The notes under the pieces were generated by a model that ran no database searches, was not told the origin of the DNA, and saw nothing but the letters and a program-made list of their open reading frames with translations. A DNA stretch of 47,910 nucleotides, taken from the NCBI RefSeq assembly GCF_014197795.1, contig NZ_JACIGI010000027.1, positions 1-47,910 of the forward strand. The letters run 5' to 3'. Position 1 is the first letter of the stretch; every line of letters starts with the position of its first letter. Position numbers and translations under genes: made by a program. The DNA comes from Roseospira goensis (GTDB lineage: Bacteria; Pseudomonadota; Alphaproteobacteria; Rhodospirillales; Rhodospirillaceae). Shown here piece after piece: positions 1-47,910 of this stretch.

Positions 1-2
1 CC

Positions 3-77
3 CTCAAGACCAGACGCAAACGCGCCGCATGGGACACAAACTACCTCGCCCAAATCCTGAACATGAAAATCCCGTAA
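3..77 (+). pseudogene. C-terminal fragment of an ISAs1-like transposase, cut by the window edge
   Basis: Reading frame 3 runs open from the window edge to a TAA stop and encodes 24 residues, a basic stretch followed by AAWDTNYLAQIL and a short tail. A K/R-rich segment followed by a W-(D/N)-x-x-Y-L-x-x-(I/L)-L pattern is how I remember ISAs1-family transposases ending; this is recall, not a search. The bases just after the stop (about 80-105) contain ATTCGGAGCCCTGGGA, which could be part of an inverted terminal repeat, but the other end lies outside the window. Whether the gene is whole or already truncated further left cannot be seen. Confidence 0.45.
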
Positions 78-175
78 CCTGGATTCGGAGCCCTGGGACA
101 CTCCGTGCAGTGGTTGATCTACGCCAGCGTTTCCTCTAATCCTTCGTGAGGCCGGACGCAGGGCTACACGGGACG

Positions 176-2065
176 ATGGTCACCACGAGACTGCATGGAG
201 ACACGGTACTCCTCCGGGCCCTGGTGGACGCGGTTCCGCTGCCGTGCGCGGTCACGGCCCTGCATGACGGCACCGTTCTGGCCTTCAACCCACAGATGGC
301 GGAGCTGCTCGGGATCACCGGCACCGACCTGACGAACGTGGCCTGGGCGGCGCCCTTCTATGCCGAACCGAACCGCCGCCGGGAGTTGATGGCCCGCGTC
401 CGCGCCGATGGACTGGTGCGCGACATCGAGTTCGCGGCCCTGCGGGTCGACGGCACGCCGGTGCCCTGTCTGGCCTCGTTCCACCGCGTCGAGTGGCAGG
501 GGGCGGCGGTCGTTGTCGTCTGTCTGATCGACATCGCCGACCGCAAGGCCGCCGAACTGGCATTGCGGGCCAGCGAGGAGAAGTTCCGCGAGATCGCCGA
601 GAACACCAGCGACGTCATCTGGCACCTCGACCTCGACCTGACCATCACCTATGTCGGCGGCGGTGTCCGCCTCCTGACCTGGCTGTGTCGGGGGGACCTC
701 TTGGGCCGGTCGGCCGGCGAGTTCTTCATGCCCGAGCACGCCGCCATGCTGCGGGCCGCGCGCGAGCATCGGCTCGGCCAGGAACGGGCCGGCATCACAA
801 CCACCGTCGCCCGCTACGAGGCGGAACTGCTCAATCACGCCGGCGAGACCCTGTGGGTCGAACTGCACGTGTACCCACACCGGGACGGCACCGGCGCGCT
901 GGTGGGCTACTTCGGCGTCATGCGGGACATCTCGCAGCGCAAGCGCGCGGAAAGCGCCCTGCGTCAGAGTGAGCACCTGTTCCGCCAGCTCTTCGACGCC
1001 GATCCGGTCGCCAAGCTGCTGGTCGACCCCGAGACCGGCGTGATCGTGAACGCCAACGCCAGCGCGGCCCGGTTCCACGGCCACCCGCCCGCCGCCCTGA
1101 ACGGCCATTCGCTGCGCGATCTGGTCGAGCCCATGTGCCACGACCCCGCCTGCCCGCTCACCACCCTCCACCGCACGGCGGAATGCGGGGGCGGCCCGGT
1201 CGAGATGACCCACATCCTGGCGGACGGCACGCGCCGCCTGGTGGCCGCCCACGTCGGATTGGTGGATGTGCCGGGTCCCGGCGGCACCCCGCGCACCCAC
1301 TTCCACCTGAGCCTCTTCGACGTCACCGACCGCCAGCGCTACGCGGCGGAACTGGAACAGCGCAACACCGCCCTGCGGGACTTCACCACCGCCGTCTCCC
1401 ACGACCTGCAGGAACCACTGCGGCTGGTCACCAGCTATCTGGGCCTCCTGGAGCGGCGGCTGGACGGACGCCTGGACACGGACGAACGCGAGTTCATCCG
1501 CTACGCGGTCGGCGGGGGCGCCCGCATGCGGGCGATGATCCAGGGGCTGCTCACCTATGCCCGCCTCGACACCCGCGCCCGCGCGGCCGAGCCGGTCGCG
1601 CTCGACGCGGTGGTGGCCACGGTACAGGACACGCTACGGGCCGCCCTGACCGAAGCCGGCGCCACCCTCAGCGTCCCGGCGCCGCTGCCCCGGGTGCTCG
1701 GCGACCGCGAGCAGTTGGTCAGCCTGGTGCAGAACCTGATCGCCAATGCCATCCGCTACCGCCATCCGGACCGACCCTGCCACATCACCGTCGTCTGGCG
1801 GCACGGGGGAGGGCACGCCGAGGTCGGCATCGGGGATACCGGGATCGGGATCGACCCGAAGCACCACGACCGTATCTTCGGCGTGTTCCAGAGGCTGCGT
1901 CAGATCGACGACGAAACCGGAACCGGCATGGGCCTGGCGATCTGCCGGCGGATTGTCGCCCGGCACGGCGGCGACATCTGGGTCGACTCCGAGCCCCGGC
2001 AGGGTGCCACCTTCTGGTTCACGCTGCGGCTTGCCGACCCGCGCGGCGACAGCGGCACCGCCTGA
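176..2065 (+). CDS. Multi-PAS sensor histidine kinase
   Basis: Predicted hybrid-free sensor kinase of 629 residues. Three PAS-like domains follow one another (about 14-126, 134-255 and 262-387; the linkers [17 protein letters not shown] and VTDRQRYAA are typical PAC ends). A HisKA dimerisation helix follows with the phospho-acceptor His409 in [10 protein letters not shown], then a HATPase domain with N box ([10 protein letters not shown], about 520), G1 (GDTGIGI, about 553) and G2 (GTGMGLA, about 582). No membrane segment is evident, so it is probably cytoplasmic. The HDLQEPLR form of the H box is that of phytochrome-like kinases. An in-frame GTG at 146 would add 10 residues but has no Shine-Dalgarno; the ATG at 176 follows a weak GGGAC. 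No response regulator is adjacent, so the partner is unknown. Confidence 0.85.
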
Positions 2066-2095
2066 CCCGCGCCGGAGTCGGGTCGGGTCCCCGCC

Positions 2096-2124
2096 TTGAC
2101 CGTCCCCCGGGGCAGGGCTAGCTT
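2096..2124 (+). promoter_or_regulatory. Housekeeping-type promoter of glyQS-ppdK
   Basis: A TTGACC -35 hexamer (2096-2101) and a TAGCTT -10 hexamer (2119-2124) are separated by exactly 17 bases and lie 45 bases before the glyQ start. TTGAC-N17-TAGCTT is a common form of sigma-70-type promoters in alphaproteobacteria. No operator or T-box-like leader is visible in the short untranslated region. Confidence 0.6.
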
Positions 2125-2168
2125 GCCGGCGCCCCTCCCTGTCCCCCATCCGTTCCAGCGAGAGCCCC

Positions 2169-3080
2169 ATGACCCAAGCCGCGTCCGTCCGGCCGCCCAG
2201 CTTCCAATCCCTGATCCTGCGCCTGCAATCGTTCTGGGCGGAGCAGGGCTGCGTCCTCCTGCAGCCGTACGACATGGAGGTCGGCGCCGGGACCTTCCAC
2301 CCCGCCACGACGCTGCGCGCCCTTGGCCCGGAACCCTGGAACGCGGCCTATGTCCAGCCGTCGCGTCGTCCCACGGACGGTCGCTATGGCGAGAACCCGA
2401 ACCGGCTTCAGCACTACTATCAGTTTCAGGTTATCATGAAGCCGTCGCCCGCCAACGCCCAGGACCTGTACTTGGACAGTCTGCGCGCCCTCGGCATCGA
2501 CCCCTTGCGCCACGACATCCGCTTCGTCGAGGACGACTGGGAGAGCCCGACCCTGGGGGCCTGGGGTCTGGGCTGGGAAGTGTGGTGCGACGGCATGGAG
2601 GTGACCCAGTTCACCTACTTCCAGCAGGTGGGCGGCTTCGACTGTGACCCGGTGTCGTTCGAGTTGACCTACGGTCTGGAACGTCTGGCGATGTACGTGC
2701 AGAACGTCGAGAACGTTTACGACCTGGATTACAACGGTGCCGGCGTCTCTTACGGGGACGTGTTCCTGCAGGCCGAACGCGAGTTCTCGGCCCACAACTT
2801 CGAGTATGCCGATACCGAGGCCCTGTTCCGCCACTTCGCCGACGCCGAAGCGGAATGCGGCCGCCTGCTGGACGCCGGTCTGGCCCTGCCCGCCTATGAC
2901 CAGTGTCTGAAGGCCTCGCACCGGTTCAACCTTCTGGACGCCCGCGGCGTCATCTCGGTGACCGAACGCGCCGCCTATATCGGCCGCGTCCGCGCCCTCG
3001 CCAAGGGCTGCGCCGCCGGCTGGCTGGCCAGCCGCGGCCATGGCTCCGCCGGCCCCACCACCAACCGGGCGGAGGGCTGA
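2169..3080 (+). CDS. glyQ: Glycyl-tRNA synthetase alpha subunit
   Basis: 303 residues, the normal length for the alpha subunit of the bacterial alpha2-beta2 glycyl-tRNA synthetase, which charges tRNA-Gly in the cytoplasm. The N-terminal half carries the highly conserved class II aminoacylation core: [24 protein letters not shown], the [21 protein letters not shown] segment and the [14 protein letters not shown] strand, followed by the GLERLAMY motif 3 region. ATG start with a GAGAG ribosome site 6 bases upstream. The stop is 3 bases before glyS, so the two subunits are made from one transcript. Identification is secure. Confidence 0.98.
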
Positions 3081-3083
3081 GCC

Positions 3084-5315
3084 ATGGCGGAACTTCTGGT
3101 CGAACTGCTGTCAGAGGAAATCCCGGCCCGCATGCAGAAGCGCGCCGCCGACGATCTGTCCCGCCTGGTCACCGACGGCCTGACGAAGGCCGGGCTGGAT
3201 CATCAGGCGGTGCAGGCGTACGCAACGCCGCGCCGCCTCGCGCTGGTGGTGGACGGGCTGCCGCTGTCGCAGCCGGACACCCGCGAGGAACGCAAGGGCC
3301 CGAAAGCCGACGCCCCCGAAAAGGCGATCCAGGGGTTCCTGGGTTCGGTCGGCCTGACTCGTGATCAGGTCGAGACGCGCGACACCCCCAAGGGGCCGGT
3401 GCTGTTCGCCGTCATTGAGCACAAGGGCCGGCCCACCGCCGAGGTGCTGCCGCGCCTGCTTTACGACGCCATCGTCGCCCTGCCCTGGCCCAAGTCCATG
3501 CGCTGGGCCGCCCAGGCCCTGACCTGGGTGCGGCCGCTGCATGGGATCGTCGCCGTCTTCGACGGCCGGCCGCTGCGCGGCGGCGTCGGGCTCGGTGCCA
3601 CGCCGGGCACCCAGCCGGACGGCCAAGGCCCGGCGGTGCCGGTCGGCTTCGTCCCGGATCCCGAGGCGGCGCCGGCGGGCGCAGCCGTTCTGCCATACGG
3701 CGCCGTCACCCGCGGTCACCGCTTCCTGGGCCCCGAGGCCATCGACGTGACCGGGTTCGCGGACTACCGCGACAGCCTCCGCGAGCGCTTCGTGATCCTG
3801 GATGCCGCCGAGCGCGCCCACCGCATCCACGAGGGCGCCCAGGCGCTGGCGGCGGCCGAGGGGCTTCGGCTGCGGCCGGACCCGGGCCTTCTCGACGAGG
3901 TGGCCGGGCTGGTGGAATGGCCGGAGGTGCTGATCGGACGCATCGATCAGCCCTTCATGGACGTCCCGCCCGAGGTCCTGACCACGGCCATGCGCGGCCA
4001 CCAGAAGTACTTCAGCCTGGAGCGCCCGGACGGCCGGCTGGCGCCGCGGTTCTGTGTCGTCGCCAACATCGCGAGCGACGACGGCGGCGCCCGAATCGTG
4101 GCCGGGAACGAGCGCGTTCTGCGGGCCCGCCTGTCCGACGCGCGCTTCTTCTGGGATCAGGACCGCAAGACGCCGCTGGCGGACCGCGTGGCCCGGCTGC
4201 GCGAGCGCGTGTTCCATGCGCGGCTCGGCACCGATCACGACAAGACGGAGCGCATGCGTCACCTGGCGGGCCACCTCGCCGCCTTCGTCCCCGGGGCCGA
4301 TGCGGCCGCCTGCGACCGCGCCGCCTTGCTATGCAAGGCCGACCTGACCAGCGGCATGGTCGGCGAGTTCCCCGAGTTGCAGGGGGTGATGGGCCGCTAC
4401 TACGCGCGCCACGACGGCGAGCCTGAGGCCGTCGCCGAGGCGGTGGCCGAGCATTATGCCCCGCTCGGTCCGTCGGACCGTTGTCCGACCGTCCCCGCTT
4501 CGGTGGTCGTTGCGCTGGCGGACAAGATTGACACGCTGGTCGGTTTCTGGATGATCGACGAGAAACCGACCGGCTCCCGCGACCCGTTCGCCTTGCGCCG
4601 CGCGGCGTTGGGGGTCATCCGTCTGGTGGTCGAAAACGGTCTGCGCCTGCCCCTGGCGAGGGTTTTCGAGGCGGCCCGCACCGCCTATGTAACCCAACGG
4701 TTGGTGGCGGCGCCCGGTGCGGCGGCGGCGCCGGCCGGCGCCGAGGGTGCTGCTGAGGGTACGGCTGATGGTACGGATGCCGTGCTCGGCGACCTCCTGG
4801 GCTTTTTCGCAGACCGGCTCAAGGTCCACCTCCGCGACCGCGGCGTGCGCCATGATCTTGTCTCGGCCGTGTTCGCGCTAGGTGGGGAAGACGATCTGGT
4901 CCGTCTGCTCGCACGGGTGGACGCTCTGGCGAAATTCGTGGAAAGTGACGACGGAGCCAACCTCCTGACCGCCTACCGGCGCGCTGCCAACATCGTCCGC
5001 ATCGAGGAACGTAAGGACAAGGTCCGCTATCACACGCAGCAGGTCGCCCCGGATCTGTTGCGGAGCGAGGAGGAGACGAGCCTTCATACGGCCTTGTCCG
5101 AGGCGACCGCCGCGACCGCCCAGGCCGTCCAGGCCGAGCGGTTCGAGGCGGCCATGGCGGCGCTCGCCGCCCTGCGTGCCCCCGTTGACGCATTCTTTGA
5201 AACCGTGACCGTGAACGCCGACGATCCGTCTCTACGACGCAACCGCCTGCGACTGCTGTCGCGCATCGAGCTGGCCATGGCCACCGTGGCCGACTTCTCC
5301 AAGATCGAAGGGTGA
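3084..5315 (+). CDS. glyS: Glycyl-tRNA synthetase beta subunit
   Basis: 743-residue beta subunit, partner of GlyQ; it carries the tRNA-binding and anticodon-recognition regions. The start [18 protein letters not shown] is diagnostic, as are [10 protein letters not shown] and [11 protein letters not shown] in the central HD-like part and the C-terminal DALRE-like anticodon domain ([20 protein letters not shown]-type end). A GGAGGG ribosome site lies 7 bases before the ATG. It is about 50 residues longer than usual: an Ala/Gly-rich stretch at about residues 540-566 ([20 protein letters not shown]) looks like a disordered insertion before the C-terminal domain. Sits between glyQ (3-base gap) and ppdK (6-base gap). 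Confidence 0.97.
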
Positions 5316-5321
5316 GGGAAC

Positions 5322-8006
<2,685 letters not shown>

Positions 8007-8041
8007 CGGCGGGCCGCCCCCGCCATCCCGATGAACCGAAG

Positions 8042-8071
8042 GGCCCCGGCGGCACCGCCGCCGGGGCCTTT
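8042..8071 (+). terminator. Intrinsic terminator after ppdK
   Basis: A perfect 11-bp GC stem (8042-8052 with 8058-8068) with a 5-base loop is followed directly by TTT, 36 bases after the ppdK stop. This is the expected end of the glyQS-ppdK transcript. Confidence 0.8.
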
Positions 8072-8139
8072 CGCGTGCATCAACCCGCCTTTCTGGGATA
8101 GGCTGCCGCTGTTCAACCCACCGTCCCGCGCAGGCAGCC

Positions 8140-9420
8140 ATGACCGATTCCGTCCCCGCCGCCCCCCTGGACCGCCCCGATCGGACCAACCCTGATCTGC
8201 GCGTCGACGGGGCCCGGCTGTGGGCCAGCCTGACCGACATGGCCCGCATCGGCGCCACCGCCCGCGGCGGCAGTTGCCGCCTGGCCCTCTCCGACGAGGA
8301 CCGCCAGGGCCGCGACCTGTTCGTGGGGTGGTGCCGTGCGGCCGGGTGCTCCGTAACCGTCGACGGTCTCGGCAACATCTTCGCCCGCCGCCCGGGGCGC
8401 GAGAACCATCGTCCGCCGGTGCTGATCGGCAGCCACCTCGACACCCAGCCCACCGGCGGCCGCTTCGACGGCGTCTTCGGCGTGCTCGCCGGCCTGGAGG
8501 TGATCCGCACCCTCAACGACCTCGACCTGACCACCGACCGCCCACTTGAGGTGGCGGTGTGGACCAACGAGGAGGGCGCCCGCTTCGCCCCCTCCATGTT
8601 GGGCTCCGGGGTGTTCGCCGGGGTCCACGAGGCGGACTGGGCCCTGGCCCGCACCGACGCGGACGGCGTCAGCGTGGCCGAGGCCCTGCGACAGACGGGA
8701 TATGCCGGCGACGCCCCGGTGGGCGGCCGGCCCCTGCATGCCGTCTTCGAAGCCCACATCGAACAGGGACCGATCCTGGAGGCGGAGGGACTCGTCATCG
8801 GCGCCGTCACCGGTGCCCAGGCGCAACGCTGGTACGACGTCACGCTGACCGGCGTCGAAAGCCACGCCGGCACCACCCCGATGGAGCGGCGCCGCGACGC
8901 CCTGCTGGGCGCGGCCCGGCTGATTGACCTGGCGGAACGCACGGCCCGCGCCCACGGTCCGGACGGCCGCATCACCGTGGGCGTGGTCGCGGTTCACCCC
9001 GGCACCCGTAACGTCGTGCCGGGCCGGGTGTTCCTGACCCTCGACGTGCGCCACCCCGACGACGCCGAGATCGACGCCATCGAGCGCGCCCTGCGCGACG
9101 GCCTGAAGGGGATCTGTGCCGGGATCGGCCTCAAGGGCGCGATGACGCCGCTGTCCGCCGATGCGGCGGTCACATTCGATCCGGCCCTGGTGGACTCGGT
9201 GCGCCGCGCGGCCGCCGGCGCGGGCTACCGGGCGCGCGACATGGTGTCGGGAGCCGGCCACGACGCCTGCCACCTGGCCACCTTCGCGCCCACCGCGATG
9301 ATCTTCGTCCCCTGCGTCGATGGACTCAGCCACAATGAAGCCGAGGACGCCCGGCCCGAATGGCTGGAGGCCGGCGCCACCGTGCTGTTGCGCGCGGTGC
9401 TCGACGCGGCGCGGCTCTGA
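8140..9420 (+). CDS. M20-family Zn-dependent amidase (N-carbamoyl-L-amino acid hydrolase / allantoate amidohydrolase type)
   Basis: 426-residue cytoplasmic metallo-amidohydrolase. Metal-site residues are visible: His99 and Asp101 in GSHLDTQPTGG, the bridging Asp110 in GRFDGVFGV, and the Glu144-Glu145 pair in WTNEEGARF. The lid/dimerisation domain contains HAGTTPMERRRDAL and the C-terminal metal ligand region SHNEAE. The family cleaves carbamoyl or ureido groups from N-carbamoyl amino acids, beta-ureidopropionate or allantoate; the sequence alone does not tell which. No hydantoinase, allantoinase or transporter lies nearby, so the substrate is open. Alone between the ppdK terminator and the convergent tadD. 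Ribosome site weak. Confidence 0.9.
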   Translation: MTDSVPAAPLDRPDRTNPDLRVDGARLWASLTDMARIGATARGGSCRLALSDEDRQGRDLFVGWCRAAGCSVTVDGLGNIFARRPGRENHRPPVLIGSHLDTQPTGGRFDGVFGVLAGLEVIRTLNDLDLTTDRPLEVAVWTNEEGARFAPSMLGSGVFAGVHEADWALARTDADGVSVAEALRQTGYAGDAPVGGRPLHAVFEAHIEQGPILEAEGLVIGAVTGAQAQRWYDVTLTGVESHAGTTPMERRRDALLGAARLIDLAERTARAHGPDGRITVGVVAVHPGTRNVVPGRVFLTLDVRHPDDAEIDAIERALRDGLKGICAGIGLKGAMTPLSADAAVTFDPALVDSVRRAAAGAGYRARDMVSGAGHDACHLATFAPTAMIFVPCVDGLSHNEAEDARPEWLEAGATVLLRAVLDAARL

Positions 9421-9422
9421 AC

Positions 9423-9442
9423 GACGCGCGTCCGGGCGCGTC
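9423..9442. terminator. Stem-loop between convergent genes
   Basis: A 7-bp perfect inverted repeat (GACGCGC at 9423-9429 and GCGCGTC at 9436-9442) with a 6-base loop fills the 30-base gap between the amidohydrolase stop and the tadD stop. There is no T tract on either side, so it may be a weak or factor-assisted bidirectional terminator. Confidence 0.4.
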
Positions 9443-9450
9443 AGGTCGGG

Positions 9451-10326
9451 TCAGGGGCGGGCCACGGCCCCCTCGATCGCGGCGGCGTCGGGCCGCCCCG
9501 CGAGCCGGCCCAGGTCGGCCACCACGCGGTCGGCCTGCGCCTTCGGCAGCAGGGACCGGGTGACCTGTTCCGCCAGGTCCATGCGGCCGGCGAGAGCATA
9601 GAGCAAGGCCAGGTTCTGGCGCATCTGCACGGTGGCGTCCGTGTGCTCGGCGGTCTTGCGTTGCAGCGTGATCGCCTCCCCAAGATCGCCCGTCAGGGCC
9701 AGCGACAGCGCCAGGTTGTTGGCGCTGCGCAGGTCCTCGGGATCGCCCGCCATGGCCGCGCGATAGGCGGCCTGAGCCTCTCGGTGGCGCCCGTCGCGAT
9801 CGGCCAGGATGCCCAGCAGGGCCTGGACGCGGGGATCGTTCGGCACCTCGGTCTCCAGCGTGACCATCTGGCTGCGCGCATCCTGGATCGCCCCCGCGGC
9901 CAGCAGGGCGCGGGCCAGTTCCAGGCGCACGGCCAGGGTCTCGGCGAGGCGGTCCTCGGCGATCGCGCGGCGCAACGTGCGGACGGCCTCCTGCGGCTGC
10001 CCGGAGTATCTCAGATTCCGGGCAAGGCCGAGAACATAGCTCTCGGTGTCGGGCGCCGCCTTGACGAGACGGCCGTACTGCTCGGCCGCCTGACCGTAGC
10101 GGTGCCGGGACTCGCTGGTGCGGGCCATCCGCTCGAGAGTGTCCAACAACACCGGATCCTGTGGGCCGGCCGCCGCCGGAGCCGCCGCGCCCCGCTCCGC
10201 CGTCGCGTCACGGGAGGCGCAGCCGCCCAACGCCAGGGCGGCGGCCACGATCACCACCCCGGCCGCGGCCGGAGCACGGGCCCGGCTGTGGCGCCGCGCC
10301 GCCCGGGTCGCGCCGACCTCACACAT
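9451..10326 (-). CDS. tadD: TPR lipoprotein of the Tad locus, TadD-like
   Basis: 291 residues with a long signal peptide and a lipobox ending at Cys36 (LALGGCASRD), so probably an outer-membrane-anchored periplasmic protein. The remainder is a row of tetratricopeptide-like helical repeats (for example SYVLGLARNLRYSGQPQEAVRTLRRAI, DLRSANNLALSLALTGDLGEAITLQRK, QNLALLYALAGRMDLAEQ). TadD in other Tad systems is a TPR pilotin-like protein needed for secretin assembly; the assignment rests on the TPR-lipoprotein architecture and the locus. The ATG overlaps the stop of the upstream regulator by 8 bases and follows a GAAGG site, so the two genes are translationally coupled. Confidence 0.8.
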   Translation of the reverse strand: MCEVGATRAARRHSRARAPAAAGVVIVAAALALGGCASRDATAERGAAAPAAAGPQDPVLLDTLERMARTSESRHRYGQAAEQYGRLVKAAPDTESYVLGLARNLRYSGQPQEAVRTLRRAIAEDRLAETLAVRLELARALLAAGAIQDARSQMVTLETEVPNDPRVQALLGILADRDGRHREAQAAYRAAMAGDPEDLRSANNLALSLALTGDLGEAITLQRKTAEHTDATVQMRQNLALLYALAGRMDLAEQVTRSLLPKAQADRVVADLGRLAGRPDAAAIEGAVARP

Positions 10327-11242
10327 GGGCCAACGCCTTCAGCCGGTTGGGGTCGCGGATCAGAAGGGCGCGATGCTGACGGACCACCACGCCCTCGCGC
10401 GCCAACCACCCGATGGCGGCCGCCACCGTCTCCCGCTTGGTGCCGGCCCAGAAGGCGATGTCGGCATGAGAGGGCAGCGGCTCGATGATCCATTCCGCCG
10501 GCCGGCGCGCGTTGACCTCGGCCAGCCGCGCGAGCTGGGCATAGACGCGCTGCTTCGCGGTCAGGGTCGAGAGGTTGTACATGCGGCGGTTGGAGGCACG
10601 CAGATAGCCGGCCACGCGCCGGAGCAGCGCGAGGGCCAGATCCCCGTGGTCGCGCACCAAGGCCACGAACGCCTCGCCGTCCAGGATGGCGACCAGGCTC
10701 GGTTCCAGGGCGACGGCGCGGGCCGACCGCATGCGGCCGTCGATGGCCGACAGCTCACCGAAGGTGTCGCCGGCCCCCAGCTCGGTGAGCGTCATCGGTA
10801 CGCCCTCGTCCACGAGCGCCTCGAACGCCAGATTGCCGGCCTTGATGCTTTCGGTCTCGGCGTCCACGTCGGAGGTGGCGGACCCGGTCCCGGTGCTGCC
10901 GCCCGGGCCGGTGCCGTTCGACGGCTGACCGCCCGACTCCGCCTCGGCCTCCGGATCCTGGGGACCCCGGAACACCAGGATGCGCAGCTTGCCGCGCACG
11001 ATGAAGTAGACGTCGCGACTCGGGTCGTCCTGATCGAACACCACGTCGTCTGTGGCAAGCTGACGCCAGCGGCAGGCGTCCTCCACCTGCTTGAGCACCG
11101 GCGGCGGCAGATTGCCCAGCAGGATGTTGCCGCCGAGCGAGGCCTCTTCCCCGGACTCCGGTCGCGAGGGCCGATCGAGGATCCGGCTCGCGCGCGGCGG
11201 GGCCGTGGCCACCCGATCCGGTCCGGCTCCGTCTGTGCCCAT
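10319..11242 (-). CDS. Crp/Fnr-family transcriptional regulator of the pilus locus
   Basis: 307 residues. A cyclic-nucleotide-binding beta-barrel (about 41-190) keeps the phosphate-binding cassette: FGEL at 161-164 and Arg172-Ser173 in MRSARAVA, equivalent to the cAMP-contacting Glu, Arg and Ser of E. coli CRP. A long C helix leads to a winged helix with recognition helix TKRETVAAAI (RETV at 270-273), the same R-E pair that reads TGTGA in CRP. Odd feature: a Gly/Ser/Thr- and acid-rich insertion of about 45 residues (roughly 95-146) replaces the beta4-beta5 hairpin. Start: ATG at 11242 has AGGAGGG at 7-base spacing; upstream extensions lack support. Overlaps tadD by 8 bases. See the four candidate sites at 13863, 16650, 27100 and 35045. 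Confidence 0.88.
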   Translation of the reverse strand: MGTDGAGPDRVATAPPRASRILDRPSRPESGEEASLGGNILLGNLPPPVLKQVEDACRWRQLATDDVVFDQDDPSRDVYFIVRGKLRILVFRGPQDPEAEAESGGQPSNGTGPGGSTGTGSATSDVDAETESIKAGNLAFEALVDEGVPMTLTELGAGDTFGELSAIDGRMRSARAVALEPSLVAILDGEAFVALVRDHGDLALALLRRVAGYLRASNRRMYNLSTLTAKQRVYAQLARLAEVNARRPAEWIIEPLPSHADIAFWAGTKRETVAAAIGWLAREGVVVRQHRALLIRDPNRLKALAHV

Positions 11243-11814
11243 TCCGTTTTCCCTCCTGGACATGGTGGGCGTCGTTCCCCGTGGCGGAGCCGGCGCCGGA
11301 GGTGTCACCGGCACGGGCGGGCGGGACCCCGTCCCGCTCGGCATCCTACCGCGCGTTCCCCTGGGGAGAACAGGGCCTGCCCTCGGCACGGGTCCGCGTC
11401 CTGAACCGGCGAACCGGTGCCGCCCTGCGGGACCTGCGCGGGAGGAACACTGGCCTCCCCCAGGGACTCGCCACATCACGACAAGACGACACCGGCCCCG
11501 CATCTTGCCGTTTCCTGAACACAGGACCGGAGGACCAGGACATCGGCGCGCGCGAGTCTTCCGGACCCGCTGTTGTCCGACCGTACAGGCGTCGCGGTCG
11601 GCCATCAACCATCGCCGTCGCCGAGATCCGCATGCGTGGCCCCGCCCGATCCGCCGACACCGCCCGGCTGCTTTTCCGCTGGATCGAACCGGCTGCGGCG
11701 GGCGAAAGTATGCGAAGGACACCCTCGTCCCGGCCGCGGGTCCGCGCGGCCACGCCGGAGACGGGCTGCACGACGCCGGACGAAACCGGACCGGCCAGAG
11801 CGGGAGGGCACGCC
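11243..11814. other. 572-base intergenic region between divergent regulator and PilZ genes
   Basis: No frame here has convincing coding character. It must hold the promoters of both the minus-strand Crp-type gene and the plus-strand PilZ gene. I find no TGTGA-N6-TCACA-like palindrome in it, so autoregulation through such a site is not indicated. The only firm elements are the AGGAGGG ribosome site of the regulator (about 11249-11257, minus strand) and the GGGAGGG site of the PilZ gene (11802-11808). Confidence 0.6.
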
Positions 11815-12306
11815 GTGAAGAAACACGCGCCGGGAGCCGTCGATCCCAACCATGCGCCGCACCGGCGCAGCGCCAAGCGACGGCGCGTCTTCAAGGGGGG
11901 CTGGCTGGTCTTGGCCGACGGTACCTCGTCGATCCGGTGCTTCGTGAAGGACATTTCCGCGACCGGGGCGCGCATCGAGACCAACGATCCGCCGGAGGCC
12001 GAAGCGACGCGCCTGAAGCTGACGCTGTCGGATGGCGAGACGCTGGATGCCGAGATCGTGCGCCGCGCGGGGCTGGAGCTGGGAATCCGGTTCCTGGCCG
12101 AGCAGCGCCCCACGCTGGCGCCGCCGCCGGAGCCGATCGAGCAACTCGTGGAGCAGATGGAGGCCATGGCGATCGAGGACGTGCTGGCCCGCATCGACGC
12201 CCTCGGCCTGAGCGAGGATCCGGCGCTGCGCGACGCCAGCGAGGCCCTCGCCGAGGCCTATGCGGGGCTTTACGCCCTGGTGAGCGCCAAGGTGGGACCG
12301 TGGTAG
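11815..12306 (+). CDS. PilZ domain protein (predicted c-di-GMP receptor)
   Basis: 163 residues. The PilZ domain has both ligand motifs: an arginine-rich RRSAKRRR stretch (17-24, containing RxxxR) and DISATG (46-51, matching (D/N)xSxxG), followed by beta strands to LGIRFLAE. The C-terminal 65 residues are acidic and helical (IEQLVEQMEAMAIEDVLARIDALGL), perhaps an effector or dimer helix. The GTG start at 11815 is chosen because GGGAGGG lies 7 bases before it and the homology begins just after; longer frames upstream lack support. It is the only plus-strand gene inside the pilus locus, divergent from the Crp-type regulator and convergent with tadG, which suggests c-di-GMP control of the pilus, but that is inference. 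Confidence 0.85.
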   Translation: MKKHAPGAVDPNHAPHRRSAKRRRVFKGGWLVLADGTSSIRCFVKDISATGARIETNDPPEAEATRLKLTLSDGETLDAEIVRRAGLELGIRFLAEQRPTLAPPPEPIEQLVEQMEAMAIEDVLARIDALGLSEDPALRDASEALAEAYAGLYALVSAKVGPW

Positions 12307-12329
12307 CGGCCCCCCGTCCCGGCCCCGGC

Positions 12330-13793
12330 CTACTGGCTGACGCGCAGCCGGGACAGTTCGATGGCGATGGCGCGGAACGACGCCTTCAGGTCTTCCTGGG
12401 ACGGGCTGTCGAACCACTTGGCCGGATCCGAGGCGCAGTCCCGGTACAGGTCCTTGGTCGCCTGGTTGATGCTGGACGAGAACGTCACGGTGTAGACGAT
12501 GATGCCCTGCGCCTTGATGTCCTCGCAGGCCAGCGCCATGCGGGCATCGATGATGTCGTTGGCCGTGCTCTTGCTGTTGGTGCCGATCAGGGGATTGGAG
12601 GACGAGAGCCAGCCGATACCCGAGTAGTCTGAGTTGACCGACGGGTCCGGCTCATTGGGCGGCCATTTGTCCTTGTCCAGTCGATAGAACTGGTTCTCGC
12701 CATCGGTCATCATGACGATGGCCTTTTCCCAGCGCGGCTCGTCCCAGGCCTTGCCCTCGGTGAACGGGGCCTCGGGCGACAGCGCCCGCCGGCCCCAGGC
12801 CAGACCCAGGTCCGCCATGGTGCCGCCGCGGTGCCAGGCATCCAGCCCCCGGATGACGTCGACCAGATCCCCCTTCCTGTTGGTCAGCGGGATGATGGGC
12901 GACGGGCACCCCAGGTTCGGCCCCGTGCCGCTGTTCTGATAGGTGGTTGGGTTGTAGCGCACTGTCCCGGGCATGTCATCGGGGTCATAATCGTTCGCCG
13001 GACCGGACTCGTAGACGAACGGGGTCCAGCCGGTGGCGCTGTCGTCGCCCAGCAGGTCGGCCCCGGTGCGCTCCATCACGCAGCCCTTCCAGCCCTGCCC
13101 GGTGCCGTCGGCGGTCCACTCGAACGGCACGTAGTGGGGATCCCCGGGCTCCGGCCACCAGCTCGGGTCCGGCGGGTTGGTGGACCCACCCAGCGCCTCC
13201 GGCCCCGGATTGACCGACGCCGCATAGGGGACGATGGAAATGTACAGGTACGGATGCTCGGTCTCGTGGCCGAACAGAATGTCCACCATGTCCTCGGCGG
13301 CGATCCGCAGCGCGCCGATGTTGTTGCCGCCACGCATGGAGCCCGTGTTGTCGAGCACCATCGCCAACTCCAGGCCCTTGATCGACCGGATCACCTCGGC
13401 ATCGGCCGAGACCGTGATCCGATCCCACTGGAACAGCTTCAGGAAATGGGTGTCGAAGCTGGCCTTGGCCGCCACGGTCACAATGTCGTTGGTCACGGTG
13501 ACGGAAACATCGTGGACCCAGCCCATCACGCCAGCGGGGTAATTCGCGGCGATGAAGTCCCCGGCCCGCTCGGTGACGTCGACCGCGTCTTCGACAGTCG
13601 AGCCGACGGCGAGCGCCGCCGAATCCACGGCATGGCCGAGCCGGTTCTTGATGTAGTAGGCGATGCCGAAGTCGATGGCACCGCCCAGGGCCAGAAGCAG
13701 CGGAACCATCATGAGCGCGACCAGGAGGGCGGCGGCGCCGCGCCTATCGCGACGCAACTGCGCCAAACACCGACCAATGCTCACGCCAGTCAT
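12330..13793 (-). CDS. tadG: TadG-like pilus assembly protein with von Willebrand A domain (copy 1)
   Basis: 487 residues. The N terminus (RRDRRGAAALLVALMMVPLLLALGGAIDFG) is the TadE/TadG pseudopilin-like leader and membrane helix. A vWA domain starts near residue 141 with the MIDAS-type motif DNTGS (148-152; D-x-T-x-S form) and ends with MMTDGENQFY and a final strand. Probably inner-membrane-anchored with a large periplasmic domain. The C-terminal FRAIAIELSRLRVSQ is shared with the tandem copy just upstream, as are the Pro/Tyr-rich loops in between. The ATG at 13793 has a GGGAGAG site 7 bases before it; an extension to 13877 would run through a putative promoter and is rejected. Its own 246-base upstream region holds a Crp-like site. 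Confidence 0.88.
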   Translation of the reverse strand: MTGVSIGRCLAQLRRDRRGAAALLVALMMVPLLLALGGAIDFGIAYYIKNRLGHAVDSAALAVGSTVEDAVDVTERAGDFIAANYPAGVMGWVHDVSVTVTNDIVTVAAKASFDTHFLKLFQWDRITVSADAEVIRSIKGLELAMVLDNTGSMRGGNNIGALRIAAEDMVDILFGHETEHPYLYISIVPYAASVNPGPEALGGSTNPPDPSWWPEPGDPHYVPFEWTADGTGQGWKGCVMERTGADLLGDDSATGWTPFVYESGPANDYDPDDMPGTVRYNPTTYQNSGTGPNLGCPSPIIPLTNRKGDLVDVIRGLDAWHRGGTMADLGLAWGRRALSPEAPFTEGKAWDEPRWEKAIVMMTDGENQFYRLDKDKWPPNEPDPSVNSDYSGIGWLSSSNPLIGTNSKSTANDIIDARMALACEDIKAQGIIVYTVTFSSSINQATKDLYRDCASDPAKWFDSPSQEDLKASFRAIAIELSRLRVSQ

Positions 13794-13835
13794 GACAGCT
13801 CTCCCACTCGACGTGACGGGATCCGGAGCCTGACC

Positions 13836-13878
13836 AGCATAGACCCCGGCATCGCCGAGCGGTGTGACGACCCCCACA
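13836..13878 (-). promoter_or_regulatory. Candidate Crp-type site with -10 hexamer upstream of tadG copy 1
   Basis: TGTGACGACCCCCACA at 13863-13878 matches the CRP consensus TGTGA-N6-TCACA at 9 of 10 positions. On the minus strand a TATGCT hexamer (13836-13841) follows; the site centre (13870.5) is 34.5 bases from the downstream end of that hexamer, the class II CRP promoter distance. The predicted transcript start near 13829 leaves a leader of about 36 bases. Confidence 0.5.
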
Positions 13879-14039
13879 GTTCGAGTGCGAATATTGGAAA
13901 GCTCGCCTACGCGAGGCCTCCGACCGCATCAACGACCAGACTAGACCCGGCCATGCGCGAAAGGAACCGCCACGAATACGCCGAGAGCGATCCGCCCCGC
14001 GCCACCCGGCGCGACGACAGGTCCCCGCGGTCGGTCCGA

Positions 14040-15497
14040 TCAGCGGCTGATGCGCAGTTTCGACAATTCGATCGCGATGGCGCGGAAGTTGGCCTTCAGG
14101 TCCTCCGCCGAGGGGCTGTCGAACCACTTGGTGGGATCCGTGGCGCAGTCCCGGAACAGGGCCTTGGTGCCGCTGTCGAGAGGATTCGAGGGCGTGGCGA
14201 AGGTCACCGTGTAGACCAGGATGCCGTCCGCCTTGATGTCCTCGCAGACGTCCGCGAAGCGCCGGTCGACAACCCGCCTGGCCCAATAGGTGCTGCTGGT
14301 GCCGATGCGGGAGTTGCTGGACGACCGCACCCCGATGCCGGAATACACGCCGTTGAACTGGTTCATGCCGTCCGTCATGATGACGATGGCCTTTTCCCAG
14401 TCCTCGGTGTTCCAGGGCTTGCCCTCGGTGAACGGCGCTTCGGGCGACAGCACACGCCGGCCCCAGGCCATGCCGACGTCGGACATGGTACCCCCGTACC
14501 AATACTGCATGTCGCGGATGTAGGGCACCAGATCCGCCTTGGTGTCGGTCAGCGGCACGATGGGCGACGGACAGCCCCGGTTCGGCCCATAAGTCTTGTC
14601 GGAGCCATAGCCCCAGACCACGGGATTGTACCGAACCGTGTTCGGCATGTCGTACCACTCGTAATCATTGTTATAGTCAGTGTAACTATCGTCGGGCGGT
14701 GACGCATAGGGGATGAACCCGCCCGGATTGTCATCGCCCATCAGGTCGCTGCCGAAGCGCTCCTCGACGCAGCCCTTCCAGCCCAAACCGTCGGTCGAAT
14801 AGGGCTTGTACTCGAACGGAACGTACGCGTAGGGCCACCATGGGCGCCAGTACCCGGGCGGCGTCGGCTCCGGCCACCAGCTCGGCGGTGTCGGGCTGGT
14901 CGATCCGCCGAACGCCTCCGGCCCCGGGTTCACGGCCGTCACGTAGGGCACGATGGACACCCGCAGGTACGGATGAACGGTCTCGTCGCCGAACAGGATG
15001 TTGACCATGTCCTCGGCAGCCGTCCGCATGCTGCCCATCTTGCCGTGATACATCATCGACCCGGTGACGTCCAGGACCAGCGCCACCTCCAGGCCGCGGA
15101 TGTTGCGGACCACGACCGCGTCGGCACCCACTGTGATCTGGGGCCAGTGGAACAGGCGCAGGAAGAACGTATCGAAGGTCGCCTGGGCCGAGACGGTGAT
15201 CGTGTCCTTCACCTCGTTGACCTGGATGTCGTGCACCCACCCGATGGCGTCATCCGGGTAATTGGCGCGCACGAAGTCGGTCGCCCGGTCCGTAATGTCC
15301 ACGTTGTCGTCGATGGTGGAGCCGATGGCCAGGGCCGCCGAGTCCACGGCGTGCCCCAGTCGCGCCCTCAGGTAGTAGGCGATGCCGAAGTCGACCGCGC
15401 CCCCGATCGCCAGGAGCAGGGGAAGCAGCATCAACGCGACCATGAGCGCGGCGGCACCACGCCTATCGTCACGCAATCGAACCAGCAGGGAGATCAT
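14040..15497 (-). CDS. tadG: TadG-like pilus assembly protein with von Willebrand A domain (copy 2)
   Basis: 485 residues, clearly paralogous to the next gene: same RRGAAALMVALMLLPLLLAIGGAVDFG membrane segment, same HAVDSAALAIGSTI and GWVHDIQV strands, vWA motif DVTGS (143-147), MTDGMNQFN, and the end FRAIAIELSKLRISR. It is richer in Tyr/Pro/Trp in the 190-300 region (WWPEPTPPGYWRPWWPYAYVPFEY). TadG is thought to anchor or regulate the pilus at the envelope. Start ATG 15497 lies 17 bases after the tadF stop, so it is in the tadE-tadF transcript; its ribosome site is weak. Two tadG-like genes in a row, probably from tandem duplication. Confidence 0.88.
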   Translation of the reverse strand: MISLLVRLRDDRRGAAALMVALMLLPLLLAIGGAVDFGIAYYLRARLGHAVDSAALAIGSTIDDNVDITDRATDFVRANYPDDAIGWVHDIQVNEVKDTITVSAQATFDTFFLRLFHWPQITVGADAVVVRNIRGLEVALVLDVTGSMMYHGKMGSMRTAAEDMVNILFGDETVHPYLRVSIVPYVTAVNPGPEAFGGSTSPTPPSWWPEPTPPGYWRPWWPYAYVPFEYKPYSTDGLGWKGCVEERFGSDLMGDDNPGGFIPYASPPDDSYTDYNNDYEWYDMPNTVRYNPVVWGYGSDKTYGPNRGCPSPIVPLTDTKADLVPYIRDMQYWYGGTMSDVGMAWGRRVLSPEAPFTEGKPWNTEDWEKAIVIMTDGMNQFNGVYSGIGVRSSSNSRIGTSSTYWARRVVDRRFADVCEDIKADGILVYTVTFATPSNPLDSGTKALFRDCATDPTKWFDSPSAEDLKANFRAIAIELSKLRISR

Positions 15498-15514
15498 GGC
15501 TTGGCGTGTCTTGT

Positions 15515-16045
15515 TCAGTGTTCGACGGACCCGTTCAGTGCAATCCGCCGGGCAACGCGCGGGCGGGCAAAGGCTTCCTCGGCCAGGTTCTTACTCTCGA
15601 AGATGAAGTCGAAAGGACTACTGTACGTGTAAGTCATGAGCACGACAACGACGCTTTCATTGGGCGACCCCAGGCCATTGCCCACGGCAGGATTGATGGC
15701 CGCGCCGCCCGCCGACTTGTCCTGCCACAGGATCCGTGTGTTGCCGCTCTGGTCGAACCCGACGCTGGCGATGGTGATCTGCAGCGTGTTGGAGTCCGTC
15801 GGCAGGGGATTCAGGATGATGTCCGCCGCCGCCCGAATGTCGGCCAGGGACTCGTCGTCGTGGGTCGCCTCCTGCGCCACCAGATCGGCGACCGTCTGGG
15901 TGGCGCTGACGGCCTTGCGGGTGGCCTCGATGAACATGGTGAGTTCGATCATCCCGAGAAACATGGTGATGAGAACCGGGATGACGAACGCCGTCTCGAT
16001 CGCGACCGATCCTTTGCGGCACCTCAGGAGCCTGCGGATCACCAT
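15515..16045 (-). CDS. tadF: TadF-type pseudopilin
   Basis: 176 residues. The N terminus RCRKGSVAIETAFVIPVLITMFLGMIELTMFI is a TadE/TadF class III signal: a short basic leader, small residue, E five residues later and a hydrophobic helix. The remainder is a soluble periplasmic domain with no recognised motif. Minor pseudopilins of this kind are cleaved by the CpaA/TadV peptidase and prime or tune fibre assembly. The start ATG overlaps the tadE stop (ATGGTGA), giving translational coupling; the next gene tadG copy 2 begins 17 bases after its stop. TadE versus TadF naming follows gene order only. Confidence 0.8.
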   Translation of the reverse strand: MVIRRLLRCRKGSVAIETAFVIPVLITMFLGMIELTMFIEATRKAVSATQTVADLVAQEATHDDESLADIRAAADIILNPLPTDSNTLQITIASVGFDQSGNTRILWQDKSAGGAAINPAVGNGLGSPNESVVVVLMTYTYSSPFDFIFESKNLAEEAFARPRVARRIALNGSVEH

Positions 16046-16569
16046 GGCTCCCCCTTCACCACCGCCGCATAGGCGATCAGGCGGCTGTCGTAGCCATCAT
16101 CATTGAAGAAGGCCCCGATGAGCGGTGTCGCGAAATGATAGCGCGCGTAGACCCGCGCGACGGTGATGTCGCCGGCATCACCCGGGGCGAAACTCGGAGA
16201 CTGCGGCAGACCGTCGCCGCCCAGTGTCGGCGGCGTCAGGTTGACCGAGCCGTAGTCCCCATAGTTGCGCACGTCGAAGACCAGATCGGCGCAGTCGAAC
16301 ATGAGCAGCCCGTCACCGCAGACCGCGTCCTCGAAGGTCTGGCGCGGATTGCCGGAGTTGAAGACCTGACCGGTGCGCAGTTGGCGGGCGCCCTCCTCCA
16401 GGGCGCCGTGCAGCGTCACGCTATGCAGCAGCATGATGCCGATCTCCAGGACCGCCGCCAGCATCAAGACCAGCGGCAGGGCGACGAGTCCAAACTCGAT
16501 CGCCACCGCCCCGCGGCGCGCGCGCCACAGACGGGAGACCAAATGATCCCTGCGGCGCTTTGTCGTCAC
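16039..16569 (-). CDS. tadE: TadE-type pseudopilin
   Basis: 176 residues beginning at GTG 16569, chosen because GGGAGG lies 7 bases before it; a longer frame to ATG 16638 has no ribosome site. The N terminus RRARRGAVAIEFGLVALPLVLMLAAVLEIGIMLL is a textbook TadE leader (cleavage after RRG, Glu near +5) and helix. The periplasmic part contains a pair of Cys (VCGDG, MFDCAD) that could form a disulfide. First gene of the tadE-tadF-tadG unit; a Crp-like site lies 81 bases upstream. Confidence 0.85.
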   Translation of the reverse strand: MTTKRRRDHLVSRLWRARRGAVAIEFGLVALPLVLMLAAVLEIGIMLLHSVTLHGALEEGARQLRTGQVFNSGNPRQTFEDAVCGDGLLMFDCADLVFDVRNYGDYGSVNLTPPTLGGDGLPQSPSFAPGDAGDITVARVYARYHFATPLIGAFFNDDGYDSRLIAYAAVVKGEPW

Positions 16570-16621
16570 GACAGGGCCTCCCAGGCGACAAGGCCGGCAC
16601 ACGTCCTGTGACCGGCGGACA

Positions 16622-16665
16622 ATGATGCCGCGTCCCATGTCGCCCTGTCAGTGACAAACATCACC
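16622..16665 (-). promoter_or_regulatory. Candidate Crp-type site with -10 hexamer upstream of tadE
   Basis: AGTGACAAACATCACC at 16650-16665 has a perfect GTGA-N6-TCAC core and 8 of 10 consensus positions. A CATCAT hexamer on the minus strand (16622-16627) ends 35.5 bases from the site centre, one base off the class II spacing seen at the other three sites. It lies in the 199-base gap between tadC and tadE. Confidence 0.4.
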
Positions 16666-16768
16666 CGACTGCCCCTCGACTTGCCGCCCCTGACCACGAC
16701 TTGACCTTGACGAACCCAATCGTTGCCGTCCTCTCGGAAAACCCCGAGACGTGCGCCGACGACGCGAC

Positions 16769-17740
16769 CTATTGCAGTTCGGCCACCCGGATGGCGGCCG
16801 GCCCCAGGATCACGACCATGAGCACCGGCAGGAAGAACACGATCATCGGCACCGTCAGCTTGGCCGGCAGCGCCGCCGCCTTGCGCTCGGCCTTGGACAG
16901 ACGCTCGGCCCGGTTTTCCTGCGACAGGACCTTCAGGGCCTGACTGACCGACGTGCCGTATTTTTCCGCCTGCAACAGGGTGACCGTCAGGGACTTCGCG
17001 GCCGGCAGGCCGGTGCGATCGGCGAAGTTGGTGTACGCGCGTCGCCGGTCGCCCAGGAACGCCAGCTCGGCCGTGGTGAGGCCGAACTCTTCGGACAGGA
17101 CGGGCGAGACATCCTCGATCTCGTTGGTGACACGCTGGAACGCCGCCTCGATGGACAGCCCGGCCTCCGAACTGATGACCAGAAGGTCGAGCGCATCCGG
17201 AAACACCAGCTCCATTTCCTTGCGCCGCTTCTGGATGATGTTCACGAGCAGCAGGTGCGGCAGATAAAACCCGACCACGGGGGCCGCCGCGAGAACCAGG
17301 ACCTTCTGGAAGAAGATCAACTGATCCTCCAGGACCACCGTCACATACAGGAAGGTGGCCACAAGAAAGCCGATCAGCAGCAGCACGCGCAGACCGACAT
17401 AGACCTTGGGCGCGTAGGGCTGGCGGTAGCCGGCCTGGACCAGCTTCAGCTTGATCCCCTTGGGCGCGATCAGCCGTTCGAGCTTGAGGGCATCGACGAC
17501 GGCCTGCAGCAGGCTGACGCTCTTCTTGGGGCGCCAGCGGGCGCGCCGCTGCTGCTCGATCTCGGTACGCTGTTGCCGGCTGTACTCCTCGCGCGCCCGC
17601 GAGATGCTGCGCAGACGCGCGGCGCGATGGTCGCGTTGCAGGAACGGCAGGGCCATCGCCAGCACGGTCGCGAACGCGCCGATGAACGCCAGGGCGCTGA
17701 TGATCATCTCGACCCGGAAGCCCAGGAAGGTCGCTTCCAT
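16769..17740 (-). CDS. tadC: Type II/IV secretion platform protein TadC
   Basis: 323 residues, inner-membrane platform protein of the Tad system. An N-terminal membrane helix (IISALAFIGAFATVLAMALPFL) is followed by a basic cytoplasmic stretch, two helices near residues 120-160 (VLLLIGFLVATFLYVTVV, VLVLAAAPVVGFYLPHLLL), a T2SSF domain (FPDALDLLVISSEAGLSIEAAFQRV...) and a C-terminal helix (VPMIVFFLPVLMVVILGPAAI). Pairs with TadB to couple the CpaF ATPase to pilin polymerisation. Starts 12 bases after the tadB stop. Confidence 0.92.
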   Translation of the reverse strand: MEATFLGFRVEMIISALAFIGAFATVLAMALPFLQRDHRAARLRSISRAREEYSRQQRTEIEQQRRARWRPKKSVSLLQAVVDALKLERLIAPKGIKLKLVQAGYRQPYAPKVYVGLRVLLLIGFLVATFLYVTVVLEDQLIFFQKVLVLAAAPVVGFYLPHLLLVNIIQKRRKEMELVFPDALDLLVISSEAGLSIEAAFQRVTNEIEDVSPVLSEEFGLTTAELAFLGDRRRAYTNFADRTGLPAAKSLTVTLLQAEKYGTSVSQALKVLSQENRAERLSKAERKAAALPAKLTVPMIVFFLPVLMVVILGPAAIRVAELQ

Positions 17741-17752
17741 GACGGCGCATCC

Positions 17753-18805
17753 CTACATCTTGAAGTTGATCATCTTCGCCATGATGGCCACGCCCGTGGC
17801 CATCCAGAGCAGACCGCCCACCATGATGATGTGTCCGGCCGCGGTCTCGAACAGCGGGACCAGATAGGTCGGACTGGTCAGCGAGATCAGCGCGACGACG
17901 ATGAACGGCAGCGAGCCGATGATCCAGGCCGACGCCTTGGCCTCGGACGACAGCGCCTTGACCTTCAACCGCATCTGCTTGCGCTCGCGGATGACGGTCG
18001 ACAGGTTCGCCAGGGTCTCCGCAAGGTTGCCGCCGGTCTGCTGCTGGATCTGCAGGACGATGGCGAAAAACTTGTACTCCGGCGTCGGCATGCGTTCGAG
18101 ACCGCGCGCCATGATCTCCGACAGCGGCAGGCCGACGCGCTGACCCTCCACCATCATGCGGAACTCGGCGCCGACCGGATCGGGCACCTCGCGTCCGACG
18201 ATGCCGATGCACTCGCTGACCGGAAGGCCGGACTGGACGCCGCGCACCAGCACATCAATGGCGTTGGGGAACTCGGTGGTGAACCGCTTCTGGCGCCGGC
18301 GGGCCATGAAGCCCAGCACCAGCCGCGGCAGTCCGAACGCCACGGTGATCCCCGCCAGCAGGCCGATCAGCGGGTTGAAGCCGGCCACGATCACGAACAC
18401 GGCAGCGGCGGCGCCGATCACCACCGTCACCAGCAGGTAGAGCCGGTAATCCATGCGCAGGCCGGCGCGCAGCAGGGTCTGGCGGACGCGGTTGCTCCGC
18501 CGGGTGCGGTTCTCCTTGTCCTTCTCCAGCTCGCGCAGCTTCTCCTGGATGCGCTTCTGCCGGGTCTGCGTCTCGCCGCTGCCCCCGGACACGCTGCCGC
18601 CGGGGCGCAGACCGCGCACAGCGCGACCGGACCCACCGGCCCCGGCCGGAGCCAGGCCAAGCCCGTCCATCCGCCGGCGCAGCCGCCGGCGCGGCTCGGT
18701 CACCGCATAGGCCACGCCGCCGGCGATTGCCAGTACCATGACGAACAGGGCGAGCGCGATGCCGGCCACCAGCATCGTCTCGGGGCTGAGCGGTCCGTTA
18801 ATCAC
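17753..18805 (-). CDS. tadB: Type II/IV secretion platform protein TadB
   Basis: 350 residues. An N-terminal helix (TMLVAGIALALFVMVLAIAGGVAYAV) precedes a basic, coiled-coil-like linker (QKRIQEKLRELEKDKENRTRR, about 83-103), then two helices, the T2SSF domain (FPNAIDVLVRGVQSGLPVSECIGIV) and a C-terminal hairpin of helices. Heteromeric partner of TadC. The GTG start at 18805 overlaps the cpaF stop by 8 bases and has GGAGAAGG upstream, so translation is coupled to the ATPase gene. Confidence 0.92.
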   Translation of the reverse strand: MINGPLSPETMLVAGIALALFVMVLAIAGGVAYAVTEPRRRLRRRMDGLGLAPAGAGGSGRAVRGLRPGGSVSGGSGETQTRQKRIQEKLRELEKDKENRTRRSNRVRQTLLRAGLRMDYRLYLLVTVVIGAAAAVFVIVAGFNPLIGLLAGITVAFGLPRLVLGFMARRRQKRFTTEFPNAIDVLVRGVQSGLPVSECIGIVGREVPDPVGAEFRMMVEGQRVGLPLSEIMARGLERMPTPEYKFFAIVLQIQQQTGGNLAETLANLSTVIRERKQMRLKVKALSSEAKASAWIIGSLPFIVVALISLTSPTYLVPLFETAAGHIIMVGGLLWMATGVAIMAKMINFKM

Positions 18806-20282
18806 TGGCCTTCTCCAACGCGCGCGCGAGCTTGTCCTCCAGCCCGAAGTAGCGCGCCCGGTCCCAGAACCCGGGCCGGATCCCCGTCGCGCGGTGGCGT
18901 CCGATGATCTTGCCGTCCTGGGTCTCGTCGAGGTAGTCGAACACCAGCAGGTCCTGAAGGGTGACGACGTCGCCCTCCATGCCCATCACCTCGGTGACCT
19001 GGACGATCTTGCGCGAGCCGTCGCGCAGCCGCGCCGCCTGGATGATGAGGGTGATGGCCGACGAGATCTGCTCGCGCGTGGCCTTGGGCGGCAGGCTGAA
19101 CCCGCCCATGGCCACCATGTTCTCCAGGCGCGAGATCGCCTCGCGCGGGTTGTTGGCGTGGACCGTGCCCATCGAGCCGTCGTGGCCCGTGTTCATCGCC
19201 TGCAACAGGTCGAACGCCTCGGGACCGCGCACCTCGCCGACGATGATGCGCTCGGGCCGCATGCGCAGGCAGTTGCGCACCAAGTCGCGCATGGTGATCT
19301 CGCCGACCCCCTCCAGGTTGGGCGGCCGGGTTTCCAGACGGACCACATGGGGGTTCTTGAGCTGCAATTCCGCCGCGTCCTCGCAGGTGATGACGCGTTC
19401 GGCCGGCTCGATGTAGTTGGTCAGGCAGTTCAGCAGGGTCGTCTTACCGGAGCCGGTACCGCCGGAGATCAGGATGTTGCAGCGCGAGGCCGAGGCGACC
19501 TCCAGGATGGCCGCGCCTTCGCGACTGATGGAGCCGAACTGCACCAGCTCTTCGAAGGTGAGCTTGTCCTTCTTGAACTTGCGGATCGTGAGCGTCGGCC
19601 CGTCGAGCGCCAGCGGGGCCACGATGACGTTGACACGGGAGCCGTCGGCCAGGCGCGCGTCACAGATCGGGCTGGCCTCGTCGACGCGGCGGCCGACGGC
19701 CGAGACGATGCGCTGGCAGACGTTCATGAGCTGCGCGTTGTCGCGGAACTTGACGTTGGTCCGCTCCACCCGGCCATTGGCCTCGATGTAGACCTTGTCA
19801 TAGCCGTTGACCATGATGTCCGCGATGTCGTCGCGGGCCAGCAGAGGTTCCAGCGGGCCGAGACCCAGGATGTCGTTGCAGATATCCGCAATAATCTGCT
19901 TCTGTTCCTGGGCGTTCACCAGGACGTCCTGCATCGAGATGATCTCGTTGATGACGTCCGAGATCTCCTCGCGCACGGCGTCCGGCGACAGCGTGCTGAG
20001 CTGCCCGAGGTCGATGGCCTCGATAAGGCTGTTGAAGACGGAAACCTTGATTTCCTCAAGCCGGTTCTCGCGGGCACGCAGGCGCTCCAGCCCCGCCTCG
20101 TCGACGATGACCGCAGGTTCGGGCGGCGGGGCGGTCGCCGCCGGCGCCGCCTCGGCCCGCTCGGCGCCGTCGCCACGTGGCGACGGACGCGCGCCGCGAC
20201 TCCCCCCCGGCCCCGTCGGCACCGGCCGGGGCTGTGACGTGCTTTCGCCCTTGCCGCCCGTGTCTATGCGGCGTCCGAACAT
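18798..20282 (-). CDS. cpaF: Tad pilus ATPase CpaF/TadA
   Basis: 494 residues, secretion ATPase of the VirB11/PulE superfamily that powers Flp pilus extension and retraction. The first 60 residues are Pro/Gly/Ala-rich and probably disordered. Walker A is GGTGSGKTT with Lys280; the Asp/His boxes and Walker B region read ERIIVGEVRGPEAFDLLQAMNTGHDGSMGTVHANNPREAISR (from about 344). GAGGAG lies 8 bases before the ATG. A 226-base gap separates it from cpaE without any feature I recognise; tadB overlaps its end. Confidence 0.95.
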   Translation of the reverse strand: MFGRRIDTGGKGESTSQPRPVPTGPGGSRGARPSPRGDGAERAEAAPAATAPPPEPAVIVDEAGLERLRARENRLEEIKVSVFNSLIEAIDLGQLSTLSPDAVREEISDVINEIISMQDVLVNAQEQKQIIADICNDILGLGPLEPLLARDDIADIMVNGYDKVYIEANGRVERTNVKFRDNAQLMNVCQRIVSAVGRRVDEASPICDARLADGSRVNVIVAPLALDGPTLTIRKFKKDKLTFEELVQFGSISREGAAILEVASASRCNILISGGTGSGKTTLLNCLTNYIEPAERVITCEDAAELQLKNPHVVRLETRPPNLEGVGEITMRDLVRNCLRMRPERIIVGEVRGPEAFDLLQAMNTGHDGSMGTVHANNPREAISRLENMVAMGGFSLPPKATREQISSAITLIIQAARLRDGSRKIVQVTEVMGMEGDVVTLQDLLVFDYLDETQDGKIIGRHRATGIRPGFWDRARYFGLEDKLARALEKASD

Positions 20283-20508
20283 GGTTGACTCCTCATGCAG
20301 GCCCGGGCCGATCAGCCGAACGCGCCGGCGCTCCGGACCCGCACCCTGTGCCGGGCGCCTGCCCTGCGCCCCGCCTGGCCCTGCGGCTGCCGCGACGGGC
20401 GCGGCGCCGCGTCACGCCGCAGCAGACGATGATACCAAAGCACTCCGGCCGCACGAAAGGTGCCCGTGCTTGGCCTGGACGCTGCCCCGACGTCCCCGAG
20501 TCGCGTCA

Positions 20509-21729
20509 CTACGCTTTCTTGCGCGACGCCTTCTTCTGCGGCGCCAACCATCCTCTCAACAAGCTCTTGCGGGCTTTTCTCGCCGCCCGCGTTCCGGGCT
20601 TCATGTCGAGTTCAAGGCTGTCGACCAGCGTGTCCATGGCGCGCAGGTAGGCCTTGCTGCCGCCCTTCTTGACCACCGGCTCGCCGGTGTTCAGCGCCTG
20701 TCCGAACACCACCGGCTCGAACGGCACGCTGGCGACCGGAGCCTGGCCGACCACCTCCTCGAAATCCTTGCCGCCGAGTTCGGCCTTCGGGGCCATGCCG
20801 ACCTTGTTGAGCACCAGGCGCGTGGGCAGGTCGGACCGTCGTTTCTCGGTCAGAAAGGTCACCATTTTCTGAACGTCGCGCAGATTGCTCAGGTCCGGGT
20901 AGGCAACCAGCACCACCGCGGAGGCGTCGAGCAGCACATCGCGCACCCACATGGACCACTGCCGCGGCAGGTCCAGGACCACCACGTCATGCTGGCGGCG
21001 CAGCAGGCCGAGCAGCCCCTCAAGAACGTCCCCGGGCGGCCGGAACGATACGTCGAGCTGCGCCGTCGATCCCAGCAGCACCAGATGTTCGTCGTAGCGT
21101 TGCAGGTAGCGGTCGAGGATCATGGTGTCGAGGTTCTCGGCCTGGCTCAGCACATCCGCCGCCGACTGGCGCGGATTGAGGTTCAGGTTGACCGCCGCCG
21201 TCCCGGCCGAGATGTCCAGGTCGACCAGCGCCACCTCGCCGGAGATGTCGCGCCCGATCTTGTAAGCGAGATTGCAGGCCAGCGCACTCGACCCCACGCC
21301 GCCGCGCACCCCCAGCACGGCCACGAGCGGCGCCAGGTTGTGTTCGCCGGTGTCGGTCGTGGTGCGCAGGACGGTGTCGATCAGGTCCTCGGGCGCGGGC
21401 GGCGAGACCAGATAGTCGGCCACGCCCAGGCTCAGAAGCTGGCGGTACAGCGCGATGCTGTCGTCCAGACCGAGCACCACGACCTTGGTGTCGGGCGTGA
21501 CGTAATCCGCCACGGTGTCCAGTTCGGCCAGCAGGCCCTCGCCATGCTTGTCGCTTTCCAGGATCAGCAGACCCGGGCTGTCCATGCGAACCAGGGCCGC
21601 CGGCGCCTCGGCCAGTCCGCCGGGATGGATGCTGACCTGCGACCGCCGCAGCCGCACGTCCTCGGCCAGGGCTTCCACCGCCGCCCGTGTCCGGTCGTTC
21701 AGGACGAACGCTTCGACCGTGGTCCGCAT
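20509..21729 (-). CDS. cpaE: Pilus localisation ATPase-like protein CpaE/TadZ
   Basis: 406 residues. An N-terminal receiver-like (atypical) domain (about 1-115) precedes a MinD/ParA-like domain. Its P-loop reads GVRGGVGSSALACN (about 129-142), lacking both the signature and the catalytic lysine of true ParA proteins; this degeneracy is usual for CpaE/TadZ, which marks the pole and recruits the pilus machine. The A' and B motifs (ALVDLDISAG, VVLDLP) are kept. The C terminus is strongly basic (ARKARKSLLRGWLAPQKKASRKKA). Confidence 0.9.
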   Translation of the reverse strand: MRTTVEAFVLNDRTRAAVEALAEDVRLRRSQVSIHPGGLAEAPAALVRMDSPGLLILESDKHGEGLLAELDTVADYVTPDTKVVVLGLDDSIALYRQLLSLGVADYLVSPPAPEDLIDTVLRTTTDTGEHNLAPLVAVLGVRGGVGSSALACNLAYKIGRDISGEVALVDLDISAGTAAVNLNLNPRQSAADVLSQAENLDTMILDRYLQRYDEHLVLLGSTAQLDVSFRPPGDVLEGLLGLLRRQHDVVVLDLPRQWSMWVRDVLLDASAVVLVAYPDLSNLRDVQKMVTFLTEKRRSDLPTRLVLNKVGMAPKAELGGKDFEEVVGQAPVASVPFEPVVFGQALNTGEPVVKKGGSKAYLRAMDTLVDSLELDMKPGTRAARKARKSLLRGWLAPQKKASRKKA

Positions 21730-21821
21730 GTCACCCCAATCCTCGCCAACACCCTCATGCCGTCTTGTCCACGCATCCGGTCACCGTCGCCCGGGCCGGC
21801 GCGCCCTTTTCGCCGACCGCG

Positions 21822-22544
21822 TCACTCGGCAATGCCGGTCACCGACCCGCTCTCCTCTTCGGGCGTCTCCGTTGCCGTCGTCTCGCCCAGCCGGTACTTC
21901 TCGATCACCAGACCCTGACGGGCTGTGTCGGCCGGACCCGGCGGGCGGCCCTGGATCAGGTCGCCCGGATCCGACAGCATCAGCCCGATGTTCCGGTTGT
22001 AGGCGCAGGCGAAATTGCTGTGGTAGCGGTTGGACGGATTGAACCCGGTCGTCCCCGACCAGTCGCCGCAGGTCGGCACCTTGGCGACATAGGCCTCGAA
22101 CGACAGCGTCACCATGCCGCCCTCGGGCGCATCCCTGGTGAACAGGGGCGGCTCCACGACCGTCTGGACACCGCGGTCCTCCAGCCACGACCGCAGCAGG
22201 GTGAGCGCGCGCGCATCCGCGTCCGACGTGACGGACGCCGGGCTCAGACGCATGGCCGTGCGCCCGCGCCGCAGATAGTCCTCGACGAACCCCGGCTGCA
22301 TCAACACCGTGCCGCCGGCGCCGTCGGGCGTCACCTCCGGCAACGGCACCGCCGTCTTGAAAGTACGGCGCTCCGCCGAGAGTTGATACTGGGTGTCGTG
22401 ATCGGGCGCGCCGTCGGTATGGCAACCGCTCAGCACGGCGACACCCCCCAGCGCGAGCAGCACCGCACGGATCCGGCGCGGGATCCGGCGGCGGACGGAC
22501 GCGGTACGGGGGGCCGACCCCTGGACCCGGTAGGCGCTGCCCAT
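21822..22544 (-). CDS. cpaD: Tad pilus lipoprotein CpaD
   Basis: 240 residues with a basic N terminus, hydrophobic segment and lipobox ending at Cys41 (VAVLSGCHTDG). The domain matches CpaD-type pilus biogenesis lipoproteins: RRTFKTAVPLP, the CGDWSGTTGFNPSNRYHSNFACAYNRNIGLMLSDPGDLIQGR stretch (the CG.W....... N..N.GCA..N..A.MV.DP.DL..GR pattern of the family). Probably assists the CpaC secretin at the outer membrane. I start at ATG 22544 because TGAGGAG precedes it; a GTG at 22556 overlaps the cpaC stop but has no ribosome site. Confidence 0.88.
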   Translation of the reverse strand: MGSAYRVQGSAPRTASVRRRIPRRIRAVLLALGGVAVLSGCHTDGAPDHDTQYQLSAERRTFKTAVPLPEVTPDGAGGTVLMQPGFVEDYLRRGRTAMRLSPASVTSDADARALTLLRSWLEDRGVQTVVEPPLFTRDAPEGGMVTLSFEAYVAKVPTCGDWSGTTGFNPSNRYHSNFACAYNRNIGLMLSDPGDLIQGRPPGPADTARQGLVIEKYRLGETTATETPEEESGSVTGIAE

Positions 22545-22552
22545 GACGCTCC

Positions 22553-24559
22553 TCACTCCATGATGTAGCCGAAGGGGGCGCCCACCATGACCGGCGGCCC
22601 GCCGCCCCCGCTGTAGCGATCATGCAGCCGCCCCAGCAGGTAGATGTCGAGGTCGTCGGCCGGCCGGAAGCCGTCCGTGGGCAAGACGAACTCGGGACCG
22701 AACTGGCGCGGCCGCACCTTGAAGGCCTCCACCGTGACCACCAGCTCGCTGCGCTCGTTCTGGAAATCCTGGCTGCGGAACAGGGCGCCCAGCACCGGCA
22801 GGTCCATCAGGCCGGGGATGCCCTGGATGGCGTTGCGGTCCTCGGTCTGCAACAGGCCGGCGATCATCAGGCTGCCGCCCGACGGCAGCATCACCGTGCT
22901 CTCGGCGCGCCGCGTGCTCAGGCCCGGAATCACCAGGCCGTCGAGCAGCAGCGAGTTTTCCTCCGACAGACGGCTGACCTCGGTGTTGATGCGCAAGCTG
23001 ATCTGGTTGTCCGACAGGACCACGGGCGTGAACGACAGCTTCACGCCGAAGTCCTTGAACTCGATAATGATGCGGCCGTCGTCGTCGCGCCCCACCGGCA
23101 CCGGGAACTCGCCGCCGACCAGGAAGTTGGCCGTCTCGCCCGAGATGGCGGTCAGCGCCGGTTCGGCCAGCAGGCGGACGAGGCCCTTGTCCTCCAGGGT
23201 CGAGAAGGTGATGTCGTCGATACCCAGTTCATTGATGAGCAGGGCGCCGGTCGGTGCGGTGATCGCGAGGCCGGCGCCGATGGTGCCGGCGCGCTCGATC
23301 GTGGTGCCGGTGATGTTGTTGAAGAACGGCACGGTGCGGAACAGCGCATCACCGCCGCGACCGACGTCAAAGTTGGTGTCGGTCGCCAGGAACTTGCGCG
23401 CCGTTCGGTTCATCTCGGAGACGCGCACCCGCAGGAGCACCTGCTGGTCTCCGGCGATATTCAGCGAGTTCACCACGGCCCCGTCACTGCCGACGAACTG
23501 CCCGGCGACCCGTTCGGCGTTGGCCGCCTCGACGGCGGAGCGCACCTGACCGGTCAGCACCACCCCGCCCTGGGTGGGCGTGATCTTGAGCCGGCTCTCC
23601 GGCAGCACCGCCGCCAGCGCCTCGCGCAGGCCGTCCATGTCGGCCTTGACGGTCATCTCGTACATCTCGATGACGCGGCCGTCCTCGTCGCGCAGGAAGA
23701 CATTGGTGGCGCCGGCGGTCTTGCCCACCAGGAACACCCGTGTTGGCTCGGCCAGCACGTCGCTCACGATCTCCGGATCACCGACGACAATGGTGGCGAC
23801 GGGGCGGTCCAGTTCAAGCTGAACGGCGCGCCCCACGGTGGCGATGATGCGATTGCCCTGGCGGAAGACGCCGCGCGACACCGTCTCGCGCGGCGGCTCG
23901 CGGCCGGGGGTCACCGCCGGCTCGACCACCGGACGGGCGCGGATCACCGCCCGCTCGGGCGGCGCGGTCGCCGCCTCCGCCGCGTCTTCCCGCGGCGCGC
24001 GATCCGGCCCGGCCTCCAGGGGACCCTCGTCGCCGACCGATCCCGGGGTTCCCACCGGGCGCGCCGACGCCGGCGGAAGGGGCATCGTGTTGGGACCCAG
24101 GCCGGCCGCGCCCCGGTCATCCGACGGCAGCAGCGGCCCCGGAGTCGCCTGCGCTGACGGCTCGGCCAGGGCCGCCGCCGACGGTGCCCGCCGCGCCGAG
24201 GACGCCGGCGGCGGCAGCGGATCGAAGCTGACGGCCCCACCAGGACCGGCACCGGAGGTCGCCGTGCCCGGTCCGGACGCCGCGGGCGCGGGCGCGGGCG
24301 CGGAACGCGCCGGGGTCGAGGTCGGAGCCGGAGCCGGAGCCGGGGCGGCCTGGCGCGCCATGCCGGGCGGCAGCGGCTCCAGTGTGCCCATCCAGGTCCC
24401 GCGCCCCGCCTCCTGGGCCCGCACCGCGCCGCCGCCCAGGCTCGACGGCCCAGGTGCCAGCAGCCCAGGCGCCAGAAGGCCAAGCCCCACCGCCACACCG
24501 AGCGCGACGGCGGCGCGCCGGGCGGTGGGTCGGACCTGTCCTCCGCGGGTGGGCCTCAC
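22553..24559 (-). CDS. cpaC: Outer-membrane secretin CpaC/RcpA
   Basis: 668 residues. A signal peptide (VALGVAVGLGLLAPGLLAPG) is followed by an unusually long Ala/Pro/Gly/Ser-rich region to about residue 215, then the pilus/BON N-domain (VGRAVQLELDRPVATIVVGDPEIVSDVLAEPTRVFLVGKTAGATNVFL), a second BON-like module and the secretin beta-domain (LLAEPALTAISGETANFLVGGEFPVPVG, SLRINTEVSRL, TVMLPSGGSLMIAGLLQ, GIPGLMDLPVLGALFRS). It forms the channel through which the pilus leaves. GTG start with GGAGG 10 bases upstream. Family members are typically near 450-550 residues, the excess being the linker. Confidence 0.93.
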   Translation of the reverse strand: MRPTRGGQVRPTARRAAVALGVAVGLGLLAPGLLAPGPSSLGGGAVRAQEAGRGTWMGTLEPLPPGMARQAAPAPAPAPTSTPARSAPAPAPAASGPGTATSGAGPGGAVSFDPLPPPASSARRAPSAAALAEPSAQATPGPLLPSDDRGAAGLGPNTMPLPPASARPVGTPGSVGDEGPLEAGPDRAPREDAAEAATAPPERAVIRARPVVEPAVTPGREPPRETVSRGVFRQGNRIIATVGRAVQLELDRPVATIVVGDPEIVSDVLAEPTRVFLVGKTAGATNVFLRDEDGRVIEMYEMTVKADMDGLREALAAVLPESRLKITPTQGGVVLTGQVRSAVEAANAERVAGQFVGSDGAVVNSLNIAGDQQVLLRVRVSEMNRTARKFLATDTNFDVGRGGDALFRTVPFFNNITGTTIERAGTIGAGLAITAPTGALLINELGIDDITFSTLEDKGLVRLLAEPALTAISGETANFLVGGEFPVPVGRDDDGRIIIEFKDFGVKLSFTPVVLSDNQISLRINTEVSRLSEENSLLLDGLVIPGLSTRRAESTVMLPSGGSLMIAGLLQTEDRNAIQGIPGLMDLPVLGALFRSQDFQNERSELVVTVEAFKVRPRQFGPEFVLPTDGFRPADDLDIYLLGRLHDRYSGGGGPPVMVGAPFGYIME

Positions 24560-24663
24560 GACTGACCATCCTCCAGCAGGGTCTCAACGCAAGCCAAAAA
24601 AACTCGCCAGCTCCGTATGTTGCACCAAGTTTCTTCGTTTGTACATGAGAAACGGGAGTCAAA

Positions 24664-25902
24664 TCACTCTTCGATGGGAATCTCGTCCATCATCTCGGGC
24701 GTGATGCCGATGGGCGGACCGACATCATCCGGGCTCGCCGGTGCCCCGGGCGGACCCGACCGGCCGACCGGCGCCGCCCCCGACGGGGAGACGGTCCCGG
24801 ACTCGCCCGCCGAGACCGTCACGCCCTGATCCAGCCCCTCGTAGACCGTCGGCTCCCCAGCCCCGCCGCGATAGACGGTCACGGTCCAGGCGGGCCCCTC
24901 CTCCACCGGCTCGGGGGGCGGCGGCTCGACCACCGGCGGCGCCATCACGGGTTCCGGTTCCTGGGCCTGCTCCCGGGCCAACTCGCGCAACTCGCGCTGC
25001 CGCTCCGCCTCGGCGGCGGCCCGCAGCAGCATGTCCAGTCCACCGCTGACGCTGCGGTCGGTGACAAGCTGGCGCTCGCGCTCGCGGGCCGGTCCGCCCA
25101 GTCCCAGCAGGGACGCCAGCCCCACCGGTCCCTGGCGATCGCTCAGCGCCCGCAGGGTCAGCGTCAGGCTGCCCATCTGGCGGGCGAGGTTGACGATCTC
25201 AGCCTCGGCGGCCGAGACCTCCACGGTCACGGTATCCACGAGCTGGGCCTCGTCGTCCTCACCCCGGATCTCCTGGTCCACCGCCAGCACGCGCAGGGAC
25301 TCCAGGATGGTCTCCGAAACGTAGCGGGCGACCGGCGCGTTCACGCCGGGTCCGGAGGCACCGCGCGGCATGGCGGCCTGAAGGTCGTGCGTCAGAACGA
25401 TGTCCACGCGGTCGCCGGGCAGGATGAAGCCGGCGGCCCCGCTGGCCTCGTTCACCGGGATGGAGATCGCGCGCATGCCGGGCTCCAGCGCGCCCGCCAT
25501 GAAGCTGGCGTTGGCGCGGTCGAACACGGTGCGGTCGGTGATCGGCTCGCCGGCGGCGATGAAGCGGCGGGTGATCTTGCCGCTCATCTCCTCCTCGAAG
25601 CGGGTGCGCTGATTGAAAATCTGGCGCTCGGTCAGGCCCTCGGTCTCGCCGATCACCTTGTAGACCGACAGGATGTCCTCCTCCGGCCAGGGCTGCCACC
25701 GGAACATCGACCCGCGCAGGGGAACCCCGGCCTCGATGTCCTCGTCGGCCACCAGCACGCGCTGGCCCGTGAACACCGGCAACACCGGCTCCTCTTCGGT
25801 GGTCTGCTGGCGCTGCTGGGCCAGGTAACTGTTGACGAGGTAAGCCGCGCCCCCCGCCGCGGCCACGGCGATGGCGATGACCAGCAACAGAACCGCACGC
25901 AT
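24664..25902 (-). CDS. cpaB: Tad pilus assembly protein CpaB/RcpC
   Basis: 412 residues. An N-terminal membrane anchor (VLLLVIAIAVAAAGGAAYLV) precedes a SAF/AFP-like domain (VLVADEDIEAGVPLRGSMFRWQPWP) and the RcpC/CpaB core (MRAISIPVNEASGAAGFILPGDRVDIVLTHD, a strongly conserved signature). The C-terminal third carries a Pro/Glu-rich linker (APPVVEPPPPEPVEE) and a short WTVTVYRGG end. The family is periplasmic, and its SAF domain is proposed to bind peptidoglycan or stabilise the secretin. ATG with AAGGAGC upstream. Lies 73 bases after cpaA. Confidence 0.92.
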   Translation of the reverse strand: MRAVLLLVIAIAVAAAGGAAYLVNSYLAQQRQQTTEEEPVLPVFTGQRVLVADEDIEAGVPLRGSMFRWQPWPEEDILSVYKVIGETEGLTERQIFNQRTRFEEEMSGKITRRFIAAGEPITDRTVFDRANASFMAGALEPGMRAISIPVNEASGAAGFILPGDRVDIVLTHDLQAAMPRGASGPGVNAPVARYVSETILESLRVLAVDQEIRGEDDEAQLVDTVTVEVSAAEAEIVNLARQMGSLTLTLRALSDRQGPVGLASLLGLGGPARERERQLVTDRSVSGGLDMLLRAAAEAERQRELRELAREQAQEPEPVMAPPVVEPPPPEPVEEGPAWTVTVYRGGAGEPTVYEGLDQGVTVSAGESGTVSPSGAAPVGRSGPPGAPASPDDVGPPIGITPEMMDEIPIEE

Positions 25903-25975
25903 GATCCGAGGCTCCTTCCCCTCCAGGGCGGGGCGCGTCGCGACGGCTTCGCGGGCCGGGGCCGGACCGGATCGG

Positions 25976-26515
25976 TCAGCCGGGCGCCGGACCGATCGGC
26001 AGCCCCAGCGCCCCGGTCAGCCACGCCGCCAGGGTGCCGAGCGCAATCGCGAGTCCATAGGGCACAGTGTGCCAGCTTTCTTGATCATTGGTAAAGCAAG
26101 CCGCTACAAACGTCTGTTTTTCAAAAATTTTCACGGGTGTTATCCGAAGAGCCAAGAGGGCCAGCGACAGTAGGCCACCGGCGACCACAATGATAACAAG
26201 TATCTCCGGAAGGGCGCCCGGCCTGATCCACAGCCCGACCGCGGTCAGCAGCTTCACGTCCCCGCCGCCCAGCATGCCGACGGCGAACAGGACCGTGCCC
26301 GCGACGAACACGGCCAGCGCGCCGGCCGCCATCCAGCCGACATCGGCGAGGCTTGCGGCCCCAAGGCCGACGGCAAGTGCCGCAACGGGCACGAACAGAG
26401 CCGCCACCGCGACCGAGAAGCCGTTCGCGATGTGGCGGCTGGCGACATCCTGAAGCGCGGCGGCGGCCGTCAGCAGCACCACGGCGGCCCCGGCCCAGGT
26501 CATGAGGATAGACAT
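25976..26515 (-). CDS. cpaA: Flp prepilin peptidase CpaA/TadV
   Basis: 179 residues, type A24 aspartic peptidase with about six membrane helices. The catalytic aspartates are Asp23 (LQDVASRHIANG) and Asp86 in the GxGD motif (GGGDVKLL). It removes the leader of Flp and probably of TadE/TadF. Start at ATG 26515; an extension to 26575 lacks a ribosome site. A cytoplasmic loop (ITPVKIFEKQTFVAACFTNDQESWH, coded around 26065-26145) is far richer in A+T than its surroundings and does not look like the short basic loop I expect there. Confidence 0.9.
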   Translation of the reverse strand: MSILMTWAGAAVVLLTAAAALQDVASRHIANGFSVAVAALFVPVAALAVGLGAASLADVGWMAAGALAVFVAGTVLFAVGMLGGGDVKLLTAVGLWIRPGALPEILVIIVVAGGLLSLALLALRITPVKIFEKQTFVAACFTNDQESWHTVPYGLAIALGTLAAWLTGALGLPIGPAPG

Positions 26516-26632
26516 GACGTCCCGTCGTGATACCGATGGGCCATGACCCGGACGCAGCCGTTTACAGGCCGGCATGCCACCCGAACCGGGGAGGTGGGAG
26601 CGATCATGGCCCCACGCCGCCCCCGAAACACA

Positions 26633-26659
26633 ACGACCCGCCCGGGGCGGGCGGGTCGT
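26633..26659 (-). terminator. Intrinsic terminator after flp
   Basis: A perfect 11-bp inverted repeat (26633-26643 and 26649-26659, loop GGGGC) lies 105 bases beyond the flp stop, followed on the minus strand by a T-rich stretch (TGTTGTGTTT). It would make most transcripts end after flp, with limited read-through into cpaA. Confidence 0.65.
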
Positions 26660-26763
26660 GTTCGCAAGACTTCAAGAGCACGCTCAGACACCGATCGAAA
26701 GACCCCTGCCACGATAGGGGTGAGCGACGGCTCTTCTGACGTCTACAAGCTGGACAAACCCTC

Positions 26764-26955
26764 TTAGGAGGGCGTCTGGCTGGCGAGGTTCGACGCGATG
26801 CCCTCGAACAGATCACTGATGTTGTTGCCCAGCACGCTCGCGCCGGCAATGATAGCGAGAGCGATCAGCGCCGCCAGCAGGCCGTATTCGATCGCCGTCG
26901 CGCCCTTTTCGTCGCGGCCGAGGGCCGTCAGGACATGCTTGATGATGGTGAACAT
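26764..26955 (-). CDS. flp: Major Flp pilin
   Basis: 63 residues. The type IVb leader of about 18 residues ends EKG, then mature ATAIEYGLLAALIALAIIAGASVLG: Glu at +5 and Tyr at +6 are the Flp hallmarks. The mature pilin is about 45 residues with a short polar tail. A strong GGAGGAG site lies before the ATG at 26955; the frame extends further upstream but without homology. It is the first gene of the Tad locus, with its own promoter region and terminator, as expected for a highly expressed fibre subunit. Confidence 0.95.
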   Translation of the reverse strand: MFTIIKHVLTALGRDEKGATAIEYGLLAALIALAIIAGASVLGNNISDLFEGIASNLASQTPS

Positions 26956-27494
26956 GGGTTCTCCTCCTTGCTCGGCGCCGCGCGGGCGCGTCCAGGTACC
27001 GATCGCACAGACTGCTGTGTCCGAAGCTTCCGTCACCACGCGAGGCCTGTCTCCAACGGCCTCATGCGGAGTATGATACGCGAGGCATGCAGTGTCCACT
27101 GTGACAGCCGTTACATCTCCGGCCACGTTCCGACCACTTTCCGGCCCGTGAGACTTGGTGTTCGTCGCTGGCCGCCTGAGACACGACTGTATCGGATACT
27201 GCCGATCACGCCCGCTCGCGACGCCTCTATATCACCTGTCCAGGGGCTGTACTCCGTTTTGGGTATACCGTACCCCACGCCACTTAACATCACGTTACTG
27301 GACTCGAGTCGCACAACGGCCTATCATTGTCTGCATGTGTTGCCAATTCGCAACGGACGACGCGCCTTTCGGGTAGGCGACTCGGGCGCGGCGACCCCGG
27401 CCACCCGCCCGAGGCCCTGATGTCGACGATCTCAACAGGCCCGTCCCCACGGCGTCGGGGATTGCGTGTTCTTCCGACAGCGCCACCGTGCCCC
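26956..27494. other. 539-base noncoding region upstream of flp
   Basis: No credible gene. Beyond the promoter elements at 27073-27115 the stretch 27116-27350 is noticeably richer in A+T than its neighbours and holds several inverted repeats: GTATC-G-GATAC (27189-27199), GGTATACC (27262-27269) and a TTAA-N7-TTAC box at 27284-27298 resembling the CtrA full site TTAA-N7-TTAA with one mismatch. It separates flp from the 3' end of the methyltransferase gene, both on the minus strand. Confidence 0.5.
27073..27115 (-). promoter_or_regulatory. Candidate Crp-type site and -10 hexamer of flp
   Basis: TGTGACAGCCGTTACA at 27100-27115 matches TGTGA-N6-TCACA at 9 of 10 positions. A TATCAT hexamer (27073-27078, minus strand) ends exactly 34.5 bases from the site centre, the class II CRP geometry. 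Between them lies a second inverted repeat, CAGTG-TC-CACTG (27090-27101). An alternative unregulated reading, TGGACA-N17-CATACT (27098-27070), is also possible. The predicted leader is about 110 bases. Confidence 0.5.
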
Positions 27495-28172
27495 TCAGAG
27501 CCGCTCCGCCAGGACCATGGTCCAGGGCACCGGGCGGCGCACCTCCAGCACGCGCGCCTGACGCGCCACCAGGCGTTCGAAGCTCGCACTGGACCAGTGC
27601 TGGACGTGGCCCGGCGTGTTGCCGAACGCCGGAAGATACTTCAGCCGCGCCATGTTGAGGACCCGCCACAGCGGCTCGCGCGGCACGCTGAGGAGAAGAT
27701 AACGGTTGCTGAACGCGACCAGCCGCTTGAGCGCCGCCTCCGGGTCCGGCACGTGCTCCAGCACCTCGCAGCAGACCACCAGGTCCGCGCGCAGGTCGGC
27801 CAGCTCTGACCCGCGGCCTTTGGCCCCGTCTTCGGTCAGGTCGGCCTGGACCACCCGCACCGCACCCGTCCCGTCCGCGCGCGCCGCGAGGCGGTCGCGC
27901 GCCTGCCCGACACAGCCGGCGTCCACATCGAACGCCGTCAGCGCCGCCACACGGCCCAGCAGCCGCGCGGACAGGTGCCCCTCGCCGCAGCCCGCCTCGA
28001 TCACCGTGCTCGGCGCCACGCGCGCCACCAGAGTATCGAAGTCACGCAGGAAGCCGGCCATCAGGGCCCGTACGATGGGATTGCGCGAGCCGTACTTGTC
28101 GTAGACGTTGCCGCCGATGTGGCCCGGCGCCGCCTCGCGCACCACGGGCGCCGTCTCAGGGGTCCGCGCCAT
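27495..28172 (-). CDS. Class I SAM-dependent methyltransferase
   Basis: 225 residues with a Rossmann-type methyltransferase core: motif I VIEAGCGEGHLSARLLG, acidic end of strand 2 (AFDVDAG), motif for strand 4 LVVCCEVLEHVPDPEAALKRLV. The HVQHWSSASFERLVARQ segment near the C terminus resembles small-molecule or lipid-head-group methyltransferases rather than nucleic-acid ones, but the substrate is unknown. The ATG at 28172 follows AAGGG and overlaps the glycosyltransferase stop by 17 bases, so it is the last gene of the operon-like run from the second pilin. Confidence 0.82.
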   Translation of the reverse strand: MARTPETAPVVREAAPGHIGGNVYDKYGSRNPIVRALMAGFLRDFDTLVARVAPSTVIEAGCGEGHLSARLLGRVAALTAFDVDAGCVGQARDRLAARADGTGAVRVVQADLTEDGAKGRGSELADLRADLVVCCEVLEHVPDPEAALKRLVAFSNRYLLLSVPREPLWRVLNMARLKYLPAFGNTPGHVQHWSSASFERLVARQARVLEVRRPVPWTMVLAERL

Positions 28173-29187
28173 CGCCCTGCCCTTCGTGTCCCACCCTATC
28201 CGCCGTACCATCGACCCCGCCGCCGCGCGCGCCCAGGCGCGCCCGCAATTGGGCGGTCCGGATCTCGGCTAGCAGGACCCGGTTGGCCGCGATCAGGTCC
28301 GACAGCACGCCGGCGGCGAAGATGACGACCGACGAGACCATCAGGATCGCGACCAGGATCAAAGACTGGATATTGCCGCTGCCCTGGCCGATGGCGAAGA
28401 AGTACAGGAAGCGCAGGCCCAGCACCAGGCCCGGCACCGCCACCAGAAGACCAAGCAGGGCGAAGAAGCGCAGCGGCTTGTACAGCACGAAAATGCGGAA
28501 GATCGTGACCATCGAGCGCAACACGTACCCGCGCATGGACCGGAACAGCCGCGACGGCCGCGTCGACGGGTTTGTCCGCACCGGCACCGCGGCAACCGGC
28601 AGGCCCATGCGGCCGGCCTGGATCAGCGTTTCCAGCGTGTAGGTATAAGTGTTGAACACGTAGAGCCGGAGCGCCGCCTCCCGGCTGATGGCGCGGAAGC
28701 CGCTGGGCGCGTCCGGAACGCGCGTGCCGCTCGCCAGGCGCACGACCCAGCTTCCCAGGCGCTGCAACAGCTTCTTGGCCAGCGGGAACTCGGCCGTCTC
28801 CATGATCGGCCGCGTTCCCACCACCATCATCGCCCGTCCCGCCACGATCGGCGCGACCAGATCCGGGATGCAGGCGGCGTCATACTGGTTGTCGGCGTCG
28901 GTGTTGACGATGACGTCCGCGCCCCGCTCCAGCGCCACCAGAAGGCCGGTCATGAAGGCGGTCGCCAGGCCCCGGTTCACCGGCAGCCGCACAACGTGAT
29001 CGACCCCATGCGCGCGGGCGACCGCGCTGGTGTCGTCGGTGCTGCCGTCGTCGGTCACCATCCATTCGACGCGATCGAAGCCCGGCACCGACCGCGGCAG
29101 GTCGGCCAGGGTGCGCGGCAGGGTCGCGGCCTCGTTGAAGCACGGAATGTGGATGATGAGCGTCGCCACGGCCTCACCCCGGGTCAT
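28156..29187 (-). CDS. Family 2 glycosyltransferase, dolichol-phosphate-mannose-synthase-like
   Basis: 343 residues. The GT-A domain has IIHIPCFNEAATLPRTL, the nucleotide-binding VTDDGSTDDT (Asp46-Asp47) and the metal-binding DADNQYD (from Asp97), followed by the ARLASG-DAPSGFRA acceptor segment. Two C-terminal membrane helices (about 230-300) anchor it. Such enzymes transfer a sugar from a nucleotide donor to polyprenyl phosphate; product unknown. Start at ATG 29187 overlaps the preceding gene by 14 bases; a GTG at 29169 is an alternative start. It lies directly between a GT-C-like protein and a methyltransferase. Confidence 0.88.
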   Translation of the reverse strand: MTRGEAVATLIIHIPCFNEAATLPRTLADLPRSVPGFDRVEWMVTDDGSTDDTSAVARAHGVDHVVRLPVNRGLATAFMTGLLVALERGADVIVNTDADNQYDAACIPDLVAPIVAGRAMMVVGTRPIMETAEFPLAKKLLQRLGSWVVRLASGTRVPDAPSGFRAISREAALRLYVFNTYTYTLETLIQAGRMGLPVAAVPVRTNPSTRPSRLFRSMRGYVLRSMVTIFRIFVLYKPLRFFALLGLLVAVPGLVLGLRFLYFFAIGQGSGNIQSLILVAILMVSSVVIFAAGVLSDLIAANRVLLAEIRTAQLRARLGARGGGVDGTADRVGHEGQGDGADP

Positions 29188-31033
29188 TCACGACGCGATA
29201 GACGTGCAGGGCGTCGCCCAGCCGCGCCGGCAGCTCCAGCGGTCGCAGCCAGTCCGGCCGCTCGCCCGCCAGCAGCCGGGACCGGAAATCGGTCGCCGAA
29301 TCGGCATCGGTGAAGAAGCCATCCATGCCCGGGGTGTCGCAGACCACCAGCAGATCGACCCCGGCCCCGGTCGCGATCCCGCGCGCCGTCGCGGCGTCAT
29401 CGGCGGTCATGACCTCCCAGGTGGTCGTGAACCCGGGCTGGAGGCGGTGATTGGGCATGGCGTAGACGCGATGCGGCGTGCGGTACATCAGCTCCGAGCC
29501 CATGTCGGCCACCGCCATGATGTTGAGGCGCGGCGGCGCCGGCATCGTGGCCGCGATCCAGTCGGCCACCCCGGTGAAGGCGCAGACCTCCTTCAGGTTG
29601 GGACCAGGCTCCGCCGCGTCGGCCGCCGCCAGACGCTGCACGCCGAAGGGGGCGAACATGACCAGGATGGTGGCCGCCACCCGCGCGGGAACGCGGATCG
29701 GCAAGGCCAAGGCGCCGAGCGCCTCGAACACGCCGGCCACCAGAACCCCGTACCCCGGCGCCAGAAAGGCCAGCACCAGCGGCATCCAGGCCGCATTGGG
29801 CGGCCAGGTCAGACCCATGTAGACCGCCGCGAGGGCGATCAGCGTTCCCCAGACCCAGCGCGCCGGTCCCGGCCCCCGCACCAGCAGCAGCGCCAGGCCG
29901 ACAAGGCCCAGCGCCGCGGCACCGAAGTAGGCCCCCTTCTCGGCCATTGCGGTCAGGGCCCGGCCCCAGCTCGCCAGGTCCGCGGCCGACAGGAGCGGCT
30001 GATACTCGTCGATACGGACCAGGCGAACCCGTTCGTAGAGGGGGTCGATCGGAATGCCCTGGTCCGGTCCCAGCACCTGCGGGAACAGCGCTAGCAGCGC
30101 GGCAAGTCCGACAACCGCCAGCGGCGCCGCGACGGCCGCCCGCCCCACACGGCCCGCGGTCCACCCGGGCCGGCGGCGTTCGACCGCCCCGAGGGCCATC
30201 CAGAACGCCAGCACCGCGACGAACACGCTCAAATGCCAGAGCGAGAGGCGGTCGAACTCCACGGCCGTCACGGCATCGAGCGGCGGCCGCTCGATCACCA
30301 GAGCCCCGATGGTGCCCGCCACAGCCGCCGCTGCTACCCAGACGTTGCGGCGCCCCCAGTCATCGCCCGACACCAGCCACCGCACCCCCAGCACCACCGG
30401 GATCGCAAGCGCCAGCAGCACCCCGCTGATGTTGACCCAGATGGCCAGCGGCAGGCCCAACCCGACGGCAACGGCCCCGCGCCGCCAACGGGCCTCCGTC
30501 ATCAGACGGACCAGCCCCCACAGGATCAAGACGAAGGCGAGGATGAGCGGCGGGTAATGATCGGGCCGGCCGGGCACGAACACACCGATGATCGGGGCGA
30601 TGAACAGCAGCGCCAGCGCGGCGAAGGTGGTCTGGACCGCCCCCAGCAAGGGCCGCAGCGCAAACGCCAGTCCCCCGACGGCCACCACGCACAGGACGGG
30701 CGCGACGATGAAGCCACCCCAGTGCAGCGCGGCCGGCGCGTCCATGACCGGCATGAACGGCAGCGCGCACAGAATGATCAGCACGTCCAGCGGTCGGGTC
30801 CAGTGCGACACCAGGCCGTCGGGCAGGATGCGGTCATAGCGGGCCTCGAACCACGCCCCTCCCTGCCACAGGTCGACGACCCGCACCATGCGCGCGTAGG
30901 TGTCGGTCCCGAAAAAGCCCGGCAGGGCACTGCCGTCGACGACGGCGGCATTGACCGTGACCGCACCAACGATCACGGCGGAGAGTGCCACCGCCACCCA
31001 ACAGGCCGTGGCATCCCGGGCATCCTGCGTCAT
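29174..31033 (-). CDS. Polytopic membrane protein, GT-C/Stt3-like
   Basis: 619 residues with about 12 predicted membrane helices spread over residues 10-470 and a soluble C-terminal domain of about 140 residues (KEVCAFTGVADWIAATMPAPPRLNIMAVADMGSELMYRTPHRVYAMPNHR). The first loop reads GTDTYARMVRVVDLWQGGAWFEARYDRILPDGLVSHWTRPLDVLI, the D-x-x-x-R...G.WF......P.G...HW.R..D pattern that I associate with alphaproteobacterial GT-C-like proteins; Asp44 would be the candidate catalytic Asp. No Stt3 WWDYG motif is seen, so a glycosyltransferase activity is inference. ATG 31033 has GAGG 8 bases before it. It follows the second pilin gene by 47 bases. Confidence 0.75.
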   Translation of the reverse strand: MTQDARDATACWVAVALSAVIVGAVTVNAAVVDGSALPGFFGTDTYARMVRVVDLWQGGAWFEARYDRILPDGLVSHWTRPLDVLIILCALPFMPVMDAPAALHWGGFIVAPVLCVVAVGGLAFALRPLLGAVQTTFAALALLFIAPIIGVFVPGRPDHYPPLILAFVLILWGLVRLMTEARWRRGAVAVGLGLPLAIWVNISGVLLALAIPVVLGVRWLVSGDDWGRRNVWVAAAAVAGTIGALVIERPPLDAVTAVEFDRLSLWHLSVFVAVLAFWMALGAVERRRPGWTAGRVGRAAVAAPLAVVGLAALLALFPQVLGPDQGIPIDPLYERVRLVRIDEYQPLLSAADLASWGRALTAMAEKGAYFGAAALGLVGLALLLVRGPGPARWVWGTLIALAAVYMGLTWPPNAAWMPLVLAFLAPGYGVLVAGVFEALGALALPIRVPARVAATILVMFAPFGVQRLAAADAAEPGPNLKEVCAFTGVADWIAATMPAPPRLNIMAVADMGSELMYRTPHRVYAMPNHRLQPGFTTTWEVMTADDAATARGIATGAGVDLLVVCDTPGMDGFFTDADSATDFRSRLLAGERPDWLRPLELPARLGDALHVYRVVNDPG

Positions 31034-31080
31034 CCCTGATCCTCGCCCGTCCCGCTCCGGCACGGCCGATCCCGCACCGA

Positions 31081-31260
31081 TCACCAGTTGGAAACCTCGT
31101 TCGAGGCCGCTTCGAACACACCGGTCAGATTGTTCCCAAAAGCGACCAGCCCAACCAGCATGCCGATCCCGATCAGGGCCGCAAGCAGACCGTATTCGAC
31201 AACCGTGGCCCCCAGCGTATCGCGCCGGATCGACCGCAGGACAGCGAACGCACGTTTCAT
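31081..31260 (-). CDS. flp: Second Flp-family pilin
   Basis: 59 residues. The leader MKRAFAVLRSIRRDTLG is followed by mature ATVVEYGLLAALIGIGMLVGLVAFGNN: Glu +5 and Tyr +6 are present and the core EYGLLAALI is identical to the major pilin. The mature part is about 42 residues and ends in Trp. AAGGGGA lies 6 bases before the ATG. It stands 4 kb from the main pilus locus, first in a run with the GT-C-like gene, and there is no terminator between them. It could be a minor pilin, an alternative fibre subunit or a modification substrate. Confidence 0.9.
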   Translation of the reverse strand: MKRAFAVLRSIRRDTLGATVVEYGLLAALIGIGMLVGLVAFGNNLTGVFEAASNEVSNW

Positions 31261-31368
31261 GGCGATCCCCTTCGCTTGTCGTCCGCGGGTCTCCCCCACG
31301 GCGGTCCGCCCGCCACCCGCGCCGACTCCCCGTCCCCGAAGCATGCCATACCGGATGCGCGAACGCCG

Positions 31369-32955
31369 CTACTGACGGGGATAGCGCCAGCGTCCGATCA
31401 CCTGCTCCACATAGCCGCGATCCCCCGCCTCGCTGTCCCAACTGTCCGAGAACGCGGCCGCCCCGGCGCGCGGTCGCTTCTCGGGCGGCAGCAGGTCCAG
31501 CTTCACCCGCATCGGCATCGGCGCCCCCGCGCCGACCGCGATCACCTCGGCCATGCCCAGGGCCGGCAGCGTCCCGGCCAGGTCGCCGGCGTCGTCCGGC
31601 AGGGCGCCGCGCACGTAGGACAGATCGCGCTCGTTGGACAGCCGCAGCGCCATCACGGTGTTGCACTGGGACAGGATCTCCGGATCCAGCTCGGACGGCC
31701 GCTGCGAGATCAGGCCGAGACCAAGACCGTACTTGCGCCCCTCCTTGGCGATGCGTCCGAGGGCCCGGCGCGTCGAGCGGAACACGGATCCGGCCGTTGC
31801 CGGTGCGTAGCGGTGCGCCTCCTCGCACACCAGCAGCACCGGCACGCTGGGATCACCACCCCGGGCCGCGAACAACTGAAAATCGAAGACCATGCGGCAG
31901 AACAGCGAGACCACAACCTCGACCACCTCGCTCGGAACCCCGGACAGGTCGACCAGGGTCAGCGGGCAGCCGTCGGTCGGCAGGCGCAGCAGGGTCGCGA
32001 TCACGTCGACCATCGAGATCCGCATCAGCGTCCCGGAGAACATGAACGCGAAGCGCGGATCCCCCATCAGGGTGTCCAGGCGGTTCATGAGCCGCAGGTA
32101 GGGCCGCACATCCTCCGACCGGTTGAGGTTACCGACCTCGTCGTCGAGCGCCTTGCGCAGATCGCTGAGCCGGTAGGGAATGGGGGTGTCGACCGTCACC
32201 TCCTCCGGCGCCCGGCTGCCCACGGGCGACTTGCGCTTGGCCGCCATCAGGGCGTCCATCAGCAGCATCACCTCGGCCGGCGAGTCATCTAGCCGGGCGC
32301 CCAGGAACACGCTCGCCAGTTCCTCCCCGGTCATCAGCCAGTACGGCAGGCTCATGCCGGCCGGATCGACAACGTGGCACAGGCCGGCGAACGCCTCGCG
32401 GTATTCGTCGTGCGGATCCAGCACCACCACGTGGCCGTGCGGAAAGCCCTCCAGGATTTTGTGCAGAACCAGGGCGACGGTACAGGACTTGCCGGACCCG
32501 GTGGTGCCCAGGATAGCGAAGTGCCGGCCCAGCATGGCGTCGACCTGAAGGTGGGCGCGCACCTCGGGGGCGCCGTAGATCTGTCCGACCGGGACCGTGG
32601 CCTCGCTCGGCGGCGCGAACACGGCGGCCAGATCCGCGGTGCTGGCCATGGCGACCGGATCGCCGATCCTCGGATAGCGCGTCACGCCCCGCCGCACCGC
32701 CCCCAGGCTGCCGTCCTCCCGGCGCTCGGCCTCGCCGATGGCGGCGATGTCCACCGCCACGGGGCCGGCGGCCGGCGCGCCCCCGGCGCCGTCGACCGCA
32801 TGCACCGACCCCACCACGCCGATCACGGCGCCGTCCACGGTGTCGATGCGCACCATGCGCCCCGGGCGACACTCGCGGATGCCGCCGTCCGGCACGCCAT
32901 AGGCCGTCACGCGCGACCCGTGAACCTTCATCAACTGCCCGATGGTCTCGGCCAT
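31369..32955 (-). CDS. HerA-like DNA translocase ATPase
   Basis: 528 residues. An N-terminal HAS-barrel-like domain (about 10-100, GRMVRIDTVDGAVIGVVGSVH) precedes a DUF87/HerA ATPase: Walker A GTTGSGKS (149-156), HVVVLDPHDEY, Walker B LLVCEEAHRYA near residue 375, and the LISQRPSELDPEILSQCNTVMALRLSN sensor region typical of HerA/FtsK-like hexamers. HerA in archaea works with the nuclease NurA in end resection, and in bacteria occurs in several defence systems with SIR2 or nuclease partners; none is next to it here. Ribosome site weak. A TATACT hexamer at 33043-33048 may be its -10 element. Confidence 0.88.
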   Translation of the reverse strand: MAETIGQLMKVHGSRVTAYGVPDGGIRECRPGRMVRIDTVDGAVIGVVGSVHAVDGAGGAPAAGPVAVDIAAIGEAERREDGSLGAVRRGVTRYPRIGDPVAMASTADLAAVFAPPSEATVPVGQIYGAPEVRAHLQVDAMLGRHFAILGTTGSGKSCTVALVLHKILEGFPHGHVVVLDPHDEYREAFAGLCHVVDPAGMSLPYWLMTGEELASVFLGARLDDSPAEVMLLMDALMAAKRKSPVGSRAPEEVTVDTPIPYRLSDLRKALDDEVGNLNRSEDVRPYLRLMNRLDTLMGDPRFAFMFSGTLMRISMVDVIATLLRLPTDGCPLTLVDLSGVPSEVVEVVVSLFCRMVFDFQLFAARGGDPSVPVLLVCEEAHRYAPATAGSVFRSTRRALGRIAKEGRKYGLGLGLISQRPSELDPEILSQCNTVMALRLSNERDLSYVRGALPDDAGDLAGTLPALGMAEVIAVGAGAPMPMRVKLDLLPPEKRPRAGAAAFSDSWDSEAGDRGYVEQVIGRWRYPRQ

Positions 32956-33042
32956 GCTTGCGCCCGTTTCCTACGGTCCGGCACGCCGCCCGGCCCGGCA
33001 TCCCGACCGGGCGGACGACGGGCGGGACTCTCCCGCCGCGGC

Positions 33043-33048
33043 AGTATA
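33043..33048 (-). promoter_or_regulatory. Possible -10 element of the HerA-like gene
   Basis: TATACT on the minus strand, 88 bases before the HerA-like start codon. The hexamer 17 bases upstream (CTGTCG) matches the -35 consensus only at 3 of 6 positions, so this is a weak call. Confidence 0.3.
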
Positions 33049-33112
33049 CCGGAACCGTGCGGGGCCGACAGCCTTTCCAGTCCGGAGCGGACCGCCGAGA
33101 CCACCGATGCGG

Positions 33113-33925
33113 TCAGCGACCGGTGGTCGGCTGCGCCGGGGTCTCGTCCAGGCGCCGCCGCAACTCGTCGATCATGTAGGTCAGCAGCGCCCGCCGCAGG
33201 ACGTTCTGCTGTGTGGTGGCGCACACCTTGGCGAACTGGCGCAGCAACTCGTGTTCGCGAGCGGGCAGCCGGACGCTGACGTGCCGGCGGCGCGACGCCG
33301 CCTCGCCCGCCCCCACCTCGTCCTCGCCCACCGTCCCCGGCGGCCGCTCCGGCCCGAACAGATACACCTCAAGGTCACCGGGTTCCTCGGCCGGGGCCGC
33401 CGCCAGGGTCTGGCGCAAGCCATCGGCGCGTCCGGACAGCCGCACCCAGGGTGGCACCGGCCCCGGGCCGAAGCGGCCGCGCGCCGCCGGCACCGCCGCC
33501 GCGCCGCGCCGTGTCGCGGCCGGTTCGGGGCGGGCCGCCGACGACCGTCCGCCGCCCTCGGCCGCCTCGCGCCGGCGGGACAGCGCCTCGCGCAGGTGAT
33601 GCCACGGGCGCGTCGGCCCGTCCGCGACCGGCTCGACCGGCTGCCCGCTCCCGCCCTGCCCTGGGGCCGGCTCCGGCCGCGGCGTCTGGGTCGTCGCCAC
33701 CACGTGAGGACGCGGGAACGGCATCACCCGCCGGTCCGGCGCGGGCCCGTGGGCGGCCGGGGCGTCCCCGCCCTCCGGTTCCGCCTCGGGCGCCGCGCTC
33801 GCCCCCAGGGTCCGCGCCAGATCCTCGAACCGGCTGCGGCCGGAGGACGGAATCGCGGCCTGCACGGCCGGCGCCGCCTCGCCCTTGCGGGAGAACAGCG
33901 CATCCAGTCCGAACACCGCGCTCAT
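33113..33925 (-). CDS. Ribbon-helix-helix protein paired with ParA
   Basis: 270 residues. The first 200 are Pro/Arg/Ala/Glu-rich and probably disordered, apart from a hydrophobic N-terminal helix (SAVFGLDALFSRKG). The last 62 form a ribbon-helix-helix: strand HVSVRLP, helix A AREHELLRQFAKVCA, turn TTQQN, helix B VLRRALLTYMIDELRRRL. RHH dimers bind DNA through the strand; here the conserved small beta residues V, V and L alternate as expected. The ATG shares ATGA with the parA stop, so the two are coupled, as in type Ib partition operons. The long N-terminal extension is unlike the usual short ParG-type proteins. Confidence 0.7.
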   Translation of the reverse strand: MSAVFGLDALFSRKGEAAPAVQAAIPSSGRSRFEDLARTLGASAAPEAEPEGGDAPAAHGPAPDRRVMPFPRPHVVATTQTPRPEPAPGQGGSGQPVEPVADGPTRPWHHLREALSRRREAAEGGGRSSAARPEPAATRRGAAAVPAARGRFGPGPVPPWVRLSGRADGLRQTLAAAPAEEPGDLEVYLFGPERPPGTVGEDEVGAGEAASRRRHVSVRLPAREHELLRQFAKVCATTQQNVLRRALLTYMIDELRRRLDETPAQPTTGR

Positions 33926-34920
33926 GACGAGGCCTCCACGATCCCGCGCCGCCCGAAGGCATGGCGCGTCCCGCCGCCGACGCGACCCTGGGCCGGGCTG
34001 GGCCGCACCCCACGCGCCGGATAGGTCGGCGCCGGGGTTCGTGCGGCCAGGGTCCGGGCGTCCCGGCTGGCGGACGCCGCGACGGTCCCGGGCTCCGCGA
34101 TCCGGTCGTCCGTCTCAGACGGTTCGTCGGTGGCCTCGCGCACCACCGCAGGCGCGGCGACCGCCGGCACGATCGACGCCGCCGGGATCCCGGTCTGCTG
34201 CGCCAGCACCGCAGCGCGCGGCGGCGGCTGATAGGACTCGCGCACGAAGTCGGAGAACGCCGCACCGTGGCGCGGTCCGGCCGGTTCGGCCTGGCGGGCG
34301 GCCCGATCCAGCCGATCCTGAAGATAGTCCCACAACGCGAGCATTTCGGCCGCCGAGGGACCGTCCGCGTTGACCTCCATGACGGTGCGGCCGTCGCTCA
34401 TGCTGGCCGCGTAGTCGACCCGGTTCTGCACCGTGACGGGGGCGACCGTGCCGTGCTGGCTGAGGGCCACCGCGGCGTCGGCGGTGATGCGCGCGCGGGC
34501 GGTGGCGGCATTGACGACGAACACGAACGGGCGCGCCAGGCCCTCGACCAGATCCACCGTGGCACCGGCGGCGCGCAGGTCGTGGGGACTCGGCCGCACC
34601 GGCACCACCACCAGGTCGGCGTTCTCGACCACGCTGCGGATGGCGATGGTGATGGCCGGCGGCGTGTCGATGACCACCAGCCGGATGCCGCGCCGCTCCA
34701 GCTCGGCCAGCGTCTCCGGCAGCTCGGTGAGCGACGAACGCACGAACAGCGGCGTCTCGGCGCGGCGCGCGTTCCACCACTGCGCCAGGCTGCCCTGGGG
34801 GTCGGTATCGAGCATCGCCACCGGCCCCAGGCCGAGGGTATCGGCCCGCACGGCCATGTGACCGGCCAGCGTGGTCTTGCCGGAGCCGCCCTTCTGCGAC
34901 GCGAATACGATGACCTGCAT
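33922..34920 (-). CDS. parA: ParA-family ATPase
   Basis: 332 residues. Deviant Walker A SQKGGSGKTT (8-17, both signature Lys10 and Lys15), A' motif MLDTDPQGSLAQWW (Asp38, Asp40) and Walker B LVVIDTPPA (Asp85) show an active ParA/MinD-type switch ATPase; the PQGSLAQWW form resembles short plasmid ParA and VirC1 proteins. From about residue 215 the protein becomes Pro/Ala/Arg-rich and likely disordered. ATG 34920 is fixed by the start of homology, with AGGA upstream. Stop overlaps the RHH gene. Symbol indicates family only; the normal chromosomal parAB-parS set is not here. A Crp-like site sits in its promoter. Confidence 0.82.
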   Translation of the reverse strand: MQVIVFASQKGGSGKTTLAGHMAVRADTLGLGPVAMLDTDPQGSLAQWWNARRAETPLFVRSSLTELPETLAELERRGIRLVVIDTPPAITIAIRSVVENADLVVVPVRPSPHDLRAAGATVDLVEGLARPFVFVVNAATARARITADAAVALSQHGTVAPVTVQNRVDYAASMSDGRTVMEVNADGPSAAEMLALWDYLQDRLDRAARQAEPAGPRHGAAFSDFVRESYQPPPRAAVLAQQTGIPAASIVPAVAAPAVVREATDEPSETDDRIAEPGTVAASASRDARTLAARTPAPTYPARGVRPSPAQGRVGGGTRHAFGRRGIVEASS

Positions 34921-35017
34921 GGCGCGACGTCCTTTCCTGGCACCGCCGAGGACACGTCGCGGCCCGCCGCGTCGCGCCCGCCGGCCGACGACGACCCGCC
35001 GCACGGGTCCACGAGTC

Positions 35018-35060
35018 AGGCTAGGGCGGCGCCATGCCGGCGGCAGTGACTCCAGTCACA
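35018..35060 (-). promoter_or_regulatory. Candidate Crp-type site and -10 hexamer upstream of parA
   Basis: AGTGACTCCAGTCACA at 35045-35060 matches TGTGA-N6-TCACA at 9 of 10 positions and contains a perfect GTGACT-CC-AGTCAC inverted repeat. A TAGCCT hexamer (35018-35023, minus strand) ends 34.5 bases from the site centre, the same distance as at flp and tadG copy 1. The predicted leader before parA is about 90 bases. Confidence 0.55.
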
Positions 35061-35100
35061 GCGACGCCGCCGGCCCGGCGCCAGCGGACCGCCGACCGGA

Positions 35101-36555
35101 TCAGCGTCCGTCGGCCGCGTCGAAGCCGGCGCTCTCGGTGCTGCCGCGCGCCCCCAGACGGACCAGGCCGTCGGGGCCGTCGCCCGCCTCGCGGTGCCAG
35201 CGGGACCGCAGCCGGTCCAGCGCCTCCGGCAGCGGCGGCACACCGAACCGGCCGTCTCCCGCCGCCGCGAGCAGGTCGAGACGGCCCAGTTTCCCCAGGG
35301 CGTCGTCGATGTCGAAGTCGACCCGGACACCACAGGTCCCGGACAGCCACGCTTCGACCGCCGCCTTGAGGCCCGCGGCGTCCAGCGGCCGCTCGGCGCG
35401 CGCCAGATGAACGTAGGCCAGCAGCGCCTCCTTGAACTCCTGGTCCTCGGCGGTACCCAGGAGATAATCGAACACAGCCGCATTGTTGCAGACGTTGCGG
35501 TAATAAAGATTGTCGGTCAGCACCATCTGGTACTTCAGCACCTGACGCTCGAACTTGATCCACTGCCGCATCAGAAAGCCGCCCAGCCCGGCCAGCGCGC
35601 TCATCGCCGCCAGCGCCTTGGCCAAGTCCTGTTGCTCGACCGAGCCGGCCGCGGTGAAGCCGAGCCAGGCGGCGGCCACCACCATCAGCACCGACAGGGC
35701 CGGCAGGATGTTCATCAGCACCGGTACGCCCCCGGCCACCGCCGGTACGCCGAGCAACAGCTTGTCGCGCAGCCGCATGACGGCGCGGGCCCCGGGGTAG
35801 AGCATGTTGAGGTCGGCCTCGGCCACGTCCGTGAACAGCTTGAGCACGACCCGCCCTTCGAACACGCGGGTGAGCGGCCGCCCGCCGGGCGTCAGGCTCT
35901 CCGGCAGCGGCAGACGCCGGCGCGGCTCGGCGATGGAGTCGTGAAACCGGATCAGGACCACGACGTGGCGCAGCCGGATCGCCGGCACGACCCGGCGGAT
36001 CAGGCCGAAGAGGTGGCTGCGTTCGGTGCTGGCGCGGCGCCGGCCGCGGGCGAAAAAGGCGACATCGGCGTAGTGATGCCGGGGCACGCGCACCTCGGCG
36101 TCGACCTCGGCGACCGCGCGTTCCGCCCGGGTCAGGCGTTCGGGATCCACGCGAACGAAGTTGGCCTGGGCGAGGAGCCGGGACAGCCGGTCCTTGAGCC
36201 GCGCGTAGGTCGCCGGCCGGTCCTCGCTCCAGTCCAGCGCCGCGGGCGGCAGGTCGGGATTGAAGGGATGGTAGTCGTCGCGCAGGCCGGCCAAGACCTC
36301 GCGGCCCTCAATCCGGAACAGCAGCCCGAGCAGCCGGCCCAGGGCGTCGAAGGTGGCGCGGGTCTCCGGCCCGGCCCCGGACCAGAGCGCACCCAACCGC
36401 TCCACCAGCGCGCCCTGGGGGACCGGGATGAAGGTATCGGCGACGGTGTCGTCGACCGCGTCGACCGCGTCGGGCGCGACCGATGCCGTCTCGGCCCGGG
36501 CGGCGCCGACCGCCGTCCGGGCCTGTGTCTGCGGGGCTGCTATCGGCGCACCCAA
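35101..36555 (-). CDS. DUF3754-like (TMEM143-type) membrane protein
   Basis: 484 residues. The N-terminal soluble part contains RHHYADVAFFARGRRR, VVLIRFHDS and FEGRVVLKLFTDVAEADLNMLYPGARAVMRLRDKLLLGVPAVAGGVPVLMN, which resembles the DUF3754 core (K.F..IP..DLE.L.P......D......P...G). Two membrane helices follow (about 282-325), then IKFERQVLKYQMVLTDNLYYRNVCNNAAVFDYLL, a well-conserved segment of this family. Function unknown. The start is TTG 36555 with GGGGGAC upstream, since no ATG precedes the homology. Lies 25 bases after the DUF6524-like gene, so the two form an operon. Confidence 0.75.
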   Translation of the reverse strand: MGAPIAAPQTQARTAVGAARAETASVAPDAVDAVDDTVADTFIPVPQGALVERLGALWSGAGPETRATFDALGRLLGLLFRIEGREVLAGLRDDYHPFNPDLPPAALDWSEDRPATYARLKDRLSRLLAQANFVRVDPERLTRAERAVAEVDAEVRVPRHHYADVAFFARGRRRASTERSHLFGLIRRVVPAIRLRHVVVLIRFHDSIAEPRRRLPLPESLTPGGRPLTRVFEGRVVLKLFTDVAEADLNMLYPGARAVMRLRDKLLLGVPAVAGGVPVLMNILPALSVLMVVAAAWLGFTAAGSVEQQDLAKALAAMSALAGLGGFLMRQWIKFERQVLKYQMVLTDNLYYRNVCNNAAVFDYLLGTAEDQEFKEALLAYVHLARAERPLDAAGLKAAVEAWLSGTCGVRVDFDIDDALGKLGRLDLLAAAGDGRFGVPPLPEALDRLRSRWHREAGDGPDGLVRLGARGSTESAGFDAADGR

Positions 36556-36580
36556 GCGCGGGTCCCCCGAGCGGCGGACG

Positions 36581-37003
36581 TCAGGTCTCGACGTCGTCGA
36601 TATCGTACTGCCCGGTCAGACGACGCCGGATGTGCGACCAGGACAGGCCGACGGCCATGATGGTGGCGACCGCGAACAGGCCGATCCAGATCAGGATCTC
36701 ACCGGTCAACCAATCCGTGCCGGCATAGGTGACCACGGCCCAGGCCAACACCGCGAACAGGACGACGATGAGGCCGATGCCGACGGGGCCGATCGAGCGC
36801 ATGGTGGCGCGAAGGTAGATGATGAACCCGATCAGCAGGACCACCGCCAGCAGGGCCTTCAGCGGCAGGTCCTGGTCGAGCGGCGTGGTCTGGATCCAGC
36901 CCACCAGCGACCAGTCGGTGGGGTTGAACGTCGCCAGCACCAGGACCACGGCCACCAGCCAGCGGACCAGGAACCCGACGAACGTGAAACTGCTTGCTGC
37001 CAT
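36581..37003 (-). CDS. DUF6524-like small membrane protein
   Basis: 140 residues with four membrane helices (about 5-24, 45-66, 70-92, 98-121). The start FTFVGFLVRWLVAVVLVLATFNPTDWSLVGWI matches my recollection of the DUF6524 family, abundant in alphaproteobacteria and of unknown function. The C terminus is polar (SHIRRRLTGQYDIDDVET). GGAGAGGGGGAC precedes the ATG. First of two genes with the DUF3754-like protein. Confidence 0.75.
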   Translation of the reverse strand: MAASSFTFVGFLVRWLVAVVLVLATFNPTDWSLVGWIQTTPLDQDLPLKALLAVVLLIGFIIYLRATMRSIGPVGIGLIVVLFAVLAWAVVTYAGTDWLTGEILIWIGLFAVATIMAVGLSWSHIRRRLTGQYDIDDVET

Positions 37004-37123
37004 GTCCCCCTCTCCATGTTGCGGGACGGGCGACCCGGGACCGCGGTCCAGCCGCGTTCCCGGTATCGCGCGGCCCTCCCGGCGCGTCGGCCCCGACCCG
37101 GGGACCCGCGCGCGGTCGTGCGG

Positions 37124-38128
37124 CTATTCGGTGATGCGCTCGCGCGCCTCTTCCACCGCCTGCAGGGCCTTTTCCATGCCCTGTTCGGAGACCTCGGCCA
37201 GTTCATCCAGCATGGACTGGAACCAGCCGGCCGACGGCTGCAACGCCTCCAGCGGCGCCGAGCGGACGGTCTGGATCATCTCCTCCTGGTCGAGGCGCGC
37301 GTCGCTACCCTCGGGGAGCTGGTCCGGACGGCCGGTGATGTAGGCCAGCGGCGTGCAGGCGGTGACGATCTTCTCGACGCCGCGCCAGTTCAGCAGGCCC
37401 GCGCTGGTGACCTTCACCTCCAGCGGCACGTAGGCCCGCTCGCCATCCGCGAAACGCTGGCGCAGGATGGCGCGGTCGACCACCGGCACGAACGCCATCT
37501 TGGCGTCGTTCAGGCGCTCGAAGCGCGGGTTCGAGGGATCCGGGAACTGGACGAAGAACGCGACGTCGGCCTCGCCGTTGATGACGGCGTCGATGGCCTC
37601 GTCGGTGCTGCCCATGTAGTTGACCTTGTTGGCCTGGGCCAGGCCCTCCTCGAAGGTCTGGAGCAGCTTGAAGGTCTGCGCCGATCCGCTGGCCTCCGGA
37701 CCGAGCGCGAAGCGCAGACGGCGGGCATAGCCGGTCACCGCACCCCAGTTGTCGAGGCGCTCGGCGTTGGCCTCGTCCGTGACCGCATAGAGGCACTCGT
37801 TGGTGACGTCGTTGCGGATGATCGCGACCTTCTCGGCGATGGCCGGGTTCTGGGCCGACTTGTAGGCCAGAACGTCGGTCTGCGTCATGCCGATGGCGCG
37901 CGGGTTGTTCAGCACCTGTTCGATGTTCTCGCCGCTTCCGGCGCTGGTCTTGAGTTCGTAGTCAAAGAACTCGGTCTTCAGCGTCTCGAGCAACAGCGGA
38001 CCGAAGGAGCCGAAGTAGCTGCCCGACTCGCCGCCGGTGTAGATGGGGTTGGCCGCCAGGGACGGACCGGAGATCACGGCGGCCGCCATGGCGGCGCCGG
38101 CAACCCAGGATTTCGTCAGGATGGTCAT
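37124..38128 (-). CDS. TAXI-type TRAP solute-binding protein
   Basis: 334 residues. The signal peptide is about 25 residues (ending GPSLAA). The mature protein begins IYTGGESGSYFGSFGPLL, the TAXI-family ligand-loop signature (GG..G.Y...G), followed by TSAGSGENIEQVLNNPRAIGMTQTDVLAY. The family binds a small carboxylate such as glutamate or 2-oxoglutarate for a TRAP permease. No permease is next to it, so it may serve a distant transporter or a sensor. ATG 38128 follows GTGGGGGAA. The upstream 150 bases contain GT-rich short repeats. Confidence 0.8.
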   Translation of the reverse strand: MTILTKSWVAGAAMAAAVISGPSLAANPIYTGGESGSYFGSFGPLLLETLKTEFFDYELKTSAGSGENIEQVLNNPRAIGMTQTDVLAYKSAQNPAIAEKVAIIRNDVTNECLYAVTDEANAERLDNWGAVTGYARRLRFALGPEASGSAQTFKLLQTFEEGLAQANKVNYMGSTDEAIDAVINGEADVAFFVQFPDPSNPRFERLNDAKMAFVPVVDRAILRQRFADGERAYVPLEVKVTSAGLLNWRGVEKIVTACTPLAYITGRPDQLPEGSDARLDQEEMIQTVRSAPLEALQPSAGWFQSMLDELAEVSEQGMEKALQAVEEARERITE

Positions 38129-38141
38129 GATTCCCCCACTG

Positions 38142-38194
38142 TTGTGTCTGGCCGCGTGTGTGTCGTCGCGTGTGTGTCTGAGGGTGTCTGGCCG
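38142..38194. repeat. Short imperfect direct repeats upstream of the TAXI gene
   Basis: GTGTCTGGCCG occurs twice about 46 bases apart and CGCGTGTGTGTC occurs twice between them, separated by two bases. The block lies in the 5' region of the TAXI-type gene (minus strand) and could be slippage-prone. Confidence 0.5.
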
Positions 38195-38475
38195 GATCTG
38201 ATGTGTCGGTCGTCCTCCGCGGTGCGTGTGCGGCTCCGGCTCCCGCTCCTGGGCCGCCCTCTGGTGGGCGCGCCCGGCCATCGGCCGCCTCCGGTATGAT
38301 CCGCCCGAAAAAAGACCACTCCGTGGCGGGCGCGGGCCGGCGCCGTCGCCCCCCCGTCGCCCCCCTCTGTGCTCTCGTCACGCCGGGCGGCGCGGCGGCC
38401 TCCCACCGCGGCGACCGCCGAAACGGTACTCCACCCGCGCCCGGCAAGGCAACGCGAGGCGCATGACCGGGGCGC

Positions 38476-40332
38476 TCAGTCCGGACCGGGACGGCCGCGA
38501 TCGCCATGGCCGCCGGCCGGTTGGGTCGGGCCACCATACCACAGACGCGCCCCGCCGCCGGCGCCCGGCCCGGCGAGGCCGTCGATCCGCCCAAGAACCG
38601 GATCGAGCACCGCGAGCACGCGCAGCAGGGCTCGCACCTCGGGCCCCGACAGGGCCCCCGCGCCGGACGTCAGCCCGGGCAGGTCGCCGCTCTCCAGCAG
38701 GCGCATCAGGCGGCGCACCGGGTCCAGCGGCGCCGGGTACGGCGCCACCACCACCGGCTCGTCGGCCGGCAGGGCCGCGGCCTCGCGCGCCACCTGGAGC
38801 GCCTCGCGCAACCCGCCCAGCCGATCCACCAGCCCGACGTCGAGCGCATCCGCGCCGGTGAAGACGCGCCCGCCGGCCACCCGGTCCAGTTGCGCCGCCG
38901 TCAACCCGCGGGCCTCGCCGACACGCGCGGTGAAGTCCGCGTAGATGGCATCCAACCGCCGGTCGAGGGCGCGGCGCGCCGCCAGGGAGAACGGCTCGGT
39001 GAAGCTCCACATGCCGGCATTGCGCCCCTCCGACAGCCGCGCCCAGGTCAGCTCCAGATCCGCCGACAGGTCGCGGATGACCGGCTTGCCCGCCACCACC
39101 CCGATGGAGGCCGTGACCGTGCCCGGCGAGGCCAGGATCTGGTCGGCCTGCACGGCAATGAAGTAGCCGCCCGACGCGGCCGTGTTGCCCATCGAGGCGA
39201 TCACCGGCGTGCCGCGCGCCTGCGCCCGGGCGACCGCGCGGCGCACGGTGTCGGCCGCGACGTAGTCGCCGCCGGGGGTGTCGAGCCGCAGGACGATGGC
39301 GGCGACGCGTTCGTCGTCCACCGCCGCGCGGATGGCGTCCGCCACGTCCTCGGCCCGCAGTTGCGAGGCCAACCCGAAGTCCGCCGTATCCTCGCCGCCG
39401 CCGGGGACCACCATGCCGACGCCGTGCACCAGGGCGATGCGGCGCGCGTCCTCGGGCCGGCTGTCGTCGCGCCGGGCCATGTAGTCCCCGACCGCAAGGC
39501 GGGGCACCGCACCCAGCGTTTCGCGCACCGCGTCGCGGAACTCGTCCAGATAGCCGGCGCGGTCGACCAGCCCGGCCGCCACCGCCTCCTCCACCAGCAG
39601 CGGCGCCCGGTCGATGACGCGCCGCAGGTCCTCGAGCGGCACGCCCCGGGCGGCGGACACACCGGCCTGCATCTGATCGAACCAGGAGGCCACCAGGCGG
39701 CCCATGTTCTCCTCGATCTCGGGCGGGATCGACGCGTCGGTCAGGCTGGCGAAAGCACCCTTGTAGTCCTCGCGGGCCGACGCTTCGAAGGCGATGCCCC
39801 AGCGCTCCAGGGTCGCGGCCAGAAACGGCAGGTCCACCGACAGGCCGATCAGCCCGAGTTCGCCGGACGGCTGCATCCAGATCTCATCGAACGCCGAGGC
39901 CAGGTAATACGCCATCGTGCCGGAGCCACCGGCGGCCGGCATGGCGTCGGCGTACAGGTAGGTCGGCTTGCCGTTGGCGTGGAAGGCATGGACGGCGTCG
40001 CGCACCTCCTGGGCCTGCGCCAGCCCCATCTCCGGCATGCGCACGCGCGCCACCAGACCAGTGACGCGGTCGTCGGTGGCGGCCCGCTGCAAGCCCTCCA
40101 GCAGCGTTCCCAGCGACAGCTCCCGGCCGCCGCCGCCCGGCAGCCAGCCGGTGTCCGGTCCTTCCTTGATGGCCTGGTCCAGGTCCACGGTCAGGACCAT
40201 TTCGGCGGGCAGGCTCTCCGTCTGGGGGCGGAACTGGGTCACGAGCACCACGCCGGCGGCGACCACGATCACCACGACGACGCCGACGATGGCGAACAGC
40301 CAGAGGACCAGCTTGCCCAGGAAACGAAACAT
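38476..40332 (-). CDS. sppA: Signal peptide peptidase SppA, long (67K) type
   Basis: 618 residues, inner-membrane Ser/Lys peptidase that degrades cleaved signal peptides and other membrane peptides. The N-terminal helix (VLWLFAIVGVVVVIVVAAGVVLV) anchors it. There are two S49 domains: the first supplies the general base Lys191 in REDYKGAFASLTD, the second the nucleophile Ser387 in NTAASGGYF, with the conserved VVVLRLDTPGG-like strand (IVLRLDTPGGDYVAADTV). Length is that of E. coli SppA rather than the short bacillar type. AAGGGAG upstream of the ATG. Stands alone between the TAXI gene and the AhpD-like gene. Confidence 0.93.
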   Translation of the reverse strand: MFRFLGKLVLWLFAIVGVVVVIVVAAGVVLVTQFRPQTESLPAEMVLTVDLDQAIKEGPDTGWLPGGGGRELSLGTLLEGLQRAATDDRVTGLVARVRMPEMGLAQAQEVRDAVHAFHANGKPTYLYADAMPAAGGSGTMAYYLASAFDEIWMQPSGELGLIGLSVDLPFLAATLERWGIAFEASAREDYKGAFASLTDASIPPEIEENMGRLVASWFDQMQAGVSAARGVPLEDLRRVIDRAPLLVEEAVAAGLVDRAGYLDEFRDAVRETLGAVPRLAVGDYMARRDDSRPEDARRIALVHGVGMVVPGGGEDTADFGLASQLRAEDVADAIRAAVDDERVAAIVLRLDTPGGDYVAADTVRRAVARAQARGTPVIASMGNTAASGGYFIAVQADQILASPGTVTASIGVVAGKPVIRDLSADLELTWARLSEGRNAGMWSFTEPFSLAARRALDRRLDAIYADFTARVGEARGLTAAQLDRVAGGRVFTGADALDVGLVDRLGGLREALQVAREAAALPADEPVVVAPYPAPLDPVRRLMRLLESGDLPGLTSGAGALSGPEVRALLRVLAVLDPVLGRIDGLAGPGAGGGARLWYGGPTQPAGGHGDRGRPGPD

Positions 40333-40398
40333 GCCGCGGCGGCTCCCTTGACGAGGCCCGGCCGGCGACGCCGCTGGCGCGCCGCCGGCCGCACCGAC

Positions 40399-40971
40399 TC
40401 AGCGGTTCATGGCGTGGTATTCGGCGTTGGGGATCATCTCGGTGCCGTGCGCCATGCGGTTGGTGTAGTTGAAGAATGCGGCGACATCACAAATGTCGAA
40501 GATGTCGTCGTCGCTGAACCCGACGTCCCGCAGGCGCTGGCGCGCGGCCTCGTCGATCTCCAGCGGGGCCAGGGTCAGCGTCCACGCGAAATCCAGCATC
40601 GCACGCTGGCGCGGCGGCAAGTCGGCCACACGATAGTTCATGACCAGCATCTCGCCAAGCTGCGGGTCGTCCGACAGCGCCCGCACCGCCTGACCGTGGG
40701 CGACCAGACAATAATAGCAGTGGTTGGCACAGCTCACCACGACCGCGATCATCTCGCGTTCGAGCTTGGACAGCCCCGACTCGCCCAGCATCAGCGTGTT
40801 GTAGAACCGGCCGAAGGCCCGCAGCTTGTCCGGATTGCCGGTGTAGGCCCGCAGCACGTTCGGCACCAGCCCGAGCTTTTCGGTGCAGGTCTCGAAGTAG
40901 CCCTGCAGGTCGGGCGCGTCGGTGCAACGGTCGGGAATGTCGAGGCGGGTGACGTGATCGGGCTGGGGCAT
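40399..40971 (-). CDS. AhpD-like / carboxymuconolactone decarboxylase family protein (peroxidase-related)
   Basis: 190 residues, all-helical. The catalytic motif is CANHCYYCLVAHGQAV: a Cys-x-x-Cys pair with a following His, as in AhpD alkylhydroperoxidases and the uncharacterised peroxidase-related enzymes. YNTLMLGESGLSKLEREMIAVVVS just before it is typical. The C terminus FFNYTNRMAHGTEM is also family-typical. ATG 40971 is set by GGAGG at 6-base spacing; the frame opens earlier. No peroxiredoxin partner nearby. Confidence 0.88.
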   Translation of the reverse strand: MPQPDHVTRLDIPDRCTDAPDLQGYFETCTEKLGLVPNVLRAYTGNPDKLRAFGRFYNTLMLGESGLSKLEREMIAVVVSCANHCYYCLVAHGQAVRALSDDPQLGEMLVMNYRVADLPPRQRAMLDFAWTLTLAPLEIDEAARQRLRDVGFSDDDIFDICDVAAFFNYTNRMAHGTEMIPNAEYHAMNR

Positions 40972-41097
40972 CGGGTCCTCCGGGTGTGACGGGGTGACGC
41001 CGGACGGCCGGACCGCAGGTGTCAATGCGATCCGTCAATCAGCCGCCCGTGGCGCCGGCAGTTTACCCGAAGTGGCGATCCATCCAAGCCCCGCCCG

Positions 41098-41529
41098 TCA
41101 CCCGTGCGACGGCTCCATCTGCAGGACGATGCGTCCGTCCTCGGTGAGCGCAAAGCCGTCAACCCAGGTGATTTCCCAGGGATGGCCGTCCGGATCGGCG
41201 AAGTAGGCCGTGACGCCGCCCCACGGCATGGTGCGGGGCGGCTTCAGAACGGTGGCGCCGGCGGCAACGGCGGCGTCGAGGCGGACCGGAACCTCCTCCG
41301 GCGTGGCCACGTTGAACGCCAGGGTGACGCCGCCGGGGCGGGCGTCGGTCAGGCCGGTGTCCTCCGCCAGGGCGGTGCGGCCGTACAGGCTCAGAACCAC
41401 ACCGCCGCCGTCGAGGAAGGCGACTCCTTCCTCGTTCGTGGGCGCCGTGCGAAGGCCGAGCGCCTCGTAGAAGGCGCACGACCGCGCCACATCGGCGACG
41501 GCCAGGGTGATGAGACTGATGGCGACCAT
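41098..41529 (-). CDS. VOC-family (glyoxalase-like) protein
   Basis: 143 residues with two beta-alpha-beta-beta-beta modules of the vicinal oxygen chelate fold: SLITLAVADVARSCAFYEALGL ... VVLSLYGR and VTLAFNVATPEEVPVRLDAAVAAGA ... YFADPDGHPWEITW. The DPDGHPWE motif supplies the C-terminal metal-ligand Glu. Substrate unknown; many relatives are uncharacterised. GGAGGAG lies 6 bases before the ATG. Single gene. Confidence 0.88.
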   Translation of the reverse strand: MVAISLITLAVADVARSCAFYEALGLRTAPTNEEGVAFLDGGGVVLSLYGRTALAEDTGLTDARPGGVTLAFNVATPEEVPVRLDAAVAAGATVLKPPRTMPWGGVTAYFADPDGHPWEITWVDGFALTEDGRIVLQMEPSHG

Positions 41530-41631
41530 GGGGACTCCTCCGATGCGACGGTGTCGGGGGACGCCGCCGGGACTGGCGTCCGACGCACGGGGGCATCGCC
41601 CCGCGCCCCACCGCTCGTATCGGATCCCCCC

Positions 41632-42060
41632 TCAGTCCGCCACCACGTTCTTGACCCGGACCACCTCGTTGGCGATGGCCTCGCGCACGCTGGACAGCGC
41701 GTGCTCCAGTTCCTCGATGCGCTCGCGCATGAAGCGCATCTCCTCCACCTCGGCCTTGGTCGGCGGCGCCGTCGCCCCCGACGCGGCCAGGGCGGTCGCC
41801 ACGTAGCGCGCCCGCAGGTTGGCGACCCGCCGCGCCAGGTCCAGCACCTCCACCGGGTCGACATCGCCGACGTACTTGGTGATGGCGTGCTTGGTCTGCT
41901 CCTCCAGCACGTGGGCGAGGTGACGGTTGAACTGTTTGGTCGTGAGGCGGCCCTCGGGCAGCGGATCCATCTCGGGCATGGCGTCCTCGCGGGGGCGGGC
42001 CGAGCCGGAGCGGCGGGCCTCGCGCAGCTTGCTGAGATCGGCGAACGGGGTCACGGACAT
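41632..42060 (-). CDS. Conserved hypothetical helical protein
   Basis: 142 residues from ATG 42060 (GGAGAG upstream). The N terminus is basic and polar (FADLSKLREARRSGSARPRE); the remainder is helical, with two amphipathic segments (TTKQFNRHLAHVLEEQTKHAITKYVGDVDPVEVLDLARRVANLRARYVA and EVEEMRFMRERIEELEHALSSVREAIANEV), the second with coiled-coil heptads. I do not recognise the family. It is divergent from dprA across a 312-base gap. Confidence 0.7.
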   Translation of the reverse strand: MSVTPFADLSKLREARRSGSARPREDAMPEMDPLPEGRLTTKQFNRHLAHVLEEQTKHAITKYVGDVDPVEVLDLARRVANLRARYVATALAASGATAPPTKAEVEEMRFMRERIEELEHALSSVREAIANEVVRVKNVVAD

Positions 42061-42372
42061 GGCTTGGGCTCTCCGCACGGCGAGAGGGGTTGGCAGTCCG
42101 CGAAGCAACCAACGTGCCAGCGGCCCGGCCCGGGACTCGGCCCCTGCGCCCCGGGCGGCCGCGGCCGCATCGGCAAGTCCTGCCGGGCCGGCGCACGCCA
42201 CCCGGGCAGCCCCTGCCGCACCGCCCTCCGGCGTCCTCAGCGCGGATCGCGACACACCGACATCCCGCCCCAAGCCCAGTTTGTCGCAATCGGCTGCATC
42301 ATACCGGGAGCCAACGCGGGATAAACACCGAAAACGTTTGAGTGCGGGGGGCGGCTGCGGCACGATGGCCCC
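42061..42372. other. 312-base divergent intergenic region before dprA
   Basis: No plausible gene. GC-rich up to about 42240, then a more A+T-rich stretch (TTTGTCGCAATCGG ... GGGATAAACACCGAAAACG, 42278-42340) probably holds the dprA promoter, but no hexamer pair with good spacing is convincing. Confidence 0.4.
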
Positions 42373-43515
42373 ATGTGCTCCCTCCAGACCGTGCCCGCCA
42401 TGGCCCTCAGCGACACCGACCGGCGCGACTGGCTGCGCCTCATCCGCAGCGAGAACGTCGGGCCGATCACCTTCCACCGGCTGCTGCGACAGTATGGCAG
42501 CGCGGCGGCGGCGCTGGAGGCCCTGCCCGCGCTGGCCCGGCGCGGCGGCCGCACCCGGCCGCTGCGGGTCTGCTCCCGCGCGGCGGCGGAGCGCGAACTG
42601 GCGGCCCTGGCGCGCGCCGGCGTCCAGGTGCTGGCGCACGGCGACTCCGGCTATCCGCGCGCCCTGGCCCCGCTGGAAGACAGCCCGCCGCTGCTGTTCG
42701 CGGTCGGATCCGCGTCCCTGCTGGAGCGCCGCGCCGTGGCCATCGTGGGCGCCCGCAACGCCTCGCTGAACGGCCGCAAGCTGGCCCACCGGCTGGCGCA
42801 GGACCTGGCGCGGGCCGACCTGCTGGTGGTGTCCGGTCTGGCCCGGGGAATCGACACCGCGGCCCACCAAGGGGCGCTCGCCGGCGGCACGGCCGCGGTG
42901 CTGGCGGGCGGGGTGGACGTGGTCTATCCGCCGGAGAACCAGAGCCTGTACGACGCGCTTGTCGACCGCGGCGTGGTGCTGTCCGAGATGCCGCTGGGCG
43001 AGGCGCCGCAGGCGCGCCACTTTCCGCGCCGCAACCGCATCATCTCCGGCATCGCCCTGGGCGTGGTGGTGGTGGAGGCGGCGGCGCGCTCGGGCTCGCT
43101 CATCACCGCGCGCCTCGCCGCCGAGCAGGGCCGCGAGGTGTTCGCGGTCCCCGGCTCGCCGCTGGATCCCCGGGCCGCCGGTCCGAACCGGCTGCTGCGC
43201 GAGGGGGCCACGCTGACGGAGACCGCCGACGACGTGCTGCGCGGCCTGGCCGACCTGCTGCGCGCGCCGCTGGCCGAGCCGGAGGCGGCCCAATTCCGCG
43301 TCGGCGCGGCGCAACCGGTGTCCGACGCCGAGGCCGACGCCGCCCGCGCGGTGGTTCTCGTCGCGCTCGGTCCCGCCCCGGTCACGGTTGACGAACTCAT
43401 CCGCGGCTGCCAATTGTCCGTATCCGTCGTTGCGACCGTGCTGTTGGAGCTGGAACTGGCGGGGCGTCTGGAACGCCTGCCAGGGGGTAGGGTCGCGCTG
43501 TTGACGGGACCCTGA
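42373..43515 (+). CDS. dprA: DNA-processing protein DprA
   Basis: 380 residues. An N-terminal SAM-like domain (LSDTDRRDWLRLIRSENVGPITFHRLLRQYG) precedes the Rossmann core with VAIVGARNASLNGRKLAHRLAQDLA, VVSGLARGIDTAAHQGAL, the NRIISGIALGVVVVEAAARSGSLITARLAAEQGREVFAVPGSPLD segment and a C-terminal winged helix (about 315-375). DprA loads RecA on incoming single-stranded DNA in natural transformation. An internal ATG at 42400 (MALSDTD) is an equally good start since neither has a clear ribosome site. Followed 62 bases later by topA, the usual neighbour. Confidence 0.95.
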   Translation: MCSLQTVPAMALSDTDRRDWLRLIRSENVGPITFHRLLRQYGSAAAALEALPALARRGGRTRPLRVCSRAAAERELAALARAGVQVLAHGDSGYPRALAPLEDSPPLLFAVGSASLLERRAVAIVGARNASLNGRKLAHRLAQDLARADLLVVSGLARGIDTAAHQGALAGGTAAVLAGGVDVVYPPENQSLYDALVDRGVVLSEMPLGEAPQARHFPRRNRIISGIALGVVVVEAAARSGSLITARLAAEQGREVFAVPGSPLDPRAAGPNRLLREGATLTETADDVLRGLADLLRAPLAEPEAAQFRVGAAQPVSDAEADAARAVVLVALGPAPVTVDELIRGCQLSVSVVATVLLELELAGRLERLPGGRVALLTGP

Positions 43516-43577
43516 TCCGCCCGCCTGGCCCCGGCGGCGGAATCGCATCCGCACAGGACGAAAGGCGTTCGCGGCTC

Positions 43578-46394
<2,817 letters not shown>

Positions 46395-46745
46395 GATCCG
46401 ACAAGACCGACCGGCGCCTTCAGGCTTCATCCGACGGGCCGGGGCCGCCACCTCGAGCGTGTCAACGGTGGCCGTGCCCCATACGGGGAAAACCGTTGGG
46501 GCTTTACAACGAAACCCCAGAGTCCATCGGACCAGTTGACGACCGGGGCTGCCATGTCCCAAGATCGGATTTACGCCTTTCGTAGGAGAGGACGTTCTTT
46601 CGGGTATCGCCTATGACCATCGGCGCAATTGCCTGAAGGGCACCGACGCCGTCATGAAGTCTGACAACACGGCATCGGAACGACCCGCAAAGGCGGGCGT
46701 TAGGGAGGGACGGCACGCGCACCGCGACGCTCGGGGGACTGTGGC
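46395..46745. other. 351-base intergenic region between topA and the STAS gene
   Basis: No credible gene on either strand. It is lower in GC than the flanking genes around 46480-46680. A possible imperfect hairpin (GGGGCTTT ... AAACCCC, about 46497-46517) may end topA transcription, and an unrecognised promoter for the STAS gene must lie here. Confidence 0.4.
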
Positions 46746-47099
46746 ATGGCTGGCATGATTCGTAAGCACGGAGACGACACGGCGGTGGTGCACCTGTGCG
46801 GTGCGCTGACCCATGCCGTGTTCGACAGGTTCGCCGCCCTCCTCGACCACCTGGATCGCTCCGACGCACGCTGTTTCGTGGTCGACATGAGCGAGGTCGA
46901 CTTCATCGACTCCAGTGGCATCGGCATGCTGCTGATGGCCCAGGAACTGGCCGAACACCGGGAGTGTGCCTATCGTCTGCGGGGCGTGACCCCGGTGGCG
47001 CGGGCCATCCTGGAGCAGGCGCGGGTGAACGAGCTGTTCGTCCTCGAACCGGCGCCCGGAGGGGCCACGCCGGGCGGATCCGACTCGGCCGCCGCCTGA
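46746..47099 (+). CDS. STAS domain protein (anti-sigma factor antagonist type)
   Basis: 117 residues, nearly all a single STAS domain: AVVHLCGALTHAVFDRFAALLDHL, CFVVDMSEVDFIDSSGIGMLLMAQELAEHR and YRLRGVTPVARAILEQARVNELF. Ser57 in DSSGIG is the expected phosphorylation site, by analogy with SpoIIAA. Such proteins act in partner-switching with a HATPase-type kinase, but no kinase, phosphatase or sigma factor is adjacent in the window. Ribosome site weak (GGGGGACTGTGGC). Confidence 0.88.
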   Translation: MAGMIRKHGDDTAVVHLCGALTHAVFDRFAALLDHLDRSDARCFVVDMSEVDFIDSSGIGMLLMAQELAEHRECAYRLRGVTPVARAILEQARVNELFVLEPAPGGATPGGSDSAAA

Positions 47100-47123
47100 C
47101 CCGCGCGGCAGCGGTCAGCGGGC

Positions 47124-47141
47124 CCGGCCACGCGTGGCCGG
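47124..47141. terminator. Perfect palindrome after the STAS gene
   Basis: CCGGCCACGCGTGGCCGG is an 18-base perfect palindrome 25 bases after the STAS stop. As RNA it forms a 7-bp stem with a CGCG loop. No T tract follows, so it may be a terminator, an mRNA-stabilising hairpin or a protein site. Confidence 0.4.
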
Positions 47142-47362
47142 CTGATGCCGAAACGCCACACTCCATTGAACCATGGCCTCCGCCGTTTGGACTTCATGGA
47201 CGGTGGTCGCCATCATATCGTAACAGAACGGTCTTCATCTGCGGCGCACCCGGCGGGGCGCCCCATCACCCGGATCGTTGGAACCATGGCGCTGCTCCCG
47301 GAGCCGGACGCACCCCGCCTGCACCGCCTATCGTACACCCATGCTGGGGGGACAAGAGCGCC

Positions 47363-47821
47363 ATGGATGCTTACGGGGACACCATGAGCCAGCGCGACAC
47401 GGAGGCCACCGCGCCCGACAGCCGTCCGACGGCCGCCGTCGATGCGGCACAGGCGGCGGTCGCGGCCGAGCGAAGGGCCGTGCGGGCACGGCTGAACGGG
47501 ATGCCGTGCCTGGTCACCATCGCACCCGAGAACACGCTCACCGGCACCCTGGCCGTGCCGCCGTTCGCCGGCGAACGCGCACCGCTGCCGGCCAAGGGCC
47601 AGCGGGCCACCCTGGAGTTGGTGGACGAGACCGGCGAGTCGCCGGTCGCGGCCCCGCAGGCCGAGGTCGACGGCGCCGCGGCGGTGGAGCCCATCGAACT
47701 GACCGTCTCGGCGGCCAACCGACGGTCCGGCCGGTTCGCGGCGCGCTTCCTTGCCCTGACGGAGGAGCAGTCCCGCCTCCTGGCCCGCCTGCTGTCGGGA
47801 CCCGTCCCGCAAGCCGGCTAG
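47363..47821 (+). CDS. Hypothetical protein, cryptic PilZ-like
   Basis: 152 residues from ATG 47363; ATG 47384 (145 residues, GGGGA nearby) is an equal alternative. Residues 40-145 have the rhythm of a PilZ barrel: RRAVRARLNGMPCLVTIAPENTLTGTLAVPPF, PAKGQRATLELV, and an end SGRFAARFLALTEEQSRLLARLL like the final strand and helix of many PilZ proteins. The DxSxxG motif is absent, so c-di-GMP binding is not expected. Gene lies 263 bases after the STAS gene, with no recognised function. Confidence 0.6.
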   Translation: MDAYGDTMSQRDTEATAPDSRPTAAVDAAQAAVAAERRAVRARLNGMPCLVTIAPENTLTGTLAVPPFAGERAPLPAKGQRATLELVDETGESPVAAPQAEVDGAAAVEPIELTVSAANRRSGRFAARFLALTEEQSRLLARLLSGPVPQAG

Positions 47822-47910
47822 CAGGCTGCGGAAAAAGCGGTGTGGTTTCCCCCTTTCCCCATCGACAGCGGCGAAAATCGGTGCTGTCGGTGAGGTTAGG
47901 ACCGCCGTTT
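47821..47910. mobile_element. Possible insertion sequence end at the window edge
   Basis: Immediately after the stop codon of the last gene the sequence reads GCAGGCTGCGGAAAAAGC, which resembles terminal repeats I remember from IS1182-like and related elements, and the composition changes abruptly to more A+T. A 9-bp inverted repeat (47861-47869 with 47883-47891) lies just inside. The rest of the element, if any, is outside the window. Confidence 0.3.

What the first reader, a model, noticed from the sequence alone, without database searches (positions are those of the whole stretch)
10319..35060. Crp-type regulator with four class II-spaced palindromes forming a candidate pilus/ParA regulon
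Seen: TGTGA-N6-TCACA-like palindromes at 13863-13878 (9/10), 16650-16665 (8/10), 27100-27115 (9/10) and 35045-35060 (9/10). They precede tadG copy 1, tadE, flp and parA. Each is followed on the minus strand by a -10-like hexamer (TATGCT, CATCAT, TATCAT, TAGCCT) whose downstream end lies 34.5, 35.5, 34.5 and 34.5 bases from the palindrome centre. Known: class II CRP promoters are centred at -41.5, which equals 34.5 bases to the end of the -10. The regulator in the locus has an intact phosphate-binding cassette and the RETV recognition helix that reads TGTGA. Inference: this protein, or another CRP homologue in the genome, activates all four units.
Basis: partly seen in the sequence, partly recalled or inferred. 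Interest (0 to 1): 0.78.

Follow-up and report, generated by a model that had tools for sequence, protein, structure and literature searches.

The report
Pilus locus with own CRP-type activator
A gene cluster for sticky surface pili in a relative of purple bacteria carries its own cyclic-nucleotide-type switch protein, and the DNA signs such a protein reads, placed where an activator should sit, recur at the same pilus genes in many related bacteria.

Summary
The four palindromes and their -10 spacings are as described. Palindromes alone are unremarkable in the window (7 seen, 9.4 expected). Palindrome plus -10 at 34.5/35.5 bases is not: 4 seen, 0.4 expected, 0 of 200 simulations. Three of the four (flp, tadE, parA) are conserved at the same genes in the three congeners where all three genes were found; half-sites are 88-96% identical, flanks 30-35%. 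The fourth (tadG copy 2) cannot be tested. The Tad-linked CRP belongs to an order-wide clade; 57 of 70 newly fetched neighbourhoods hold flp or core tad genes. There 38 of 60 flp promoters carry the palindrome, nine control palindromes 0-2 of 60, and TANNNT peaks at the class II offset. Sixteen of 22 genomes of one family without a match to the two nearest paralogues have it, which favours the Tad-linked CRP as reader. A pre-stated residue test gave only p = 0.11. Binding, activation and ligand are untested. Best reading: a dedicated, probably cyclic-nucleotide-responsive class II activator of Tad pili and a neighbouring ParA.

The parts
10322..11242 (-). Tad-linked CRP-family regulator (Tad-CRP), cNMP-binding domain plus HTH_Crp_2; start codon inferred
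   Evidence: Pfam PF00027 and PF13545; clade B in tree; phosphate-binding cassette and helix
9451..10326 (-). TPR protein, TadD-like (name inferred), overlapping the end of the CRP gene
   Evidence: Pfam TPR; beside the CRP gene in relatives
12330..13794 (-). tadG copy 2 (start at MTGVSI inferred)
   Evidence: Pfam Tad/TadE-like; G002, G003 and G005 have one tadG in this cluster
13863..13878 (-). CRP-type palindrome before tadG copy 2; left half imperfect on the minus strand (TGTGG)
   Evidence: no orthologous promoter to test
13836..13841 (-). -10 hexamer TATGCT at offset 21
14040..15497 (-). tadG copy 1
   Evidence: translation; orthologues in relatives
15515..16045 (-). tadF-like (name by position)
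16039..16638 (-). tadE (ORF; true start must lie downstream of the predicted promoter)
   Evidence: Pfam TadE
16650..16665 (-). CRP-type palindrome before tadE
   Evidence: conserved at <=2 mismatches in G002, G003, G005 and G056; in G056 its TANNNT faces the other way, towards a tadD-like gene
16622..16627 (-). -10 hexamer CATCAT at offset 22 (TACCAT at the same offset in G003)
16769..26575 (-). tadC, tadB, cpaF, cpaE, cpaD, cpaC, cpaB, cpaA (CpaD by Pfam, the others named from sequence and order)
   Evidence: translations, CpaD by Pfam, orthologues
26764..26955 (-). flp major pilin (ATG inferred)
   Evidence: Pfam Flp_Fap
27100..27115 (-). CRP-type palindrome before flp
   Evidence: <=1 mismatch in 5 of 5 congeners with a tad cluster and in many genomes of the order
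27073..27078 (-). -10 hexamer TATCAT at offset 21
33922..34920 (-). ParA-type ATPase (start MQVIV inferred)
   Evidence: AAA_31; ParA partition family below the NCBIfam cut-off; orthologues
33113..33925 (-). partner gene with a C-terminal ribbon-helix-helix-like stretch (label by eye, no Pfam hit)
   Evidence: no family; follows parA in G002, G003, G005, G006
35045..35060 (-). CRP-type palindrome before parA
   Evidence: <=1 mismatch in G002, G003, G005, 2 mismatches in G025, where parA is on another contig than cpaB
35018..35023 (-). -10 hexamer TAGCCT at offset 21

Best explanation
The locus encodes a Tad pilus together with its own CRP-family transcription activator (Tad-CRP). When loaded with a cyclic nucleotide (cAMP or cGMP, unknown which), the dimer most likely binds WGTGAY-N4-RTCACW palindromes overlapping the -35 position of the flp, tadE and parA promoters. 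It would recruit RNA polymerase as a class II activator, centred about 41.5 bases before the start. Pilin, the tadEFG pseudopilin genes and a neighbouring ParA would thus be switched on together. The tadG copy 2 promoter may be a fourth, species-specific target. Shown by computation: site positions, spacing, conservation, the tad-linked clade, and an intact phosphate-binding cassette. Inferred: binding by this protein, activation rather than repression, the ligand, and the transcription starts.
For: Conserved sites in otherwise diverged promoters (half-site identity 0.88-0.96, flank 0.30-0.35). In a hand-picked list of 27 promoter sites, 15 have TANNNT exactly 21 bases downstream and 3 at 22; no other offset exceeds 2. 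The unselected replicate: around all 71 sites at <=1 mismatch in 70 new neighbourhoods TANNNT counts are 31 at offset 21 and 11 at 22, at most 7 elsewhere. 38 of 60 flp promoters have the site, nine control palindromes 0-2 of 60. Composite hits genome-wide: G003 3 of 3 and G005 3 of 4 in the tad/parA locus. cpaB and the clade-B CRP gene occur in the same 10 of 25 genomes at the cut-offs used. 16 of 22 genomes of family f22 with clade B but no clade A or C match at E <= 1e-45 have the flp site. R82 and A84 in 87 of 87 clade-B proteins, E72 in 86 of 87.
Against: Clade B keeps R185 in only 4 of 87 members, while the sister clade A keeps R180, E181 and R185 in 35 of 35. Sites also occur at flp in two genomes without clade B (G009, G052), and at parA in G025, whose clade-B protein has K at 180. 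My pre-stated R180 test failed at neighbourhood level (28 of 51 against 6 of 19, p = 0.11). 12 of 41 R180 genomes with a flp show no site there. Two of six permuted palindromes were also frequent in the 70 neighbourhoods as a whole (40 and 47 against 71), though not at flp promoters. More distant CRP/FNR proteins were not excluded. I have no expression or binding data.
Confidence: 0.66

Rival explanations
1. The palindromes are read by the order-wide sister regulator (clade A; genome copy at C6:68583-69254, which lies near two class III cyclase domains), and the Tad-linked CRP does something else.
For: Clade A keeps R180/E181/R185 in 35 of 35. Genomes with clade A but no clade B match are rich in the same composite site (G060 13 hits, G040 15, controls 0-2). 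Two genomes without clade B, G009 and G052, have flp sites. R. centenum CgrA, cGMP-linked, footprints on TGTGA-N6-TCACA (PMC4681086, passages); whether clade A is CgrA was not tested by sequence.
Against: 16 of 22 f22 genomes without a clade A or C match have flp sites. No <=2-mismatch site lies within 700 bases upstream of the clade-A gene in the four genus genomes scanned, G000, G002, G003 and G005. In four genus genomes most composite hits are in the tad/parA locus, an odd regulon for a global factor.
Confidence: 0.2
2. Both paralogues bind the same sites, so that Tad pili integrate two cyclic-nucleotide signals or the Tad-CRP competes with the global regulator.
For: Clades A and B are sister groups; flp sites occur in genomes with A only, B only and both.
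Against: No direct evidence; needs both proteins to tolerate the same motif despite different helices.
Confidence: 0.15
3. The sites are repressor or autoregulatory operators, or chance palindromes, not class II activator sites.
For: A palindrome over the -35 region can also block polymerase; <=2-mismatch palindromes alone are at background in the window.
Against: 21/22 spacing over dozens of promoters; -10 hexamers often far from TATAAT, as expected of activator-dependent promoters (judgement); control palindromes near zero at flp.
Confidence: 0.07

Closest known systems
E. coli CRP (CAP) at class II promoters
   Same: Domains, phosphate-binding cassette, TGTGA-N6-TCACA-type palindrome and centre-to--10 spacing
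   Different: R185 replaced; apparently one locus instead of a global regulon; the 52-58 loop (AR3, sigma contact; PMC6603298, passages) is 53-75 residues in the genus instead of 7
Rhodospirillum centenum CgrA (cGMP-linked CRP, cyst development)
   Same: Same palindrome by footprint (PMC4681086, passages); alphaproteobacterial (recalled)
   Different: CgrA controls many genes; the word search of that paper's main text found no 'pili' and one 'tad' word start, which I take to be an author name in the reference list. Its sequence was not compared here. Clade A resembles it by nearby cyclase domains, clade B does not
Sinorhizobium meliloti Clr (cluster G, cAMP/cGMP)
   Same: CRP superfamily, divergent recognition helix, activation from class I and II positions (PMC10127613, passages)
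   Different: Different DNA motif (recalled) and regulon; tad linkage not examined

Membership tests
CRP/FNR superfamily | cNMP-binding domain plus Crp-type HTH | tested here: met
   PF00027 53.8 bits, PF13545 39.3 bits, both above cut-off
CRP/FNR superfamily | cyclic-nucleotide phosphate-binding cassette (G71, E72, R82, S83, A84) | tested here: met
   present in the window protein; 85-87 of 87 clade-B rows at each position
CRP/FNR superfamily | binds and is switched by cAMP or cGMP | not testable with these tools
   no assay; 7 class III cyclase domains in the genome make a ligand plausible
Crp main cluster (RE(T/M)VGR recognition helix, PMC10127613) | R180, E181 and R185 | tested here: not met
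   RETVAAA in the window protein; R185 kept in 4 of 87 clade-B proteins
Class II CRP-dependent promoter | site centred about 41.5 before the start (recalled), over the -35 region | tested here: met
   by sequence only: -10 at offset 21/22; transcription starts not mapped
CgrA orthologue | groups with CgrA and its cyclase operon | tested here: inconclusive
   the Tad-CRP falls outside clade A, whose copy here lies near cyclase domains; the CgrA sequence itself was not compared
Tad/Flp pilus locus | flp, cpaA-F, tadBCEFG, tadD | tested here: met
   several names rest on sequence and gene order

The most novel reading that the evidence does not exclude
Across the order (Rhodospirillales by recall) a dedicated CRP paralogue, usually encoded near flp or other tad genes, couples a cyclic-nucleotide second messenger directly to Tad pilin transcription through class II sites; tandem flp copies often carry a site each. 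In the window's genus the regulator also controls an adjacent ParA system and has grown a 53-75 residue, acidic and disordered-looking loop (by eye) exactly at its sigma-contact surface.
Probability: 0.53. Interest if true: 0.65.

Novelty: new member of a known kind. Interest (0 to 1): 0.52.

Why it matters
Tad pili drive surface attachment, and their transcriptional control outside a few model species is little known (recalled). A locus-encoded CRP paralogue with a compact regulon conserved over an order would give a direct cyclic-nucleotide-to-adhesion switch. It would also be a clean system for asking how a CRP paralogue that lost R185 still reads the same palindrome. My searches of an open-access library (the top rows of each listing seen) showed no report of a CRP-family regulator of tad genes; subscription papers were not covered.

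Tried and rejected
Rejected: palindrome counts alone as evidence (at background at <=2 mismatches). tadG copy 2 as a supported target (no orthologous promoter). The 27-site table is hand-picked. Left out of it: a G025 hit between flp and cpaB (L025 4446; it does have TANNNT at 21 but reads as cpaA coding sequence by eye); a tadE-like hit in G025 (L025 13294) and one in G001 (L020 13164), both shown; a G050 hit 366 bases before flp without a -10 at the offset; and weaker 2-mismatch hits of G009, G038 and G050. Structure prediction of the Tad-CRP with four sequences gave mean pLDDT 46 and was not used.

At neighbourhood level it was not significant (R 28 of 51, non-R 6 of 19, p = 0.11). A flp-level version defined afterwards gave R 29 of 41, non-R 0 of 6, p = 0.0017 per genome and p = 0.087 per genus (lists typed). 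I treat it as weak. In one search the three-letter residue column is misnumbered; searches use the corrected position. Counting 87 clade-B genes rests on a score gap (271 bits and above against 254 and below) in the capped listing, not on a tree of all 87. The tree used 63 rows after dropping 12 duplicate or off-target hits of 75; its clade B has 18 rows, one of which (G017, no flp match) is not among the 87.
Full report
OBSERVATION. By palindrome alone the window is ordinary: 7 matches at <=2 mismatches, 9.4 expected. At <=1 mismatch there are 3 against 0.62, reached in 1 of 100 shuffles and 6 of 200 Markov simulations. With a -10-like hexamer at offset 21 or 22 added, 4 are seen against 0.41, with 0 of 200 simulations reaching 4. 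In the whole 4.18 Mb assembly 18 places match at <=1 mismatch (reversed control 9); three are these. Of the other 15 (fetched, open frames) several lie inside long open frames and one perfect palindrome (C28:25173) lies between two genes.

SETTING. The minus-strand cluster runs flp, cpaA-F, tadB, tadC, tadE, tadF, tadG, tadG copy 2, the CRP-like gene and tadD (several names rest on sequence and order). Upstream lie HerA, an RHH-like gene and parA. Contigs of identical length point to G002 as Rhodospira trueperi, G001 as Roseospira visakhapatnamensis and G003 as an uncultured Rhodospira. The window is a congener by the tool's label.

CONSERVATION. flp: all 5 congeners with a tad cluster (G001, G002, G003, G005, G006) have a palindrome with <=1 mismatch upstream. 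tadE: 3 of 3 congeners in which I located it (G002, G003, G005; <=2 mismatches). parA: 3 of 3 congeners whose upstream region is held (<=1 mismatch), and also G025 (2 mismatches), another genus where parA sits on a different contig from cpaB. In G006 the parA upstream is beyond the contig end; G001 has no parA match at the cut-off; G004 has no match to cpaB, parA or the Tad-CRP. Anchored on the site, half-site identity among four species is 0.94 (flp), 0.88 (tadE) and 0.96 (parA), with flanks of 0.35, 0.30 and 0.34.

SPACING. In 27 hand-picked sites at flp, tadE, parA, cpaA-side and tadG2 promoters, TANNNT occurs at offset 21 in 15, at 22 in 3, at 23 in 2 and at any other offset in at most 1 (what was left out is told under Tried and rejected). 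The unselected replicate is below. This is the class II geometry.

REGULON. A composite pattern (GTNAY-N4-RTCAC, then TANNNT at 21/22) was searched genome-wide. It was drawn from these sites, so hits at them are partly built in; what counts is the rest of the genome. G003: 3 hits, all tadE, flp, parA. G005: 4 hits, three of them these. G000: 3 hits, flp, parA and C28:25174. G002: 3 hits, flp, parA and one other. G001: 2 hits and G006: 4 hits, none in the tad locus (their flp sites are not followed by TANNNT at 21/22; G006 has CATGAT). G004: 2 weak hits elsewhere. G025: 7 hits, two of them at parA. G035: 1 hit elsewhere. Controls in these nine genomes are 0-1 per strand. Outside the family several genomes have far more hits (G060 13, G040 15, G038 13, controls 0-2), so some CRP with this motif acts broadly there.

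WHICH PROTEIN. A tree of 63 CRP proteins has two sister groups: clade B (18 rows, Tad-CRP) and clade A (35 rows). A third clade C holds the genome's copy at C16. Clade B genes sit with tad genes in G035, G056, G038, G037 and G057, and cpaB and clade B occur in the same 10 of 25 genomes at the cut-offs used. The window's genome has all three paralogues, so the motif alone cannot decide. Of six clade-B-less flp regions read (G009, G041, G045, G051, G052, G060), two (G009, G052) have a site, so clade A can probably serve. I then searched 318 genomes of the order and fetched all 70 new clade-B neighbourhoods in its listing (70 of 70 hold the gene). 57 of 70 hold flp or core tad genes. In 1,036,765 bases there are 71 palindromes at <=1 mismatch; six permuted palindromes give 3, 5, 40, 2, 47 and 21. 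TANNNT is at offset 21 in 31 and at 22 in 11, at most 7 elsewhere. Of 60 flp domains with enough upstream sequence (47 genomes), 38 have the site within 450 bases, 23 with TANNNT at 21-23; nine control palindromes give 0-2 and 0. Of 22 f22 genomes whose only match is clade B and whose flp was in the stretch, 16 have the flp site; three of these are assemblies of one or two contigs (G181, G185, G186). There the Tad-CRP is the only candidate of this A/B/C group at E <= 1e-45. Tandem flp copies carry sites of their own at a fixed distance: G192 2 of 2, G188 2 of 3, G146 3 of 3 (the last without TANNNT at 21-23 in the flp direction). Against: my pre-stated R180 test was not significant at neighbourhood level (p = 0.11), and the later flp-level version (p = 0.0017 per genome, 0.087 per genus) is post hoc.

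PROTEIN. The phosphate-binding cassette is intact, so a cyclic nucleotide ligand is likely; the T127/S128 positions differ from E. coli (mostly L, sometimes S or M; and D, N or T), so cAMP against cGMP is open. R180 is kept in 64 of 87, R185 in 4 of 87 (clade A: 35 of 35 for both). In the genus (53-75 residues) and G035 (28) only, the loop at E. coli residues 52-58 is expanded; it is 6-11 in the other 80. Residues 52-55 and 58 are AR3, the sigma contact (PMC6603298, passages). The seven class III cyclase domains of the genome could supply ligand; two lie within about 7 kb of the clade-A gene.

DISTRIBUTION AND LITERATURE. In 385 genomes spread over the class, clade-B-level scores (270 bits or more) outside the order appear in 5 genomes. 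Library searches (PubMed Central open licences only, top rows of the listings seen) showed no CRP-family regulator of tad genes. Papers opened, by passages only: PMC4681086, PMC10127613, PMC10934763, PMC6603298, PMC12531629.

VERDICT. Direct action of the Tad-CRP is likely, not shown.

Noticed in passing
31099-31224 (-): A second Flp/Fap pilin domain lies between the glycosyltransferase gene and HerA; G002, G003 and G005 have a second one near flp too. None of the sites found lies shortly before it.
   Followed up: no
31369-34920 (-): HerA, an RHH-like gene and ParA stay next to the tad cluster in G002, G003 and G005; in G025 parA is on another contig yet keeps its palindrome. ParA may position the pilus machine (guess).
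   Followed up: partly
12330-15497 (-): tadG is duplicated here but single in the clusters of G002, G003 and G005; the second copy has its own class II-like promoter.
   Followed up: partly
G000:C28:25173 (L033 1501-1516): The only perfect TGTGA-N6-TCACA in the assembly lies between a LOG-like gene and an inorganic pyrophosphatase-like gene (labels by eye) with no evident target downstream of its TANNNT.
   Followed up: partly
G000:C6:61924-69254: The clade-A CRP gene lies near two class III cyclase domains, recalling the gcyB-gcyC-cgrA cluster of R. centenum.
   Followed up: partly
L172, L173 (flp upstream of G041, G051): Two genomes without a clade-B match share a different flp-upstream palindrome, AGATAAAATTTTATCT.
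   Followed up: no
genomes G038, G040, G045, G058, G060: Nine to fifteen composite class II CRP sites per genome with controls of 0-2: a broad CRP regulon in these families whose targets I did not read.
   Followed up: no
flp promoters: In one search the flp sites lie 135-363 bases before the Flp domain, so flp transcripts would have long leaders (about 110 bases in the window, from the inferred start and ATG).
   Followed up: no
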